Shown here: one piece after another, positions 1-64,000 of the stretch
Numbering within the stretch: position 1 is the stretch's first letter
How the letters are laid out: each line of letters starts with the position of its first letter
Assembly (NCBI RefSeq): GCF_001280225.1
Contig: NZ_CP009253.1
Coordinates: 372,001 to 436,000 of the forward strand
Source of the DNA: Buchnera aphidicola (Aphis glycines)
Lineage (GTDB): Bacteria; Pseudomonadota; Gammaproteobacteria; Enterobacterales; Enterobacteriaceae
Direction: 5' to 3'
DNA: 64,000 nt
The notes under the pieces: generated by a model
Told to the model about the DNA's origin: nothing
What the model saw: the letters and a program-made list of their open reading frames with translations, nothing else
The model's database searches: none
Made by a program: the position numbers and the translations under genes

Positions 1-802
1 TCTCTCATTTCGAAGGGAAGAATTAAAAAATGCTAGAAATAAACTCGGACAATTAACTGTCAATTTTGCTGATAGTATCAACGAAAATCATACATTAGGA
101 TATGATATGCTTGGTAACCTTGGAAAACAAGTGTTTAACATTAGTACGCCTGAAATTATATCTAGTTCAAATAATAAATCAAATCCTTTTACATCTATTC
201 AATGGATATCTACAAGCAATGCGCAAGATACTGATTATGTAGTATATATGCAAAATAATCATTGGAGAGTCCAAAGGTTACTAGATAAAACAACATTTGA
301 ACCAGAAATATATCAAAACAATAATAATGTATACCTTACTTTCGATGGAATAGAGTTAAAAATTGAAGGAACTAATAATGAAGGTAATATGTATATGATT
401 AAACCATATGATAAAACATTAGATGAATTAGAACTTTTAATTGTAGAAAATACTCCATTCGCATTTTCTTCAACTAACGACATAAACCAACAAAATAGAA
501 ATAATGCAATTATTATATATAATTTGAACAAAGATAAATTAGTGAATAAAAAAGATACATTAGGTACGTCTTATCTTAAATTTTTAAAATCTATCTCTTA
601 TAAATGTAATGATCTTGAAGAAAAAGTTCCTTTCAAACGTCAAATGATTACAATATTAAAAAATAAAAAATTATCAATGTCTGATGATATAAATGAAGAT
701 TATGAAAACCTTAGTTACGAACAAAAATGTTATATTGCAAATGTGAAAATTTTAAAAATGGCTGAAAGTATCTTTAATGATATTATTGACTGTTACAGTT
801 AA
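1..802 (+). CDS. flgK: Flagellar hook-associated protein FlgK, C-terminal part
   Basis: FlgK forms the first hook-filament junction ring at the tip of the flagellar hook. Only the last 267 codons are in the window. The frame is open from base 2 and ends at TAA 800-802, so the gene starts upstream. The first residues (RREELKNARNKLGQL, then FADSIN) match the region of E. coli FlgK before its central domain. The C-terminus (YIANVKILKMAESIFNDI) matches the family's terminal coiled-coil helix. An internal ATG at 107 is not the true start, because the homology continues upstream of it. No flgL follows, unlike the E. coli flgKL pair; rne comes next on the other strand. Function is assigned by homology; in Buchnera the hook-basal body is thought to act as an export apparatus rather than for motility. 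Confidence 0.9.
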   Translation, partial: LSFRREELKNARNKLGQLTVNFADSINENHTLGYDMLGNLGKQVFNISTPEIISSSNNKSNPFTSIQWISTSNAQDTDYVVYMQNNHWRVQRLLDKTTFEPEIYQNNNNVYLTFDGIELKIEGTNNEGNMYMIKPYDKTLDELELLIVENTPFAFSSTNDINQQNRNNAIIIYNLNKDKLVNKKDTLGTSYLKFLKSISYKCNDLEEKVPFKRQMITILKNKKLSMSDDINEDYENLSYEQKCYIANVKILKMAESIFNDIIDCYS

Positions 803-825
803 TACTTATAAAAATTTTTTATAAT

Positions 826-852
826 AAAAACTTACTTTAGAAGTAAGTTTTT
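826..852. terminator. Bidirectional terminator between flgK and rne
   Basis: A perfect 12-bp stem (AAAAACTTACTT, 826-837, and its complement, 841-852) has a 3-base loop and lies between the convergent ends of flgK and rne. A T-rich tail follows on the plus strand, and the A-rich left arm gives a T tract on the minus strand. The shape fits an intrinsic terminator serving both genes. Confidence 0.8.
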
Positions 853-917
853 ATTTTTTATATGTAACTATTGAAGTAAAGAATAATTTCTCTAAAATAT
901 TGAGCATAAAAATAATT

Positions 918-3614
918 TTATTCAGTTTTAGTAATAGGTGACATAGCAACATCAGTCGCAACATGCGCTCCAGCAGCATTTTTTTTCTTATTTATTTGTG
1001 TTAAAAAAATTGAAGATTTTATCGTTTTTTTATGCGTATTCGGATGTAAACTATTAAAAATTTTTGTAATAGGTGCGTAAGCTTTATTTTTAGTTTTTTC
1101 TTGTCTAAAATTCTTATTATTTAAAATTTTTTCGTGATGTAATATGAACGTATTACTTTTCTTCAAAGATAAGTGAAATTTTTTTCTCTCTCTAATTATA
1201 TTTGGATTTTTAAAACTTTTTCTAATTTTATAAGAACGATTTTGTTTGTTTTCTTTTAAATCATTATTTTCTTGCAATGATATACTTTTTTTAGTCATTT
1301 CATCATTTAAATACATAGACGAAATATTTATTTTTTTTTTAGCATTAAAAACACAATTGTTATTTATTGTATTTTCTTTTATTAGTGAATTTTTAAACCA
1401 CACTCTCCCTAATGCCAATTCTAATGAAACAACAATTCCAGTCACTTTTTTTGTGGAATTAGGAGAACATACATTAATAAATTTATTTTTTAAAAGATTA
1501 ACATTTGTAGAATTAAGCTTTCGTTTAGGTGGTAAAATAAAAAAATTTTCATTTTTCACAATATTAATGCATTGGCGTCGATTATCGAAAATATTATCTT
1601 CTGAATTATATGCATTTAATTTAAAGAAATTAAATTGTTCTATATAATTTATAAAATGATTTTTTTTAAAATACTTATTTTTCAAAGATAAATTATATTT
1701 TTTACTTAATAAATTAAATTTATTTTCAAAAATTCTTTTATTGTTTATATTGTTTTCAATTTGATTTTTTTTAGATTTAATTGTGATATTGCTGTTCGCA
1801 TCGTTTATGCAAATATTCTTTTCTTTTTTGAAAAAAATATTATTTTTGCAATTAAAAATATTTTTTTTTAATATTTCGCTTTTAATAAAAATATGTCTTA
1901 TTAAAACAGATTCTTTTATCCAAGACATAAAATTAATAAAAAAGTTATTTTTGATATTTTTTTTAAAAAATCTTTTTTGAGTGATATTTTTTGAATTAAT
2001 AGAACAATAAAATAATTTATTATTTTTTAAAAATGGTCTAGATTTAATTTTTTTCTCTATCATTTCCTTTTTTTTATTTTTTAAACTTTTGCTATTTTTA
2101 ATACTCGAAAGATAATAACTCATTGATGGTATTCGTTCTCCTTTTCTAATTCTAGAAACAAGATAATGAGGAGTTTTCATATTTTTATTAGGAACAATAA
2201 TTGTTTTTCCACCTGCTTGTCGTTTTTCAATTGCATGCACTGCATTTCTTTTTTCATTTAATAAATAACAAGCAATTTCTATAGGCACAATCGCATGTAC
2301 TTCGTATGTATTTTCTTTTAATGCTTCCTCTTCAATTAAACGTAAAATTGATAAAGACAAAGATTCGTTATCTCTGATAGTACCTGTGCCTGTGCATCTA
2401 GGACAGATATGATGACTAGATTCGCCTAAAGATGAGCTTATCCTTTGCCTTGACATTTCTAAAAGACCAAATCTAGAAATATTACCAATTTGCACACGTG
2501 CTCGATCTTCACGTACAATTTCTCGAAGTTTGTTTTCGATAGCTTTTTGATTACTCACAGGAGTCATATCTATGAAATCAATTACTATTAAACCACCTAA
2601 ATCTCGTAATCTTAATTGTCTTGAAATTTCTTCAACTGCTTCTAAATTTGTATTAAAAGCGGTTGATTCAATATCTAAACCCCGTGTAGAACGAGCAGAA
2701 TTAATATCAATAGCTGTTAACGCTTCTGTACTATCTAACATGATAGAACCACCAGAAGGTAACCGTACTTTTCTTTGAAAAGCAGAATTTATTTGAGATT
2801 CAATTTGATAATAACTAAATAACGGAATATCACCAGTATAAAGCTTAATTTTATTAATAAAATCCGGACGACCTAAAGCAGAAATATGTTCTCTAGCTAT
2901 ATGTAATATTTCCGGGTTATCAATTAATATTTCACCAATATCTTGACGTAAATAATCTCTAAAAGCACGAAAAATTACATTACTTTCTTGATGAATCAAG
3001 AATGGAGCAACTTTATTTTCTGCAGCTTTTTGAATTGCATCCCAGTGTTTTAATCGAAGCGATAAATCCCATTGCAATGATTTTATCGGTTTTCCCACTC
3101 CCGCTGTGCGAATGATTAAACCCATATTTTTAGGCACTTTTAAAGACAGAAGAGACTCTTTTAATTCAATACGATCATTGCCTTCAATTCTTCTAGATAT
3201 ACCAGCAATATTAGGACTATTTGGCATCAAAACTAAATAACTTCCTGCCAAAGTAATAAAAGTTGTTAAAGCTGCACCTTTAGTACCTCTTTCCTCTTTA
3301 TTTATTTGAACTATAAGTTCTTGTCCTTCTTGTAAAATATTTTTAATATTTAAACGAATATTATTATTATAATTTTTTGGAAAATATTTTTTAGAAATTT
3401 CTTTTAAAGGTAAAAAACCATGCTTTTCCATTCCATAATCTACAAAAGCAGCTTCTAAGCTAGGTTCTATTCGAGTAATTTTTCCTTTATATATATTTGA
3501 CTTTTTTTGTTCTGATCCAGAGTTTTCTATATCAAGATCATATAAACGTTGACCATCAACAAGAGCTACACGTAACTCTTCCTGCTGAGTTGCGTTAATT
3601 AACATTCTTTTCAT
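918..3614 (-). CDS. rne: Ribonuclease E
   Basis: Endonuclease that starts mRNA decay and processes rRNA and tRNA. The start is the ATG at 3614 ([14 protein letters not shown], as in E. coli). An in-frame ATG at 3659 would add 15 unconserved residues, and an AGAGA stretch lies upstream of 3614. The product is 898 aa (E. coli about 1061). The N-terminal half is strongly conserved: S1 domain, DNase I-like region with [10 protein letters not shown] and LIVIDFID (metal-binding Asp), and the Zn-link CPRCTGTGT near residue 404. The C-terminal half is low complexity and rich in Lys, Asn, Ile and Phe. It still has an amphipathic stretch ([13 protein letters not shown]) where E. coli has its membrane anchor, and an end ([11 protein letters not shown]) like the E. 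coli PNPase-binding tail. Ten consecutive A on the coding strand (1331-1340) are in frame. Confidence 0.96.
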
Positions 3615-3901
3615 TATAACATTTTCTCTCTTATTTTTATAAATAAGTAAATGAATCAACAGGAAATATATACTTTTAAAAAAATTAATATTTTATTATC
3701 TAACTATGATTTTTATTTAAAATATATATAAAAATAAGTTGTTTTAAAATAATATAAAAATAACTTAAAAATTAACAAATAAAATTTTTTATAATGTAAA
3801 ATTATAAATAATTTAATTATTGATACTAATATATTTATACATTTAATTATATTATAATTAATAAAAATTAAAAAAATTACATAATTATAGAGATTTTTTT
3901 A

Positions 3902-4846
3902 ATGACATATAAAATATTATCTACATCTATTATATATATTAATGAAGATATGATAAATCAACGAATTGACAATTTTTTGAAAAAAAAATTTAAAAATATA
4001 CCAAAAAGTATGATTTATCGTATTATCAGAACAGGAAAGATTCGAATTAATAAAAAAAGAATTAAACCAAATTATAAATTAAAAATTGGAGATCAAATCA
4101 AAGTTCCTCCAATAAAAATTTTCGCAGAGAAAAAAAAATATTGCCATATTAATTATGATCAAATAAATCTATCAAATAATATACTTTATGAAGATAACTA
4201 TTTATTAATAATAAATAAACCTTCTGGTATCGCAGTACATGGTGGAAGCGGTATTAATTTTGGAGTCATAGAATATTTTCGTAAAGTTCGTCCGTTAGAA
4301 AAATTTCTAGAACTTGTGCATCGTATTGATCGAGATACATCAGGAATATTAATTTTAGCTAAAAAAAGAACATCTCTTATATCTATGCATCAACAAATCA
4401 GAGAAAAAAAAATACAAAAAGAATATGTTGCATTAGTGCATGGTTTATGGCCTTGTAATTTAAAAAAAATATCCAAACCTTTATTAAAAATTTATTTTAA
4501 AAATAAACAAAAAAAAATGTTTATTAATAATAATGGAAAAGTTTCTGAAACTTATTTTAAAATAAAAAAACAATATTCTTCTACAACATTCATGTCGATT
4601 TTCCCAAGAACAGGAAGAACACATCAAATTAGAGCACATACATCATATGTAGGACATCCAATATTATTTGATAAAAATTATGGAAATTTAGATTTAGACC
4701 GATTAATAAAAAATAAAATTAATTGTAACAGACTTTTATTACATGCTATTTCGATTCATTTTATACATCCAAATGATGGTAAAATATTACATATAGAAGC
4801 ACCATTAGATATGAATATTAGAAATTTTTTACAAAATCTTGTATAA
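3902..4846 (+). CDS. rluC: 23S rRNA pseudouridine synthase RluC
   Basis: Converts U955, U2504 and U2580 of 23S rRNA to pseudouridine in E. coli. The product is 314 aa (E. coli 319). An N-terminal S4-type RNA-binding domain covers about residues 15-75. The catalytic domain contains HRIDRDTSGILILAKK, whose Asp is the nucleophile, and the late motif FPRTGRTHQIRAH. The gene is transcribed away from rne across about 290 bases of very AT-rich DNA, the same divergent arrangement as in E. coli. It resembles rluD at 57981-58931, but its position next to rne identifies it as rluC. Confidence 0.93.
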   Translation: MTYKILSTSIIYINEDMINQRIDNFLKKKFKNIPKSMIYRIIRTGKIRINKKRIKPNYKLKIGDQIKVPPIKIFAEKKKYCHINYDQINLSNNILYEDNYLLIINKPSGIAVHGGSGINFGVIEYFRKVRPLEKFLELVHRIDRDTSGILILAKKRTSLISMHQQIREKKIQKEYVALVHGLWPCNLKKISKPLLKIYFKNKQKKMFINNNGKVSETYFKIKKQYSSTTFMSIFPRTGRTHQIRAHTSYVGHPILFDKNYGNLDLDRLIKNKINCNRLLLHAISIHFIHPNDGKILHIEAPLDMNIRNFLQNLV

Positions 4847-4897
4847 TATATTAAATAACAAATGTATTTTAGTTTAAAAATTTACAGAGAAAATTAT

Positions 4898-5062
4898 ATG
4901 GCTGTTCAAAAAAACAAACCTACTCGCTCCAAAAGAGGAATGCGTCGATCACATGATAGTCTAACAAATATGAAATTATCTATAGATAAATCATCTGGAG
5001 AGACGCATATTCGACACCATATTACCCAAAAAGGATTTTATAAAGGTAAAAAAGTTATTTAA
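4898..5062 (+). CDS. rpmF: 50S ribosomal protein L32
   Basis: Large-subunit ribosomal protein of 54 aa (E. coli 57). The start is the ATG at 4898 ([20 protein letters not shown]), with AGAGA about 10 bases upstream. An in-frame ATG at 4862 would add 12 residues not found in the family. E. coli has yceD between rluC and rpmF; here the genes are only about 50 bases apart, so yceD has been lost. Confidence 0.95.
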
Positions 5063-5073
5063 AAAAATATAAT

Positions 5074-5096
5074 AACGGTATTTAAAAAATACCGTT
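5074..5096 (+). terminator. Stem-loop after rpmF
   Basis: Ten-bp perfect stem (AACGGTATTT, 5074-5083, with AAATACCGTT, 5087-5096) and an AAA loop, 11 bases after the rpmF stop. Only a short T run follows, so it may be a weak terminator or an mRNA 3'-end stabiliser before fabD. Confidence 0.5.
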
Positions 5097-5186
5097 TGAT
5101 AAAGGAATAAATTATTAAATTTTATTTGTAAAACATTTAATTATTTATTGATATCAATCTTTTATTTAAATAAAAAGGTCATTTTA

Positions 5187-6116
5187 ATGCGTTTATTTGC
5201 TATGTTATTTCCAGGACAGGGTGTCCAGTATATCAATATGTTATCTAGCTTTTTAAAGAAAGAAAAAATTTTTCGAAACGTCTTTGAAGAAGCATCAGAA
5301 CATATAAGTTGCAACTTACTAAAATTGATCAAAGAAGGTCCGTTAGAAAAAATAAATCATAGCAAATATACACAACCAATGATATTAGCTTCATCAATTG
5401 CAATTTATAAATTTTGGAGAAAATGCAATGGAAAAAATCCATCATTTATGTCCGGTCATAGTTTAGGTGAATATTCTGCATTAGTTTGTGCTAAAGCTTT
5501 AAAATTTACAGACGCATTAAAAATTGTTTCGTTGCGCGGCAAATATATGCAAAAAACAATTTTCAATAAATCATACCTAGTCAAAGCTATAATTGGTTTA
5601 AACGAAAACATCATTAAAAAAATTTGTCATAAATATACATCTAATACTGTTTCTATTGCAAGCATTAACTCAGATAATCAAATAATTATTTCAGGAAGTA
5701 AATTAGATGTATACAAAGCAAGTTTAGATTGCAAAAAATATGGAGCTAAATTTATTTTTGATGTTAACCTGAACATACCAGTACACAGCTGTGTAATGAA
5801 ACCAGTGGCTAAAAAAATTGAAAATATATTAAAAGATATTAAAATTAAACAACCTAGAATACCAGTGATTAATAATGTAGATGTAAAATGCGAAAATAAT
5901 AGTAAAAGTATTAAAAAAGCATTAGTCAAGCAAATATATAAAACTGTAAGATGGAAAGAAATAATAGATTTTATACAATCAAAAAATATTTTTACTATGC
6001 TAGAAGTTGGACCAAATAATATTTTAACTAATTTAAATAAAAATAACGTTAATTTAATTTCTCTTAATACAAGCAATAAAAAATGTTTTTTTTATGCTTT
6101 CAAGAAAATTAACTAA
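5187..6116 (+). CDS. fabD: Malonyl-CoA:ACP transacylase
   Basis: Moves malonyl from CoA to acyl carrier protein for fatty-acid synthesis. The start is the ATG at 5187 (MRLFAMLFPGQGVQ), with AAAAGG about 8 bases upstream; this gives 309 aa, the same as E. coli. An in-frame upstream ATG at 5148 adds unconserved residues. The active-site Ser is in GHSLGEYSAL near residue 92, and the His is in PVHSCVM near residue 200. fabG starts 4 bases after its stop. In E. coli, plsX and fabH lie between rpmF and fabD; neither is present here. Confidence 0.95.
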   Translation: MRLFAMLFPGQGVQYINMLSSFLKKEKIFRNVFEEASEHISCNLLKLIKEGPLEKINHSKYTQPMILASSIAIYKFWRKCNGKNPSFMSGHSLGEYSALVCAKALKFTDALKIVSLRGKYMQKTIFNKSYLVKAIIGLNENIIKKICHKYTSNTVSIASINSDNQIIISGSKLDVYKASLDCKKYGAKFIFDVNLNIPVHSCVMKPVAKKIENILKDIKIKQPRIPVINNVDVKCENNSKSIKKALVKQIYKTVRWKEIIDFIQSKNIFTMLEVGPNNILTNLNKNNVNLISLNTSNKKCFFYAFKKIN

Positions 6117-6120
6117 AATC

Positions 6121-6852
6121 ATGAAAAATATTAAAAAAACAGCTTTAGTCACAGGTGCAAATAAAGGTATCGGAAAAGCAATAGCTATAAAATTATCAAA
6201 ACAGGGAATTAGAGTTATTGGCACGTCTACTAGTCAATATGGAGTACAAGCAATTAATGCATATTTAAAAAAAAACGGTTTTGGTTTAATTTTAGATCTA
6301 AAAGATACTAATTCTATTTCAGAAAAAATTGAAGAAATTTATAAAAAAAAATATTCTATTGATATATTAATTAATAATGCTGGAGCAAAATTAGACAAAC
6401 TGCTGATTCAGATGAAAAATAAAGAGTGGGAGGATATAATAAAAATTAATTTAACATCTATATTTTATATTTCTAAAGCAGTCATTCGTTCAATGATCAA
6501 AAAAAAATCAGGGCGAATAATAACAATTAGTTCTATAATTGGTTATACAGGGAATAAAGGTCAAATTAATTATAGCGCTGCAAAATCCGGTCTGATTGGA
6601 TTTCATAAAACATTAGCATTAGAAGTAGCCTCAAAAGGGATCACTGTAAATATTATTGCTCCAGGACTGATTAAAACAGAATTTATTAAAGATTTAAATG
6701 CATCTCAATATAAAAATTATTTATCTAAAATTCCAATGAAAAGATTAGGTACAGTAGAAGAAATAGCAGATGCTGTTATATTCTTATCTTCTCACAAAGC
6801 ATCCTATATTACTGGTCAAACATTACATATTAACGGTGGTATGTATATGTAA
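6121..6852 (+). CDS. fabG: 3-oxoacyl-ACP reductase
   Basis: NADPH-dependent reduction of 3-ketoacyl-ACP in fatty-acid elongation. The start is the ATG at 6121 (MKNIKKTALVTGANKGIGKA), giving 243 aa (E. coli 244); an ATG at 6094 in the same frame lies inside fabD and is not used. The short-chain dehydrogenase features are all present: nucleotide-binding TGANKGIG near the N-terminus, NNAG, and the catalytic Ser, Tyr and Lys in the SSIIGYTGNKGQINYSAAKS segment. The 4-base gap to fabD implies translational coupling. acpP follows after 40 bases. Confidence 0.96.
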   Translation: MKNIKKTALVTGANKGIGKAIAIKLSKQGIRVIGTSTSQYGVQAINAYLKKNGFGLILDLKDTNSISEKIEEIYKKKYSIDILINNAGAKLDKLLIQMKNKEWEDIIKINLTSIFYISKAVIRSMIKKKSGRIITISSIIGYTGNKGQINYSAAKSGLIGFHKTLALEVASKGITVNIIAPGLIKTEFIKDLNASQYKNYLSKIPMKRLGTVEEIADAVIFLSSHKASYITGQTLHINGGMYM

Positions 6853-6892
6853 ATGATATATTACATACATAAAACATTTAAAAGTGAATAAC

Positions 6893-7132
6893 ATGAACAA
6901 TATTGAAAAAAAAATAAAAAATATTATTACTAAAAAATTAGATATAAAAATAGATGATATTACTAAAAATTCTTCATTTTTAGAAGATCTTGGAGCAGAT
7001 TCATTAGATATTGTAGAATTAATTATGACTTTGGAAGAAGATTTTAATATAGAAATATCTGATAATGAAGCAGAAAAAATTAAAACAGTACAAAACGCTG
7101 TAGATTTTATTAAAAGTAAAATTAAAAATTAA
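6893..7132 (+). CDS. acpP: Acyl carrier protein
   Basis: Carries growing acyl chains on a phosphopantetheine arm. The product is 79 aa from the ATG at 6893 ([12 protein letters not shown]); a GTG at 6884 in the same frame would add three residues and is less likely. The modified Ser is in [10 protein letters not shown], and the acidic helices typical of ACP are kept. E. coli has fabF, pabC and mltG between acpP and tmk; here tmk begins about 50 bases downstream, so those three genes are missing from this locus. Confidence 0.95.
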
Positions 7133-7183
7133 AATTATCAAATACTACTTAAAATGAATTTATATTACATATCTAAAAAAATA

Positions 7184-7819
7184 ATGATAAAAAATAAATT
7201 TATTGTGATTGAAGGCTTAGAAGGTGCAGGAAAAACACATGCGTGTTTTTATGTAAAAAAGACTTTAAAAAAAAACAACATTAAAAATGTTGTATTAGTA
7301 CGCCAACCAGGTAGTACACCTATTGCAGAAAAAATAAGAAATTTAATTAAAGCATATCACACGGAAAAAATTACCAGAGAAACAGAATTACTATTAGTAT
7401 ATGCAGCGAGAATTCAATTAGTTGAAACAATTATAAAACCTGCATTACAACGGGGAGATTGGGTTATTTCAGACCGCCACGACTTATCTTCTTTAGCTTA
7501 TCAAGGAGGAGGTTTAGGTATTAGTGAGAATATGATCAATCAGTTAAAAAATTTATTATTAAAAGATTTTACTCCTGATTTAACTCTATATTTAGATGTT
7601 ATACCCGAAACTGGTTTAAAAAGAATATTAAAAAGAAGTCCATTAGATAGAATAGAAAATCGGTCTTTAACATTTTTTAAAAAAACAAGAAAAAGTTATT
7701 TAAATAATGTAAAATACGACAACAAAATTATTACAATTGATGCTAATTTAGACATTAAAAATGTTACTAAAAATATTAAAAAACAACTATTAAAATGGCT
7801 TCAAAAACAATTCATATGA
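7184..7819 (+). CDS. tmk: Thymidylate kinase
   Basis: Phosphorylates dTMP to dTDP. The product is 211 aa from the ATG at 7184 (MIKNKFIVIEGLEGAGKT; E. coli 213). An in-frame ATG at 7154 would add ten unconserved residues. The P-loop GLEGAGKT is followed by YAARIQLVE, SDRHDLSSLAYQGGG and DLTLYLDV. The usual REPGGT motif after the P-loop reads RQPGST here. The stop overlaps the holB start (ATGA, 7816-7819), so translation is likely coupled. Confidence 0.95.
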   Translation: MIKNKFIVIEGLEGAGKTHACFYVKKTLKKNNIKNVVLVRQPGSTPIAEKIRNLIKAYHTEKITRETELLLVYAARIQLVETIIKPALQRGDWVISDRHDLSSLAYQGGGLGISENMINQLKNLLLKDFTPDLTLYLDVIPETGLKRILKRSPLDRIENRSLTFFKKTRKSYLNNVKYDNKIITIDANLDIKNVTKNIKKQLLKWLQKQFI

Positions 7820-8799
7820 AACGCTATCCTTGGCTAATAAATCCATATAAAATAATTATCAAACAACATCAAATTAAAAAAACGCATCATGCATTTTTAA
7901 TAAAAACTATTAAAGGACTAGGAGTATGTAAATTAATTTTAGAAATTAGCAAATGGTTATTATGCAACCACAGAAATGGAATTAAATGTTGTAAAAAATG
8001 TCATAGTTGTCAATTAATGTTATCTGGAAACCACCCAGACTGGCATCAATATATTAGCAAAAAAGATGAAATCATTACTGTTAACCATATCCGAGAAATA
8101 AATGAAAAAATATTTAAATATCCAAAACAAGGAAAAAATAAAATAATATTTTTATCCAATATTCAAAAAATGACAGAATCTGCAAAAAATGCATTATTGA
8201 AAACGCTAGAAGAACCACCAAAAAACACTTGGTTTTTCCTAATTGATTATAATAATTTAAGAGTGAATTCTACACTACATAGTCGTTGTTTAATATATAT
8301 ATTATCTCCTCCACTAGAAAAAAACAGTTTAAGTTGGTTAAAAAATCAAAATTTATTAAATAAAAAATTAAATTTAATTGCATTACGTATTTATCAAGGA
8401 TCACCAATATCGGCTAAAAAATTTATCAATGATGGTCTTTGGGAAGAAAGAAATAATTTATTTTTATATTTTTTAAAATCTATTAAAAATCAAAATTTAC
8501 TAAAAATATTACCAATTTTATCTATAAAAAATACTATATTAAAAATAGATTGGATCTGTTTATTATTATTTGATTCTATACAACTATATTTTAATCAAAA
8601 AAAAAAATTAACTAATTTTGATCAACTAGAATTAATTCAATTTTTTTCTAGTAACTATAATTATTTTACTTTGCATCAAAGTATTTATACATGGACTAAA
8701 TGTAGATATAGATTATTAAATATACCTAGCATTAATAGCGAATTATTATTATTAGAACAATTACTTAAATGGGAAAAAATTTTAAGCTTTGTTATTTAA
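7816..8799 (+). CDS. holB: DNA polymerase III subunit delta'
   Basis: Part of the clamp-loader complex that loads the sliding clamp. The product is 327 aa from the ATG at 7816 (MKRYPWLINPYK; E. coli 334, MRWYPWLRP), overlapping the tmk stop. The four-Cys zinc module is visible (CNHRNGIKCCKKCHSC), followed by NALLKTLEEPP and the SRC loop. There is no functional Walker A, as is normal for delta'. The C-terminal third is weakly conserved. An 11-A run at 8597-8607 is in frame. Confidence 0.93.
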   Translation: MKRYPWLINPYKIIIKQHQIKKTHHAFLIKTIKGLGVCKLILEISKWLLCNHRNGIKCCKKCHSCQLMLSGNHPDWHQYISKKDEIITVNHIREINEKIFKYPKQGKNKIIFLSNIQKMTESAKNALLKTLEEPPKNTWFFLIDYNNLRVNSTLHSRCLIYILSPPLEKNSLSWLKNQNLLNKKLNLIALRIYQGSPISAKKFINDGLWEERNNLFLYFLKSIKNQNLLKILPILSIKNTILKIDWICLLLFDSIQLYFNQKKKLTNFDQLELIQFFSSNYNYFTLHQSIYTWTKCRYRLLNIPSINSELLLLEQLLKWEKILSFVI

Positions 8800-8839
8800 T
8801 TTTAATCGATGAATAATTTTAAACGAAAGAGATAAAATT

Positions 8840-9613
8840 ATGTTTTTAGTTGATTCTCATTGTCATCTTGACCAATTAAATTATCATTCATTACATAAAA
8901 ACATAGAAGATATGTTAAAAAAATCAAATCAAAGCCATGTAAAAAAATTTTTAACAGTATCTACTTCTATTAATAATTTTTATAAAATAAAAAAATTATT
9001 TGATAAATACAATTCTATTTTTTATTCCTGTGGTGTGCATCCCATATATTGTCAAAAAGAAATACAAAATTTTAACAAATTAGAATCACTATCAAAAGAA
9101 AAACGTGTAATTGCCTTAGGCGAAACAGGTTTAGATTATTATTACTCATATGAAACAAAAAAAATACAACAATATTTGTTTCGAAAACATATACAAATTG
9201 CAATCAAATTAAATAAACCTATCATAGTTCATACACGCAACGCCATAAACGATACAATAAAAATATTAAAAGAAGAACATGCAGAAAAATGTGGAGGTAT
9301 TTTACATTCATTTACTGAAAATGATACAGCGGCATTCAAATTATTAGACTTAGGATTTTATATTTCTTTCTCTGGAATCATTACTTTTAAAAATTCAATT
9401 GCATTACGAAACACATTAAAAAAAATACCATTAACAAATTTGCTAATTGAAACAGATTCCCCATACTTATCGCCTATACCATATAGAGGAAAAGAAAATC
9501 AACCAGCTTATTTAATTAATATAGCAAAAGATATTTGTTTGATAAAAGAAATACATTTAAAAAAATTTGCTGAAATTATAAAAAATAATTTTTATACATT
9601 ATTTAGATTTTAA
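8840..9613 (+). CDS. ycfH: TatD-family metal-dependent hydrolase YcfH
   Basis: A TIM-barrel amidohydrolase-like protein of 257 aa (E. coli 265). The metal-binding motifs of the TatD family are all visible: DSHCHLD at the N-terminus, [21 protein letters not shown] and the final [16 protein letters not shown] lies about 7 bases before the ATG. It sits between holB and ptsG exactly as in E. coli. The natural substrate is uncertain; family members have DNase or deacylase activities. Confidence 0.92.
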
Positions 9614-9670
9614 AATAAAACATATTATTTAATTAATTTTATATTTTATATATACTTAGGAGTTTTCAAT

Positions 9671-11107
9671 ATGTTTAAAAATGTATTTTCAAGTCTTCAA
9701 AAAATTGGAAAATCACTTATGTTACCTGTTTCAGTGTTACCAATAGCAGGGATATTACTTGGTATAGGATCAGCTCATTTTAGCTTATTACCAGATACTA
9801 TTTCTACAATTATGGCTCAAACAGGGGGATCTGTTTTTTCAAATATGCCATTAATTTTTGCTATTGGGGTAGCGTTAGGTTTTAGTAACAACGATGGTGT
9901 AGCAGCATTAGCAGCAGTAGTAGCATATAGTATATTAATTCAGACATTATCTGTAATTGAACCTAATACTATGTTATATGCAAATATTGATATAACAAAA
10001 AGTAAACATTTTTCTGATATAGGAATATTAGGTGGTATTATAGCAGGAGGAATTGCTGCTTATATGTTTAATAAGTTCTATAAAATTCAATTACCTGAAT
10101 ATTTAGGATTTTTTGCTGGAAAAAGATTTGTTCCTATTATCTCGGGACTATGTGCAATATTTATAGGATTATTATTATCTTTAATTTGGCCATCAATTGC
10201 TATAAAAATTCAAATATTTTCTCAATGGGCTGCTTATCAAAATCCAATTTTCGCTTTTTCTTTATATGGATTAGTAGAAAGAGCATTAGTTCCATTTGGC
10301 TTGCATCATATATGGAACGTTCCATTTCAAATGCAAATTGGAGAGTATACTAACTCTATTGGACAAGTGTTTCATGGTGACATCGCAAGATATATAGCCG
10401 GAGATAGAACTGCAGGAAACTTATCAGGCGGATTTATTTTCAAGATGTATGGTCTTCCAGGAGCAGCTTTAGCAATTTGGCATGCAGCAAAAAAAGAAAA
10501 TAAAAAAAAAATAGGAAGTATTATGATTTCTGCTGCATTAACAGCTTTTTTAACTGGAATTACCGAGCCGATTGAATTTTCATTTATATTAGTTGCTCCA
10601 ATATTATATGTTATTCATGCTTTTTTAGCAGGATTATCTTTTCCATTGTGTATTTTTTTAAATATGCGGGCAGGAACAAGTTTTTCACACGGATTGATAG
10701 ATTTTATAGTGCTAAGTGGGCATAGTAGTAAGTTGTTTCTTTTCCCAATCGTTGGTATTTTATATGGTTCTTTATATTATATAATATTTTATTTTGTAAT
10801 AATGACATTTAATTTGAAAACTCCAGGAAGAGAGAATAAACGAAATAATATTGTAATAAAAAATAATAATGAGATAGCACCTGAGATTGTTCATGCATTA
10901 GGCGGAAAAGAAAATATCAAAAATTTAGATGCTTGTATTACTAGATTGCGTATTACAGTATTAGACATGTCAAAAGTTAATAAAGTTGCTTTAAAAGATT
11001 TAGGAGCAGCAGGAGTAGTAATATCAGGGTTAGGAGTTCAAGCTGTTTTTGGGACTAAATCTGAAAATATTAAGACAGCAATAGATGAATATATAAAAAA
11101 TAAATAA
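9671..11107 (+). CDS. ptsG: PTS glucose-specific EIICB component
   Basis: Takes up glucose across the inner membrane while phosphorylating it. The product is 478 aa (E. coli 477). The EIIC membrane domain (about residues 1-385) has many hydrophobic segments and the substrate motif [10 protein letters not shown]. The C-terminal EIIB domain carries the phosphorylated Cys in [13 protein letters not shown] good TTAGGAG ribosome site lies 6 bases before the ATG. No regulator binding site was recognised. It probably imports host-derived glucose. Confidence 0.96.
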
Positions 11108-11113
11108 ACAATA

Positions 11114-11137
11114 GGGTGAGTAAACTATAACTCGCCC
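11114..11137 (+). terminator. Possible stem-loop after ptsG
   Basis: An 8-bp stem with one G-U pair (GGGTGAGT, 11114-11121, with ACTCGCCC, 11130-11137) follows the ptsG stop. It is GC-rich against an AT-rich background, but no clear T tract follows, so it may be an mRNA end-protecting hairpin. Confidence 0.45.
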
Positions 11138-11187
11138 AATAATAGGCATATTTTGTCAAACCAACATTGGAATAAAAATATTTTATT

Positions 11188-11532
11188 ATGAATAATGATT
11201 TAATTTTTCAAAAAATTATCAAAAAAGAAATTTCATCAAATATCTTATATCAAGACAACATAGTTACAGCTTTTGATGATATAAATCCAAAAGCTCCTAT
11301 ACATATATTAATTGTACCAAACTGTATAATAAAAACAGCAAATGACATAAATAAAAAAAATAAAAATATTTTTGCACATATGTTTTATATTGCAGTTCAG
11401 ATAGCTAAAAAGAAAAATATCAGTGAAGATGGGTATAAGATTATTATTAATTGCAATAAAAATGGAGGACAAGAAATTAATTATTTACATATGCATTTAT
11501 TAGGTGGAACTAAACTAAAAGCATTATATTAA
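11188..11532 (+). CDS. hinT: HIT-family purine nucleoside phosphoramidase HinT
   Basis: HinT hydrolyses aminoacyl-AMP and other AMP-lysine type conjugates. The product is 114 aa (E. coli 119) and aligns throughout: [26 protein letters not shown] and the C-terminal LHMHLLGG. In the HIT triad the first His is replaced by Tyr (NYLHMH; E. coli has HIHMH), while the central nucleophilic His at about residue 101 and the third His remain. It follows ptsG as in E. coli. Activity is probably kept but could be altered. Confidence 0.9.
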
Positions 11533-12258
11533 AATATAGCTTTTTAAAAAAGTAAATCATTTAAAAAATAAATTAATATTTATATTAATTATTTTTTTAA
11601 AAACAAGTGTTCATTTTTTAAAAAAATAAATTTAAAAATACAAGTTTTATTTTATTAAAATTGAAAATACTATTAACTATATTGTTGTAGAAAACATTTT
11701 TTGATAAAAGTATTTTTTTTAAAAATACACTTATATATATGAACACCTTAAAAAATGAAGAGAAATATTTTTTAGATCACAAAAAATCAATAAACATATG
11801 AAAAAAATTGTTAAAAAATAAAAATATTTAACATTATTAATGATAATCAAATCAGTGCAAGCACAAAAAATTCGGACTACCTGAGAAAAAATAAATTTTT
11901 AAATATCAATAACCTCAATATTCTTAGCTAAAAATCAAAATGAAATATATTATCTTAATCCTAGGAATTATTATTGTTGATAAATAATTTGTAAAAATTA
12001 AGTTAATTTTTTTAAAATAAGAGAAATTGTACTTTAAAAAATAAAAAATTTATTTTCTTAAAAAATATATTAATTGTAAATAATTATGAAACCATTTAAT
12101 ACAGTAAAACTTTCTACTCAAATGTATAACATAAAATATATATTGTATATTTAAAAAAATACATTTTACTTGTTATCAATGAGTAGAAAGTTTTAACCTT
12201 AATTTTTTATATAAAAACTTTTTTAAAAATTTAATTGAAAAAGTTATTTAGTATGCAA
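11533..12258 (+). other. Gene-free stretch with a possible eroded signal-peptide ORF
   Basis: No intact gene is seen in these 726 bases. From the ATG at 11798 one frame reads MKKIVKK, stop, then KYLTLLMIIKSVQAQ, which resembles a broken signal peptide with an Ala-Gln-Ala cleavage region. Further stops follow within 15 codons and nothing downstream is recognisable. E. coli has ycfL and lpoB (both lipoproteins) after hinT, so this may be the remains of such a gene, but no match could be made. A strong inverted repeat lies at 12106-12194. Confidence 0.3.
12106..12194 (-). terminator. Long inverted repeat downstream of the porin gene
   Basis: A perfect 15-bp stem (AAAACTTTCTACTCA, 12106-12120, and its complement, 12180-12194) is separated by 59 bases. 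The inside is itself partly pairable (TATAACA with TGTTATC, then TAAAAT with ATTTTA). It lies 65 bases after the porin stop in the direction of porin transcription. It could end or stabilise the porin mRNA. Confidence 0.5.
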
Positions 12259-13365
12259 TTAAAATTGGTAAACCAATCCAGCACCAATAATATTATCCGT
12301 AGAAATTTTATTTGTTTTAATAAAATCATTTTCTTTCAACAAATTAATCTTATAATTCATATAAGTTGAAATATTTTTATTAAACTCGTAACGAGTAGAA
12401 ATATTAATTTGTTTTGCTAAACCTAATTCACTTTTTTTAGAACCATGCATATTATAACCTTTAGAATCTAGATAACTTAAAGAAGGACGAAATCCAGATT
12501 TAAAAGTATATTCCGCAATAGCCTCAATATTTTGCGTTTCGTTTATATAACTGCTAGTATGAATGTTATGAGGTGTTAAATTTCTCGCTGCACCATAAAA
12601 AGCAGCAAAATATATATTATTAGCATCATATTTAAAACCTAACCCATATGAATTCACAGATTCATTTGTTAAAATTTTACCTGTTGCAGAATGAGTTCTT
12701 TTCGATGTAAAACAAGATCCGATAGCAGTTAATCCAGAATCACTTTCATATTTTAAAGATGCGCCCCAACCTGAATGATTTTTTTGGCTTGGATGTCGAT
12801 TTTTAGTTTCATCTTGATATTGTAATGCAAAACTCATACCATCAATTAAACCAAAAACATTATCATTTCTATAAGTTAACAAACTGCTATTTCTACCTAC
12901 CATATAATTATCATTATATGCAAAAACACTGTCATTTTTGATATATGGCGCACGATTAATCAAAGACTCCACATCATGAATAACACCATAATTTCTACCA
13001 TAATCTATAGATCCTAAATTACCATACTTCAAACCAGCATATCCTAAACGTATAGTATTATTTTGTTGTTGATTCATTAATTCTTCAGGCATAAAAAAAT
13101 CAGTTTTATATTCAATTTTTGCATAACTAGATAGTTTATTAGTGATATTAATTTTTCCAGATAATCCTAAAATAGCATTAGTATTATCTTCTTTTGGAGT
13201 AATCTTGGTAGATAAAAAACTATTAGAAAATTCATGATTAGGGTTTATAATTCCATATAATTCTAACTTGTTTCCATTTTTGTTAAAAATTTCAGCAGCT
13301 TGAACTGCACTACTAGTTGCAAATAACATAGGTATCAAAATTGATAAAGATTTTTTTTTGTTCAT
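12259..13365 (-). CDS. ompF: OmpF/OmpC-type general porin
   Basis: Outer-membrane trimeric beta-barrel porin for small solutes. The product is 368 aa (E. coli OmpF 362). An N-terminal signal peptide (MNKKKSLSILIPMLFATSS, then VQAA) precedes the mature AEIFNKNGNKLELYG, the classic start of enterobacterial porins. Family motifs such as LGYAGLKYG, GSIDYGRNYG and AEYTFKSGFRPSLSYL are present, and the last residue is Phe as barrel assembly requires. AAGGTAA precedes the ATG. The order pncB-asnS-porin is as in E. coli, supporting ompF as the positional orthologue, though OmpC and OmpF cannot be told apart by sequence here. Confidence 0.88.
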   Translation of the reverse strand: MNKKKSLSILIPMLFATSSAVQAAEIFNKNGNKLELYGIINPNHEFSNSFLSTKITPKEDNTNAILGLSGKINITNKLSSYAKIEYKTDFFMPEELMNQQQNNTIRLGYAGLKYGNLGSIDYGRNYGVIHDVESLINRAPYIKNDSVFAYNDNYMVGRNSSLLTYRNDNVFGLIDGMSFALQYQDETKNRHPSQKNHSGWGASLKYESDSGLTAIGSCFTSKRTHSATGKILTNESVNSYGLGFKYDANNIYFAAFYGAARNLTPHNIHTSSYINETQNIEAIAEYTFKSGFRPSLSYLDSKGYNMHGSKKSELGLAKQINISTRYEFNKNISTYMNYKINLLKENDFIKTNKISTDNIIGAGLVYQF

Positions 13366-13438
13366 ATTTTTAAATTACCTTATTAGTAATGTCATATAAA
13401 TTAAACAATTATAAAAATAATTTGATATAAAAATTTAT

Positions 13439-14839
13439 TTAAAAACGAGAGTTTTTAGCAGTACGAGGAAATGGTGTTATATCTCTTATATTCGATACAC
13501 CAGTAATATAAGCAATAAATCGCTCAAAACCCATACCAAAACCTGAGTGTTGAACAGTCCCGTAACGTCTAAGGTCTCGATACCACCAATAATCTTCTTT
13601 TTTAAGACCTAATTCTAATAAACGTAAATCTAGTATTTCAATACGTTCTTCACGTTGAGATCCACCTATTAATTCGCCAATACCTGGTACTAAAAGATCC
13701 ATAGCAGAAACAGTTTTTTTATCATCGTTCAGTCTCATATAAAATGCTTTTAATTCTTTTGGATAATCCGTTATTATTACAGGTCTTTTAAAGTGTTTCT
13801 CAACAAGAAAACGTTCATGTTCAGCATTTAAGTCAATTCCTGAATAAATAATTTTATCAAATTTATTTTGAGAACTTATTAAAATATTTATAGCTTCAGT
13901 ATACTTTATTCGTATAAAATCTAATGATACAAACTTTTCAAGACGGTTAATTATATCACTATCGATGTAATTTTTAAGGAATTTAATATCTGTCGTACAG
14001 TTTTTTAGAACACGTTTACAAATATACTTCAACATTTCTTCTGAAAATTTAGATATTTCATGTAAATTTAAAAAAGATGATTCAATTTCTAACATCCAAA
14101 ATTCCGCTAAATGACGAACAGTGTTTGAATTTTCAGCTCTAAAAGTTGGTCCAAAAGTGTATACTTTAGACAAAGAGCAAGCATATGATTCTAAGTTTAG
14201 TTGTCCCGAAACAGTTAAAAAAGACTCTTTTCCAAAAAAATCTTTTTTAAAATCAACGGAACCATTATCGTTTTTAGGAATATTTTTCATATTTAATGTT
14301 GAAACATTAAACATTTCTCCAGCACCTTCAGTATTTAAACTAGTAATAATAGGTGTCGGAATCCAATAATATCCTTTTTTATTTAAAAATTTATGTAATA
14401 GTTGAAATACATAGTTTCGTATTCTTACTATAACTCCAATTAAATTTGTTCTACCACGTAAATGCGCTACTTCTCGCAAATATTCTAAGCTATGTTTTTT
14501 AGCAGAAATTGGATAAGTATCTGGATTGTCTACCCATCCTAATACTTGAATTTCTGTCGCTTTAATTTCATATTCTTGCTTCCTGCCGATAGATAAAATA
14601 AGATCTCCTTTAATCAATACGGAACATCCAACAGTTAAACGCAATATTTCTTTATAATAGTTATATAAAGTATTATTAGCAATAACTTGTATAGCATGAA
14701 AACACGATCCGTCGTATACTGTAATAAAAGAAAATCCAGATTTTGAACTTCTTCGACTCTTGACCCATCCAGATATAGTAATTGAATCATTTAACATAGT
14801 ATCATTTTGATATATTTTTGATATTGATACTGTATTCAT
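13439..14839 (-). CDS. asnS: Asparaginyl-tRNA synthetase
   Basis: Charges tRNA-Asn. The product is 466 aa, the same as E. coli. The N-terminal OB-fold anticodon-binding domain (about residues 15-100) is followed by the class II core. Visible motifs include TEGAGEMF, the motif 2 region FGPTFRAENSNT, and motif 3 GMGFERFIAYITG. It lies between pncB and the porin gene, all on the minus strand; the 73-base gap on each side allows either co-transcription or separate promoters. Confidence 0.97.
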   Translation of the reverse strand: MNTVSISKIYQNDTMLNDSITISGWVKSRRSSKSGFSFITVYDGSCFHAIQVIANNTLYNYYKEILRLTVGCSVLIKGDLILSIGRKQEYEIKATEIQVLGWVDNPDTYPISAKKHSLEYLREVAHLRGRTNLIGVIVRIRNYVFQLLHKFLNKKGYYWIPTPIITSLNTEGAGEMFNVSTLNMKNIPKNDNGSVDFKKDFFGKESFLTVSGQLNLESYACSLSKVYTFGPTFRAENSNTVRHLAEFWMLEIESSFLNLHEISKFSEEMLKYICKRVLKNCTTDIKFLKNYIDSDIINRLEKFVSLDFIRIKYTEAINILISSQNKFDKIIYSGIDLNAEHERFLVEKHFKRPVIITDYPKELKAFYMRLNDDKKTVSAMDLLVPGIGELIGGSQREERIEILDLRLLELGLKKEDYWWYRDLRRYGTVQHSGFGMGFERFIAYITGVSNIRDITPFPRTAKNSRF

Positions 14840-14911
14840 TATATTTTCCCTTATACTCTATTTTTTAAATAATATTGATAAAAATAAGTATAATCAAAAA
14901 AATTATTAATA

Positions 14912-16114
14912 TTATTTTATATTTTTTAAAGGTAAATCAAATGCTTTAAATAACGATTTCATAAATTCTTTGTCTAAACAAAACATTTTCCCAGGACTAT
15001 CAGATATTTTTGCCACAGGTTTTCCATTGCATTTAACTAACTTAATTACAATATTTAACGGTTTTACATTTGGAATATCACAAGTTAATTTTGTTCCAAT
15101 ACCAAATACAATATTAATTTTTTGATTAAATTTGCTATATAAAGTTATAATTGTGTTAAAATTTAAGTTATCTGAAAACAATAAAGTTTTACTAGAAGGA
15201 TCAATTCCTAAACGATTATAATGCTTTAAAGCTTTTTTAGCCCATTGTATTGGATCACCTGAATCATGCCTCATCCCTTGGTATGATTTAGATAAAAATA
15301 AATTAAAATCACGTAAAAAAGAATCCATTGTAATACAATCTGTCAAAGCAATTCCTAAATGTTTTTTATATTGACACAACCATATTTTTAAAGCTAAAGA
15401 TTGACTGTATTTTAAATTAGAACTAATTTGCTGGTGCGCTTGAAACCATTCATGCGCTTGAGTTCCCACTGGGGATAATTTTAAAATACGAGAGATATGA
15501 TAGTTGCTTGATCCAACTAAAAAAGGAAATTGTTTTTTCAATCTTTTTACAATAGAATATTGTACATCATATGAAAATCTGCGTCTTGTCCCAAAATCAA
15601 TAATTTTTAAGCGAGAGAGATCTAAATTTTTAGTGTAGTTAAAAAATTTTTTTAATTTTAAGTTCAAATAATCTACTGCAATTTCCGGAGTCACTTCAGG
15701 ATAATGGTTTTTATGAAAAATTTCACTAATTAAAGATAAAATAGGAACTTCCCATAAAATTACTTCTTTCCATAATCCGGAAATTCGAATACGCAATTGA
15801 CCATGATGATTATTGACTTTGACTTGTTTTATATTATATCGAAAATTTTTTAACCAATGTAAATATTCTTTTTTAAAGAATGGAAATGAATTCATATATA
15901 AATATTCTTCATGACTCAAAGATAAAGATTCCATCATATTAATTTGATCTAACAAAACATGCGAATACGATCCTAAAATATTAGGTCCTCTACAAATAAA
16001 ATCTGAAACAACATTAACATTCTTGTAGAAAAAAAACACAGCTTGCTGCATATGAAGCTTATATGCATCAGTATCAAGTAATGTTTTTACTATTGGATAA
16101 TTGTATTTTTTCAT
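14912..16114 (-). CDS. pncB: Nicotinate phosphoribosyltransferase
   Basis: Makes nicotinate mononucleotide from nicotinate and PRPP in NAD salvage. The product is 400 aa, the same as E. coli. Characteristic segments are [16 protein letters not shown] at the N-terminus, [25 protein letters not shown] (the autophosphorylated His region) and MRHDSGDP. It is transcribed away from pyrD across about 250 AT-rich bases. It suggests that NAD is made from nicotinate, which could be host-supplied. Confidence 0.95.
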
Positions 16115-16366
16115 AGTATATCTATTTTATAATATTTTTTGTATTATGATAATTACGATATAATTCTTAGTATTGAGCTAATTGTACAATTTATATAAAA
16201 ATATAGCATAAATAAGAAAGTTATCAATTTTTCAATATTTATTATAAACTAATAATAAATTGAAACTTTTAATGTTTATTGGAATTATAATAAAATAATT
16301 ACGCTTTTTAAAATGAAAAAATAGTTAAAAACGCACATCTTACGTGGTCAGTAAAAAGGAATTATA

Positions 16367-17379
16367 ATGTTTTACTATTTAATACGTAAACTTTTATTTT
16401 TAATAGATCCTGAAAAATCACATACATTGACGTTGAAATATATTAGTTTTAAATACATACAAAAATTAATAAATTTTTTTTTAAAACCTATTCCATCTAA
16501 ACCAATTAAATGTATGGGATTAAAATTTCCTAACAAGGTTGGTTTAGCTGCTGGAATGGATAAAAATGGTGAATATATAGATTTTTTTTCTAAACTAGGT
16601 TTTGGTTTTATTGAATTAGGCACGGTTACTCCATTACCTCAAACAGGAAACCCAAAACCAAGAATGTTTCGAATAATTCAATCAGAAGCAATTATTAATA
16701 ACATGGGATTTAATAACCTTGGTATAGAAAATCTTATTTATAATATCAAAAAATCAAAATTTAAAGGAATAATCGGGGTTAATATAGGAAAAAATAAAAA
16801 TACTTCTATTAAAAATGCAATAAATGATTATTTAATATGTATCGAGAAAATATATTGTTATACTCATTATATAACTATCAATATTTCTTCTCCTAATACA
16901 AAATATTTAAGAGATTTACAATATGGAGTATTATTTGAAAATTTACTAAAAAATATTAAAATAAAACAAAAGGAAATGCATAAAAAATATTTTAAATATG
17001 TACCAATAGCTATCAAAATTTCACCAGACTTATTAAAACATGAAATAATCCATATTGCTAAAAAATTAATTCAATTTAATATAGATGCAGTTGTCGCAAC
17101 TAACACCACTACAAATCATTTCTCTATCCACAAAAAAATAACAAGTAAACACATGCAAGGAGGTCTCAGCGGTTTACCTTTACAAAACAAGAGTAATTAT
17201 GTAGTGTCAATATTACATCAAGAGCTTAAAAAAAAATTCCTATAATTGGAGTAGGAGGAATTAATTCTTTAAATTCAGCAAAAGAAAAAATAAAGTTAGG
17301 AGCTGATTTAATACAAATATATTCTGGACTTATATATCATGGTCCAATATTTATTAGAAATATAATTAAAAAATTATGA
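16367..17379 (+). CDS. pyrD: Dihydroorotate dehydrogenase, frameshifted in a nine-A run
   Basis: Quinone-linked membrane enzyme of pyrimidine synthesis. The N-terminal 292 codons (16367-17245) are intact: [28 protein letters not shown], the FMN site [26 protein letters not shown] and TNTT. At the A9 run 17228-17236 the frame shifts and hits TAA at 17243-17245. The missing C-terminus ([11 protein letters not shown], then [16 protein letters not shown]) is intact in the -1 frame up to TGA 17377-17379. Ten A would restore a 337-aa protein (E. coli 336). The truncated form would lack the last FMN phosphate-binding loop. Either a recent pseudogene, a sequencing error, or a gene rescued by transcriptional slippage. 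Confidence 0.88.
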
Positions 17380-19453
17380 ACTATTTATATGCAATTACAA
17401 ATTCAGGATGTGAAAATTGTTAGAAAAGGAACTTATTTCTTTAAGAACAAAAAATTTAAATATTATTGACGGAGGTATTTATTATGAAGCGAAGGATTTG
17501 CTATTATACGAAAGTGTAATATGAAATCGAATTGCTTCTAATATTTATATATGTATTAAAAATTTTACCATTAACAGTATCCATAATTTATATACTAACA
17601 CTTATCAAATTAATTGGAACAAAATTTTTTATTTAAAAAATACATTTTTAATAAAATTTAAAGGATACAGTAATATTGTTAAAATAGTTCGTTTGCTGTA
17701 TTAACTATAAATAATGCAATTATAGATCAATTTTATAAAAAATATTCTATGTATCCTAATATTAATCTTATTAATCCTGATATCAATATTCAAGTATTAT
17801 TAATTAATAACAGAATAAATATTATGTTATATCTATCTGGATATTCTTTGCATCAAAGATGGTATCGAAAATGTTTTAATATTACTTCGCTACAAGAAAA
17901 ATTAAGTGCGGCAATTATATTAAGCTCTACATGGAAAAAAATTTTCTTTTAATCGATCCTATTCGTGGTTCTGAGACTATGTGAATTAAAGCAGCTATGA
18001 TTTATTCTGATAGAGCACCAGAATTAAAAAGAAATAAATTAGGTTTTAAATATCGTAAAGGATATAATAGTTTTTTATGGAATACAGTTTGTAATGAAGC
18101 AAATAAAAGATTTGAAACTAAAATAAGTAAATGTCATAAAAATTTATTTATAGGATATGATTATAATAAAAAAATTATAAAACAAGAAAAAGAAAATGCG
18201 TTTAATGCAAACATATTAAAAATTATTCAATTTTCAACATGTAATTTAAATAATATTATTAACCTGTATAAAAATAAAAAAATTAGAATATTATTAAGCA
18301 ACCCATCGCATACAGACAAAGAAAATGCTGAAAGCACACTAGTAGTATTATATGTTCAAATCGGTTTTGTATTGAAGAAGTACTTTAAAAATTAAACACT
18401 ATAAATATTTACTAGATCAGAATTTTTATTGCATTTCGTACAAATAGAATATTATGAAACATTTTTTTAAGAATGCTCTATCCGACTGTTTTTTAAGAAA
18501 TTATAAAATGTCTTCAAACATACTAAATTATGAAAATAAAGAATACGAAAACAGACTAAAAAAGAATATCAAAAAATTAAAAACATGGAATGACTGAAAA
18601 AAAATAGACTGTTTTCGTATATATGATAGAGATATACCTAATTATAATATTGTTGTACATGTTTGTAAAAACTGGTTAGTTATTCAAGAATATCAAGTTC
18701 CAAAAGAAATAAATATACATAATTCTTATAAAAGATTATGCGATGCAATGTATTACACTAAAGAAGTATTATCTATTTCAATTAATAAGATAGTGCTTAA
18801 GATAAAAAAACAAAAAAATTACAATATCAAAAACTTTTTAATAGTAAAAAATTTTTTATAATTCAAGAATATAAGACTAAATTATTAATAAATTTATTTG
18901 ATTATTTAGATTGTGGATTATTTTTGTAACATCGATACGTAAGAAAGATTATAAGTACGATATCACATGGTAAAGATTTTTTAAATTTATTTGCATATAC
19001 TGATAGTGTGACTGTTTTTACTAAATTAAGAGGAACTAAAAGTACAACGACTATAGATATATCCAAAAAATATATACAGTATTCTATAAAAAATATGTCA
19101 ATTAATAATATAATTGGAATACAACATTCTTTTATCCAAACAAACTGTTTAGAGTAGATCGAATCAACTTATCAAAAATTTGATTTAATATTTTTTAATC
19201 TACCAACTTTTTCAAATTCGAAAAAATGAAAAAGTTTTTTGAATTAAAAAAGATTATCTTAACTTATTAAAAATTTTAAAAAAACTTTGCGAAAAATGGT
19301 TGTATTATTTTTTCAAGCTCTAAAAATAATTTTAAATTAGATTTTGATAAAACTAAAAAAATGAAAATATATGTTAAAAATATTACTCATTTAATGCAAT
19401 CAAAAGATTTTTTAAATGAAAAATATTACTCCTGGATAATAAAACATACATAA
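17376..19453 (+). pseudogene. rlmL: Decayed 23S rRNA methyltransferase RlmKL (ycbY)
   Basis: Remains of the bifunctional enzyme that methylates G2445 and G2069 of 23S rRNA (E. coli 702 aa). The ATG overlaps the pyrD stop and reads [15 protein letters not shown] then a stop; the homology continues through several frames with many stops. Recognisable pieces are the THUMP-like region (17420-17750), LSGYSLHQRWYRK (near 17850), a degraded SAM motif IDPIRGSETM (E. coli LDPMCGSGTL, near 17960), YDRDIPNYNIVVH (near 18630), KDFLNLFAYTDSVTV (near 18970), and NLPTFSNSKK (near 19200). The open pieces 17749-17952 and 17997-18395 are fragments, not separate genes. It ends 20 bases before uup, as in E. coli. 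Confidence 0.9.
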
Positions 19454-19474
19454 TGAATTTTAAATGAGAACAAT

Positions 19475-21247
19475 ATGAATGTTATTAGTATACAAGATGC
19501 TTCTTTGTCATTTAGCGATTTAGAAATACTAAAAAATACTTCTTTTTATTTAAATAAAAATGAACGTGTTTGTTTGACTGGAAAAAATGGAGTAGGAAAA
19601 TCAACTCTATTAAAAGTGATCAATAAAAAACAAGATTTAGATTCAGGTGTAGTTATCTATAGAAAAAACATTAAAATATCATATTTATCTCAAAAAAATT
19701 TAGATCATTTAAATATTTCAATTTTCGAATTTATTAAAAAAAAATTTAAAAAAATTAATCTTCACGAAATCCTAAAAATAGAAAAAATCATTGAAATATT
19801 AAATCTTAAAAAAGATACTTTACTTTCAGAAGCATCTGGTGGATTTTTAAGAAAAATTGCATTAGGCGCTGCATTAGTAAATGAACCTGATATATTATTA
19901 CTAGATGAACCCACTAATCATCTAGATGTCAATACAGTAAAATGGTTAGAAAATTTTTTAAAAAATTTTTCTGGGAGTGTTGTATTCATATCACATGATA
20001 GATTTTTTATTAATAATATATGCACAAGAATTATTGATCTTGATCGAGGAAAACTTAGATCATTCCCAGGAGATTATAAAAAGTTTATTATATTAAAAAA
20101 TAAGAATCATGAAATTGAAAAAATTCAAAAAAAATTGTTTGATCAAAAATTAAACAAAGAAGAAATTTGGATTAAAAAGGGAATTAAAGCACGAAGCACA
20201 AGAAATGAAGGTAGAGTAAAAAATTTAGAAAAGCTAAGAAAAGAAAATGAAAATTATAAAAAAATAGAAAAATTTGAAAATATTTTAATTAATGAAACTA
20301 AAGATTATTCTGGAAAAATTATGTTTCATTTAAAAAATATAAATTTTTGTATTTCAAATAAAAAGATTATTCACAATTTTTCTTCAATAATACAATATGG
20401 TGATAAAATAGGATTTATAGGTAATAGTGGTTCTGGTAAAAGTACTATGATAAAAATACTCATAGGAGAAAATAAAATCAAAACAGGATGTTTCTACTCA
20501 AGTAAGAAGGTGAAAATAGCATATTTTGATCAAAATCGAACAATATTAAATCCTAAAAAATCTATTTTAGATAATATTAATGAAGGGAAAAATGAAATAA
20601 TAATTAACGGAAAAAAACATTATTTAATAGGATACTTAAAAAAATTTTTATTTCAACCATACGAATTAAAACGATTAGTAAAAACTTTATCTGGTGGAGA
20701 GTGCAATAGATTACTTTTAGCTAAATTATTTTTACAAAAAAACAATACATTAATTCTTGATGAACCTACGAATGATTTAGATCTAGATACATTAAAATTG
20801 TTAGAAAACATTATTATTCGGTATTCTGGAACTGTTATAATAGTCAGTCATGATAGAAGTTTTATTCAAAATACGGTTAATCAATATTGGATGTTTAAGG
20901 GTAACGGATTAATCACTAAACACTTAAATAGCTACAACGAAATAATAGATAAAAAAATAAAAAAAGATAAAAATAAAAAAAATATATATGTTTTAAATAA
21001 AAAATTAAATTTACCAAACAAAAACAAGCTCAAAAAAGAAACAGAAAAAATATTAAATCAAATTGAACAAATAGAAAAAAATATTACAATTTTACAAAAT
21101 AAAATAAATCAACCTGAATTTTTTAGAAAAAATTTTATTAATCAATTGCCTATGTTGAAAGAATTAGATTTAGAAGAAAAAAAATTAGAAAAAAAAATAA
21201 CATATTGGGAAAATTTAGAAAAAAATATAAATAACTCCAATAATTAG
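19475..21247 (+). CDS. uup: ABC-F family ATPase Uup
   Basis: Soluble tandem ABC ATPase; Uup is linked to transposon excision, branched DNA intermediates and ribosome function in E. coli. The product is 590 aa (E. coli 635). The first cassette has Walker A GKNGVGKST, signature ASGGFLRK, and LLLDEPTNHLD. The second has GNSGSGKST, LSGGECNRLL, and LILDEPTNDLD. The linker keeps KARSTRNEGRVK. The Lys-rich C-terminal domain (about residues 510-590) is a predicted coiled coil, as in Uup. No transmembrane segments are seen. Confidence 0.94.
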   Translation: MNVISIQDASLSFSDLEILKNTSFYLNKNERVCLTGKNGVGKSTLLKVINKKQDLDSGVVIYRKNIKISYLSQKNLDHLNISIFEFIKKKFKKINLHEILKIEKIIEILNLKKDTLLSEASGGFLRKIALGAALVNEPDILLLDEPTNHLDVNTVKWLENFLKNFSGSVVFISHDRFFINNICTRIIDLDRGKLRSFPGDYKKFIILKNKNHEIEKIQKKLFDQKLNKEEIWIKKGIKARSTRNEGRVKNLEKLRKENENYKKIEKFENILINETKDYSGKIMFHLKNINFCISNKKIIHNFSSIIQYGDKIGFIGNSGSGKSTMIKILIGENKIKTGCFYSSKKVKIAYFDQNRTILNPKKSILDNINEGKNEIIINGKKHYLIGYLKKFLFQPYELKRLVKTLSGGECNRLLLAKLFLQKNNTLILDEPTNDLDLDTLKLLENIIIRYSGTVIIVSHDRSFIQNTVNQYWMFKGNGLITKHLNSYNEIIDKKIKKDKNKKNIYVLNKKLNLPNKNKLKKETEKILNQIEQIEKNITILQNKINQPEFFRKNFINQLPMLKELDLEEKKLEKKITYWENLEKNINNSNN

Positions 21248-21254
21248 TTTCAAA

Positions 21255-22220
21255 TTAAACATTATTTTTTTTTAATAAAACGTTAGCCTGTTTCATACAA
21301 TCAAAAGAGCAACAATTTTTAAAATTGATTGCACAGCTATGACATTGAATAAACAATAGATGACATAAATTAAACATACAATTTACATAGTTATTTGAAG
21401 GCTGATTGCATTGTGTACAAAGAGATAAAACATCTTCTGATATTTTTTCGCTCATTCGATTATCAAATACAAAATTACTTCCTTTAAATAAAATAGGTAA
21501 TCTATTTCTTTTTGCTTGATTTACATACCCAATAATTCCACCTTCTATGTGATAAACATTCGTAAAGCCATTAAAAATCATCCAAGATGTTGCTTTTTCA
21601 CAGCGAATACCACCGGTACAATACATTACTATTTTTTCATTTTTAGCATAACTCATAGTTTTAATTATATTTTTTAACTGTTCTCGAAACGTATTGCTTT
21701 TAATTTCGATAGCATTAGGAAATCGACCTATTTTATATTCATAAGAATTTCTCATGTCAATAAATATTATTTTTTTATTCTGAATCATTAAATTAACTTT
21801 TTCTGCATTAACATATGTTCCAACATGTTCAAATTTAAATAAAGGATTTTCAATACCATCATTTACAATGTTTTTTTTAACCTTGACAGAAAACATCCAA
21901 AATGCATATACATTATTAAAACTAAATGTTTTATTAATACGTACGTTATTTAATTCCGAGTCAAATTGATATAAAAATTTTTTAAAACTCGAATAGATAT
22001 GAACAGGGATACTAATTTGAGCATTTATTCCTTCATTAGCAATATATACTCTACCTAATATTTGATATTGTAGAAAATTTTTATAAATTTGATCTCTATA
22101 ACTTTGAGGATCTTTAATATAAAAATACTTATAAAATGAAAGAATTAAACGAGGTGTTTTTTTTAAAAACATATTATTTTTTAATGCTTTTTTAGAACTA
22201 CGATTATGTAAAATTGACAT
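21255..22220 (-). CDS. trhO: tRNA uridine(34) hydroxylase TrhO (YceA)
   Basis: Oxygen-dependent enzyme that hydroxylates U34 of some tRNAs on the way to 5-(carboxy)methoxyuridine. The product is 321 aa (E. coli 350). A ferredoxin-like N-terminal domain (GRVYIANEGINAQISIPV) is followed by a rhodanese domain: FIDMRNSYEYKIGRFPNAI and the active loop MYCTGGIRCEKAT with its Cys. The C-terminal Cys-rich region (CTQCNQP, CHLLFIQCHSCA, NCCSFDC) probably binds zinc. It converges on uup with an 8-base gap and no visible terminator between them. Confidence 0.93.
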   Translation of the reverse strand: MSILHNRSSKKALKNNMFLKKTPRLILSFYKYFYIKDPQSYRDQIYKNFLQYQILGRVYIANEGINAQISIPVHIYSSFKKFLYQFDSELNNVRINKTFSFNNVYAFWMFSVKVKKNIVNDGIENPLFKFEHVGTYVNAEKVNLMIQNKKIIFIDMRNSYEYKIGRFPNAIEIKSNTFREQLKNIIKTMSYAKNEKIVMYCTGGIRCEKATSWMIFNGFTNVYHIEGGIIGYVNQAKRNRLPILFKGSNFVFDNRMSEKISEDVLSLCTQCNQPSNNYVNCMFNLCHLLFIQCHSCAINFKNCCSFDCMKQANVLLKKNNV

Positions 22221-22250
22221 AATAAACCTATAATATAATAAAAATAAATG

Positions 22251-25151
22251 TTACATTTTATCACGAGATAAATTATTTTCATTTTCATTTAAAAGATTAT
22301 TAAAAATTTTTATTTGACGCGATAATTTAGAATATATTTCATTTAAATTTTTTAATTTTTCTTTTTCTTTTTGTATAATATTTTGAGGAGCATAACGTAA
22401 AAAATCTTGATTTAATATTTTTTCTTTTATAGATATAATTTTTAATGTAATATTTTTTATTTCTTTATTTAATCGTTTCAATTCAATTTTTTTATCTATT
22501 ATATCAAATATAGGAATTAAAATTTCTACGCCATCAATAATTTTTTTAATAGATAATAAAGGTTCTTTATATTTTTTAGAAACAATTTCAATTTTATCTA
22601 AATGAACTATATTTTTTAACAATAAAAAATTTTCTTGAATAATTTTTTCTCGATCATAAGAGACATTTTTTAAAAATAATGATAATAATGTTTTTGAACC
22701 AATTTTCATTTCAGATCTAATATTTCTTAAAGCAATTATTATTTTTTTGATCCAATGCATATCTAATAAAATCTTTTCATTAAAAAACAAATTATTATAT
22801 TTCGGAAAAGGTTGAAGCATAATCGTTTTTTCTTTAATATTTTTAATTTTTTTAACACGTTGCCAAATGGTTTCAGTAATAAAAGGTATAATTGGATGTA
22901 ATAATTTTAAAAGTTTCTCCAAAATATCCACTAAAATATTTTTAGTATAATATACATCTTGAGATGAACCAGATTTTATAATTAATTTAACAAACTCTAA
23001 ATACCAATCACAAAAAGTATTCCAAGTAAAATCATATAAAATATTCGCCGAAACATCAAATCTATAGTTATCTAATGAATTTCTATATAGTTTTACTACC
23101 TTGTTAAACTCCGTTAAAATCCATTTATTTATAAACATCATATTATCATTTATTTCAAAATGAAAGAAACGATGATTATTGGTATTCATCAAAACAAATC
23201 GACTAGCATTCCACAGTTTATTACAAAAGTTTCGATAACCTCTCAATCTACTCATATCCCATTTTATATCGCGTGTATTAGAAGCTAAAGCGCAAAAAGT
23301 AAAACGTAATGCATCTGTACCTGTTGGACTAATTCCATTTGGAAATTGCTTTATAGTACGTTTTTTAATTTTATAAGATAGTTGTGGTTTTAATAAATTA
23401 TGTGTTCTTTTCTTAATTAAATCATTTAACGTAATACCGTCTATCATATCCAATGGATCAATAACATTACCTTTCGATTTTGACATTTTTTGACCTTCCT
23501 CATCACGTATTAAACCTGTAATATACACGTTTTCAAAAGGTACTTGAGATATACCAAAATTATCTTTAACAAGATACATAGTTAACATAATCATTCTAGC
23601 AATCCAAAAAAAAATAATATCAAAACCGCTCACTAATACATTAGTGGAATGAAAAACTTTTAAAAATTTTGTTTTTTTAGGCCATCCTAGTGTGGAAAAA
23701 GTCCATAACCCAGAAGAAAACCAAGTATCTAAAACATCTTCGTCTTGAATTAATTTTATATCATTTGATATTTTATAATTTTTCCGTATTTCATTCTCAT
23801 CACGTCCAACATATATATTTTTTTTACAATCATACCAAACTGGAATACGATGCCCCCACCATAATTGACGTGAAATACACCAGTCTTCAATATTGTTCAT
23901 CCAAGATAAGTACATAGCTTCATATTTTGATGGAATAAAATTAATTTTTTTTTCTTTAACTGCAGAAATCGCTAAATTAGCTAATTTTGATGTTTTCAAG
24001 TACCATTGATTAGTCAACATAGGCTGGATAATGACACCACTTCTGTCGCTATGAGGTGTAAGAATTTCACATTCTTCAACTTTTTCCAGTAATCCTATTT
24101 TTTTTATTTCCTCAATGACTTTGATTCTTGCAGAAATAATATCTAAATTTTGAAACTTATTCGGTACTAATGAACTATATATATTAGATATTTCGCCTTT
24201 ATAATTATAAACATCAAAATTATTTTTAATTTTACCATCAAACGTGAAAATATTAATCATTGGTAATTTATGCCGTAATCCTACTTGGTAATCATTGAAA
24301 TCATGTGCAGGTGTAATTTTTACACAACCCGTTCCTTTTTTTAGATCTGCATATTGATCTGAAATAACAGGTATGATTCTATTCACTAACGGACATATAA
24401 CAAATTGACCAATAAACTGTTGATAATTTTTATCTTGCGGATTAATAACTAAAGCTGTATCTCCTAGTAATGTTTCAGGTCGAGTTGTGGTAACTGTTAA
24501 ATATTGAATCTGCTGATTATTTTTTTTTTGATTAAAAAAAACAGGATATCGAATAAACCATTTTTTGCTTTTTACTAAACGATGCTCTACTTCTAGATCG
24601 GAAATAACTGTTTCTAATTTTGAATCCCAATGTACTAATCTTTTTTTTTGGTATATTAAATTATCTTTATAAAAAATAACAAAAGCTTCTTTAACAGCAT
24701 TGCAAATATCAGGATCTAAAGTAAATTTTTCACGATCCCAATCAACAGAATTTCCTAAACGTCGCATTTGTTTTGTAACGATAAGATTATATTTATTTTT
24801 CCATGACCATATTTTTTTAATAAAATCATCTCTATGATAATCTTTTTTAGTTTTATTTTCTGTAAGATATATATCACGTTCAACTAATACTTGTGTTGCT
24901 ATTCCAGCATGATCTGTTCCAACTTGCCATAACGTATTTTTTCCTTGCATTCTGTGATAACGAATTAATATATCCATAATAGTTTGTTGAAATGCATGCC
25001 CCATGTGTAAATTCCCAGTAATATTAGGAGGTGGCATCATAATACAAAACGATGGTTGAGTTGCATCGTTACTAGGTTTAAAATATCCGTTTTTTTCCCA
25101 AAAATTATATAAAGATTCTTCAATATGCTGAGGATTGTAAGTTTTTTCCAT
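22251..25151 (-). CDS. valS: Valyl-tRNA synthetase
   Basis: Charges tRNA-Val. The product is 966 aa (E. coli 951). The class I HIGH motif is in PPPNITGNLHMGHAF and the KMSKS motif in EGQKMSKSKGN. The CP1 editing domain is present (TTTRPETLLGDTA and GTGCVKITPAHDFNDYQVG), as are LDTWFSSGLWTFSTLGW, the helical anticodon domain and a C-terminal coiled coil. In-frame A10 and A9 runs on the coding strand lie near 24530 and 24650. E. coli has holC between pepA and valS; the gap here is only 65 bases, so holC is gone. Confidence 0.97.
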   Translation of the reverse strand: MEKTYNPQHIEESLYNFWEKNGYFKPSNDATQPSFCIMMPPPNITGNLHMGHAFQQTIMDILIRYHRMQGKNTLWQVGTDHAGIATQVLVERDIYLTENKTKKDYHRDDFIKKIWSWKNKYNLIVTKQMRRLGNSVDWDREKFTLDPDICNAVKEAFVIFYKDNLIYQKKRLVHWDSKLETVISDLEVEHRLVKSKKWFIRYPVFFNQKKNNQQIQYLTVTTTRPETLLGDTALVINPQDKNYQQFIGQFVICPLVNRIIPVISDQYADLKKGTGCVKITPAHDFNDYQVGLRHKLPMINIFTFDGKIKNNFDVYNYKGEISNIYSSLVPNKFQNLDIISARIKVIEEIKKIGLLEKVEECEILTPHSDRSGVIIQPMLTNQWYLKTSKLANLAISAVKEKKINFIPSKYEAMYLSWMNNIEDWCISRQLWWGHRIPVWYDCKKNIYVGRDENEIRKNYKISNDIKLIQDEDVLDTWFSSGLWTFSTLGWPKKTKFLKVFHSTNVLVSGFDIIFFWIARMIMLTMYLVKDNFGISQVPFENVYITGLIRDEEGQKMSKSKGNVIDPLDMIDGITLNDLIKKRTHNLLKPQLSYKIKKRTIKQFPNGISPTGTDALRFTFCALASNTRDIKWDMSRLRGYRNFCNKLWNASRFVLMNTNNHRFFHFEINDNMMFINKWILTEFNKVVKLYRNSLDNYRFDVSANILYDFTWNTFCDWYLEFVKLIIKSGSSQDVYYTKNILVDILEKLLKLLHPIIPFITETIWQRVKKIKNIKEKTIMLQPFPKYNNLFFNEKILLDMHWIKKIIIALRNIRSEMKIGSKTLLSLFLKNVSYDREKIIQENFLLLKNIVHLDKIEIVSKKYKEPLLSIKKIIDGVEILIPIFDIIDKKIELKRLNKEIKNITLKIISIKEKILNQDFLRYAPQNIIQKEKEKLKNLNEIYSKLSRQIKIFNNLLNENENNLSRDKM

Positions 25152-25216
25152 TGTATTTAATTATTTTCTGTTAACAAGTAATGTTTTTAATTGAATATAA
25201 AACGTTTTAAAATTAT

Positions 25217-26713
25217 TTAGCATTCATTTAATTTTGATATATTTAATAAAAACTGAGACAAAAGTTCGACAGGACGTCCTGTTGATCCTTTATTTATACC
25301 AGATTCCCAAGCAGTTCCAGCAATATCTAGATGTGCCCAATGGTATTTTTTTGTAAATTGCGATAAAAAACACGCCGCTGTTATTGCTCCAGCCCCGCGA
25401 TTTCCAACATTAGAAAAATCAGCTATATTAGATTTTATATCTTTTTCATATTCTTCAAATAAAGGTAATTGCCAAACTTTATCATCTGTTTGTTGAGCAG
25501 CTTCTTTTAAATTATTTACTAAAGTTTGGTGATTAGAAAATAAACCAGTAACATCATGTCCTAATGCAGTAACACATGCACCAGTTAAAGTGGCAACGTC
25601 AATTACTATATTCGGTGAAAAACGTTCTATATATTTGAAAACATCACATAAAACTAAACGTCCTTCAGCATCTGTATTTAATACTTCCACTGTTTTTCCA
25701 GACATAGTATTTAAAACATCACCGGGCCTGAAAGAACTTCCTCCTGGCATATTTTCACAACTCGCTAAAACTCCAATAATATTTAAAGGTAAATTTAATT
25801 CAGCAGCCATAATTAACGTTCCGTAAACCGCAGCTGCACCACACATATCATATTTCATTTCATGCATGTTCTGAGAAGGTTTGATAGAAATACCTCCAGA
25901 ATCAAATGTTAATCCTTTTCCTACTAATATAATAATTTTTTTGTTAAGAGTATTTTTTGTAGAATATTGAATAACAGACATATATGGCTTGTTTTTTGAA
26001 CTACTCCCCACTGCTAAATAGGCATGCATACCTAAACTTTTCATTTTTTTTGAATCAATAGTTTTTACTTCAATATTATCTTTATATATTTGAGATAATT
26101 TTTCCGCTTGTAGAGATACATATAATGGGTTACAAATATTAGGAGGTAAATTACTTAATTTTTTTGCGGCTATTAATCCAGCACTAATAGCTTTAGCATG
26201 TTGTATAGCAGTTTTAGCTAATAAGAGTAAATTTTTATCTTCTATATCAAATGTAATAGATTTTAAGTAGATTTCTTTTCTTAAAAATGTACTTATGTCA
26301 AAAATTTCTTTTTGAACATCACTAATTATTTTCCGAATAAACCAGTATATTTGATTCTTATTGCAATGCAATTCAGTTAAAGAAAAAAATATATTTTGAA
26401 TAGATTTTTTATTTAACATCGGAATAATTTTTTTAATAACTTTTGTTAAACAAAACAAGTTAAAGTTATTTTTTGCTCCGCATCCTACCAGCAATATTCT
26501 TTTCGAGATAATATTTGGAACATTATATAACAATAAATGTGTTCCTATTTCTCCGTTAATATCTCCCTGATTAATTAATTGACTAATATAACCATCACTA
26601 TATTTATTTAAAATGTCAGCGGACATTGTTAATTCACCAAATTTAAAAACACCAACAACTATACAATCTGTTTTCACTATATTTAAATTTAAGTGATCTA
26701 AAAAAAATTTCAT
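25217..26713 (-). CDS. pepA: Leucyl aminopeptidase A (PepA/XerB/CarP)
   Basis: M17 metallo-aminopeptidase; in E. coli it also binds DNA in ColE1 cer recombination and in carAB regulation. The product is 498 aa (E. coli 503). Metal and catalytic motifs are VGKGLTFDSGGISIKPS, MKYDMCGAAAV and the signature NTDAEGRLVL, followed by the Arg in that motif. The N-terminal domain (about residues 1-170) is less conserved. It is transcribed away from argI. Whether it still regulates DNA cannot be judged from the sequence. Confidence 0.95.
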   Translation of the reverse strand: MKFFLDHLNLNIVKTDCIVVGVFKFGELTMSADILNKYSDGYISQLINQGDINGEIGTHLLLYNVPNIISKRILLVGCGAKNNFNLFCLTKVIKKIIPMLNKKSIQNIFFSLTELHCNKNQIYWFIRKIISDVQKEIFDISTFLRKEIYLKSITFDIEDKNLLLLAKTAIQHAKAISAGLIAAKKLSNLPPNICNPLYVSLQAEKLSQIYKDNIEVKTIDSKKMKSLGMHAYLAVGSSSKNKPYMSVIQYSTKNTLNKKIIILVGKGLTFDSGGISIKPSQNMHEMKYDMCGAAAVYGTLIMAAELNLPLNIIGVLASCENMPGGSSFRPGDVLNTMSGKTVEVLNTDAEGRLVLCDVFKYIERFSPNIVIDVATLTGACVTALGHDVTGLFSNHQTLVNNLKEAAQQTDDKVWQLPLFEEYEKDIKSNIADFSNVGNRGAGAITAACFLSQFTKKYHWAHLDIAGTAWESGINKGSTGRPVELLSQFLLNISKLNEC

Positions 26714-26798
26714 AATATATCTCTATAATTTTATTTTTTACAGTTTATAATGTACAAAGCAGCCATAAATAATTTAATTAAAAATAATAAAATATTAT

Positions 26799-26813
26799 AT
26801 ACTATAATAGTAT
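26799..26813 (+). promoter_or_regulatory. Palindrome over a -10-like box between pepA and argI
   Basis: ATACTAT A ATAGTAT is a perfect 7+1+7 palindrome that contains TATAAT, and lies 92 bases before the argI ATG. Just after it, TGAAAATATTCA (26813-26824) looks like a degraded ARG-box half-site pair. It may be the argI promoter with a leftover operator; chance is possible at this base composition. Confidence 0.35.
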
Positions 26814-26904
26814 GAAAATATTCAATCATTTAAGATTTTTTATTAGTTTCATTTTTATATATATTTAAAACCCATTGAAATCTAATTTTAAGAGAATTGA
26901 AATT

Positions 26905-27921
26905 ATGAATTATCTTTATCAACGTGATTTTTTAAGATTATTAGACTTTTCTAATATAGAATTAGAAAGTATTATTATATTATCTAAAAAACTAAAAAAA
27001 ATAAAAAAAAATAATCAAGAAACTCAACTATTGAAAAAAAAAAATATTGCCTTAATCTTTGAAAAAGAATCTACTCGTACAAGATGCTCATTTGAAATTG
27101 CCGCATTTGACCAAGGTGCACATGTAACTTATCTTGGGCCAGGAAGCACTCATTTTGGTACAAAAGAATCTATTGAAGATACAGCGCAAGTTCTTAGTCG
27201 TTTATATGATGGAATTGAATATCGCGGTCATAGTCATAAAGTAATAGAAACATTATCAAAATACTCTGCTGTTCCTGTATGGAACGGATTAACTGAAAAA
27301 TTTCATCCTACACAAATCATAGCAGATTTATTAACAATGAAAGAAATTTTTCCAAAAAAACAATTTTTTGAAATAAAATGTGCATATGTTGGTGATTCAC
27401 ATAACAATATAGCAAATAGTTTGCTAGAAGCTTCAGCTATTTTAGGGATAGATCTACGTTTAGTTTCTCCAAAGCAATATTGGCCAGAAAAAAATATTTT
27501 AAATATATGCAAAGAAAAAGCTAAAAAAAATAGCAGTAAAATAACATGCACTGACAATATAAAAGAAGGTGTAAAAAATGTAGATTTCATTTATACAGAC
27601 GTTTGGGTATCTATGGGGGAACCAGAAAAGCAATGGAAAGAAAAAATAGCATTATTAAAAAATTACCAAGTTAGTCAAAGTATGTTAGATATGACTGATA
27701 ATAATTCAGTCAAAGTATTACATTGCCTCCCTGCACTGCATAGCCAAAAAAACATTATAGTTAAATCAATTTTAAAAGAATATAATTTTCAAGACGGAGT
27801 AGAAATTACAGATAGTGTTTTTCAAAAAAATAAAAATATTATCTTCGAACAAGCAGAAAATAGATTACACACTATAAAAGCTATTCTCATATCTAGTCTT
27901 GTTAAAAACATTAATTTTTAG
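26905..27921 (+). CDS. argI: Ornithine carbamoyltransferase
   Basis: Makes citrulline from ornithine and carbamoyl phosphate in arginine synthesis. The product is 338 aa from the ATG at 26905 ([16 protein letters not shown]. coli 334), with AAGAGA upstream; an in-frame ATG at 26875 adds ten unconserved residues. Carbamoyl-phosphate binding is shown by [10 protein letters not shown] and [12 protein letters not shown], and ornithine binding by HCLPALH and DVWVSMGE. It stands beside pyrB as in E. coli, sharing the carbamoyl phosphate pool. Arginine is an essential amino acid for aphids, so the gene is expected to be kept. Confidence 0.96.
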
Positions 27922-28024
27922 CGAAATATATAATTTATAAAATAATTATTTGTTACTGTTTCTCATCTTTTTCAAAAATAACAATAACTACTTTTTCTTT
28001 CTCTACAATTAAGGAATTTAGAAG

Positions 28025-28957
28025 TTGAGAAACTCTCTATATAAAAAAAGCATAATTTCAATAAATGATCTTAGACGCGATGAACTAGAATTAGTTTTAA
28101 AAAAATCTGCCATTTTAAAAAAAGAACCTGCACCTAATTTATTAAAAAATAAAATTATTGCTAGCTGCTTTTTTGAAGCCTCTACTCGTACACGATTATC
28201 TTTTGAAACAGCAATTTGCCGATTAGGCGCTTCAACAATAGGTTTTTCTGATGGGAATAATATATCTTTAGGGAAAAAAGGAGAATCATTAGCAGATACT
28301 ATTTCAGTAATTAGTTCGTATGTAGATGCTATTATTATTCGACACCCTCAGGAAGGATCGGCTCGTTTAGCCGCAGAATTTTCGAATAATATACCAATAT
28401 TTAATGCTGGAGACGGATCGAATCAACATCCTACGCAAACACTTTTAGATTTATTCACTATTAAAGAAACTCAATATCGACTTGATGATTTAAACATTGC
28501 AATGGTAGGAGATTTAAAATATGGACGAACTGTACATTCTTTAACACAAGCATTAGCTAAGTATAATAAAAATAAATTTTTTTTTATTTCTCCTGATGCA
28601 TTAACAATGCCAAATTATATTAACGATATGCTTTTAGAAAAAGAAATTGCTTGGACGAGATGTCAAAACATAGAAGAAGTTATTTCTGAAATTGATATTC
28701 TTTATATGACTCGCGTTCAAAAAGAAAGGCTGGAATCTACAGAATATGCAAATGCTAAATCAAAATTTATACTAAATACTAAGATTTTACAAAATGCACG
28801 CAGTAATTTAAAAATATTGCATCCTCTACCGCGTGTAGATGAAATTAATTATGATGTTGATTATACACCGTACGCTTGGTATTTTAAACAAGCAGCAAAT
28901 GGTGTTTATGCACGTCAAGCCATATTATCATTAGTGTTAATAGAAAATCATTTTTAA
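28025..28957 (+). CDS. pyrB: Aspartate carbamoyltransferase, catalytic chain
   Basis: First committed step of pyrimidine synthesis. The product is 310 aa (E. coli 311). The start is a TTG at 28025: the encoded [16 protein letters not shown] aligns residue for residue with the E. coli start MANPLYQKHIISINDL, AAGGA lies about 11 bases upstream, and no ATG or GTG is available. Active-site motifs are [23 protein letters not shown] and HPLPRVDEI. pyrI follows after 9 bases. The upstream gap to argI (103 bases) has no recognisable pyrL leader or attenuator hairpin. Confidence 0.96.
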
Positions 28958-28966
28958 TAAGAAAAT

Positions 28967-29425
28967 ATGCAAATAAATAAACTACAAGTAGAAGCTATAA
29001 AATGTGGTAGCGTAATTGATCACATTCCATCTCAAATAGGTTTTAAACTATTATCTTTATTTAGATTTACAGAAACAGAAAAACGCATTACTATTGGTTT
29101 AAACTTGCCCTCTCAAAAATTAGGAAAAAAAGATATTATTAAAATTGAAAATACTTTTTTAAGTGAAGATCAAATAAATCAATTAGCTATTTATTCACCA
29201 TGTGCCACGGTTAATTATATTGATCAATACAACTTAGTAGGAAAAATATTTCCAAAATTACCTAAAACAATAGATCGTATTTTAATTTGCCCAAATAGTA
29301 ATTGTATTACTCATGATAATTTTATTAATTCTAGTTTTATTTTTGTCAAAAAATTAGATAAAAATATGAATTTAAAGTGTCAATATTGCGAAAAGGAATT
29401 CTCTAAAAATATAGTTCTATTATAG
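28967..29425 (+). CDS. pyrI: Aspartate carbamoyltransferase, regulatory chain
   Basis: Allosteric subunit binding CTP and ATP; assembles with PyrB into the dodecamer. The product is 152 aa (E. coli 153). The N-terminal allosteric domain ([19 protein letters not shown], then GLNLPS) and the C-terminal zinc domain are both kept. The four zinc Cys are visible in CPNSNC and CQYCEKEF. It follows pyrB by 9 bases, so the two are co-translated. Feedback control of pyrimidine synthesis therefore appears intact. Confidence 0.96.
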
Positions 29426-29452
29426 ATAAATTTGATTAAACAATGGTGTAAT

Positions 29453-29833
29453 ATGAATATTATTAATACAAAAAATGCTCCTCAACCAATTGGACCATAT
29501 TCGCAGGCTATACAATTCGAAAATTTTTTAATTATATCTGGCCAAATACCAATTGATGTAAAATCTGGATTTATACCAGAAAGCATTGATGAGCAAACAT
29601 ATATAGTATTAAAAAACATAAAATATATTCTTAAAAAATCTAAATATCAAGTAAAAAATATTGTCAAAATAACAATTTTTACTATTGATTTAAATAAAAT
29701 TCAGATAATTAATGAGATATATGAAAATTTTTTTTTAAAAAATAAATCCTCTTTTCCTGCAAGATCTTGTGTAGAAGTGAAAGCATTACCAAAAAATGTT
29801 AAAATTGAAATAGAAGCTATGGCATATAGATAA
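29453..29833 (+). CDS. ridA: 2-iminobutanoate/2-iminopropanoate deaminase RidA (YjgF)
   Basis: Hydrolyses reactive enamine/imine intermediates released by PLP enzymes such as threonine dehydratase. The product is 126 aa from the ATG at 29453 (MNIINTKNAPQPIGPYSQA; E. coli 128). An in-frame TTG at 29432 would add seven unconserved residues. Family motifs: ISGQIP, and FPARSCVEVKALPKNVKIEIE with the substrate-binding Arg. It follows pyrI, as in E. coli. It may be tied to isoleucine synthesis. Confidence 0.94.
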   Translation: MNIINTKNAPQPIGPYSQAIQFENFLIISGQIPIDVKSGFIPESIDEQTYIVLKNIKYILKKSKYQVKNIVKITIFTIDLNKIQIINEIYENFFLKNKSSFPARSCVEVKALPKNVKIEIEAMAYR

Positions 29834-29874
29834 AAAATAACGATGAATGTACTTAATTATTTATCAAGTTTCAA

Positions 29875-29893
29875 TATGCCGCAAAGCGGCATA
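29875..29893. terminator. GC-rich stem-loop between ridA and deaD
   Basis: Eight-bp perfect stem (TATGCCGC, 29875-29882, with GCGGCATA, 29886-29893) and an AAA loop, placed between two convergent genes. The GC content is exceptional for this genome. T tracts are poor on both sides, so it may be a shared weak terminator or 3'-end stabiliser. Confidence 0.6.
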
Positions 29894-29898
29894 AAAAA

Positions 29899-31698
29899 TT
29901 AAATATTTTTACGACGGAATGAAGACGATTTTATTTCATTTTTAGCAGAATGAGATTGCATTACACGATTTTTATCAAACCTGCGATTAGAATTTGAATC
30001 TTTGCTCAAAATAGATCGATTATATGATTTATTTTGATAATATTTGAAATTTCGAAGTAATTTGATATTTATTGGCTTATTTAAAATTCTTGTTTTCATT
30101 AATTTCTGTAATAATTCTTTAGATAAACCTAAAGGTAATTCAACAATCGAATATGAAGAAAATAATTTGATATTACCAATGTTACGACTATTTATATTTC
30201 CTTCATTAGCAATAGCTCCAACTATATGACGTACTTCAATTCCATCATTACGACCAACTTCAATGCGATATAAATCGATATTCTTTATTTCGTTTCGATC
30301 ACGACGATGCCGAGTATTTCTATTTTCTTCTTGTTTATAATGATTTTTATAAAAGCCTTCTTTATTAGGACGTTTTAATAGATCTTTTTTAATAATTAAA
30401 GGACGACCTCCTTGAGCCATTTTCAATAAAGCTGCTGCAAGAGTTTTAATATCTAGATCGTCAGGAAAATATAATTTATCTAATAAAGACACATATTCAT
30501 TTAAGTCTTTACTTTCAAGTTGTTGTTGTACTTTTTTCGCAAATTGTTGAAGACGTTTTTCGCACAACAATTCAATTCTTGGTAATTGTACTTCTGGAAT
30601 TGATTGATTAATCGTTCGCTCAATATTGCGAAGCAATCTACGCTCACGGTTTTCTACAAATAATAGTGCTCGACCTGCTCGACCTGCTCGACCTGTACGT
30701 CCAATACGATGCACATAAGATTCAGAATCCATAGGAATATCATAATTAATGACAAAACTAATTCGATCAACATCTAAACCACGAGCTGCAACATCTGTTG
30801 CAATTAAAATATCTAATCTACCATTTTTTAAGCGTTCTAAAGTTTGTTCTCTTAAAGCTTGGTTCATATCTCCATTTAACGCCGCACTGTTATATCCATG
30901 TTTCTCTAAAGCTTCGGAAACTTCTAAAGTAGCATTTTTCGTTTTGACAAAAATAATTGTAGCTGAAAATTCTTCTACTTCTAAAAAACGAATTAAAGCA
31001 TCTGTTTTTTTTCCATATACCATCCAATAACTTTGTTTGATATCAGGACGTGTTGTTATATTAGATTTAATTCTTATTTCCTGAGGATCTTTCATAAATC
31101 TTTTAGAAATACGTCGTATAACTTCTGGCATTGTTGCTGAAAATAAAGCAGTTTGATGTTCTTTTGGTATTTTTGACATAATTGTTTCTACATCTTCTAT
31201 AAAACCCATTCTCAACATTTCATCTGCTTCATCTAAAACTAAACCATGTAAATTAGAAAGATTCAGAGTTCCTCTTTTCAAATGATCTAATAATCGACCT
31301 GGAGTTCCTACAACAATTTGTGGGCCTTGCTTTAATGCTCGTAATTGCAATTCATATCGTTGACCTCCGTATAAAGGTAATACATTTACTCCGACCATAT
31401 GTTTAGAAAACATAGAAAAAGCTTCGGCAACTTGAACAGCTAATTCTCTTGTAGGAGCCAAAACTAAAATTTGCGGTGCTTTTAAATTAATTTTTAAATT
31501 ATTCAATAATGGCAATGAAAAAGCAGCTGTTTTTCCGCTACCAGTTTGTGCCATTCCTAATACATCTTTTCCTTTTAAAAGTAACGGAATACAAGCTGCT
31601 TGAATAGGAGATGGTTTAACATATCCCATTTCATTTAAAGATTGAATAATTAAAGGATTTAAACCAAGAAAAGAAAAATTTTTTTCAGTATGAGTCAT
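29899..31698 (-). CDS. deaD: DEAD-box RNA helicase DeaD (CsdA)
   Basis: ATP-dependent RNA helicase for ribosome assembly and mRNA decay at low temperature. The product is 599 aa (E. coli 629). Helicase motifs: the Q motif region [60 protein letters not shown] and [11 protein letters not shown]. The C-terminal RNA-binding domain ([20 protein letters not shown]) is kept, and the basic tail is shortened. In E. coli nlpI lies between pnp and deaD; it is missing here. Confidence 0.96.
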
Positions 31699-32063
31699 GC
31701 AATAGATATGCCTTTTAAGTTACATTGGCCAGTCTACATAGCTCATGATGAAAATATATATATTATTTATTTTCATTGAAAAGTGTCAACCGGCTACAAT
31801 TAAATAATCTAATAAATACAATACGAAATAAATAATATTTATTGCTAATGATTAATGAAGATATAACATTAGCAACTAATTGACAATTTTAAAAACAAAG
31901 TATCTATTTATTAGGAAAGAAAATCAACTACAAAAAATAAAAAAATTATTAATTATATATTATATTTCAAATATATTTTTTTAAAAATATAAATTTATAC
32001 TTTATAAAAAAACAAAATTTTTTCTTTTAAAAATCTAAAAATAATGTATTTTAAGTAATTATA
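31699..32063 (-). other. Intergenic stretch between deaD and pnp, nlpI site
   Basis: These 365 bases hold no gene I can recognise. The E. coli neighbour nlpI would be here; no remnant is readable. A 9-bp inverted repeat (TTGCTAATG, 31842-31850, with CATTAGCAA, 31867-31875) lies about 190 bases past the pnp stop and could be a processing or termination hairpin. The rest is AT-rich and probably includes the deaD leader. Confidence 0.5.
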
Positions 32064-34187
32064 TCAGATAAAAATATTATTTATAGATTTATTAGATATA
32101 ATAGAATCTTTTACTTCTTTAATACTTAACCTTAAACGTCCTTGTCTATCAATTTCCAATACCTTTACAGGTATAATTTGATCTAATTTCAAATGATCCG
32201 ACACTTTTTCTACTCTTTTATCAGAAATTTGAGAAATATGCACCAACCCTTCCTTTCCAAAACCTATTGCAATGAAAGCACCAAAATCAACAATACGAGT
32301 GACTTTTCCTGAATAAATACGACCAACTTCAATTTCAGCGGTAATTTCTTCAATTCTACGAATTGCATTTTTTGCTTTCTCTCCGATTGCGGCGGATATT
32401 TTTACTGTTCCATCATCTTCAATTTCAATTATAGTTCCTGTTTCTTCTGTTAACATTCTAATGACAGAACCCCCTTTTCCTATTACATCTTTAATTTTTT
32501 CAGGATTAATTTTAATTGTATGAATTCTTGGTGCAAATTCAGAAATTTCTTTTCTAGGCTGACCTAATGCTTGTTTCATAACATTTAAAATATGTAATCT
32601 AGCAGATTTAGCTTTACTTAAAGCAATATGCATAATCTCATTAGTTATACCTTCTATTTTTATATCCATTTGTAAAGCTGTAATACCTTCTTTAGTACCA
32701 GAAACTTTGAAATCCATATCTCCTAAATGATCTTCATCACCTAAAATATCTGAAAGTAATACATAATTGTCACCTTCTTTTACTAAGCCCATAGATATTC
32801 CAGCTACAGCAGATTTTATTGGAACTCCAGCATCCATTAAAGCTAATGACGCTCCACAAACAGAAGCCATAGAAGACGAACCATTTGATTCAGTTATTTC
32901 AGATACAACTCTAATCGTATATGGAAATGCATCAATTTTCGGCATTACCGCTAATAAACTTCTTTTAGCTAATCGACCATGTCCAATTTCTCTTCTTTTA
33001 GGCGATCCTACTATACCTATCTCTCCTACAGAATAAGGTGGAAAATTATAATGAAATAAAAAATTATCTGTTTTATCACCTAATAATTCATCTAAATTTT
33101 GCGCATCCCGAGATGTTCCTAAAGTAACAGAAACTAAGGATTGTGTTTCACCGCGAGTAAATAAAGCAGAACCATGTGTACGAGGTAAAACACCTGTCCT
33201 CACATCTAATGCTCGAATCATATCCTTTTCTCTTCCATCAATACGATATTCATTATTTAATATACGTTTTCTTACAATATTTTTTTCAATCTTTTGAAAA
33301 ATTTCATCAATTTCACTTACATCTACATTTAAGTTTTCATTAAAAAGTGATTTTACTATATTATCTTTAAGAAAATTTAATTTTTCATGTCTTTCTTGTT
33401 TATTGAATATTAAATAAGCATTACTTATATCTTTTTCAACCAATGTTATAAGTTTAGACTCTAATGTAGTATTAATTTCAGGATAAGATATAATCCAAGG
33501 TAATTTTCTAGCTTCGTTCGATAAAGATCGAATATTATTAATAACAACTTGTTGTTGTTGATGACCAAAAATAATTGCTCCAAGTACTTTTTCTTCACTC
33601 AATATTTTTGATTCCGCTTCTACCATTAAAACAGCATTTTGAGTTCCTGATACAACTAGATCTAAAGAACTAGATTTCATGTCGTCAGTTGTAGGATTTA
33701 ATATATACTGATTATCAATTAAACCTACTCTGGCGGCTCCAACTGGACCATAAAATGGAATCCCAGATAAACTGAGTGCTGCTGAAGCGCCAATAATAGA
33801 AATGATATCAGGATTGATTTGTGGGTTAACTGATACTACTGTGGCAATAATTTGGATTTCATTAAAAAATCCTTTTGGAAATAAAGGTCGAATTGGCCTA
33901 TCAATTAACCGAGCAGTTAGTATTTCATTTTCACTAGGACGACCTTCTCTTCTAAAAAAACCTCCAGGTATCCTACCAACAGCATATGTTCTTTCTTGAT
34001 AATTAACTGTAAGAGGGAAAAATTTTTGACCAGGATGCACTGTTTTATCTCCAACGACAGTAACAAAAACAGCAGTATCATCCATACTTGCCATAATAGC
34101 AGATGTTGCTTGTCGGGCCATTATCCCGGTTTCTAATGTAATTATATGTTGACCATATTGGAATTTTCGTACAATTGGACTCAGCAA
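32064..34187 (-). CDS. pnp: Polynucleotide phosphorylase
   Basis: 3'-5' phosphorolytic exoribonuclease, partner of RNase E in the degradosome. The product is 707 aa (E. coli 711). It has two RNase PH-like domains ([24 protein letters not shown]; and [14 protein letters not shown], then [16 protein letters not shown]), a KH domain ([20 protein letters not shown]) and a C-terminal S1 domain ([16 protein letters not shown]). It is downstream of rpsO as in E. coli, with the rpsO terminator between them. Confidence 0.97.
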
Positions 34188-34358
34188 AATAATATCCTTA
34201 ATATAAAATTAATTTTTTTATTAATTATAAATTAATTTACTTGAAAAAAAGCATTAATATATTTTATAAAAATTATCTATAAATTATAAATTAAATATTT
34301 ATTTTTAATAATAAATTTATTTTATTATATAGTTAATAAAATATTTTAATGAGATTGT

Positions 34359-34385
34359 AAAAAAAAGGGCCAATCCAAGCCCTTT
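34359..34385 (-). terminator. Intrinsic terminator between rpsO and pnp
   Basis: On the minus strand a 7-bp stem (AAAGGGC with GCCCTTT, 34364-34370 and 34379-34385) and 8-base loop run straight into eight T (34366 to 34359). It sits 76 bases after the rpsO stop, matching the known t1 terminator between rpsO and pnp in E. coli. Some readthrough would supply pnp. Confidence 0.85.
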
Positions 34386-34460
34386 ATAAAAATTTTAAGT
34401 CTAATAAATTAATTAACAAAATTAAAATGTTTTCATAATATGATAATATAAGAAAATTTC

Positions 34461-34730
34461 TTACCGTCTTAAATTCAAATTTTCAATTAATACACTGTAA
34501 TTAGACATATTTTTTTTCTTTAAATAATTTAATAATTTACGACGTTTAGAAACCATATTTAATAAGCCTCTTCGACTGGAATGATCTTTTTTGTGCTGAG
34601 AAAAATGTAATTGTAGATGATTAATTTGGTGTGTTAATAATGCAATTTGAACTTCTGTTTTCCCGCTATCTTTGTTATTTTTTCCGTATTTTAAAATATT
34701 TTCTTTTACGCTTACTGTATCAATAGACAT
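34461..34730 (-). CDS. rpsO: 30S ribosomal protein S15
   Basis: Small-subunit protein binding the 16S central domain. The product is 89 aa from the ATG at 34730 ([12 protein letters not shown]), the same length as E. coli, with GAGGT 6 bases upstream. An in-frame ATG at 34742 lies in front of that ribosome site and is rejected. The family core [16 protein letters not shown] and MVSKRRKLL are intact. It is followed by a terminator and pnp, as in E. coli. Confidence 0.97.
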
Positions 34731-34827
34731 GTTATACCTCATTTATTTTAAATTATGTTAAACTAATATTTTAGTAAAATTATTTCAAAATAATATCATG
34801 CTACTCTTCAGTTGAATAGAAAATAAC

Positions 34828-35748
34828 TTAATTAGTAAATATCGAAATCAATCGATAAGGAATTAATTTCGCTTCAATATAAATTTGTCCTAATCCAATA
34901 AAAACTTTTTTTTCTTTTTCTAACACACGTACTAAACTATTTTTTATATTAGATGTAAAACTAATTTTTTGTCCTAATTTAAAATTATAAGATTCTTTTT
35001 TAGATAGATATACTTTTGGCAAAAAATTAACAGGAGTATCAATAGGCATTAATAAATTATCTAATTTTTTTATATTTTCTTGATGTAATAATTCTTTTAA
35101 ATAGGGTATTGTAACTAATTGAGCACAGGAAAATGACCCGACTTCTGTTCGACGCAAAGAAATAACATGCGCTCCACAACCTAATTTTTCACCGAGATCA
35201 TCAATAAGTGTCCTGATATATGTTCCTTTTGAACAATGTACGTTTAATTTAATTAAATTATTTTTTTTTTCAACAAGAATTAATTTGTATATTTTAACGT
35301 ACCTTATATTACGTGCAATATTAAATCCTTTTCTTGCATATTTATATAATGGAACACCATTATACTTAATTGCTGAGTACATGGGAGGAATTTGATTAAC
35401 TACACCAGTTAATTCTTTTAAAGCATTATATAATTCAAAATATGTAAATGAAATTATTCTTTTTTTCACAATGATTCCGTTAGAATCAAATGTAGATGTT
35501 TTTTCACCTAATTTAGCGACAACATTATATTTTTTATCAGAATCATTTAAATAACAAGCAAACTTTGTACTCTCTCCGAAGCAAACTGGTAATATTCCTG
35601 AAGCTAATGGATCTAAAGTACCGATATAACCTGCTTTTCTAGCATTAAAAATATTTTTTACTTGTTGCAAAGCATGATTAGATGATATTCCTATAGGTTT
35701 ATCTATTAATAAAAAACCATTAATATTACGTTGTTTATCAAAAAACAT
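34828..35748 (-). CDS. truB: tRNA pseudouridine(55) synthase TruB
   Basis: Makes pseudouridine 55 in the T-loop of nearly all tRNAs. The product is 306 aa (E. coli 314). The catalytic Asp is in GYIGTLDPLASGILPV. Other family segments are GFLLIDKPIGISS, PPMYSAIKYNGVPLYKYAR and CSKGTYIRTLIDDLG. It starts 4 bases after the rbfA stop, so the two are translationally coupled within the nusA-infB-rbfA-truB operon. Confidence 0.95.
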   Translation of the reverse strand: MFFDKQRNINGFLLIDKPIGISSNHALQQVKNIFNARKAGYIGTLDPLASGILPVCFGESTKFACYLNDSDKKYNVVAKLGEKTSTFDSNGIIVKKRIISFTYFELYNALKELTGVVNQIPPMYSAIKYNGVPLYKYARKGFNIARNIRYVKIYKLILVEKKNNLIKLNVHCSKGTYIRTLIDDLGEKLGCGAHVISLRRTEVGSFSCAQLVTIPYLKELLHQENIKKLDNLLMPIDTPVNFLPKVYLSKKESYNFKLGQKISFTSNIKNSLVRVLEKEKKVFIGLGQIYIEAKLIPYRLISIFTN

Positions 35749-35752
35749 TGAA

Positions 35753-36133
35753 CTATTCCTTGTCAGATAAGATTTTTTTTTGTGTCAATTGATTTAATAA
35801 TAAAGAAATTCTATTACCTTTTATAAAAGAATCATCATGATAAAAAACAATCTTTGGTATAATTCTTAATGTTAATTTTTTACATAATAATTTACGAATA
35901 TAACCAGATGCTTTGTTTAATGAAGTTAATAATTTCTTTATACTTAATTTATTATCTATTTCTAAGCAACTAAAAAATACTTGAGCATATGACAAATCTG
36001 TAGATACAACAACTTCAGATATCGTGATAATAGTTTTAAAACGCGGGTCTCTAAGAAAATACTGTATAATAATCGAAATTGTTTTTTGTAATTCTTGAGA
36101 TATTTTAGAAGATCGACTAAATGATTTTTCCAT
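35753..36133 (-). CDS. rbfA: Ribosome-binding factor A
   Basis: Helps mature the 16S 5' end and assemble the 30S subunit, with a cold-shock role. The product is 126 aa (E. coli 133). It is a single KH-type domain: EKSFSRSSKISQELQ, DPRFKTIITISEVVVSTDLSYAQVFFS, and RIIPKIVFYHDDSF. It lies between infB (60 bases away) and truB (4 bases), the conserved order. Overlapping open frames in the same region are shadows. Confidence 0.93.
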   Translation of the reverse strand: MEKSFSRSSKISQELQKTISIIIQYFLRDPRFKTIITISEVVVSTDLSYAQVFFSCLEIDNKLSIKKLLTSLNKASGYIRKLLCKKLTLRIIPKIVFYHDDSFIKGNRISLLLNQLTQKKILSDKE

Positions 36134-36192
36134 GTTTTTATTACCAATATTTATATATATATAAAAATATAAATTTATTTTTAAATATTAAT

Positions 36193-38787
36193 TTACAAAG
36201 TTCTTTTCACCTCTTTCAATTCAAATACTTCTATATGATCCATAATTTTTATATCATTAAAATTTTTTACTCCAATTCCACATTCCATACCATTTCGAAC
36301 TTCATTAACATCTTCTTTAAAACGACGCAAAGACTCTAAATCGCCTTCATAAATCACTATGTTATTTCTAAGTATACGAATTGGATTATTTTTTTTAATA
36401 ATACCATCAATTACCATACATCCTGCAATCAATCCAAATTTAGGTGATTTAAATATGTTTCGTACTTCTGCTAAACCAATTATATTTTGTTTATATTCAG
36501 GGGATAGTAATCCTGTCATAGCAGATTGCACTTCATTGATCAAATCATAAATAACAGAATAATAACGTAGATCTAAATGTTCCATTTCAATGATTTTTTT
36601 TGCAGAAACATCCGCTCTAACATTAAATCCTAAAATAATAGCGTTTGATGCTAATGCTAGTGCAGCATCTGTTTCTGTAATGCCTCCGATACCTGATCCT
36701 ATGATATTAATTTTTACTTCATTAGTAGATAACTTTAATAAAGCTCCAGAAATAGCTTCTAAAGAACCTTGAATATCAGATTTAATAATAACTTTTAATT
36801 CTGAGAAACAAGATTTTTTAATATTATCAAACATATTATCAAGGCTTAATCTATTCTGCTTTGCTAATTTTAATTCACGAGATTTATTTTGACGATAATA
36901 TGCGACTTCTTTAGCTTTTTTTTCATCACGAACTACAGTTACTTGATCACCAGCAAAAGGGACTTTGGACAAGCCTAAAACTTCTACAGGAATAGAAGGT
37001 CCTGCGTTTTTTAATATTGTTCCATTTTCATTACGCAATGATTTAATACGACCGTATTCTAAACCACATAATATTACATCTCCTTTTTTTAAATTTCCTT
37101 TTTGAACTAATACAGTTGCTATTGGTCCTCGTCCTTTATCAAGAAAAGATTCTATTACAATACCTTCTGCCATACCAGTGGATATTGCTTTTAATTCTAA
37201 CATTTCTGATTGTAATAAAATTGTATTCAATAACATATCTATACCTTGTCCAGTTTTTGCAGATATAGAAACAAATATATTTTCACCGCCCCATTCTTCT
37301 GAAACAATATTGTATTTCGTTAAATCATTTTTAATTTGATTAATATCAGAATCTATTTTGTCTATTTTATTCACTGCAACAATAATTGGTACATTAGCTT
37401 CTTTTGCATGCTGAATAGCTTCAATAGTTTGTGGTTTTACTCCATCATCAGCAGCAACTACTAATATAACAATATCGGTTAATTTGACTCCACGAGCACG
37501 CATTCCAGTAAAAGCTGAATGACCTGGTGTATCTAAAAAAGTAATTGATCCTAATTTTGTTTTAACATGATAAGCACCAATATTTTGCGTGATACCACCT
37601 GCTTCATTAAATGCTATTTTAGTAGATCGAATACAATCTAACAACGATGTTTTACCATGATCTACATGACCCATTATAGTAACTACTGGCGATCTTATAA
37701 TAGATTTAGAATTTCCTAAATCACGATCTTGCATAATCAATTCTTCTAATTTATTTTCTTTATGTAAAATAACTTTGTGACCCATTTCTTCTGCAATTAA
37801 CTGTGCGGTGTCTTGATCAAGTGTTTGATTGATCGTTCCTATAATACCCATATTCATCATATTTTTAATTACTTCAGAGCTTTTTACTGCCATTTTATTA
37901 GCTAACTCAAAAACTGTAATAGTGCTATTAATGATCACATCTCTATTAATAAAAGATTTAGGCTTTTTAAACACTTGTTGTAATAAAATAGACTTATTTT
38001 TTTGTTTAAAATTTTTTTTATTTTTATGAATTCGATGATCTTCTTTTTTACTGTTTATATTAGTATTTTGTTTGTTATTTTTCTTTGGACGATAATTTTT
38101 TAAATTTCGATTATAATTTTTTTTATTTTTCTCAACTTCATTATTATTTTCATCATTTTCTATATTACGAGAATTAAAGAATGTAGTTAAATGGTAATCT
38201 TTTTTTTCGTCATAAAATTTTTTATGTATTACATTTTCTCTTATTATTTTTTTTGAACTTGATGAATTTTTATTCAAATCGAAGTTTTTTTTTGAAACTT
38301 TATTTTTTTCATTTTTTTGAAGATGATGAGCATGATTTAATAGGTTTACTTTATTTGAAACATTTTTATCAGATTTATTTTTTAATGCAAGATTGATATT
38401 TTTTTTAAAATTATATTCTTTTGCATTTTTTTTTGAAAAATTTTTCTCTTTATTTTGAAATAATTGTTTATCTTTTAACAAATTTTGCACATCTGATGCC
38501 ATATTTGTTGTATATGTTCTTTGTTTTCTAACTTCTACTTGAACAGATTTATTTTTCCCTCCTGCTAAAGGCACATTTAAAGTACTACGAGTTTTTCTTT
38601 GTAAAATAAAAGTATTGTTAGAAATGTTTTCTTTTCTTTTTAAATATTTTAACAAAAAATTTTTCTCTGAAATATTAATAAAATCATTTTCGTTTTTAAC
38701 AATTCCAATTTCAGAAAAATTTTTTATTAACTCTTTTATTGATATTCCAATTTCATTAGATAATACTTTTAAACTCATATCAATCAT
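36193..38787 (-). CDS. infB: Translation initiation factor IF-2
   Basis: GTPase that brings fMet-tRNA to the 30S subunit. The product is 864 aa (E. coli 890). The start is the ATG at 38787 with AGGA 8 bases upstream. An N-terminal IF2 helical domain ([16 protein letters not shown]) is followed by a very Lys/Asn-rich linker (about residues 70-280) and a second IF2_N domain. The G domain has [27 protein letters not shown] and VNKID. Domains II-IV end in the C2 fMet-binding domain. The gene follows nusA with a 15-base gap. Confidence 0.97.
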
Positions 38788-38802
38788 ACTATTTTCCTAT
38801 TA

Positions 38803-40290
38803 TTAGACTTTATTATCAAACCAACAAATATTACGAGCAGTCATAATTAACATACCAGCTTTTTCAGCATTCAAATTTTCAATATCAATTAAATCATCTA
38901 CTCCTTGATCAGCTAGTTGTTCTAAAGTAAATATATTCTTTTCAGCTAATTTTAAAGCTAAGATTTCATTCATACCCTCTATATTCAAAAGTTGTTTTTC
39001 TGTTTGTTTTTTATGAATCATGGTTTTTTGATCTAATTTAATTAGATTTAATCCATTTTGTGCGCATTCTCGAACTAACTTTACTTCTTCTTCAGTCAAG
39101 TCATTAATTAATGATAGTTCATCGATTGGTACATAAGCTAATTCTTCAAGAGAAGAAAAACCTTCTTTAACTAAAATTTTAATAATTCTTTCAGAAACAT
39201 TTAAATATTTTTTAAAAATATTAAATGCAGCAGATGCCTCTTCTTTATGCTTAATGCGCAAATCTTCTGTCGTCATTACATTAAGTTCCCACCCACTAAT
39301 TTGAGAAGCTAAACGAACATTTTGACCATTTCTACCAATAGCTTGAGCTAAATTACTAGAATCTACAGCAATATCCATTGTGTGACGATCTTCATCCACT
39401 ATAATAGATGTCACATCTGCAGGAGCCATTGCGTTAATAACAAATTGAGCTGGATTATCATTCCATAGAATAATATCAATACGTTCTCCGCACAATTCAC
39501 TAGATACTGCTTGCACTCGAGCACCTCTCATACCTACACATGCACCTACTGGGTCAATGCGTTTATCATTAGTTTTTACTGCAATTTTAGCACGAGACCC
39601 AGGATCACGTGCAGCTGCTTTAATTTCAATAATTTCTTCACCAATTTCAGGTACTTCTATGCGAAACAATTCTATAAGCATTTCAGTTTTTGAACGACTC
39701 ACGAATAACTGAGTACCACGAGCTTCAGGATATACCCCATACAAAATACCACGAATACGATCTCCAGGGCGAAAATTTTCTCTAGGTAACATACCTTCTT
39801 TTAAAATAATAGCTTCAGCATTATTGCCTAAATCTAATATAAGATTATCTCTATTAATTTTTTTCACCACACCAATAACAATCTGTCCAATATATTGTCG
39901 AAATTGGTCAACTAACATAGCACGTTCTGCTTCACGTACTTTTTGAACGATCACTTGTTTAGCAGTTTGTGTTGTAATACGATCAAAATTAACCGAATCA
40001 ATTTTATCTTCTATATAATCATTAAGCTTGACTTTATCGCCTTCAAAACAAGCTGCTGCTAAAGTAATTTCTTTTGTTGGGTGATTTACAATATCTACTA
40101 CCATCCATCGTCTAAAAGTACTAAAATTTCCAGTTTTACGATTAATACTAACTCGTACATCAATTTCTTGTTCATGTTTTTTCTTTGTAGCTGTTGCTAA
40201 TGCTACTTCTAAAGCTTCAAAAATTTTTTCACGTGGTAGTGATTTTTCATTAGATACAGCTTCTACAACAGCTAATATTTCTTTATTCAT
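38803..40290 (-). CDS. nusA: Transcription termination/antitermination factor NusA
   Basis: RNA polymerase-binding factor that modulates pausing, termination and antitermination. The product is 495 aa from the ATG at 40290 ([20 protein letters not shown], as in E. coli, also 495), with AGAGG upstream. An in-frame ATG at 40368 would run through a terminator hairpin and is rejected. Domain order: N-terminal RNAP-binding, S1, KH1 and KH2 ([31 protein letters not shown]), then two acidic repeat domains ending ARNICWF. E. coli rimP (yhbC) and metY upstream are both missing here. Confidence 0.97.
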
Positions 40291-40330
40291 TTTAATAAGC
40301 CTCTGAATAAATATTTTTAAACACTCTAAT

Positions 40331-40356
40331 AAAAAACCCCGAAAATTCGGGGTTTT
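40331..40356 (-). terminator. Strong intrinsic terminator 40 bases before nusA
   Basis: An 11-bp perfect stem (AAAACCCCGAA, 40333-40343, with TTCGGGGTTTT, 40346-40356) and, on the minus strand, a run of six T. It separates the secG-tRNA-Leu unit from nusA. It leaves only about 40 bases before the nusA ATG, so the nusA promoter would have to overlap the hairpin, or nusA depends on readthrough. Confidence 0.88.
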
Positions 40357-40431
40357 AAGTAATACCACCCTATTTTAATATAAAATTTTATTAATATTTT
40401 ATACGAAATATTTTGATATTTTTCAAATAAA

Positions 40432-40513
40432 TACCGAGGACGGGACTTGAACCCATACGCCGTAAAGCACTATCTCCTCAAGATAGCGTGTCTACCAATT
40501 TCACCACCTCGGT
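40432..40513 (-). tRNA. leuU: tRNA-Leu (anticodon GAG)
   Basis: An 82-base class II tRNA reading CUC/CUU codons. The acceptor stem is ACCGAGG with CCTCGGT. The anticodon stem-loop is CTATC TTGAGGA GATAG, giving GAG. A long variable arm (near 40460-40470) and a T arm with GGTTCAAGTCC are visible. The CCA end is not encoded. It lies downstream of secG, as leuU does in E. coli. Confidence 0.96.
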
Positions 40514-40569
40514 TCATATATAATATTTATTATTATAGTTTAAAACATTTTAATACTTATAATTTAAAA

Positions 40570-40899
40570 TCAATTAGGTATTTCAGTGTTTAATATGTTA
40601 TCTTTTTTTAAAGTTAATCTTTCTTCATTTAAGGTTGTATCGTAATTTTCAAATAAATTGAAATTTATTTTTTTATCATTAATATTACACAAAATAAGAC
40701 TGATGATTAAAAATAAACAGGCACATAATCCAATGATATTTGTTGTAAAACTATTACCTCGAAAACTATTGAATAGTTTGTTATTAGTAGATATATTTGA
40801 ATGCGCAATATTACTTACATTTTTCCCCGGTTGTAACAAAATAAAAAAATTTAAACAAATAGAAATAAAGATCAAAAAAACTAAAAAAAATAAATACAT
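40570..40899 (-). CDS. secG: Protein translocase subunit SecG
   Basis: Small inner-membrane partner of SecYE that helps the SecA cycle. The product is 109 aa (E. coli 110). Two hydrophobic segments (about residues 1-21 and 53-72, GLCACLFLIISLIL) flank a polar loop with LLQPGK (E. coli LQQGKG). The C-terminus ends NTEIPN, close to the E. coli TSDIPN. It lies between glmM and tRNA-Leu in the E. coli order. Confidence 0.92.
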   Translation of the reverse strand: MYLFFLVFLIFISICLNFFILLQPGKNVSNIAHSNISTNNKLFNSFRGNSFTTNIIGLCACLFLIISLILCNINDKKINFNLFENYDTTLNEERLTLKKDNILNTEIPN

Positions 40900-41026
40900 A
40901 AAAAAATAGTTTTCCTTTGTATATAATTAAAATAATAGATAACTGCTATTTTATCAAAAAAAAATTTAATTAAAATTTATACATACTTGATAATGTTTTA
41001 TAAAAAAACAATATTTTACATGGTAG

Positions 41027-42360
41027 TTAAATTAATTTGATTACATTTGTAATATTATGCGCGATTTTTTTTATCTTACTATAATCTTCATCTTCTAACA
41101 TAATTCGAAGACAAGACTCAGTTCCAGATTTTCGCATAAAAATACGACCAGTATTTCTCAAAATATTTTTTGATTGCTCAAGAATAGATTGAAATTTTGT
41201 ATTTTTTTGAAAATTTTTCTCTTTTTTCAAAGACAAATTCAACAATATTTGAGGAAATAATTTTACTTGATTAGATAAACAGTATAAAGATGTGTTATTT
41301 TCAATCATACTTGATAATACTTGTAGACTAGCGATAATTCCATCACCAGTAGAATGTTTATCTAATAAAATAACATGTCCTGATTGTTCAGCTCCAAGCA
41401 TCCAATTTTTTTCTTTAATTTTTTTATATATATAACGATCTCCTATGTTTGTAGCGTAAAACGGTATTCCAATTTTTTTTAAACCTAAAATAATACCCAT
41501 ATTAGTCATTAAAGTACCTACCACGCCACCAATTAACTGATTATTTTTTGAATATTGTTTTGCAATAATATAAATAATTTGATCTCCATTTATTGTATTT
41601 CCTAAATGATCTACCATAATAACACGATCTCCATCACCATCAAATGCTAATCCAACATCAGCTTGATGCAAAACAACTAATTTTTTTAGCTGATTAATGT
41701 TAGTAGATCCTGATTTTTTATTTATATTGATGCCGTTTGGACAAACAGAAGAAGTTATAATATTTGCACCTAAATCTTTAAAAATTTGAGGCGCTATATT
41801 ATAAGTCGACCCATTAGCACAATCCAATACAATAGTAAATTTAGATAAATTCATATATTTAGGAAAAGTATTTTTACAAAAATTAATATATTTTTTTGAA
41901 GCATTATAAATTTTTTTAGGCAATCCAAAATTTTTTACATAAGACTGATCATAAGCAAGATCATTTATTTTTTTTTCAATTAAAACTTCAATATTTCTAG
42001 TAATTTTAATTCCGTTTTTAAAAAATATTTTTATTCCATTATCATCAAAAGAATTATGAGAAGCTGAAACGATAATACCTGCTGAAACATTTAAAGATCT
42101 TGTTAAATATGCAATTGCAGAAGTAGGTATACAACCAGCTGATAAAGTAGAAATGCCTTTTGACAAAACACCAAATTCTAAAGAATACTGTAACATACAT
42201 CCCGAAATACGTGTATCCCGTCCAATAAGAATTTTTTTTTATTTTTTCCTAAAATAGTTCCAATAATTTGCCCTAATTTTAACATAAAATTCGGGGTAAT
42301 TGGGATTTCACCTACTTTTCCACGTATTCCATCTGTTTTAAAATATTTAAAATTTTTCAT
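41027..42360 (-). CDS. glmM: Phosphoglucosamine mutase, frameshifted in a nine-A run
   Basis: Interconverts glucosamine-6-P and glucosamine-1-P, needed for UDP-GlcNAc and so for peptidoglycan. The start is the ATG at 42360 ([17 protein letters not shown]). The frame breaks in a run of nine A on the coding strand (42240 to 42232): as read it gives [10 protein letters not shown] and ends at TAA 42178-42180. One more A gives [18 protein letters not shown], joining the long downstream frame that ends at 41027. The restored protein is 444 aa (E. coli 445). The phosphoserine loop [13 protein letters not shown], metal site DGDGDR and C-terminal RKSGTE are intact. No second glmM is seen in the window. 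Transcriptional slippage at the A run is the likely rescue; a sequencing error is the alternative. Confidence 0.9.
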
Positions 42361-42417
42361 GTTTATTTATCTCTTTTAAAATATTTGTCAAATAAAAAAT
42401 GATATTTTTTTAAAAAC

Positions 42418-42453
42418 AAGATGAAGTTATAATAATGCATATTACTTCATCTT
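42418..42453 (-). terminator. Terminator between ftsH and glmM
   Basis: A 10-bp perfect stem (AAGATGAAGT, 42418-42427, with ACTTCATCTT, 42444-42453) is followed on the minus strand by a T-rich tail (TGTTTTT). It lies about 130 bases after the ftsH stop, where folP would stand in E. coli. It probably limits transcription from ftsH into glmM. Confidence 0.7.
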
Positions 42454-42586
42454 ATTTCAATATTTATTAAAATATAAGATTAACTAATTAAATTATTACA
42501 TATTAGATAATTTTTTATATGTTAAATATTTCATATAATAACATTATTTGAATTTAACTATCACGCTAATAATATATTTCAAATTT

Positions 42587-44422
42587 TTATTTATTTTCAG
42601 ACCATTCTTTTGGTTTTCTAACCTCTCTTCTTGCCATTAAATCATCAATTTGAAAGGAGTCAATAGTTTCGTATTTTATTAAAGCATCTTTCATGGAATG
42701 TAAAATATCAATATTTTCATTTAAAATATTTTTAGCTCGATTGTAATTTACTTCTATTAATGATTTCACTTCTTCATCAATAATTCTAGCAGTTTCATCA
42801 GACATATGTTTTGCTTTTGCTACTGTACGACCCAAAAAAACTTCCCCTTCTTCTTCTGCATATAAAAGCGGACCTAATTTATCTGAAAAACCCCATTGTG
42901 TTACCATATTTCTTGCTAAATTTGTAGCTACTTTAATATCATTAAAAGCACCAGTAGACACTTTTTTAGAACCATAAATGATTTCTTCTGCTAAACGACC
43001 GCCATATAAAGTTGATATTTGACTTTCTAGTTTTTGTCTACTAACACTAAATGTATCTGATTCTGGTAAAAAAAAAGTTACACCTAGTGCTTGACCTCTA
43101 GGAATAATTGTAACTTTATGAGCCGGATCATGATCTGGAACTAATTTTCCAACGATCACATGACCAGCTTCATGATATGCAGTAGATTCTTTTTGAAAAT
43201 CACTCATTATCATTGATTTACGTTCAGATCCCATCATAATTTTATCTTTTGCTTTTTCAAATTCAGCCATAGAAACAACGCGATTATTTAAACGTGCTGC
43301 AAATAATGCTGCTTCATTCACTAAATTAGCTAAATCCGCCCCTGAAAAACCTGGTGTTCCACGAGCAATAATTATTGGATCAACATCTTTAGATAAAGGC
43401 ACTTTACGCATATGAATTTTTAAAATTTGCTCCCTTCCACGTATGTCTGGAAGCGCAACAATGACTTGACGATCAAATCGACCTGGACGTAATAAAGCCG
43501 GATCTAAAACATCAGGTCTATTAGTAGCAGCTATTAAAATTACACCTTCATTCCCATCAAAACCATCCATTTCTACTAACATTTGATTAAGAGTTTGCTC
43601 TCTCTCATCATGTCCTCCGCCTAAACCAGCTCCTCTTTGCCGACCTACCGCATCAATTTCATCAATAAATATGATACATGGAGCATTTTTTCTGGAATGT
43701 TCAAACATATCCCTAACTCTAGATGCTCCGACTCCAACAAACATTTCAACAAAATCTGAACCAGATATAGTAAAAAAAGGAACTTTTGCTTCTCCTGCAA
43801 CTGCTTTTGCAAGCAATGTTTTTCCAGTTCCAGGTGGTCCGACCATAAGAATACCTTTAGGTATTTTTCCTCCTAATTTTTGAAATCGATTAGGTTCCTT
43901 TAAATATTCAACTAATTCACTTACTTCTTCTTTAGCTTCATCGCATCCTGCAACGTCATCAAAAGTAGTTTTAATTTCATCTTCTGATAGCATTCTAGCT
44001 TTACTTTTACCAAAAGACATCGCTCCTTTTCCACCTCCCATTTGCATTTGGCGCATAAAAAAAATCCACACACCAATAAGCAATAACATGGGAAACCAGG
44101 AAATAAATATGGAAAATAAAATACTTGGTTCTTCCGGAGCTTCTCCGATAACTTTAACATTTTTAGTTATCAGATGATCTAATAACTTAGGATCATTCAT
44201 TGGAATATAAGTAGTGTATTTATTACTATCTTTCTTAGTAACACTAATTATACGTCCATTAATATACACTTCACGAATCTGATCTTGGTTAACTTCTGAT
44301 AAAAAAGTAGAATAATCAATCCTGTGATTATTAGAATCGCTAGCATTAAAGTTTTGAAAAACAGACATTAAAATTACTGTAATTACTAACCAAAATATCA
44401 GGTTTTTAACCATGTCACTCAA
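42587..44422 (-). CDS. ftsH: ATP-dependent zinc metalloprotease FtsH
   Basis: Membrane-anchored AAA protease that removes misassembled membrane proteins and regulators. The product is 611 aa (E. coli 644). Two membrane segments (about residues 5-24 and 98-120, [20 protein letters not shown]) flank a periplasmic domain. The AAA module has [30 protein letters not shown] and the pore motif FVGVG; the protease site is HEAGH. The C-terminal tail of about 30 residues found in E. coli is lost. It follows rlmE closely, as in E. coli. Confidence 0.97.
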
Positions 44423-44492
44423 AGGAAAGACCTCTCATTACATCTATTTAAAAACATCATAGATTTAAAATTTTATTAATAAAATAATATTT

Positions 44493-45113
44493 TTATTTAG
44501 CAGCTAGAATAAATATTTCTCGTGATCTTGGTCGAGAACTTTTTGGTTTACAAATTTTAATTCTTGAAAATAATATTTTAATTTCTTCACAAAATTCATT
44601 TAAACCTTCTCCTTGAAAAGATTTTACTAGAAAAACACCATGTTTTGATAATAAAAGTTTAGATATTTTAAGTGCTATTTTACATATTTCTATAATACGT
44701 GGCATATCAATAGACCAACAACCTGTAATATTAGGAGCCATATCAGACATAACTATATTAAAAGTATGGTTAGATATATTTTTTAACATAGAATTTAACG
44801 TATGTGGATTACGAAAATCTCCTTGAAAAAATTTTACTCCTTCTATTTTTTTCATAGGCAACATATCACATGCAATAACAGATCCTTTTGAACCAACTTT
44901 ATTGGCTGCATATTGCGACCATCCTCCTGGAGCGGAACCTAAATCAATAATATGCATTCCAAGTTGAAATAATTTATTATCTTTATCTATTTCTTTTAAT
45001 TTAAACCAAGATCTAGATCGAATTTTATTTTCCTTTGCTTTTTTAACATATAAATCTTGACAATGTTCTGATAGCCAACGCTTAGAACTATTTGATTTAG
45101 TATTAGTAATCAT
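44493..45113 (-). CDS. rlmE: 23S rRNA 2'-O-ribose U2552 methyltransferase RlmE (FtsJ)
   Basis: Methylates U2552 in the ribosomal A-loop, a late 50S assembly step. The product is 206 aa (E. coli 209). The SAM-binding motif IDLGSAPGGWSQYA and the K-D-K-E catalytic set are visible (RSWFKLKEID, SDMAPN, LVKSFQGEG, and the Glu near the C-terminus in SRPRSREIF). It stands upstream of ftsH, as in E. coli; yhbY, its usual other neighbour, is not here and greA is next. Confidence 0.95.
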   Translation of the reverse strand: MITNTKSNSSKRWLSEHCQDLYVKKAKENKIRSRSWFKLKEIDKDNKLFQLGMHIIDLGSAPGGWSQYAANKVGSKGSVIACDMLPMKKIEGVKFFQGDFRNPHTLNSMLKNISNHTFNIVMSDMAPNITGCWSIDMPRIIEICKIALKISKLLLSKHGVFLVKSFQGEGLNEFCEEIKILFSRIKICKPKSSRPRSREIFILAAK

Positions 45114-45176
45114 ATTACTTAATTCTTTTATAACATTGATAATAAATTAAATTATTTTAGTTGAAAAAATAATGTT

Positions 45177-45656
45177 TCAAATATAATCTATTTTTAAAAT
45201 TTTATATTGAACACTACCAGCGGGTGTTAATATAGTAGCAATCGTATTAACATGTTTGCCAATTAAACCTCTTGACATTGGAGAATTAATTGAAATTAAA
45301 TTTTTTTTGAAATCCGATTCATCATCGCCAACAATTTGATATGTAAAAATTGCATTATTCTTTATATTTAAAATAGTTACTGTAGAGCCAAATACAACTC
45401 TTCCATCATTAGGTATTTTTGTAATATCTATAATTTGACAATTAGATAATTTTAATTCTATTTCTTTAATTCGTCCTTCACAAAAACTCTGCTCTTCACG
45501 GGCTGAATGATATTCAGCGTTCTCTTTTAAATCACCATGTTCTCTAGCTTTTGCTATTTCGATAATAATACGAGGGCGTTTTTTATTTTTTAATTGTTCA
45601 AGTTCTTGACGAAGTTTTTTAGCACCCCTAATAGTCATTGGAATTAAATTCACCAT
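45177..45656 (-). CDS. greA: Transcription elongation factor GreA
   Basis: Rescues backtracked RNA polymerase by stimulating transcript cleavage. The product is 159 aa (E. coli 158). The N-terminal coiled coil carries the tip acidic residues in [20 protein letters not shown], and the C-terminal FKBP-like domain is kept ([14 protein letters not shown]). GAGGT lies 7 bases before the ATG. It probably starts the minus-strand run greA-rlmE-ftsH. Confidence 0.96.
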
Positions 45657-46170
45657 CTAACATACCTCATTTTTTTTCTTCAAGAATATAAAATATTCAT
45701 TTCAATACAGTAAAAATTTTTATTTTATTTTCAAAATAAAACATATTTTGAAAAAGATTTAATTTTAATTAAATATTTTGAAAAAATTAAATTATTCATA
45801 TATTTTAATAAAGAAAATTAGTAATATTAGTTTATCATTGATAAAATCTAATAAAGCAAAAAAAATTAAAGATTTTAATATTACTTATTAAATAGAAAAT
45901 AATATTTAAATTATTTCCTATGAAATTATTATAGAGGCAAAATTCATAATTTTTTAAAAAATACATCTTTTCGATACAAATATTAACCGTCAAATAAATG
46001 TATCTATCTTAATGTAAAAAATACAATTTATCAAAAATTTCAATTATGTGAAGAAAAACTATTTATTAATTTATTATAAAGACGCTCATAATAAAATTTA
46101 AAATATATTTATACATGTATAATTTGAAAATTTTTATATCTCAAAAAAACTAAATTAAAGTATATTTAAA
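45657..46170. other. Divergent intergenic region greA/ibaG with nested inverted repeats
   Basis: No gene is seen in these 514 bases. A nested structure stands out: a 10-bp repeat (AGTAATATTA, 45820-45829, with TAATATTACT, 45876-45885) encloses a perfect 7+1+7 palindrome (TTTATCA T TGATAAA, 45831-45845). Promoters for greA and ibaG must lie here, but none can be chosen with confidence at this AT content. E. coli dacB, next to greA, is absent. Confidence 0.45.
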
Positions 46171-46419
46171 ATGAACAATCAAAAAATAATATCTATATTA
46201 AATAATAAATTAAATTTAGAAAAAATATATGCTACCGGAGATAATAATCACATGGAGATCATCGCAATAGGAGAGATATTTAAAGGTATTAGCCAAGTGA
46301 AAAGACAACAAATGATTTACGCACCTTTAATTAATATGATCACAGAAAAAAAAATTCATGCATTATCTATCAGAACATATACAACAGAAGAATGGAAAAA
46401 AAATGAAAAAAGCTCTTAG
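46171..46419 (+). CDS. ibaG: BolA-family protein IbaG (YrbA)
   Basis: Small BolA-like protein, linked in E. coli to acid stress and to iron-sulfur binding with monothiol glutaredoxins. The product is 82 aa (E. coli 84). Core segments are TGDNNHMEIIAIGEIF, SQVKRQQMIYAPL and KIHALSIRTYTTEEW; the His in KIHAL is the usual cluster ligand. It is directly upstream of murA, as in E. coli. Confidence 0.9.
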   Translation: MNNQKIISILNNKLNLEKIYATGDNNHMEIIAIGEIFKGISQVKRQQMIYAPLINMITEKKIHALSIRTYTTEEWKKNEKSS

Positions 46420-46456
46420 TTAAATATTTTAAAAATTAATAGAGATTTGATAATGA

Positions 46457-47710
46457 ATGAATAAATTATATATAGAAGGTAATAAAAAATTAAATGGTCA
46501 TGTTGTAATTTCGGGTTCTAAAAATGCCGCTTTACCTATTTTATTTATGACAATATTAGCAACAGAGGAAATTGAAATACATAATATTCCACAAGTTACA
46601 GATATTAAAATAGCAATAAAACTACTAAAATATTTAGGAGCAAAAATAAAAAATAAAAACAAAATTTTATATATTGATACAAGTAGCATGAATATTTATA
46701 ACCCACCATATCACCTAACAAAAAAAATCAGAGCGTCTATTTGGATGCTAAGCCCACTTGTAACACGTTTCGGAAAAGCTAAGATATTTTTTCCAGGAGG
46801 ATGCGATATAGGTTGCAGACCCATTGACCTTCATTTAAAAGGATTGGTGTCGCTAGGAGTTAAAATTATAAAAAAAGATAATTATATCATTGCATTAGCT
46901 GACAGACCTCTTCAAGGAAAACATATTTATATAGAAAAAATTAGTGTTGGAGCAACTGTGACTATTATGAGCGCTGCAACATTAGCAAAAGGCTTGACAA
47001 TCATAGAAAATGCTGCTCAAGAACCTGAAATTGTTGATGTTGCAAAATTTCTAAATACTTTAGGTGCTAATATTACTGGGGCAGGAAGCAATAAAATATA
47101 TATCACAGGTGTTTCTAAGTTATATGGGGGATATCATAAAATTATACCAGATAGAATTGAAACAGGAACTTTTTTAATAGCTGCTGCGATTTCTAAAGGA
47201 TTTATCATATGTAATAAAACTGAGCCAAAATATCTAACAAATGTATTAAAAAAACTATCTGAAAGTGGTGCAAATATAAAAGTTGGAAAAAATTGGATTA
47301 AATTAGATATGCAAAAAAAGATGCCGAAAGCAGTAAATATTTCAACATCTCCATATCCTGGTTTTCCAACTGATATGCAACCACAATTTACTTTATTAAA
47401 TAGTATTGCTCAAGGAAAAAGTATTATTGTTGAAAATATATTTGAAAATCGTTTCGTTTATACCAATGAATTAATTCGCATGGGGGCTAAAATAAAGATT
47501 AAAAAAAATTATATTGTTTGTACAGGCACTTCAAAACTATCTTCTAACAATCTTTTTTGTCATGATTTAAGAGGTTCAGCTACATTAATTTTAGCAGGAT
47601 GTATTGCAAATGGAATTACAGTAGTAAATAATATTCATCATTTTAAAAGAGGATATGAATCATTTATGAAAAAACTAAATAAATTAGGAGCAAATATTAA
47701 ATATATATAA
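46457..47710 (+). CDS. murA: UDP-N-acetylglucosamine 1-carboxyvinyltransferase
   Basis: First committed step of peptidoglycan synthesis, adding enolpyruvate to UDP-GlcNAc. The product is 417 aa (E. coli 419). The start is the second of two overlapping ATGs (46457, MNKLYIEGNKKLNG); the first runs into a stop after two codons. The catalytic, fosfomycin-reactive Cys is in FPGGCDIGCRPIDLH. Other motifs: ISGSKNAALPI, TVTIMSAATLA and DRIETGTF. Its substrate depends on glmM, which is frameshifted elsewhere in the window. Confidence 0.96.
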   Translation: MNKLYIEGNKKLNGHVVISGSKNAALPILFMTILATEEIEIHNIPQVTDIKIAIKLLKYLGAKIKNKNKILYIDTSSMNIYNPPYHLTKKIRASIWMLSPLVTRFGKAKIFFPGGCDIGCRPIDLHLKGLVSLGVKIIKKDNYIIALADRPLQGKHIYIEKISVGATVTIMSAATLAKGLTIIENAAQEPEIVDVAKFLNTLGANITGAGSNKIYITGVSKLYGGYHKIIPDRIETGTFLIAAAISKGFIICNKTEPKYLTNVLKKLSESGANIKVGKNWIKLDMQKKMPKAVNISTSPYPGFPTDMQPQFTLLNSIAQGKSIIVENIFENRFVYTNELIRMGAKIKIKKNYIVCTGTSKLSSNNLFCHDLRGSATLILAGCIANGITVVNNIHHFKRGYESFMKKLNKLGANIKYI

Positions 47711-47794
47711 TAATATTTTAATTACCTATTATATAAAAGAAATTATTAGTATTTCATTAATCAAAAACAAATAGAGAAATCATTGGAGTATTAC

Positions 47795-48115
47795 ATGTAT
47801 GCAGTTTTTTTAAGTGGTGGAAAACAATATCGAGTTAAAAAAAATCAAGTAATTCATATAGAAAAATTAAATTGTTCAACTGGATCAATAGTTGAATTCG
47901 AAAAAATTTTAATGATTTCAAATAAAAATAAAACAGAAATAGGATATCCTTTTTTAAATGGAATCAAAGTGAAAGCGTTTGTCGAGCATCATGGAAGATC
48001 CAAAAAAATCAAAGTAATTAAGTTTAACCGTCGCAAACATTATAAAAAACAGCAAGGACATCGTCAACATTTTACTAGTGTAAAAATCATAGATATTAAC
48101 CATGTAGAGAAATAA
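47795..48115 (+). CDS. rplU: 50S ribosomal protein L21
   Basis: Large-subunit protein of 106 aa (E. coli 103). The start is the ATG at 47795 ([14 protein letters not shown]) with TTGGAG 6 bases upstream; an in-frame TTG at 47783 belongs to that ribosome site. The C-terminal signature [14 protein letters not shown] is intact. rpmA follows after one base. E. coli ispB, upstream of rplU, is not present. Confidence 0.96.
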
Positions 48116-48116
48116 A

Positions 48117-48371
48117 ATGGCACATAAAAAAGCTGGTGGTTCCACAAGGAACGGAAGAGATTCTCATGCTCAACGATTAGGTGTAAAACATTTTGGTGGT
48201 GAACTAGTGTCAGCAGGAAGCATTATCGTAAGACAAAGAGGAACTAAATTTCATCCTGGGAAAAATACAGGTTGTGGAAAAGATCATACTATTTTTGCAA
48301 TTGTTGAAGGAAGAATAGAATTTAAAAAAAAAGGAGCAAAAAAAAGAACATATATTAACATTATTAACTAA
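48117..48371 (+). CDS. rpmA: 50S ribosomal protein L27
   Basis: Large-subunit protein whose N-terminus reaches the peptidyl-transferase centre. The product is 84 aa (E. coli 85). It begins [20 protein letters not shown], with no N-terminal cleavage extension, and continues [17 protein letters not shown]. It is 1 base from rplU, so the two are coupled. A terminator follows. Confidence 0.97.
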
Positions 48372-48380
48372 TAAAAATAA

Positions 48381-49478
<1,098 letters not shown>

Positions 49479-49548
49479 GATTTTTTAATTTTTTTATTTA
49501 ATTTTTAATTTTTTTAAAATAAAAATATCACATTATGAAAAACCAACA

Positions 49549-49583
49549 AAAGAACTCGGTTTAATACAAAAACCAAGTTCTTT
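49549..49583. terminator. Terminator between obgE and rpsI
   Basis: A 13-bp stem with one mismatch (AAAGAACT and GGTTT, pairing with AAACC and AGTTCTTT; 49549-49562 with 49570-49583) lies between convergent genes. On the minus strand T-rich sequence follows, so it best serves rplM-rpsI; it may also stop obgE transcription. Confidence 0.75.
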
Positions 49584-49607
49584 AAAATAAGTCTTATTAT
49601 TTTCAAT

Positions 49608-49997
49608 TTAACGTTTAGAAAATTGTATTCGTTTTCTAGCTTTACGAAAACCTACTTTTTTCCGTTCTACTTGTCGTGAATCACGTGTAACAAATCCAGA
49701 TTTTCTGAGTTCACTACGTAATAATGGATTATAATCTATTAGAGCACGAGTAATACCTTGTCTAATTGCACCAGCTTGACCAGAAATTCCTCCACCTTTT
49801 ACTGTAATATAAAAATCAAAATTGTTTATCATATCGATTAATTCTAAAGGTTGCCGAACAATCATACAAGAAGTTTCTCGGCCAAAATAGTTATTTAACA
49901 AACGTTTATTCACAACTATTTTTCCTGTTCCTGGTCTTAAAAAGACTCTAGCAGAAGAACTTTTACGACGTCCAGTTCCATAATTTTGAATTTTCAT
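49608..49997 (-). CDS. rpsI: 30S ribosomal protein S9
   Basis: Small-subunit protein whose C-terminal tail reaches the P-site tRNA. The product is 129 aa (E. coli 130). Segments [36 protein letters not shown] and the C-terminal QFSKR are intact. It follows rplM by 22 bases, the conserved rplM-rpsI operon. Confidence 0.97.
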
Positions 49998-50019
49998 AAT
50001 TTATTTTAATATTATCCTA

Positions 50020-50448
50020 TTAAATATTTAAAAATCGAGGACATTGGGCTATATGATCATGTTTATCATCAGAAAAAATTTTTAATTTTTTTAGCATTAA
50101 TCGTCCTAATGGCCCTTTTGGTAACATCCCTTTAACTGCTATTTTAATAATTTTTTCAGGATTTTTTGACATAATTTCCTCAAATGTAAATTTTTTTATT
50201 CCACCAATATAACCTGTATGATGATAATATATTTTTTTACTTTTCTTTTTTCCTGTAACTAATACTTTAGAAGCGTTTAAAACTATAATATAATCTCCAA
50301 TATCAAGATGCGGCGTATATTGAGGTTTATGTTTGCCTCTAAGACGTAAAGATACAGCACTTGCGAATCTTCCAAGCACTTTATTGGTAGCATCAACATA
50401 AAACCAATCTCTCTTAATATTTTTTTCTTTAATTGAAAAAGTTTTCAT
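50020..50448 (-). CDS. rplM: 50S ribosomal protein L13
   Basis: Early-assembling large-subunit protein of 142 aa, the same length as E. coli. The start is the ATG at 50448 ([15 protein letters not shown]); an in-frame ATG at 50460 would add four residues. Core motifs [16 protein letters not shown] and [11 protein letters not shown] are kept. It heads the rplM-rpsI operon and is divergent from pheA across about 285 AT-rich bases. Confidence 0.97.
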
Positions 50449-50734
50449 TAAATGACTCACTATAAAATAATATATCTAAAAAACGATATTATTAAAACTA
50501 ACAAAATACAATAAGTATATTATCATCTATTGCACCTAGTGAAATATTTTTAAAAAAAATATTTGATGTACTTTTAAAAAACAACTCATTTTTTTAGATA
50601 TAAAAATAGTATATTATATGTTGATTATTATTTTTATATCAAAAAATTAATACTGATTAAGTAAAAATATTTGATTTTAATTCTAATATAAAACATATTA
50701 AATATTTTAATAGGTAAAACAGGTAAAATACGCT

Positions 50735-51880
50735 ATGTTGTCTCAAAATGATTTATTAAATTTTCGCCATAAAATTAACAATATTGATAAAAAAATAGTC
50801 ATGTTACTTGCGAAAAGAAAAAAACTAATATTAGATATTGCTCAGTCTAAAATACAAAATAATCAGCCTATACGAGATATAAATCGTGAAAAAAATTTGC
50901 TATCTAATCTAACTGATCTAGGAAGAAAAAAAAATTTAAATACTAATTATATACAACGTTTGTTTACACTAATCATTGAAGAGTCTGTATTGACTCAAAA
51001 AAAATTATTAGAAAAATTTCGAACTCAAAGAGACACAAATAAAACTATTATTTCTTTTCTTGGTGATGAAGGATCTTATTCATATATCGCTTTATCTAGA
51101 TATAAAAAACACAATATAAAAAACATTATTCGAAGAAAATGCTCAAATTTTGAAGAAGTTGTTCAATCAGTCGAAAATAATGAATCAAATTATGCTATTT
51201 TACCAATAGAAAATACTTGCTCTGGTCCTATCAATGAAATATTTAACATTTTAAAAAATATAAATTTATTTATTGTAGGAGAAATTTATGTCGATATAAA
51301 TCATTGTTTGTTAGCAATAGAAAAAGTGGAACTTAATACTATTCAAAAAGTATATAGTCATTCTCAACCATTTAAACAATGTAGTAATTTTATTAATCAA
51401 TTTCCACATTGGAAAATTGAACATACTCATAGTACAACCGATGCGATGAAAAAAATTATTCAAAAAAACGAAAAAACTAATGCTGTTTTAGGAAGTGAAA
51501 TAAGCAGTAAAATTTATAAATTAAAAATTTTATGCCAAAATATATCCAATATAAAAAATAATATAACTAGATTTGTTTGTTTATCAAAAAAACCTTATAA
51601 AATTGATTTAGATAAACAAGTAAAAACTACAATAATATTTTCTTTAAAAAAAGAAAAACAAGAACTTTCTAAAATTCTTTCAACTTTAGAACCAAAAAAC
51701 ATAATGGTGAAAATGTTAAATTTTTATAATGATAATACAAAAGACCAAATGTTTTATCTTGATATTGAAAAAAAAATATCATCTAACACAATGCAAAATA
51801 TTTTTAAAAAAATTCAAAAAATTAGCAAATTTATCAAAATATTAGGTTGTTATCCTAGTGCCAATAAAAAACTGTTTTAA
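50735..51880 (+). CDS. pheA: Chorismate mutase / prephenate dehydratase (P-protein)
   Basis: Converts chorismate to prephenate and on to phenylpyruvate, the precursor of phenylalanine. The product is 381 aa (E. coli 386). The N-terminal mutase (residues 1-90) keeps its active-site set (FRHKINNIDKKI, RDINREKNLL, FTLIIEESV). The dehydratase has GDEGSYSYIA, LPIENTCSGPI and the TRF motif. In the C-terminal ACT regulatory domain the phenylalanine-binding motifs of E. coli are changed: GALV reads QELS and ESRP reads NFYN, while the end (MFYLDIE, LGCYPS) is conserved. No leader peptide or attenuator is visible upstream. This suggests loss of feedback inhibition. Confidence 0.96.
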   Translation: MLSQNDLLNFRHKINNIDKKIVMLLAKRKKLILDIAQSKIQNNQPIRDINREKNLLSNLTDLGRKKNLNTNYIQRLFTLIIEESVLTQKKLLEKFRTQRDTNKTIISFLGDEGSYSYIALSRYKKHNIKNIIRRKCSNFEEVVQSVENNESNYAILPIENTCSGPINEIFNILKNINLFIVGEIYVDINHCLLAIEKVELNTIQKVYSHSQPFKQCSNFINQFPHWKIEHTHSTTDAMKKIIQKNEKTNAVLGSEISSKIYKLKILCQNISNIKNNITRFVCLSKKPYKIDLDKQVKTTIIFSLKKEKQELSKILSTLEPKNIMVKMLNFYNDNTKDQMFYLDIEKKISSNTMQNIFKKIQKISKFIKILGCYPSANKKLF

Positions 51881-51992
51881 TTATAATATTTTGAAATATT
51901 TATTAATTAAAAATATTTTTAAAATTAATTCAAATATTTTTAATGATTACATTTTACATTATTCAATATTAATTTATTAAAGAGCAATGAAT

Positions 51993-53345
51993 ATGTTTAG
52001 TAGCCTAACTGAACGCCTCTCAAAAAGTTTTCGTAACATTATTCATAAAGGAAGACTGACAGAAAGTAACATTAAGGATACAATAAGAGAAGTAAGAAAA
52101 GCACTACTAGAAGCTGATGTTACGTTATCAGTAATAAAGACATTTATAAATAACGTCACAAACAAAGCAATTGGTTGCGAAATTAATAAAAGTCTTACTC
52201 CTGGACAAGAATTTATAAAAATTGTACGAAATGAATTAATTTTAGCTATGGGTGAAAAAAATAATAATTTAAATTTATCTATTTGCCCACCAGCAGTGAT
52301 ATTAATAGTAGGTTTACAAGGAGTTGGAAAAACTACAACTACAGCAAAAATAGCGAAATGGATACAAGATAAACATAAAAAAAAAATACTCATCACATCT
52401 ACCGACATTTATCGTGCCGCGGCGATAAAACAATTAGAAATTCTATCTACTCAGATTAATGTAAACTTTTACACACCAGATGCTCATCAGAAACCAATAT
52501 ATATAACAGAAAAAGCAATTCAACATGCTAAATTAAAATTATATGATATTTTGTTAATAGATACAGCTGGACGCATGCATATTGATGAAATAATGATGAA
52601 CGAAATAGAAAAAATACAAAATCTTTCTCAACCTATTGAAACATTGTTAGTAGTCGATTCGATGATGGGTCAAGATGCAATTAATATGGCAAAAAATTTC
52701 AGTAAATCTTTATCTATATCAGGTATTATATTAACAAAAACTGATAGCGATGCTAGAAGTGGAGTTGCATTATCAATGCGTTATGTTACTAAAAAACCTA
52801 TTAAATTTATAGGAACAGGAGAAAAACTAGAAAATTTAGAAATATTTTATCCAGCACGTATAGCTGATAAAATTTTAGGCATGAATAAAGTTATATCTGT
52901 TATTAAAGATATTGAAGAAAAAATTAACCAATCTCATGTGAAAGATTTAACTAAAAAACTAAAAAAAGGTCATGATTTTAATTTAAACGATTTTTTAACT
53001 CAAATAAAAGAAATGAGAAAAATAGGAGGATTAAACTATTTTATAGATAAATTTTCAAACAATAAAACAATGCATAATAGTTCATTATTAAATGATGAAA
53101 AAAATAATTTGAATAAAATAGAAGCAATAATCTATTCAATGACGCCTAAAGAACGAAACAATCCAGATATTATAAAAGGCTCTCGTAAACGTAGAATTTC
53201 TTTAGGATCTGGAACTAAAATTCAAGATGTTAATAAATTATTAAAAAATTTTGGCGATATAAAAAAAGTTATGAAGAAAATCAAAAGTAACGGAATCAGT
53301 AAAATTATACGAAACATTAAAAATATATTACCTAAAAACTTTTAA
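51993..53345 (+). CDS. ffh: Signal recognition particle protein Ffh
   Basis: SRP GTPase that binds 4.5S RNA and signal sequences. The product is 450 aa from the ATG at 51993 (MFSSLTERLSKSF; E. coli MFDNLTDRL), with AAAGAG well spaced; an ATG at 51987 lies too close to it. NG domain: GLQGVGKTTTTAKIA, DTAGRMH, TKTDSDARSG. The M domain keeps the RNA-binding KGSRKRRIS and GSGTKIQDVN. Its C-terminal methionine-rich helices are mostly Met-free: KKVMKKIKSNGISKII, where E. coli has many Met. Confidence 0.95.
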   Translation: MFSSLTERLSKSFRNIIHKGRLTESNIKDTIREVRKALLEADVTLSVIKTFINNVTNKAIGCEINKSLTPGQEFIKIVRNELILAMGEKNNNLNLSICPPAVILIVGLQGVGKTTTTAKIAKWIQDKHKKKILITSTDIYRAAAIKQLEILSTQINVNFYTPDAHQKPIYITEKAIQHAKLKLYDILLIDTAGRMHIDEIMMNEIEKIQNLSQPIETLLVVDSMMGQDAINMAKNFSKSLSISGIILTKTDSDARSGVALSMRYVTKKPIKFIGTGEKLENLEIFYPARIADKILGMNKVISVIKDIEEKINQSHVKDLTKKLKKGHDFNLNDFLTQIKEMRKIGGLNYFIDKFSNNKTMHNSSLLNDEKNNLNKIEAIIYSMTPKERNNPDIIKGSRKRRISLGSGTKIQDVNKLLKNFGDIKKVMKKIKSNGISKIIRNIKNILPKNF

Positions 53346-53417
53346 AATATATTAAAATAATTACATTAATGAATTCAATAAAAAATATTTTCATTATGAA
53401 AAAATTAAGGGAAAAAC

Positions 53418-53675
53418 ATGGTAAAAATTCGATTAGCTCGATATGGAAATAAAAAACGTCCTTTTTATAAAATAGTAGCAGCAGATAGTCGATTTTCTAG
53501 AGATGGTCGTTTTATTGAACAACTAGGTTACTTCAATCCATTATCAAAAGATATAACTACTTCTTTACAAATCAATATTAATCGTATTATATATTGGAAG
53601 CAAAATGGAGCGCAGATTTCAGACCGATCAAACAAACTCATTAAATTATTTAAAAAAAATAAGGCAACATTATAA
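53418..53675 (+). CDS. rpsP: 30S ribosomal protein S16
   Basis: Early-assembling small-subunit protein of 85 aa (E. coli 82). It begins [20 protein letters not shown] and contains [26 protein letters not shown] lies upstream of the ATG. Its stop TAA (53673-53675) overlaps the probable ATA start of rimM. It heads the rpsP-rimM-trmD-rplS operon, as in E. coli. Confidence 0.97.
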
Positions 53676-54196
53676 ATATTAAATCATATACAATCATAAA
53701 CCCTATTTTAGTTGGAAAAATTGGAAGAGTTTACGGAATATTAGGTTGGATAAACTTGTTTTCTTTGACAGAAAATAAAGAAAAAATATTTAGTTATCTC
53801 CCATGGTTTACTTTAAAAAATAAAAAATGGAAAACTATTCAACTAAAAAATTGGAAAAAACATAATAATCGTTTTATTATTCAAATTAACAATGTCATAG
53901 ATAGATCAATAGCAAGCACGTGGACTAATGCTGATATTTTTATTGATCAAAGTCAATTACCAAAACTTAAAAAAAACGAATATTATTGGAACGATATTAT
54001 AAAATGTGAAGTGTTTAATGTAAAACATCAATATTTAGGTACAGTAATTAATTTAACAAGCAACAAATACAATGATACTATTCTTATAAAGAATAAGATA
54101 AAAAAAAATAAAACAATTATGATTCCATTTATCATTGAAAAAATAGTAAAAAATATAGATATTAAAAATAAAACCATAATAGTCCAATGGAATTAA
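53672..54196 (+). CDS. rimM: 16S rRNA processing protein RimM, non-ATG start
   Basis: Needed for 30S head maturation; binds S19. The frame opens after a stop at 53660-53662 and has no ATG, GTG or TTG until TTG 53756. The conserved N-terminus ([17 protein letters not shown]) lies upstream of that TTG and so must be translated. The best candidate is ATA 53672, which overlaps the rpsP stop as ATAA and has AAGG 7 bases upstream. A single G-to-A change in an ATGA overlap would produce this. ATT at 53669 or 53678 are other options. From 53672 the product is 174 aa (E. coli 182), with the PRC-barrel segment [11 protein letters not shown] and C-terminal IVQWN. Confidence 0.85.
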
Positions 54197-54945
54197 AATA
54201 TGATATATCAATCAAAAAAAAAAATAATCAAGCATTGATATCATTTTATATAATTACTATATTTCCAGAAATGTTCACTTCGATTTCACATTATGGAGTA
54301 ACTGGAAAAGCCATTCAAAAAAAAATTATTGAACTTAGTTTTATAAATCCAAGAGATTTTACTGAACATAAACATAAATCTGTAGACGATCGTCCTTATG
54401 GAGGAGGACCAGGCATGTTAATGACTGTTCAACCATTATATTTATCAATTAAACATGCGCAATCTTTACTGAAAGATGCAACAGTTGTGTATTTATCTCC
54501 ACAAGGAATAAAATTAAATCAAAATAATATTTTTAATCTGATTCAAAAGAAAAAAATTATTTTTGTATGTGGAAGGTATGAAGGAATAGATCAGCGAATT
54601 ATCGATTCTTTAATAGATGAAGAATGGTCAATAGGTGATTATATCTTGACTGGTGGAGAACTTGCAGCAATGGTAATAATAGATTCTGTTTCCAGATTTA
54701 TTCCTGGTGTAATTAACAAAAAAAAATCATTAGAAAATGAATCTTTTTGCAATAATTTACTTGATTACCCAAATTACACTAGACCAAAAGAAATTTATAA
54801 TATGAAAGTTCCAGATATCTTACTTTCTGGTGATCACAATAAAATTCGTTTATGGCGATTAAAAAAATCTTTAGAAAAAACTTTAGAAAAACGACCAGAT
54901 TTATTGGAAAAAAAAATTTTAAAAAAGAAGAAAAAAATATTTTAA
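54187..54945 (+). CDS. trmD: tRNA (guanine(37)-N1)-methyltransferase TrmD, likely 3' frameshift
   Basis: Makes m1G37, which prevents +1 frameshifting. The product as read is 252 aa (E. coli 255). Knot and SAM motifs: DDRPYGGGPGMLM, YLSPQG, CGRYEGIDQRI, EEWSIGDYILTGGELAAM, DSVSRFIPGV. The ATG at 54187 overlaps rimM by 10 bases and adds about 16 residues compared with E. coli; TTG 54235 would match its start better. At the 3' end, an A9 run at 54908-54916 shifts the frame to a Lys-rich tail ending at 54945. With ten A the frame reads FKKEEKNILNAFRKIK and stops at 54987-54989, matching the E. coli tail (TEEQARLLAEFK). Confidence 0.9.
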   Translation: MELKYDISIKKKNNQALISFYIITIFPEMFTSISHYGVTGKAIQKKIIELSFINPRDFTEHKHKSVDDRPYGGGPGMLMTVQPLYLSIKHAQSLLKDATVVYLSPQGIKLNQNNIFNLIQKKKIIFVCGRYEGIDQRIIDSLIDEEWSIGDYILTGGELAAMVIIDSVSRFIPGVINKKKSLENESFCNNLLDYPNYTRPKEIYNMKVPDILLSGDHNKIRLWRLKKSLEKTLEKRPDLLEKKILKKKKKIF

Positions 54946-55010
54946 ATGCATTTAGAAAAATAAAAAATAAAAATATTATTAATTCATAATGATTGTATTT
55001 AGAGGTAAAA

Positions 55011-55358
55011 ATGACCAATATAATCAATAAAATAGAAGAAGAACAACTGAAGAAAAATATACCTAATTTCCGTCCTGGTGATACAGTAGAAGTAAAAGTA
55101 TGGGTTATTGAAGGGACTAAAAAACGTTTGCAATCTTTCGAAGGGATAATAATTTCAATAAAAAATCGATCTTTAAATTCATCTTTCACTATACGTAAAT
55201 TTTCAAATGGAGAGGCGGTCGAACGAGTGTTTCAAACTCATTCTTATAACATTGACAATATTATTGTTAAAAGAAAGGGGTTAGTTAGAAAAGCGAAATT
55301 GTATTATCTTAGAACACGTACTGGAAAATCCGCTCGAATTAAAGAGAAAATTAAGTAA
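55011..55358 (+). CDS. rplS: 50S ribosomal protein L19
   Basis: Large-subunit protein at the subunit interface, 115 aa, the same as E. coli. The start is the ATG at 55011 ([16 protein letters not shown]) with AGAGG 5 bases upstream; TTG 54993 in the same frame is rejected. Motifs [24 protein letters not shown] and [19 protein letters not shown] are intact. Last gene of the rpsP operon. Confidence 0.97.
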
Positions 55359-55378
55359 ATTTTTTAATATAATTAACA

Positions 55379-55406
55379 TGCAGTCACGACGTTATTCTTG
55401 ACTGCA
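55379..55406. terminator. Stem-loop between rplS and tldD
   Basis: Eight-bp perfect stem (TGCAGTCA, 55379-55386, with TGACTGCA, 55399-55406) and a 12-base loop, between convergent genes. T tracts are weak, so it may work as a shared terminator with low efficiency. Confidence 0.55.
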
Positions 55407-55428
55407 CTAGTAATGCTTATATATTATA

Positions 55429-56883
55429 CTAAATAGTTCCACCTATAGTCAATTGATCTACTTTAATAGAAGGTTGCCCTATTCCTACTGGGATATTTTG
55501 ACCTTCTTTTCCACATATACCCGTACCTTGATCCATTTTTAAGTCATTACCTACCATAGATATTTTTTTCATAACTTCCACACCAGATCCTATTAGTGTA
55601 GTATTTTTAATAGGATTTAAAATTTTTCCTTGTTTTACTAAAAATGCTTCTGAAGTTGAAAAAACAAATTGTCCAGAAGTTATATCTACTTGACCACCTG
55701 AAAAATTTACAGCATATATTCCATAATCAATACTTTTAATAATATCTTCTATTTTCGATGTTCCGGATAACATATATGTATTTGTCATTCTTGGAATTGG
55801 TAAGTGAGAGTAAGATTGCCTACGACCATTACCTGTAGATTCCGTTTCCATTAAACGAGCATTAAGTTTATCTTGCATATATTTTTTTAAAATTCCATTT
55901 TCAATCAATATATTATATTGCCCAACTACTCCTTCATCATCAATATTTAATGATCCGCGTTGATTTTTTATTGTACCATCATCAATGATAGTGCATAATT
56001 CTGAAGCAACTTTTTTCCCGATCATATTGGTAAAAACAGATGTTCCTTTTCTATTAAAATCACCTTCTAAACCATGTCCTACAGCTTCATGTAGCAAAAC
56101 ACCAGGCCATCCAGCTCCTAAAACAACTGGAAAAGTTCCAGATGGAGCTTCTTTTGAAGATAAATTTAATAAAGCTATACGAACCGCTTCTTTAGTCCAA
56201 TGATCAATTCTAATTTCTTCAAAAAAATCATCTTTTCTTAAGAAAAAATTATAATTAGTACGACTACCTCCGCCACTTTTTCCTCGCTCTATTTTCCCAC
56301 GTTCTTCAACTAATACACTAACTGTAAACTCAACTAATGGTCGTATATCTGTAGATAAATTTCCATCAGTAGAAACAACTAAAATTTTTTCATAAGATCC
56401 ACTTAAAGCGGCATTTACTTGTATTACACGACTATCAGAATGACGAGCAACATGATCTACTCTGTGCAGTAGATTAATTTTTTCATTAGAAGTAAATTTT
56501 TTTAACGGATTAAAAATATCATAAAAAGAATTTTTCTTTTGATCTCTAAAAGTTTTTATTTGTGTTGTTTTTACTTGTTTATTAATGATTTTTTTTGCTA
56601 TTTGAGCGCTTTTTCTAACAGCTTCTACAGAGATTTCATCTGTATATGAAAAGCCTGTTTTTTCTCCAGAAATAGCTCTTACACCAACGCCTTGATCAAA
56701 ATGACAAAATCCTTCTTTAATAATGCGATTTTCTAAAATCCAAGATTCACACACGCGTGATTGAAAATATAGATCTCCATAATCTAAACCATGAGTAGAT
56801 ATATCTTCTAAGATCTCAAAAAGATCCTGACGATTTAATTTATTTGAAGTTAACAATGATTCACTAACTAGTTCCAATGTCAT
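55429..56883 (-). CDS. tldD: Metalloprotease TldD
   Basis: With TldE (PmbA) it forms a protease that degrades unfolded peptides; in E. coli it is linked to microcin B17 maturation and CcdA turnover. The product is 484 aa (E. coli 481). The metal-binding motif [11 protein letters not shown] is clear, together with [16 protein letters not shown] and [15 protein letters not shown]. TldE is not in the window. It converges with rplS. Confidence 0.94.
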
Positions 56884-57045
56884 TTGAACTCACTTATATT
56901 TAAAATATTTTTATATTTTTATTATAAAATATAAAACAAAAAATAAAAAATATTTTTATAAAAATATTATATATAATCTTAAAAATTTGTTATAAAATAT
57001 AATATTAAAATGTTAAATTAGTCTGATAATTTTATCGAGTTAAAA

Positions 57046-57501
57046 ATGAAAAAAAAAATAAATGTTTTACTAATAAATGGTCCTAACTTAAATCTTTTAG
57101 GAACGAGAGAACCGGACATATATGGACATGAAACTTTAACAGATTTAATAAAAAAGTTAATAAAAAAATCAGAAAAATTAAATATATCATTAAGTCATAC
57201 ACAATCTAATGCAGAACACAAATTAATTGAGACAATACACTCTGCTAAAAAAAATAACATTAGTTATATTATAATTAACCCAGCCGCGTTTACACACACT
57301 AGTATAGCCATAAGAGATGCATTAATTGCGGTTTCTATACCATTTATTGAGATTCATATTTCTAATATTTATAACAGAGAAAATTTTCGTTCTCATTCAT
57401 GGTTTTCTGATATTTCACAAGGCGTGATTACAGGGTTGGGATTAGAAGGTTACTATTGGGCATTAAAAACAATATCTAAAAGATGCTCAATAAAAAAATA
57501 A
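57046..57501 (+). CDS. aroQ: Type II 3-dehydroquinate dehydratase
   Basis: Third step of the shikimate pathway, feeding chorismate to pheA. The product is 151 aa, typical of AroQ. Motifs: [20 protein letters not shown] with the catalytic Tyr, [18 protein letters not shown], and [12 protein letters not shown] with the His. E. coli uses the unrelated type I enzyme AroD, so this is an alternative isozyme, known in other gammaproteobacteria beside accBC. accB, accC, prmA and dusB, often found between aroQ and fis, are missing. Confidence 0.95.
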
Positions 57502-57517
57502 AATGTTATTCTTATTT

Positions 57518-57554
57518 TTGCACCTTCTTTATTTGAAATTTATAGAAAGTGCAA
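57518..57554. terminator. Stem-loop between aroQ and fis
   Basis: A stem of 6 bp plus 4 bp with one mismatch (TTGCAC and TTCT, 57518-57528, pairing with AGAA and GTGCAA, 57544-57554) lies between convergent aroQ and fis. The flanks are T/A rich. Probably a two-way terminator. Confidence 0.55.
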
Positions 57555-57578
57555 TTAAATATAAAATTTATAAAAAAA

Positions 57579-57872
57579 TTAATTCATACCATACTTTTTT
57601 AATTTTTTTCGTAAAGTACTACGATTGATACCCATCATTAAAGCAGCTTTTGTTTGGTTTCCACGTGTATACTGCATCATGACATCTAACAATGGTTGTT
57701 CTAGTTCAGATAATATTAATGAATATAAATTATTGATATATTTAGTATCATCTAAATGTAATAAATAATTTTCTAAAGATTTTTTAATTAATAAACGCAA
57801 AGGTTTTTTTATATTTTGATTATCTTTAGTATAATTTACTAAAAATTTTGTACCTATTAAATTTTCTGACAT
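57579..57872 (-). CDS. fis: DNA-binding protein Fis
   Basis: Nucleoid protein and regulator of rRNA, tRNA and supercoiling genes. The product is 97 aa (E. coli 98). The N-terminal 40 residues are variable; the dimer helices ([20 protein letters not shown]) and the C-terminal helix-turn-helix ([20 protein letters not shown]) are strongly conserved. It is one of few DNA-binding regulators left in such genomes. No Fis-binding sites are assigned. Confidence 0.95.
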
Positions 57873-57980
57873 AAAATTATCAACTCTTTAATCTTGTGTG
57901 GATTTTAAATGAAGTTAAGATTATTAAAAAATTGAAATATATTCTACAAAAAAATAATATATTTTATTATATAAAAAACT

Positions 57981-58931
57981 TTATACTTCTTTTTTTAAAT
58001 CTAAAATAAGATTTTTCATATCTTTAGGTAAATCAACTTTAAAACTCATCAAATTTTTGGTAGAAGGATTTAAAAATTCAATATAATGCGCATGTAATGC
58101 TTGACGAGGAAAAATTTTATTTATATAAAAATACTTTTTTTTTGAACAATTATTAGAATAGTTGATCCCATTATATAAGGGGTCACCTAATAAGGGGTAA
58201 TTAATATGTAACATGTGTACTCGAATTTGGTGCGTTCGACCTGTTTCTAATCGTAATAAGAGATGTGTATAAAATTTAAAACGCTGAATTATTTTATAAT
58301 GCGTGATAGCAGGTTTTCCTGATGAATGTACTATCATAGATGTTCGTTTTTTAGGATTACGCATTATAGGACTGTTAATAATACCTCCAGAAATCACATT
58401 TCCTTTCACAATAGCCTGATATTCTCGAATTATTTTTTTATCTTTTAACAATTTTATTAAATAATAATATGCACAAATTGTTTTTGCTATAATCATTAAA
58501 CCACTTGTATTTTTATCTAATCTGTGAATAATTCCACAACGAGGTAAATATCTACTATTTTTATAATAATACAGTAATCCATTTAAAACTGTACCAGTAT
58601 CATTTCCGGCACCGGGATGTACAACTAAACCAGGAGGTTTATTTATAACTAATAAATTATTATCTTCATATATAATATTTAAAGTAATATTCTCTGGTAA
58701 ATTAGATTGAATTTTTTTAATAATTGGATAAATAGTAATTATTTCACCTCCTAATATTTTTTTATCAGGATTTTTTTCTATTTTACCATTAACACAAACA
58801 AGACTCATAAGAATCCAATTTTTAAGGCAAGAACGAGAATACTGTGGAAGTAATTTAGAAATAATGTGATCTAATCTCTTTCCTACAATTGAAGAATAGG
58901 GAGCTAGTATATTTATTTCTTTTTTTTTCAA
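57981..58931 (-). CDS. rluD: 23S rRNA pseudouridine synthase RluD
   Basis: Makes pseudouridines 1911, 1915 and 1917 in helix 69 of 23S rRNA. The product is 316 aa (E. coli 326). The S4 domain (about residues 17-80) is followed by the catalytic HRLDKNTSGLMIIAKT with its Asp and by LRLETGRTHQIRVHM. It is divergent from bamD (yfiO), exactly as in E. coli, which separates it from the paralogue rluC at 3902. Confidence 0.94.
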   Translation of the reverse strand: MKKKEINILAPYSSIVGKRLDHIISKLLPQYSRSCLKNWILMSLVCVNGKIEKNPDKKILGGEIITIYPIIKKIQSNLPENITLNIIYEDNNLLVINKPPGLVVHPGAGNDTGTVLNGLLYYYKNSRYLPRCGIIHRLDKNTSGLMIIAKTICAYYYLIKLLKDKKIIREYQAIVKGNVISGGIINSPIMRNPKKRTSMIVHSSGKPAITHYKIIQRFKFYTHLLLRLETGRTHQIRVHMLHINYPLLGDPLYNGINYSNNCSKKKYFYINKIFPRQALHAHYIEFLNPSTKNLMSFKVDLPKDMKNLILDLKKEV

Positions 58932-59054
58932 TATAAAATCCTTATTTAAAATATATTTAATCTAAATCTTTAATCTTTATAGAATATGATATTCTAATAT
59001 ATATTAACATAATAAATATTATTAATAATTTCATTAAATTATAGAAAACATATT

Positions 59055-59804
59055 ATGATACTTAAAAAAAATATTTTAATTATTTTTGTACTACTGTTTA
59101 CATATTCTTTAGCGCATTCACACAATATACAACAAAAAAAATTTATTCAAGAAAAAAAATTTTATGAATACTGTAAACAAGAGCTTAAAGAAAATAAATT
59201 TGATAACGCAATATCACATTTAGAAAATATGAAAAAAAAAAATATTTCTAATTTTTACTCAGATAAAATTCAAATTAATTTAATCTATGCTTATTATAAA
59301 ATTGAAAATTTTAATATGGCACAAAAAAATATAAATGAATTTATAAAACTATATCCGAAAAATATAAATATTGATTATGTTTTTTATATAAAAAGTTTAA
59401 TAAATATATCGCTTGACAAAAATATTTTTTTAAAATTTTTAAATATAAAAAATTATAAAAGCGATCCTATTTATGCAAAAAAAGCTTTTTTTGAGTTAAA
59501 AAATTTTTTATATAATTATCCTAACAGTATTTATATTATCAATGTAAAACAAGATTTATTTGACTTAAAAGAACGTTTATCAAATTATGAGTTTGAAATA
59601 TTAAAATACTATTTTAATCGAAAAGAATATATCGCAGTCATCAATCGAGGTGAGGAAATACTCAAAAAATATCCCGAAACTTTATCTGCAAGAGAAGTTT
59701 TAAATTATATGAGACAATCTTTTATTGAATTAAAAATGTTTAACACTGCTAAAAAAATATCTAAAGTTATTTTATTAAATAAAGCTGAAAAATTTTTTTA
59801 TTAA
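59055..59804 (+). CDS. bamD: Outer-membrane assembly factor BamD (YfiO), no lipobox
   Basis: BamD is an essential periplasmic lipoprotein of the BAM complex that inserts beta-barrel proteins. The product is 249 aa (E. coli 245). TPR-like repeats align throughout: LIYAYYKIENFNMAQKNIN, YPKNINIDYVFYIKSL, ILKYYFNRKEYIAVINRGEEIL. The N-terminus is a hydrophobic signal (MILKKNILIIFVLLFTYS) followed by LAHSH. The E. coli lipobox LAGC is not there and no Cys occurs before EYCKQ, far into the mature part. It may be secreted as a soluble or signal-anchored periplasmic protein. It is divergent from rluD, as in E. coli. Confidence 0.9.
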   Translation: MILKKNILIIFVLLFTYSLAHSHNIQQKKFIQEKKFYEYCKQELKENKFDNAISHLENMKKKNISNFYSDKIQINLIYAYYKIENFNMAQKNINEFIKLYPKNINIDYVFYIKSLINISLDKNIFLKFLNIKNYKSDPIYAKKAFFELKNFLYNYPNSIYIINVKQDLFDLKERLSNYEFEILKYYFNRKEYIAVINRGEEILKKYPETLSAREVLNYMRQSFIELKMFNTAKKISKVILLNKAEKFFY

Positions 59805-59915
59805 ATATAACATAAAATTTTTTTATATTTGAATTATTAATAAAATAATTCTAATTAATAATAAATTATTCAACACTTTAATAGTATAAATATTATTTTT
59901 AAAAAATTAAAAAAT

Positions 59916-62570
59916 ATGAAAAATACAATAAATGAAATACGACAAAAATTTTTACAATTTTTTCAGAAAAAAGGACATACTATTCTACCAAGTAGTTCTT
60001 TAATTCCAAAAAACGATTCTACATTACTATTTACTAACGCAGGAATGAACCAATTTAAAGATTTTTTTTTAGATCCTAAAAAAAAAAAATATTCTCGTGT
60101 CGTTACTTCACAGCGTTGTTTAAGAACAGGTGGAAAACATAATGATTTAGAAAATGTAGGATATACTGAACGACATCATACATTTTTTGAAATGCTTGGT
60201 AATTTTAGTTTTAATGATTATTTTAAAAAAGAAGCAATTATATATGCATGGGAATTATTAACATCTAAAAAATGGTTTAATATTAACAAAAATAAACTAT
60301 GGATCTCAGTATATAAAGATGACGAAGAAACATATAAAATATGGCTTAATATTATTAAATTATCTCCTGATCATATCATTAAAATAGGGGATAAAAATAA
60401 TTGTAAATATAATTCTGAAAATTTTTGGCAAATGGGCGAAACTGGCCCATGTGGTCCATGTACTGAAATATTTTATAATTATGACATAAAAAAAAATAAT
60501 AATTTCTCTCAGTTCCTAGAAAACAAAAACGAAAACTTTATTGAAATCTGGAATATTGTTTTTATAGAATATAACCGTATCTCTTCAACAAAAATAATTC
60601 CTTTAAAATATAAATCTATAGATACAGGGATGGGTTTAGAAAGAATTGCTTCTGTTTTACAGAATGTCAACTCAAATTATAAAATTGATATCTTTAAAAA
60701 ATTAATTAAACAAATTTCTTGTTTTAGCAAAATAACTAATTTAAATAATATATCTTTAAAAATTATTTCAGATCATATCAGATCTTGTATATTTCTGATT
60801 TATGAAAATATATCTCCATCAAATGAACATCGAGGATATATTTTAAGAAGAATCATTAGAAGAATGTTAATACATGCGTATAAAATTGGAATAAAAAAAA
60901 ATTTCTTTTATAAAATTGTTCCGAACTTGATCGAACATATCACTGAAGATTTTAATTTTTTAAAAGGAACAGAACAAACAATTAAAGAAATACTACAAAT
61001 AGAAGAAACACAGTTTTCTGAAACTCTCGAAAAAGGATTAAGAATACTAAACATAGAAATACAAAAAGCACCTAATCAAGAAATTTCTGGAAAAACTATT
61101 TTCTATCTTTATGACACATTTGGATTTCCTTCAGATTTAGCATTAGATATTTGTCGTGAAAAAAAAATAAAAGTCGATCTTAATAGTTATTATTTAGAAA
61201 AAGAAAAACAAAAAAAACAATCAAAAATAGGAAATAAATTTTATAACAATGGTAATAACATAATTAATATTAATGATACTTGTAACTTTGAGGGTTATAA
61301 AAAAAATACAATTAAATCATTAATCAAGTATATTTATATTGAAACAAAATTAGTTTCATTAATTTCCGAAGGTGAAAAAGGAATTATTTTTCTTGATAAA
61401 ACATGTTTTTATCCAGAATCTGGAGGGCAAATAGGTGATATTGGTGAATTATATTTCAAAAAATCACGTTTTATAGTTGAAAATACAAAAAAATATGGAA
61501 ATACAATTGGACATATCGGAAAAGTGATTACAGGTGCATTTGAAGTAAATAATTTTTTATACGCTAAAATTGATAAACTTTATAGAAATCAAATTCAAAT
61601 AAACCATTCCGCTACCCACTTACTGCATTCTGCATTACGAAAAGTTTTAGGTGATATAGTCACACAAAAAGGTTCTTCAATTACCAATACACGTTTAAGA
61701 TTTGATTTTTCTTATCCTAATATTATTAACCTATCTAAGTTGCAAAAAGTTGAAAATATTATCAATGCAGAAATATATAAAAATCATTTAATCAAAATCC
61801 AATATTGCAGTTTAGAAGAAGCTAAAAAGCAAAAAGCTATGGCATTATTTGAAAATAAATATGATTCTATTGTTCGAGTTGTATCTATAAAAAATTTTTC
61901 TATAGAACTTTGTGGAGGAACGCATACTAATAGAACAGGAAATATTGGATTGTTTAAAATAATAGCGCAATCAAGTGTATCATCTGGGATTAAAAGAATA
62001 GAAGCTCTTACACAATCTAAAGCATTGCAATTTTTGCATAATCAAGAAAATGAAATAGAAAATATATCAAAAATTTTAAAAACTAAAAGTATTAGCTTTA
62101 AAGACAAAATAAATAAATTAATACTACAAATTAAATATCTAGAAGACCAAATACATATTTTTCAAACAAAAGAAAACCAATATCAAATTAAAAAAATTAT
62201 TAGCAATATTGAAAATATAAAGGGAGTGAAATTATTAATTAATGTATTTAATAACTATAATTATAATTCATTAAAATTAATAATTGATCAATTAAAAAAA
62301 GATTTTCAAAACATCATAATAATTTTTATCAATAAAAATAATAATTATTTTAATATCATTACCGGGATAACTAAAAATTTAACTAATTATTTAACTGCAT
62401 TGGAAATTATTAAAATTTTTATTAAACACACTAATGGAAAGGGGGGTGGAAAAAACGAAATTGCTGAAAGCATAAGTTCTAATGTAATAAATTTATCTAA
62501 AATTTTAAAAATCATTAAATCATGGATCCATTTAAAGTTAAACAATATAAAAGATAAGATTCATGAATAA
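59916..62570 (+). CDS. alaS: Alanyl-tRNA synthetase
   Basis: Charges tRNA-Ala. The product is 884 aa (E. coli 876). The class II core comes first (FTNAGMNQFKDFFL, motif 2 SQRCLRTGGKHND, GPCGPCTEIF, DTGMGLERIAS). The editing domain keeps its zinc ligands (HSATHLLHSAL and LCGGTHTNRTG), and a C-terminal coiled coil and GKGGGKNEIA segment follow. An in-frame run of twelve A lies at 60078-60089. A possible site for slippage, but the frame is correct as written. Confidence 0.97.
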   Translation: MKNTINEIRQKFLQFFQKKGHTILPSSSLIPKNDSTLLFTNAGMNQFKDFFLDPKKKKYSRVVTSQRCLRTGGKHNDLENVGYTERHHTFFEMLGNFSFNDYFKKEAIIYAWELLTSKKWFNINKNKLWISVYKDDEETYKIWLNIIKLSPDHIIKIGDKNNCKYNSENFWQMGETGPCGPCTEIFYNYDIKKNNNFSQFLENKNENFIEIWNIVFIEYNRISSTKIIPLKYKSIDTGMGLERIASVLQNVNSNYKIDIFKKLIKQISCFSKITNLNNISLKIISDHIRSCIFLIYENISPSNEHRGYILRRIIRRMLIHAYKIGIKKNFFYKIVPNLIEHITEDFNFLKGTEQTIKEILQIEETQFSETLEKGLRILNIEIQKAPNQEISGKTIFYLYDTFGFPSDLALDICREKKIKVDLNSYYLEKEKQKKQSKIGNKFYNNGNNIININDTCNFEGYKKNTIKSLIKYIYIETKLVSLISEGEKGIIFLDKTCFYPESGGQIGDIGELYFKKSRFIVENTKKYGNTIGHIGKVITGAFEVNNFLYAKIDKLYRNQIQINHSATHLLHSALRKVLGDIVTQKGSSITNTRLRFDFSYPNIINLSKLQKVENIINAEIYKNHLIKIQYCSLEEAKKQKAMALFENKYDSIVRVVSIKNFSIELCGGTHTNRTGNIGLFKIIAQSSVSSGIKRIEALTQSKALQFLHNQENEIENISKILKTKSISFKDKINKLILQIKYLEDQIHIFQTKENQYQIKKIISNIENIKGVKLLINVFNNYNYNSLKLIIDQLKKDFQNIIIIFINKNNNYFNIITGITKNLTNYLTALEIIKIFIKHTNGKGGGKNEIAESISSNVINLSKILKIIKSWIHLKLNNIKDKIHE

Positions 62571-62746
62571 TTATATTAAAAAATAAACAGGATGCATCCA
62601 AAACTACATGAATATTTAATGATGTAATATATTTTAATGCAATAAAATACTATATTATTTTAATATTTCACAGTTTAAATTTAATTCTATATTATTTAAC
62701 TAAAGGAATCAAATAGGATGAACTCTTTTACTTCAAGGAAAAAAGA

Positions 62747-62932
62747 ATGCTTATTCTAACTCGTCGAGTTGGCGAAACATTGATAATTGGCGATGAAATT
62801 ACTGTAACAGTACTAGGAGTAAAAGGCAATCAAGTTCGTATAGGTGTAAATGCTCCTAAAGAAATTTCGGTACATCGTGAAGAGATATATCAACGTATTC
62901 AAGCGGAAAAAAAACAACAAAAAAATTCATAG
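62747..62932 (+). CDS. csrA: Carbon storage regulator CsrA
   Basis: RNA-binding dimer that represses or activates mRNAs by binding GGA motifs. The product is 61 aa, the same as E. coli. [20 protein letters not shown] and the conserved RNA-binding [10 protein letters not shown] are intact. AAGGA lies upstream of the ATG. It follows alaS and precedes tRNA-Ser/Arg genes as in E. coli. No CsrB/CsrC-like antagonist RNA was seen in the window. Confidence 0.96.
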
Positions 62933-62939
62933 TAAATAT

Positions 62940-62968
62940 TGCATCTTACTATCATCAAGTAAGATGCA
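62940..62968 (+). terminator. Terminator of csrA
   Basis: Perfect 11-bp stem (TGCATCTTACT, 62940-62950, with AGTAAGATGCA, 62958-62968), a 7-base loop and a TTTTATG tail, just after the csrA stop. Confidence 0.85.
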
Positions 62969-63018
62969 TTTTATGCTTTAAAATTTTTTTTTAGTTTTTA
63001 TTTGTTTTAAAAAAAAAA

Positions 63019-63046
63019 TTGACTTATAATTAAAAAAAAGTAAAAT
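63019..63046 (+). promoter_or_regulatory. Likely sigma-70 promoter of the tRNA-Ser/tRNA-Arg unit
   Basis: TTGACT (63019-63024; 5 of 6 consensus) and TAAAAT (63041-63046; 5 of 6) with a 16-base spacer. The expected start point, near 63053, is about 10 bases before the mature tRNA-Ser end and just after the csrA terminator. Confidence 0.55.
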
Positions 63047-63062
63047 TAAAGTAATAAAAATA

Positions 63063-63152
63063 GGTGAAATGGCCGAGTGGTTTAAGGCGCTCCCCTGCTA
63101 AGGGAGTATGCAGAAAAACTCTGCATCGAGGGTTCAAATCCCTCTTTCACCG
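63063..63152 (+). tRNA. serV: tRNA-Ser (anticodon GCU)
   Basis: A 90-base class II tRNA for AGC/AGU codons. The acceptor stem is GGTGAAA with TTTCACC, discriminator G. The anticodon arm is CTCCC CTGCTAA GGGAG, giving GCU. It has a long variable arm (TATGCAGAAAAACTCTGCATCG) in part pairing TGCAG with CTGCA, and a T arm GGTTCAAATCC. CCA is not encoded. The position after csrA equals serV in E. coli. Confidence 0.97.
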
Positions 63153-63162
63153 ATATAAAATT

Positions 63163-63236
63163 GCATCCGTAGCTCAGTTGGATAGAGTACTCGGCTACGA
63201 ACCGAGCGGTCGGAGGTTCGAATCCTTCCGGATGCA
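63163..63236 (+). tRNA. argV: tRNA-Arg (anticodon ACG)
   Basis: A 74-base tRNA reading CGN codons after A34-to-inosine editing. The acceptor stem is GCATCCG with CGGATGC, discriminator A. The anticodon arm is CTCGG CTACGAA CCGAG, giving ACG. CCA is not encoded. It follows tRNA-Ser by 10 bases; E. coli has four argV-type copies here, and this genome has one. Confidence 0.97.
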
Positions 63237-63314
63237 AAAATCTAACCAAGAATTTATTATCCTTGATAAAAATTTTTTTAAAAACAATTAAAAATTTAAA
63301 CTTAGGAGAAAAAG

Positions 63315-64000
63315 TTGATAGAGGATATCTCAAAAGAAATTACTTGGCTAGAAAAACACTCATCAATACTAAAAAACATTTATCGAGGTATTGAAAGAGA
63401 AACTCTAAGAATCAAAGAAAATGGAGATTTTTCAAATACTCCACATCCATATCAAATTGGTTCTCCATTAACACATCAATGGATCACAACTGATTTTTCT
63501 GAAAACTTATTAGAATTTATTACACCAAAAACTAATAATATAAATTACTTATTAAATTTTTTAAAAAATCTTCATTCTTTTGTAGCGCGTAAAAACCCAA
63601 CAGAGTTAATGTGGCCATTTAGCATTCCATACAACTATAGAAAATCAACAAATATTCAAATAGCGCAATATGGAACATCTAATTATGGCGCATTTAAGAG
63701 CCTATATAGAAAAGGTTTAAAAATAAGATATGGTGATTTAAAAAATACTATCACAGGAATACATTATAATTTTTCACTTCCAAAAACGTTTTGGAAAAAA
63801 ACAAAAAAAAATGAAATAGATAATATTTCATCAGGTTATTTAAATTTAATCCGTAACTACTATAGATTTGGGTGGATTATTCCATACTTATTCGGATCAT
63901 CACCTGCAATATCGAAGTATTTCTCAAAAAATGAAAATTATGAATTCCAGAGAAATAAAGAAGGTATATTATACTTACCTTGGTCTACTTCATTGCGAAT
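63315..64000 (+). CDS. gshA: Glutamate-cysteine ligase, N-terminal part
   Basis: First step of glutathione synthesis. The gene starts at TTG 63315 and runs off the window (228 codons seen; E. coli protein about 518 aa). The start is supported by AGGAG 6 bases upstream and by the match of [14 protein letters not shown] to the E. coli N-terminus, whose gene also starts with TTG. Family segments visible: [47 protein letters not shown] and GIHYNFSLP. No stop interrupts the frame. It follows the tRNA genes, as gshA follows csrA and the arg tRNAs in E. coli. Confidence 0.95.

Follow-up and report, generated by a model that had tools for sequence, protein, structure and literature searches.

The window analysed here, a stretch of 64,000 nt from Buchnera aphidicola (Aphis glycines), holds three genes with a broken reading frame: pyrD, glmM and trmD. 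On the plus strand, pyrD begins with a part in frame 0 (16367..17227) that matches positions 1-289 of 336 in NF003644. Its ORF (16367-17245) enters an A9 tract at 17228..17236, and the conserved C-terminal part (IPIIGVGGI...) continues in another frame as a tail of 47 codons and a stop (17236-17379). The gene is one base short at this tract in 8/8 reference alignments, and the identical A9 and its break are found in G016, the nearest relative of the window genome (G000). Adjoining pyrD on the same strand is a decayed remnant of rlmL (17380..19460, ends approximate), in which the reference alignments show 8 stops and 7 breaks of frame, none of the latter at a run over 7. On the minus strand, the 5′ part of glmM (42241..42360) starts in frame 0 with an ATG at 42360 and ends in ...LGKN. 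It is followed by A9 on the coding strand (42232..42240) and by a 3′ part in the other frame (41027..42231), which holds a 389-aa ORF (41027-42196) matching TIGR01455 positions 53-441. Reference alignments and comparison of the tracts place the break in this A9, one base short in 7/7 alignments spanning the site; G010, the eighth reference, has an off-frame glmM of its own and lacks coverage there. Across their length, pyrD and glmM of the window genome each showed one break and zero stops.

The original prediction had a single base missing from exactly A9 in all three genes, which the alignments bear out for pyrD and glmM. The A9 that it named in trmD (54908..54916, plus strand) is in frame and of equal length in G016, G031 and G033, and we therefore rejected trmD as an A9 case. 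The missing base belongs to an A6 run at 54921..54926, which is A7 in G033, and the break was found in the window genome only. As it stands, the trmD ORF (54187..54945) matches positions 2-226 of 233 in TIGR00088 and has an altered tail; the lesion is a separate one, in which a short A run close to the gene end lost one base, and it probably changes the tail alone. The reading of these breaks as slippery tracts accordingly holds up for glmM and pyrD, which are conserved on both sides of the break and across species, and fails for trmD. The longer in-frame runs (A10-A12) pointed out in rne, holB and alaS do lie inside single ORFs.

The trpE plasmid identifies the genus as Buchnera: 18/18 plasmid records that match it come from Buchnera, those from Aphis craccivora and Aphis helianthi matching best at 81-82%. 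Across the genus, glmM was recovered in 33 of 36 genomes, as a single continuous match in 20 and in two frames in 13. One of the 20, G021, has a continuous match with a stop inside. In syntenic DNA from 32 related genomes, 13/13 genomes of one clade had the gene out of frame, always at the A tract described above. Nine of these carry A9 (one base short) and four carry A11 (one or two bases long), and the spacing between flanking motifs follows the tract: 116 in the nine A9 genomes, 118 in three with A11 and 119 in one with A11 and an extra T, against 117 in the in-frame reference state, A10 (G030, G003). The A11 tracts of G001, G010 and G024 are thus off frame in the direction opposite to A9. 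None of the 13 off-frame genes showed a second lesion or stop in the reference alignments, and the motif TDGIRG is kept in all nine A9 genomes. In G053, a symbiont from another genus, the glmM frame is broken as well, at another A9.

Single breaks were concentrated at long A/T runs. Over 33 genomes, 14/19 distinct single-break sites had a run of at least 9 within 20 nt, compared with an expected 9.2%, taken from 13,400 positions drawn at random within these genes (p ~2e-11); the original prediction had proposed such a test. For this count we kept 67 breaks, each supported by at least two references and by at least 70% of those spanning it, and each lying over 20 residues from the start and over 10 from the end; breaks close to a terminus were excluded, being put down to alternative starts or ends. 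Of the 67, 54 were single; five at runs below 9 were kept as misses (g14 in G018, g23 in G023 and G024, g28 in G030 and g29 in G003), and trmD of the window genome was also scored as a miss despite an A9 within 20 nt. Sites were merged by hand, the single rlmL break of G003 being assigned to the decayed group by judgement; the count of 14/19 holds when the N-terminal trmD breaks of G012 and G026 are merged into a single tract and the fabD break of G025 is split off as a second one. None of the 13 breaks in decayed genes lay at such a run. With each genome counted singly even where a break was common by descent, the broken fraction by longest run was 1/1881 at 8, 17/1001 at 9 (including trmD of the window genome), 19/192 at 10, 7/66 at 11, 6/9 at 12 and 0/2 at 13. 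A9 is therefore not a special length, as had been proposed; breaks are proportionally commoner at A10-A12. One-base-short states were in excess (43/48 at the level of genomes; 14 vs 2 at the level of sites). Off-frame fabD tracts occur in both directions, as at glmM, and pyrD has off-frame T tracts. The tolerance that had been suggested for the genome is visible at the level of the genus, but another 100 kb of the window genome, outside the window (77 ORFs of at least 100 aa, references from 7 genomes), held no break.

Both sides of the breaks in glmM and pyrD remain under purifying selection, and the breaks are shared between species. For glmM, mean pN/pS over the nine A9 genomes was 0.26 for codons 1-40 (range 0.11-0.72) and 0.32 for codons 47-440, close to the values for the same two parts in nine intact genomes (0.22 and 0.31). 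pN/pS is a blunt measure here (only 0.40 for the dead rlmL pair G000/G031, and 0.28 for two intact copies). The decayed rlmL served as a dead-gene control. On the window-genome branch, rlmL changes fell evenly on codon positions 1, 2 and 3 (64, 61 and 71), and those in the glmM 3′ part did not (17, 3 and 31). Over its 47 codons the pyrD tail had 1 change, against the 13.8 predicted from the dead-gene rate. The glmM 5′ part had 6 changes on this branch against 11.7 expected (p 0.053), which is not significantly slower than a dead gene, and the case for constraint on this part rests on the clade. The other off-frame genes appear to be under somewhat weaker constraint: pN/pS was 0.34 and 0.29 for off-frame fabD, compared with 0.27 and 0.24 for intact copies; it was 0.38 for off-frame pyrD upstream of its T tract, and 0.45 over 16 codons for the off-frame trmD tail in seven genomes.

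These patterns bear on whether the breaks are real and whether the genes are alive. Miscalled homopolymers would fall at long runs and become commoner with length, as the breaks do, and a lesion seen in a single genome, such as that of trmD, could arise in this way. However, sequencing errors would not follow clades, and glmM is off frame in every member of one clade and in 0/20 of the other genomes holding the gene, which refutes miscalling for glmM; the pyrD break recurs in two genomes, and a miscall is unlikely in a run as short as the A6 of trmD. We regard it as very improbable that the breaks are assembly errors. It is similarly hard to see glmM and pyrD as dead or dying genes in which a broken frame marks the beginning of loss, and we give this little credence. 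Decay is certainly at work nearby, in rlmL of the window genome, and pyrD itself has decayed in G019. However, the lost constraint and further lesions expected of a pseudogene are found at rlmL and are absent from glmM and pyrD, with constraint on both sides across the clade. Lying at slippery tracts, conserved on both sides and shared between species, glmM and pyrD are thus neither miscalls nor dead genes. An ORF starting just past the glmM break raises the idea that translation restarts at the Met at 42196 and that the 5′ part is immaterial. This seems most unlikely, as the first 40 codons are constrained over the nine off-frame genomes and TDGIRG is retained, and a restart would be of no help to pyrD, whose frame breaks close to its 3′ end.

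Because the protein code is conserved on both sides of the break in related symbionts, repair of the message by slippage is the most likely explanation. Judging from the DNA, we think it probable that glmM and pyrD each went out of frame when a pure A tract changed by one base, and that they still yield full-length products through slippage of RNA polymerase. The polymerase would slip on the tract and produce a mixed pool of messages, part of them with the right number of A's, and this in-frame share would be translated into full-length GlmM and PyrD. At a slippery tract a change of frame would be only partly harmful, so that breaks could be fixed, kept, moved or undone. Like slippage-rescued endosymbiont genes, both have a single lesion, placed in an uninterrupted A/T run some 9 or more bases long; trmD, with its A6, is unlike them. 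In Buchnera, most insertions made during transcription are of one base at an A/T run, and they increase exponentially as the run gets longer; the accessible text of that study (PMC5574713) measures slippage at such runs and reports no frame-restoring transcription error. A review gives, in the part available, 12-50% corrected transcripts for genes of this kind in one aphid and one ant symbiont (PMC5009743).

The two frames could also be joined in translation, by ribosomes shifting on the A tract as lysine tRNA slips. The A9 of both glmM and pyrD contains the slippery heptamer A AAA AAA, a -1 shift would reunite the frames in most of the off-frame states, and the one-base-short excess fits such shifting as well as it fits deletion-biased mutation. 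Programmed -1 frameshifting would further call for a uniform direction and a conserved stimulator. The direction is not uniform: the glmM A11 runs the opposite way in three relatives and fabD tracts go both ways, which one-direction ribosomal frameshifting does not explain, and pyrD has T tracts off frame. A stimulator was sought for glmM only. Neither conserved RNA structure after the tract (z -0.13 to 0.69) nor a conserved Shine-Dalgarno-like element before it was found in the nine A9 genomes, although a weak structure signal follows the tract in the Schizaphis-side group (z -0.8 to -1.8, 4 sequences). Ribosomal frameshifting therefore seems rather unlikely, and we infer that joining takes place at transcription and not on the ribosome.

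GlmM is the entry enzyme to the cell-wall precursor. With slippage as the means of repair, it is conceivable, though doubtful, that the off-frame state is kept in this clade of symbionts of Aphis-like and Schizaphis-like aphids for the sake of expression level, the A tract acting as a fixed attenuator that limits GlmM to slipped messages. The glmM tract shows one change between in-frame and off-frame states on the tree and no return, a count made without G005, G019 and G025, in which the gene was not recovered. At other tracts in the genus we counted at least three switches at the 3′ tract of trmD, at least seven at the T tract of pyrD and at least five at fabD (four without G025, which has another tract). 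The glmM tract is kept in 9/9 genomes of the nine-genome clade, and of the 28 in-frame A runs of at least 9 in the window genome, 1 keeps that minimum length throughout the readable genomes of that clade. The off-frame glmM of G053 would suit an attenuator. Against it, most of the tracts used for comparison are longer and hence more mutable, and glmM was chosen for its stability. Two of four in-frame T runs are likewise kept throughout, and so is the in-frame A9 of trmD when counted from three relatives (8/8 each).

Slippage rescue, including that of ancient maintained frameshifts, is already known for Buchnera and Blochmannia. Tamas et al. (PNAS, 2008) reportedly found that genes frameshifted at poly(A) tracts in these two symbionts are rescued by transcriptional slippage. 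Our genes would be like theirs in coming from an AT-rich insect symbiont and in carrying, within a gene otherwise intact and constrained, a long A tract altered by a single base. They differ in being described at the level of DNA, and trmD of the window genome falls outside the class.

Rescue of symbiont genes in this way is also covered in the accessible parts of PMC3164680, PMC3017870 and PMC5009743. Wernegreen, Kauppinen and Degnan (MBE 2010, cited in PMC4389277) describe, going by their title, ancient homopolymer frameshifts maintained by selection, and PMC3017870, as far as its available text goes, has off-frame genes persisting from species to species with no decay. The present case is similar in retention and lack of decay and differs in concerning glmM of Buchnera, in spanning 13 genomes and in having a tract that is off frame in two opposite ways. 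The available portion of Degnan et al. (2011, PMC3164680) gives convergent homopolymeric frameshifts for murF, murE, mraY and other genes of Buchnera; there, as here, the same genes are struck repeatedly in independent lineages, and slippage is named as a possible rescue. There, most are scored as inactivations in single genomes, unlike glmM, whose break is common to a whole clade with constraint kept. For Buchnera of Myzus persicae, the accessible text of Jiang et al. (2013, PMC3890641) likewise notes poly-A indels with sequence conserved on both sides and treats the genes as functional, as an annotation remark without a genus-wide comparison. In a limited search of article texts we did not find the clade-wide, two-state glmM, though a supplementary table (e.g., Table S3 of PMC3164680) may list the gene.

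The distribution of breaks suggests a rule, namely that single breaks in otherwise intact genes lie mostly at A/T runs of at least 9 and breaks in decayed genes do not. If our reading is correct, an automated "pseudogene" call at a long A or T tract of a reduced genome ought to prompt a check for constraint on either side of the break. It would also mean that a cell-wall synthesis gene is read only by way of polymerase error across a whole symbiont clade, and glmM would then be a long natural test of the expression level that such a gene needs.

The genome that holds the 64-kb window (G000) comprises 638,851 bases in three contigs. All 18 plasmid records matched by its trpE plasmid are from Buchnera, those of Aphis hosts coming first with 81–82% identity, which makes Buchnera of an Aphis-group aphid the most likely source. 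Lesions were mapped by aligning orthologous proteins to the DNA with frame changes allowed, and the original prediction that pyrD, glmM and trmD share the loss of one base in an A9 tract held for the first two genes. The pyrD tract (17228–17236) is one base short in 8/8 reference alignments, and the glmM tract (42232–42240, coding strand minus) in all 7 that cover the site. The trmD break was placed near 54920 by protein alignment alone; nucleotide comparison found that its A9 (54908–54916) is in frame, with the same length in G016, G031 and G033, and that the missing base lies in the next run, A6 here versus A7 in G033. Therefore, the shared lesion does not extend to trmD, where the change had been misplaced and is seen in G000 only. 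It may merely alter the protein tail, since the TrmD model is still matched up to position 226 of 233. In glmM and pyrD the lesions are genuine and of a type already described, and the pyrD A9 is found with the same flanks in G016, the nearest relative of G000.

The 3′ region of trmD is not innocent, as the same RPDLL-linked place is off frame in seven members of a different clade (G002, G006, G011, G012, G029, G032 and G034; within L069–L125), with an A10–A12 tract after the RPDLL motif and the TrmD tail readable in the other frame. Separately, G019 (L132–L134) has apparently lost pyrimidine genes, with multiple breaks in pyrD and pyrI at runs no longer than 8. Translation of rimM (53676–53756) apparently begins at a non-ATG codon further upstream than the TTG listed as its start; on visual inspection, the reading frame that matches the RimM N-terminus is open before 53756.

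A stretch of 60 kb syntenic to the window was taken from 32 of the 35 other genomes of the genus; G014, G017 and G020 yielded no pyrD anchor. Syntenic genes in the 33 genomes hold 67 frame breaks, 54 in otherwise intact genes and 13 in decayed genes by our own classing. An A/T run of at least 9 lies within 20 nt of 49 of the 54 intact-gene breaks (48 with G000 trmD scored as a miss), compared with 0/13 in decayed genes and 9.2% of random positions in the same genes. With shared sites collapsed, 14 of 19 lie at such runs, bearing out the expectation that breaks sit there above chance. The broken fraction, against in-frame coding runs, was 1/1881 at length 8, 17/1001 at 9, 19/192 at 10, 7/66 at 11, 6/9 at 12 and 0/2 at 13, with related genomes in these counts not being independent. 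Long-run breaks affect fabD (two sites), pyrD (three), trmD (two), glmM, rluC, pyrB, nusA, rlmE, rimM and one that we take from its sequence to be murA. The transcription factor gene nusA is one base short at A9 in G027 (L099–L101). Intact in G000 (5148–6116), fabD is off frame in 9/33 genomes at tracts of A10–A12 and in both directions; eight of the nine share one tract, and G025 breaks at another.

The frame state of these tracts switches often. The minimum number of in/off changes on the tree is 7 for a pyrD T tract, 5 for fabD (4 without G025), 3 for the trmD 3′ tract and 1 for glmM. In extra stretches of eight genomes, murC is in frame here (A14) and in G033 (A12) and off frame, one base short, in G016, G031, G001 and G010 (L218 versus L223, L228, L238 and L253). 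A YedA-like transporter, under the model cut-off, is off frame with T9A10 in G016, G031 and G033 and in frame with T10A10 here (L219 versus L224, L229 and L234), perhaps a return to frame via the neighbouring T run.

Mean pN/pS of glmM was 0.26 (codons 1–40) and 0.32 (codons 47–440) in nine A9 genomes, 0.22 and 0.31 for the same parts in nine intact genomes, and 0.29 and 0.24 in four A11-type genomes. For pyrD, G000 versus G016 gave 0.19 before the break and 0.21 after. Constraint was somewhat weaker in off-frame fabD (0.34 and 0.29 versus 0.27 and 0.24 in intact copies), in off-frame pyrD before its T tract (0.38) and in the trmD tail of the seven off-frame genomes (0.45 over 16 codons). This measure is blunt, with dead rlmL giving 0.40 for the pair G000/G031; placing each change on its branch, with G031 serving as the outgroup, was sharper. 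The control rlmL (17380–19460), typically an ORF of ~700 aa in relatives, is a remnant here with 7 frame breaks, none at a run over 7, and 8 stops; along its G000 branch, codon positions 1, 2 and 3 changed 64, 61 and 71 times, the flat pattern of a dead gene. On the same branch the 3′ part of glmM has 17, 3 and 31 changes, and the pyrD tail has 1 change in 47 codons versus 13.8 from the dead-gene rate (p about 1.5e-5). The 5′ part of glmM has 6 changes on the G000 branch alone versus 11.7 expected (p 0.053), over so short a length no significant difference from the dead gene.

Intact GlmM found a match in 33 of 36 genomes, continuous in 20 and in two frames in 13. Nine genomes including G000 have a motif spacing of 116 at A9; the spacing is 118 at A11 in G001, G010 and G024, and 119 in G008, whose A11 is accompanied by one more T. 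The tract is in frame as A10 with 117 in G030 and G003, and fourteen others carry an extra codon, at a spacing of 120. The glmM of G012 was missed by motif reading and is in frame by search. Assembly miscalls would not respect clades, and a tree of 43 genes (15,197 columns, 33 genomes) joins the 13 two-frame genomes in one clade, which subdivides into A9 and A11 groups (joint node support 0.79). In G053, a symbiont of another genus, the glmM frame is lost in an A9 tract at residue 228 (L256, G053:C1:364500–366100; 22% GC in that stretch), a different place from that in Buchnera and hit independently.

Long-run states are one base short in 43 of 48 cases at genome level and one base long in 5. 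At site level the split is 14 to 2, versus 4 to 9 in decayed genes (p 0.003), although the latter have no breaks at long runs and are no matched control for direction. The short excess fits the transcriptional insertion bias measured in Buchnera (PMC5574713), but the same sign would result from replication biased towards deletion or from −1 ribosomal shifting. Ribosomal frameshifting explains the one-base-short cases, and does not account for the other states. The nine A9 genomes show no conserved structure after the glmM tract (z −0.13 to 0.69), and the other four a weak signal (z −0.8 to −1.8); no conserved Shine-Dalgarno-like element was found before the tract. Transcriptional slippage on the A tract, which would give mixed messages, accounts for all of this, and from the sequences we consider it the probable explanation because the tract is the sole common element found among the breaks, no glmM stimulator is conserved in the nine genomes, and off-frame states occur in both directions.

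Wernegreen et al. (2010) reportedly described frameshifts that persist across species while the gene stays undecayed. Earlier papers describe such retention in these symbionts (PMC3017870), repeated hits to the same Buchnera genes (PMC3164680) and sequence conservation on either side of poly-A indels in Buchnera (PMC3890641). The putative slippage rescue is of a kind already published for Buchnera and Blochmannia (Tamas et al. 2008, as cited in PMC3164680, PMC3017870 and PMC5009743). Against the mechanism, PMC5574713 detected no frame-restoring transcription error. We found no Buchnera glmM frameshift in the main texts searched. The specialist interest lies in glmM, which is off frame in 13/13 genomes of its clade, in two opposite tract states, with both sides of the break constrained.
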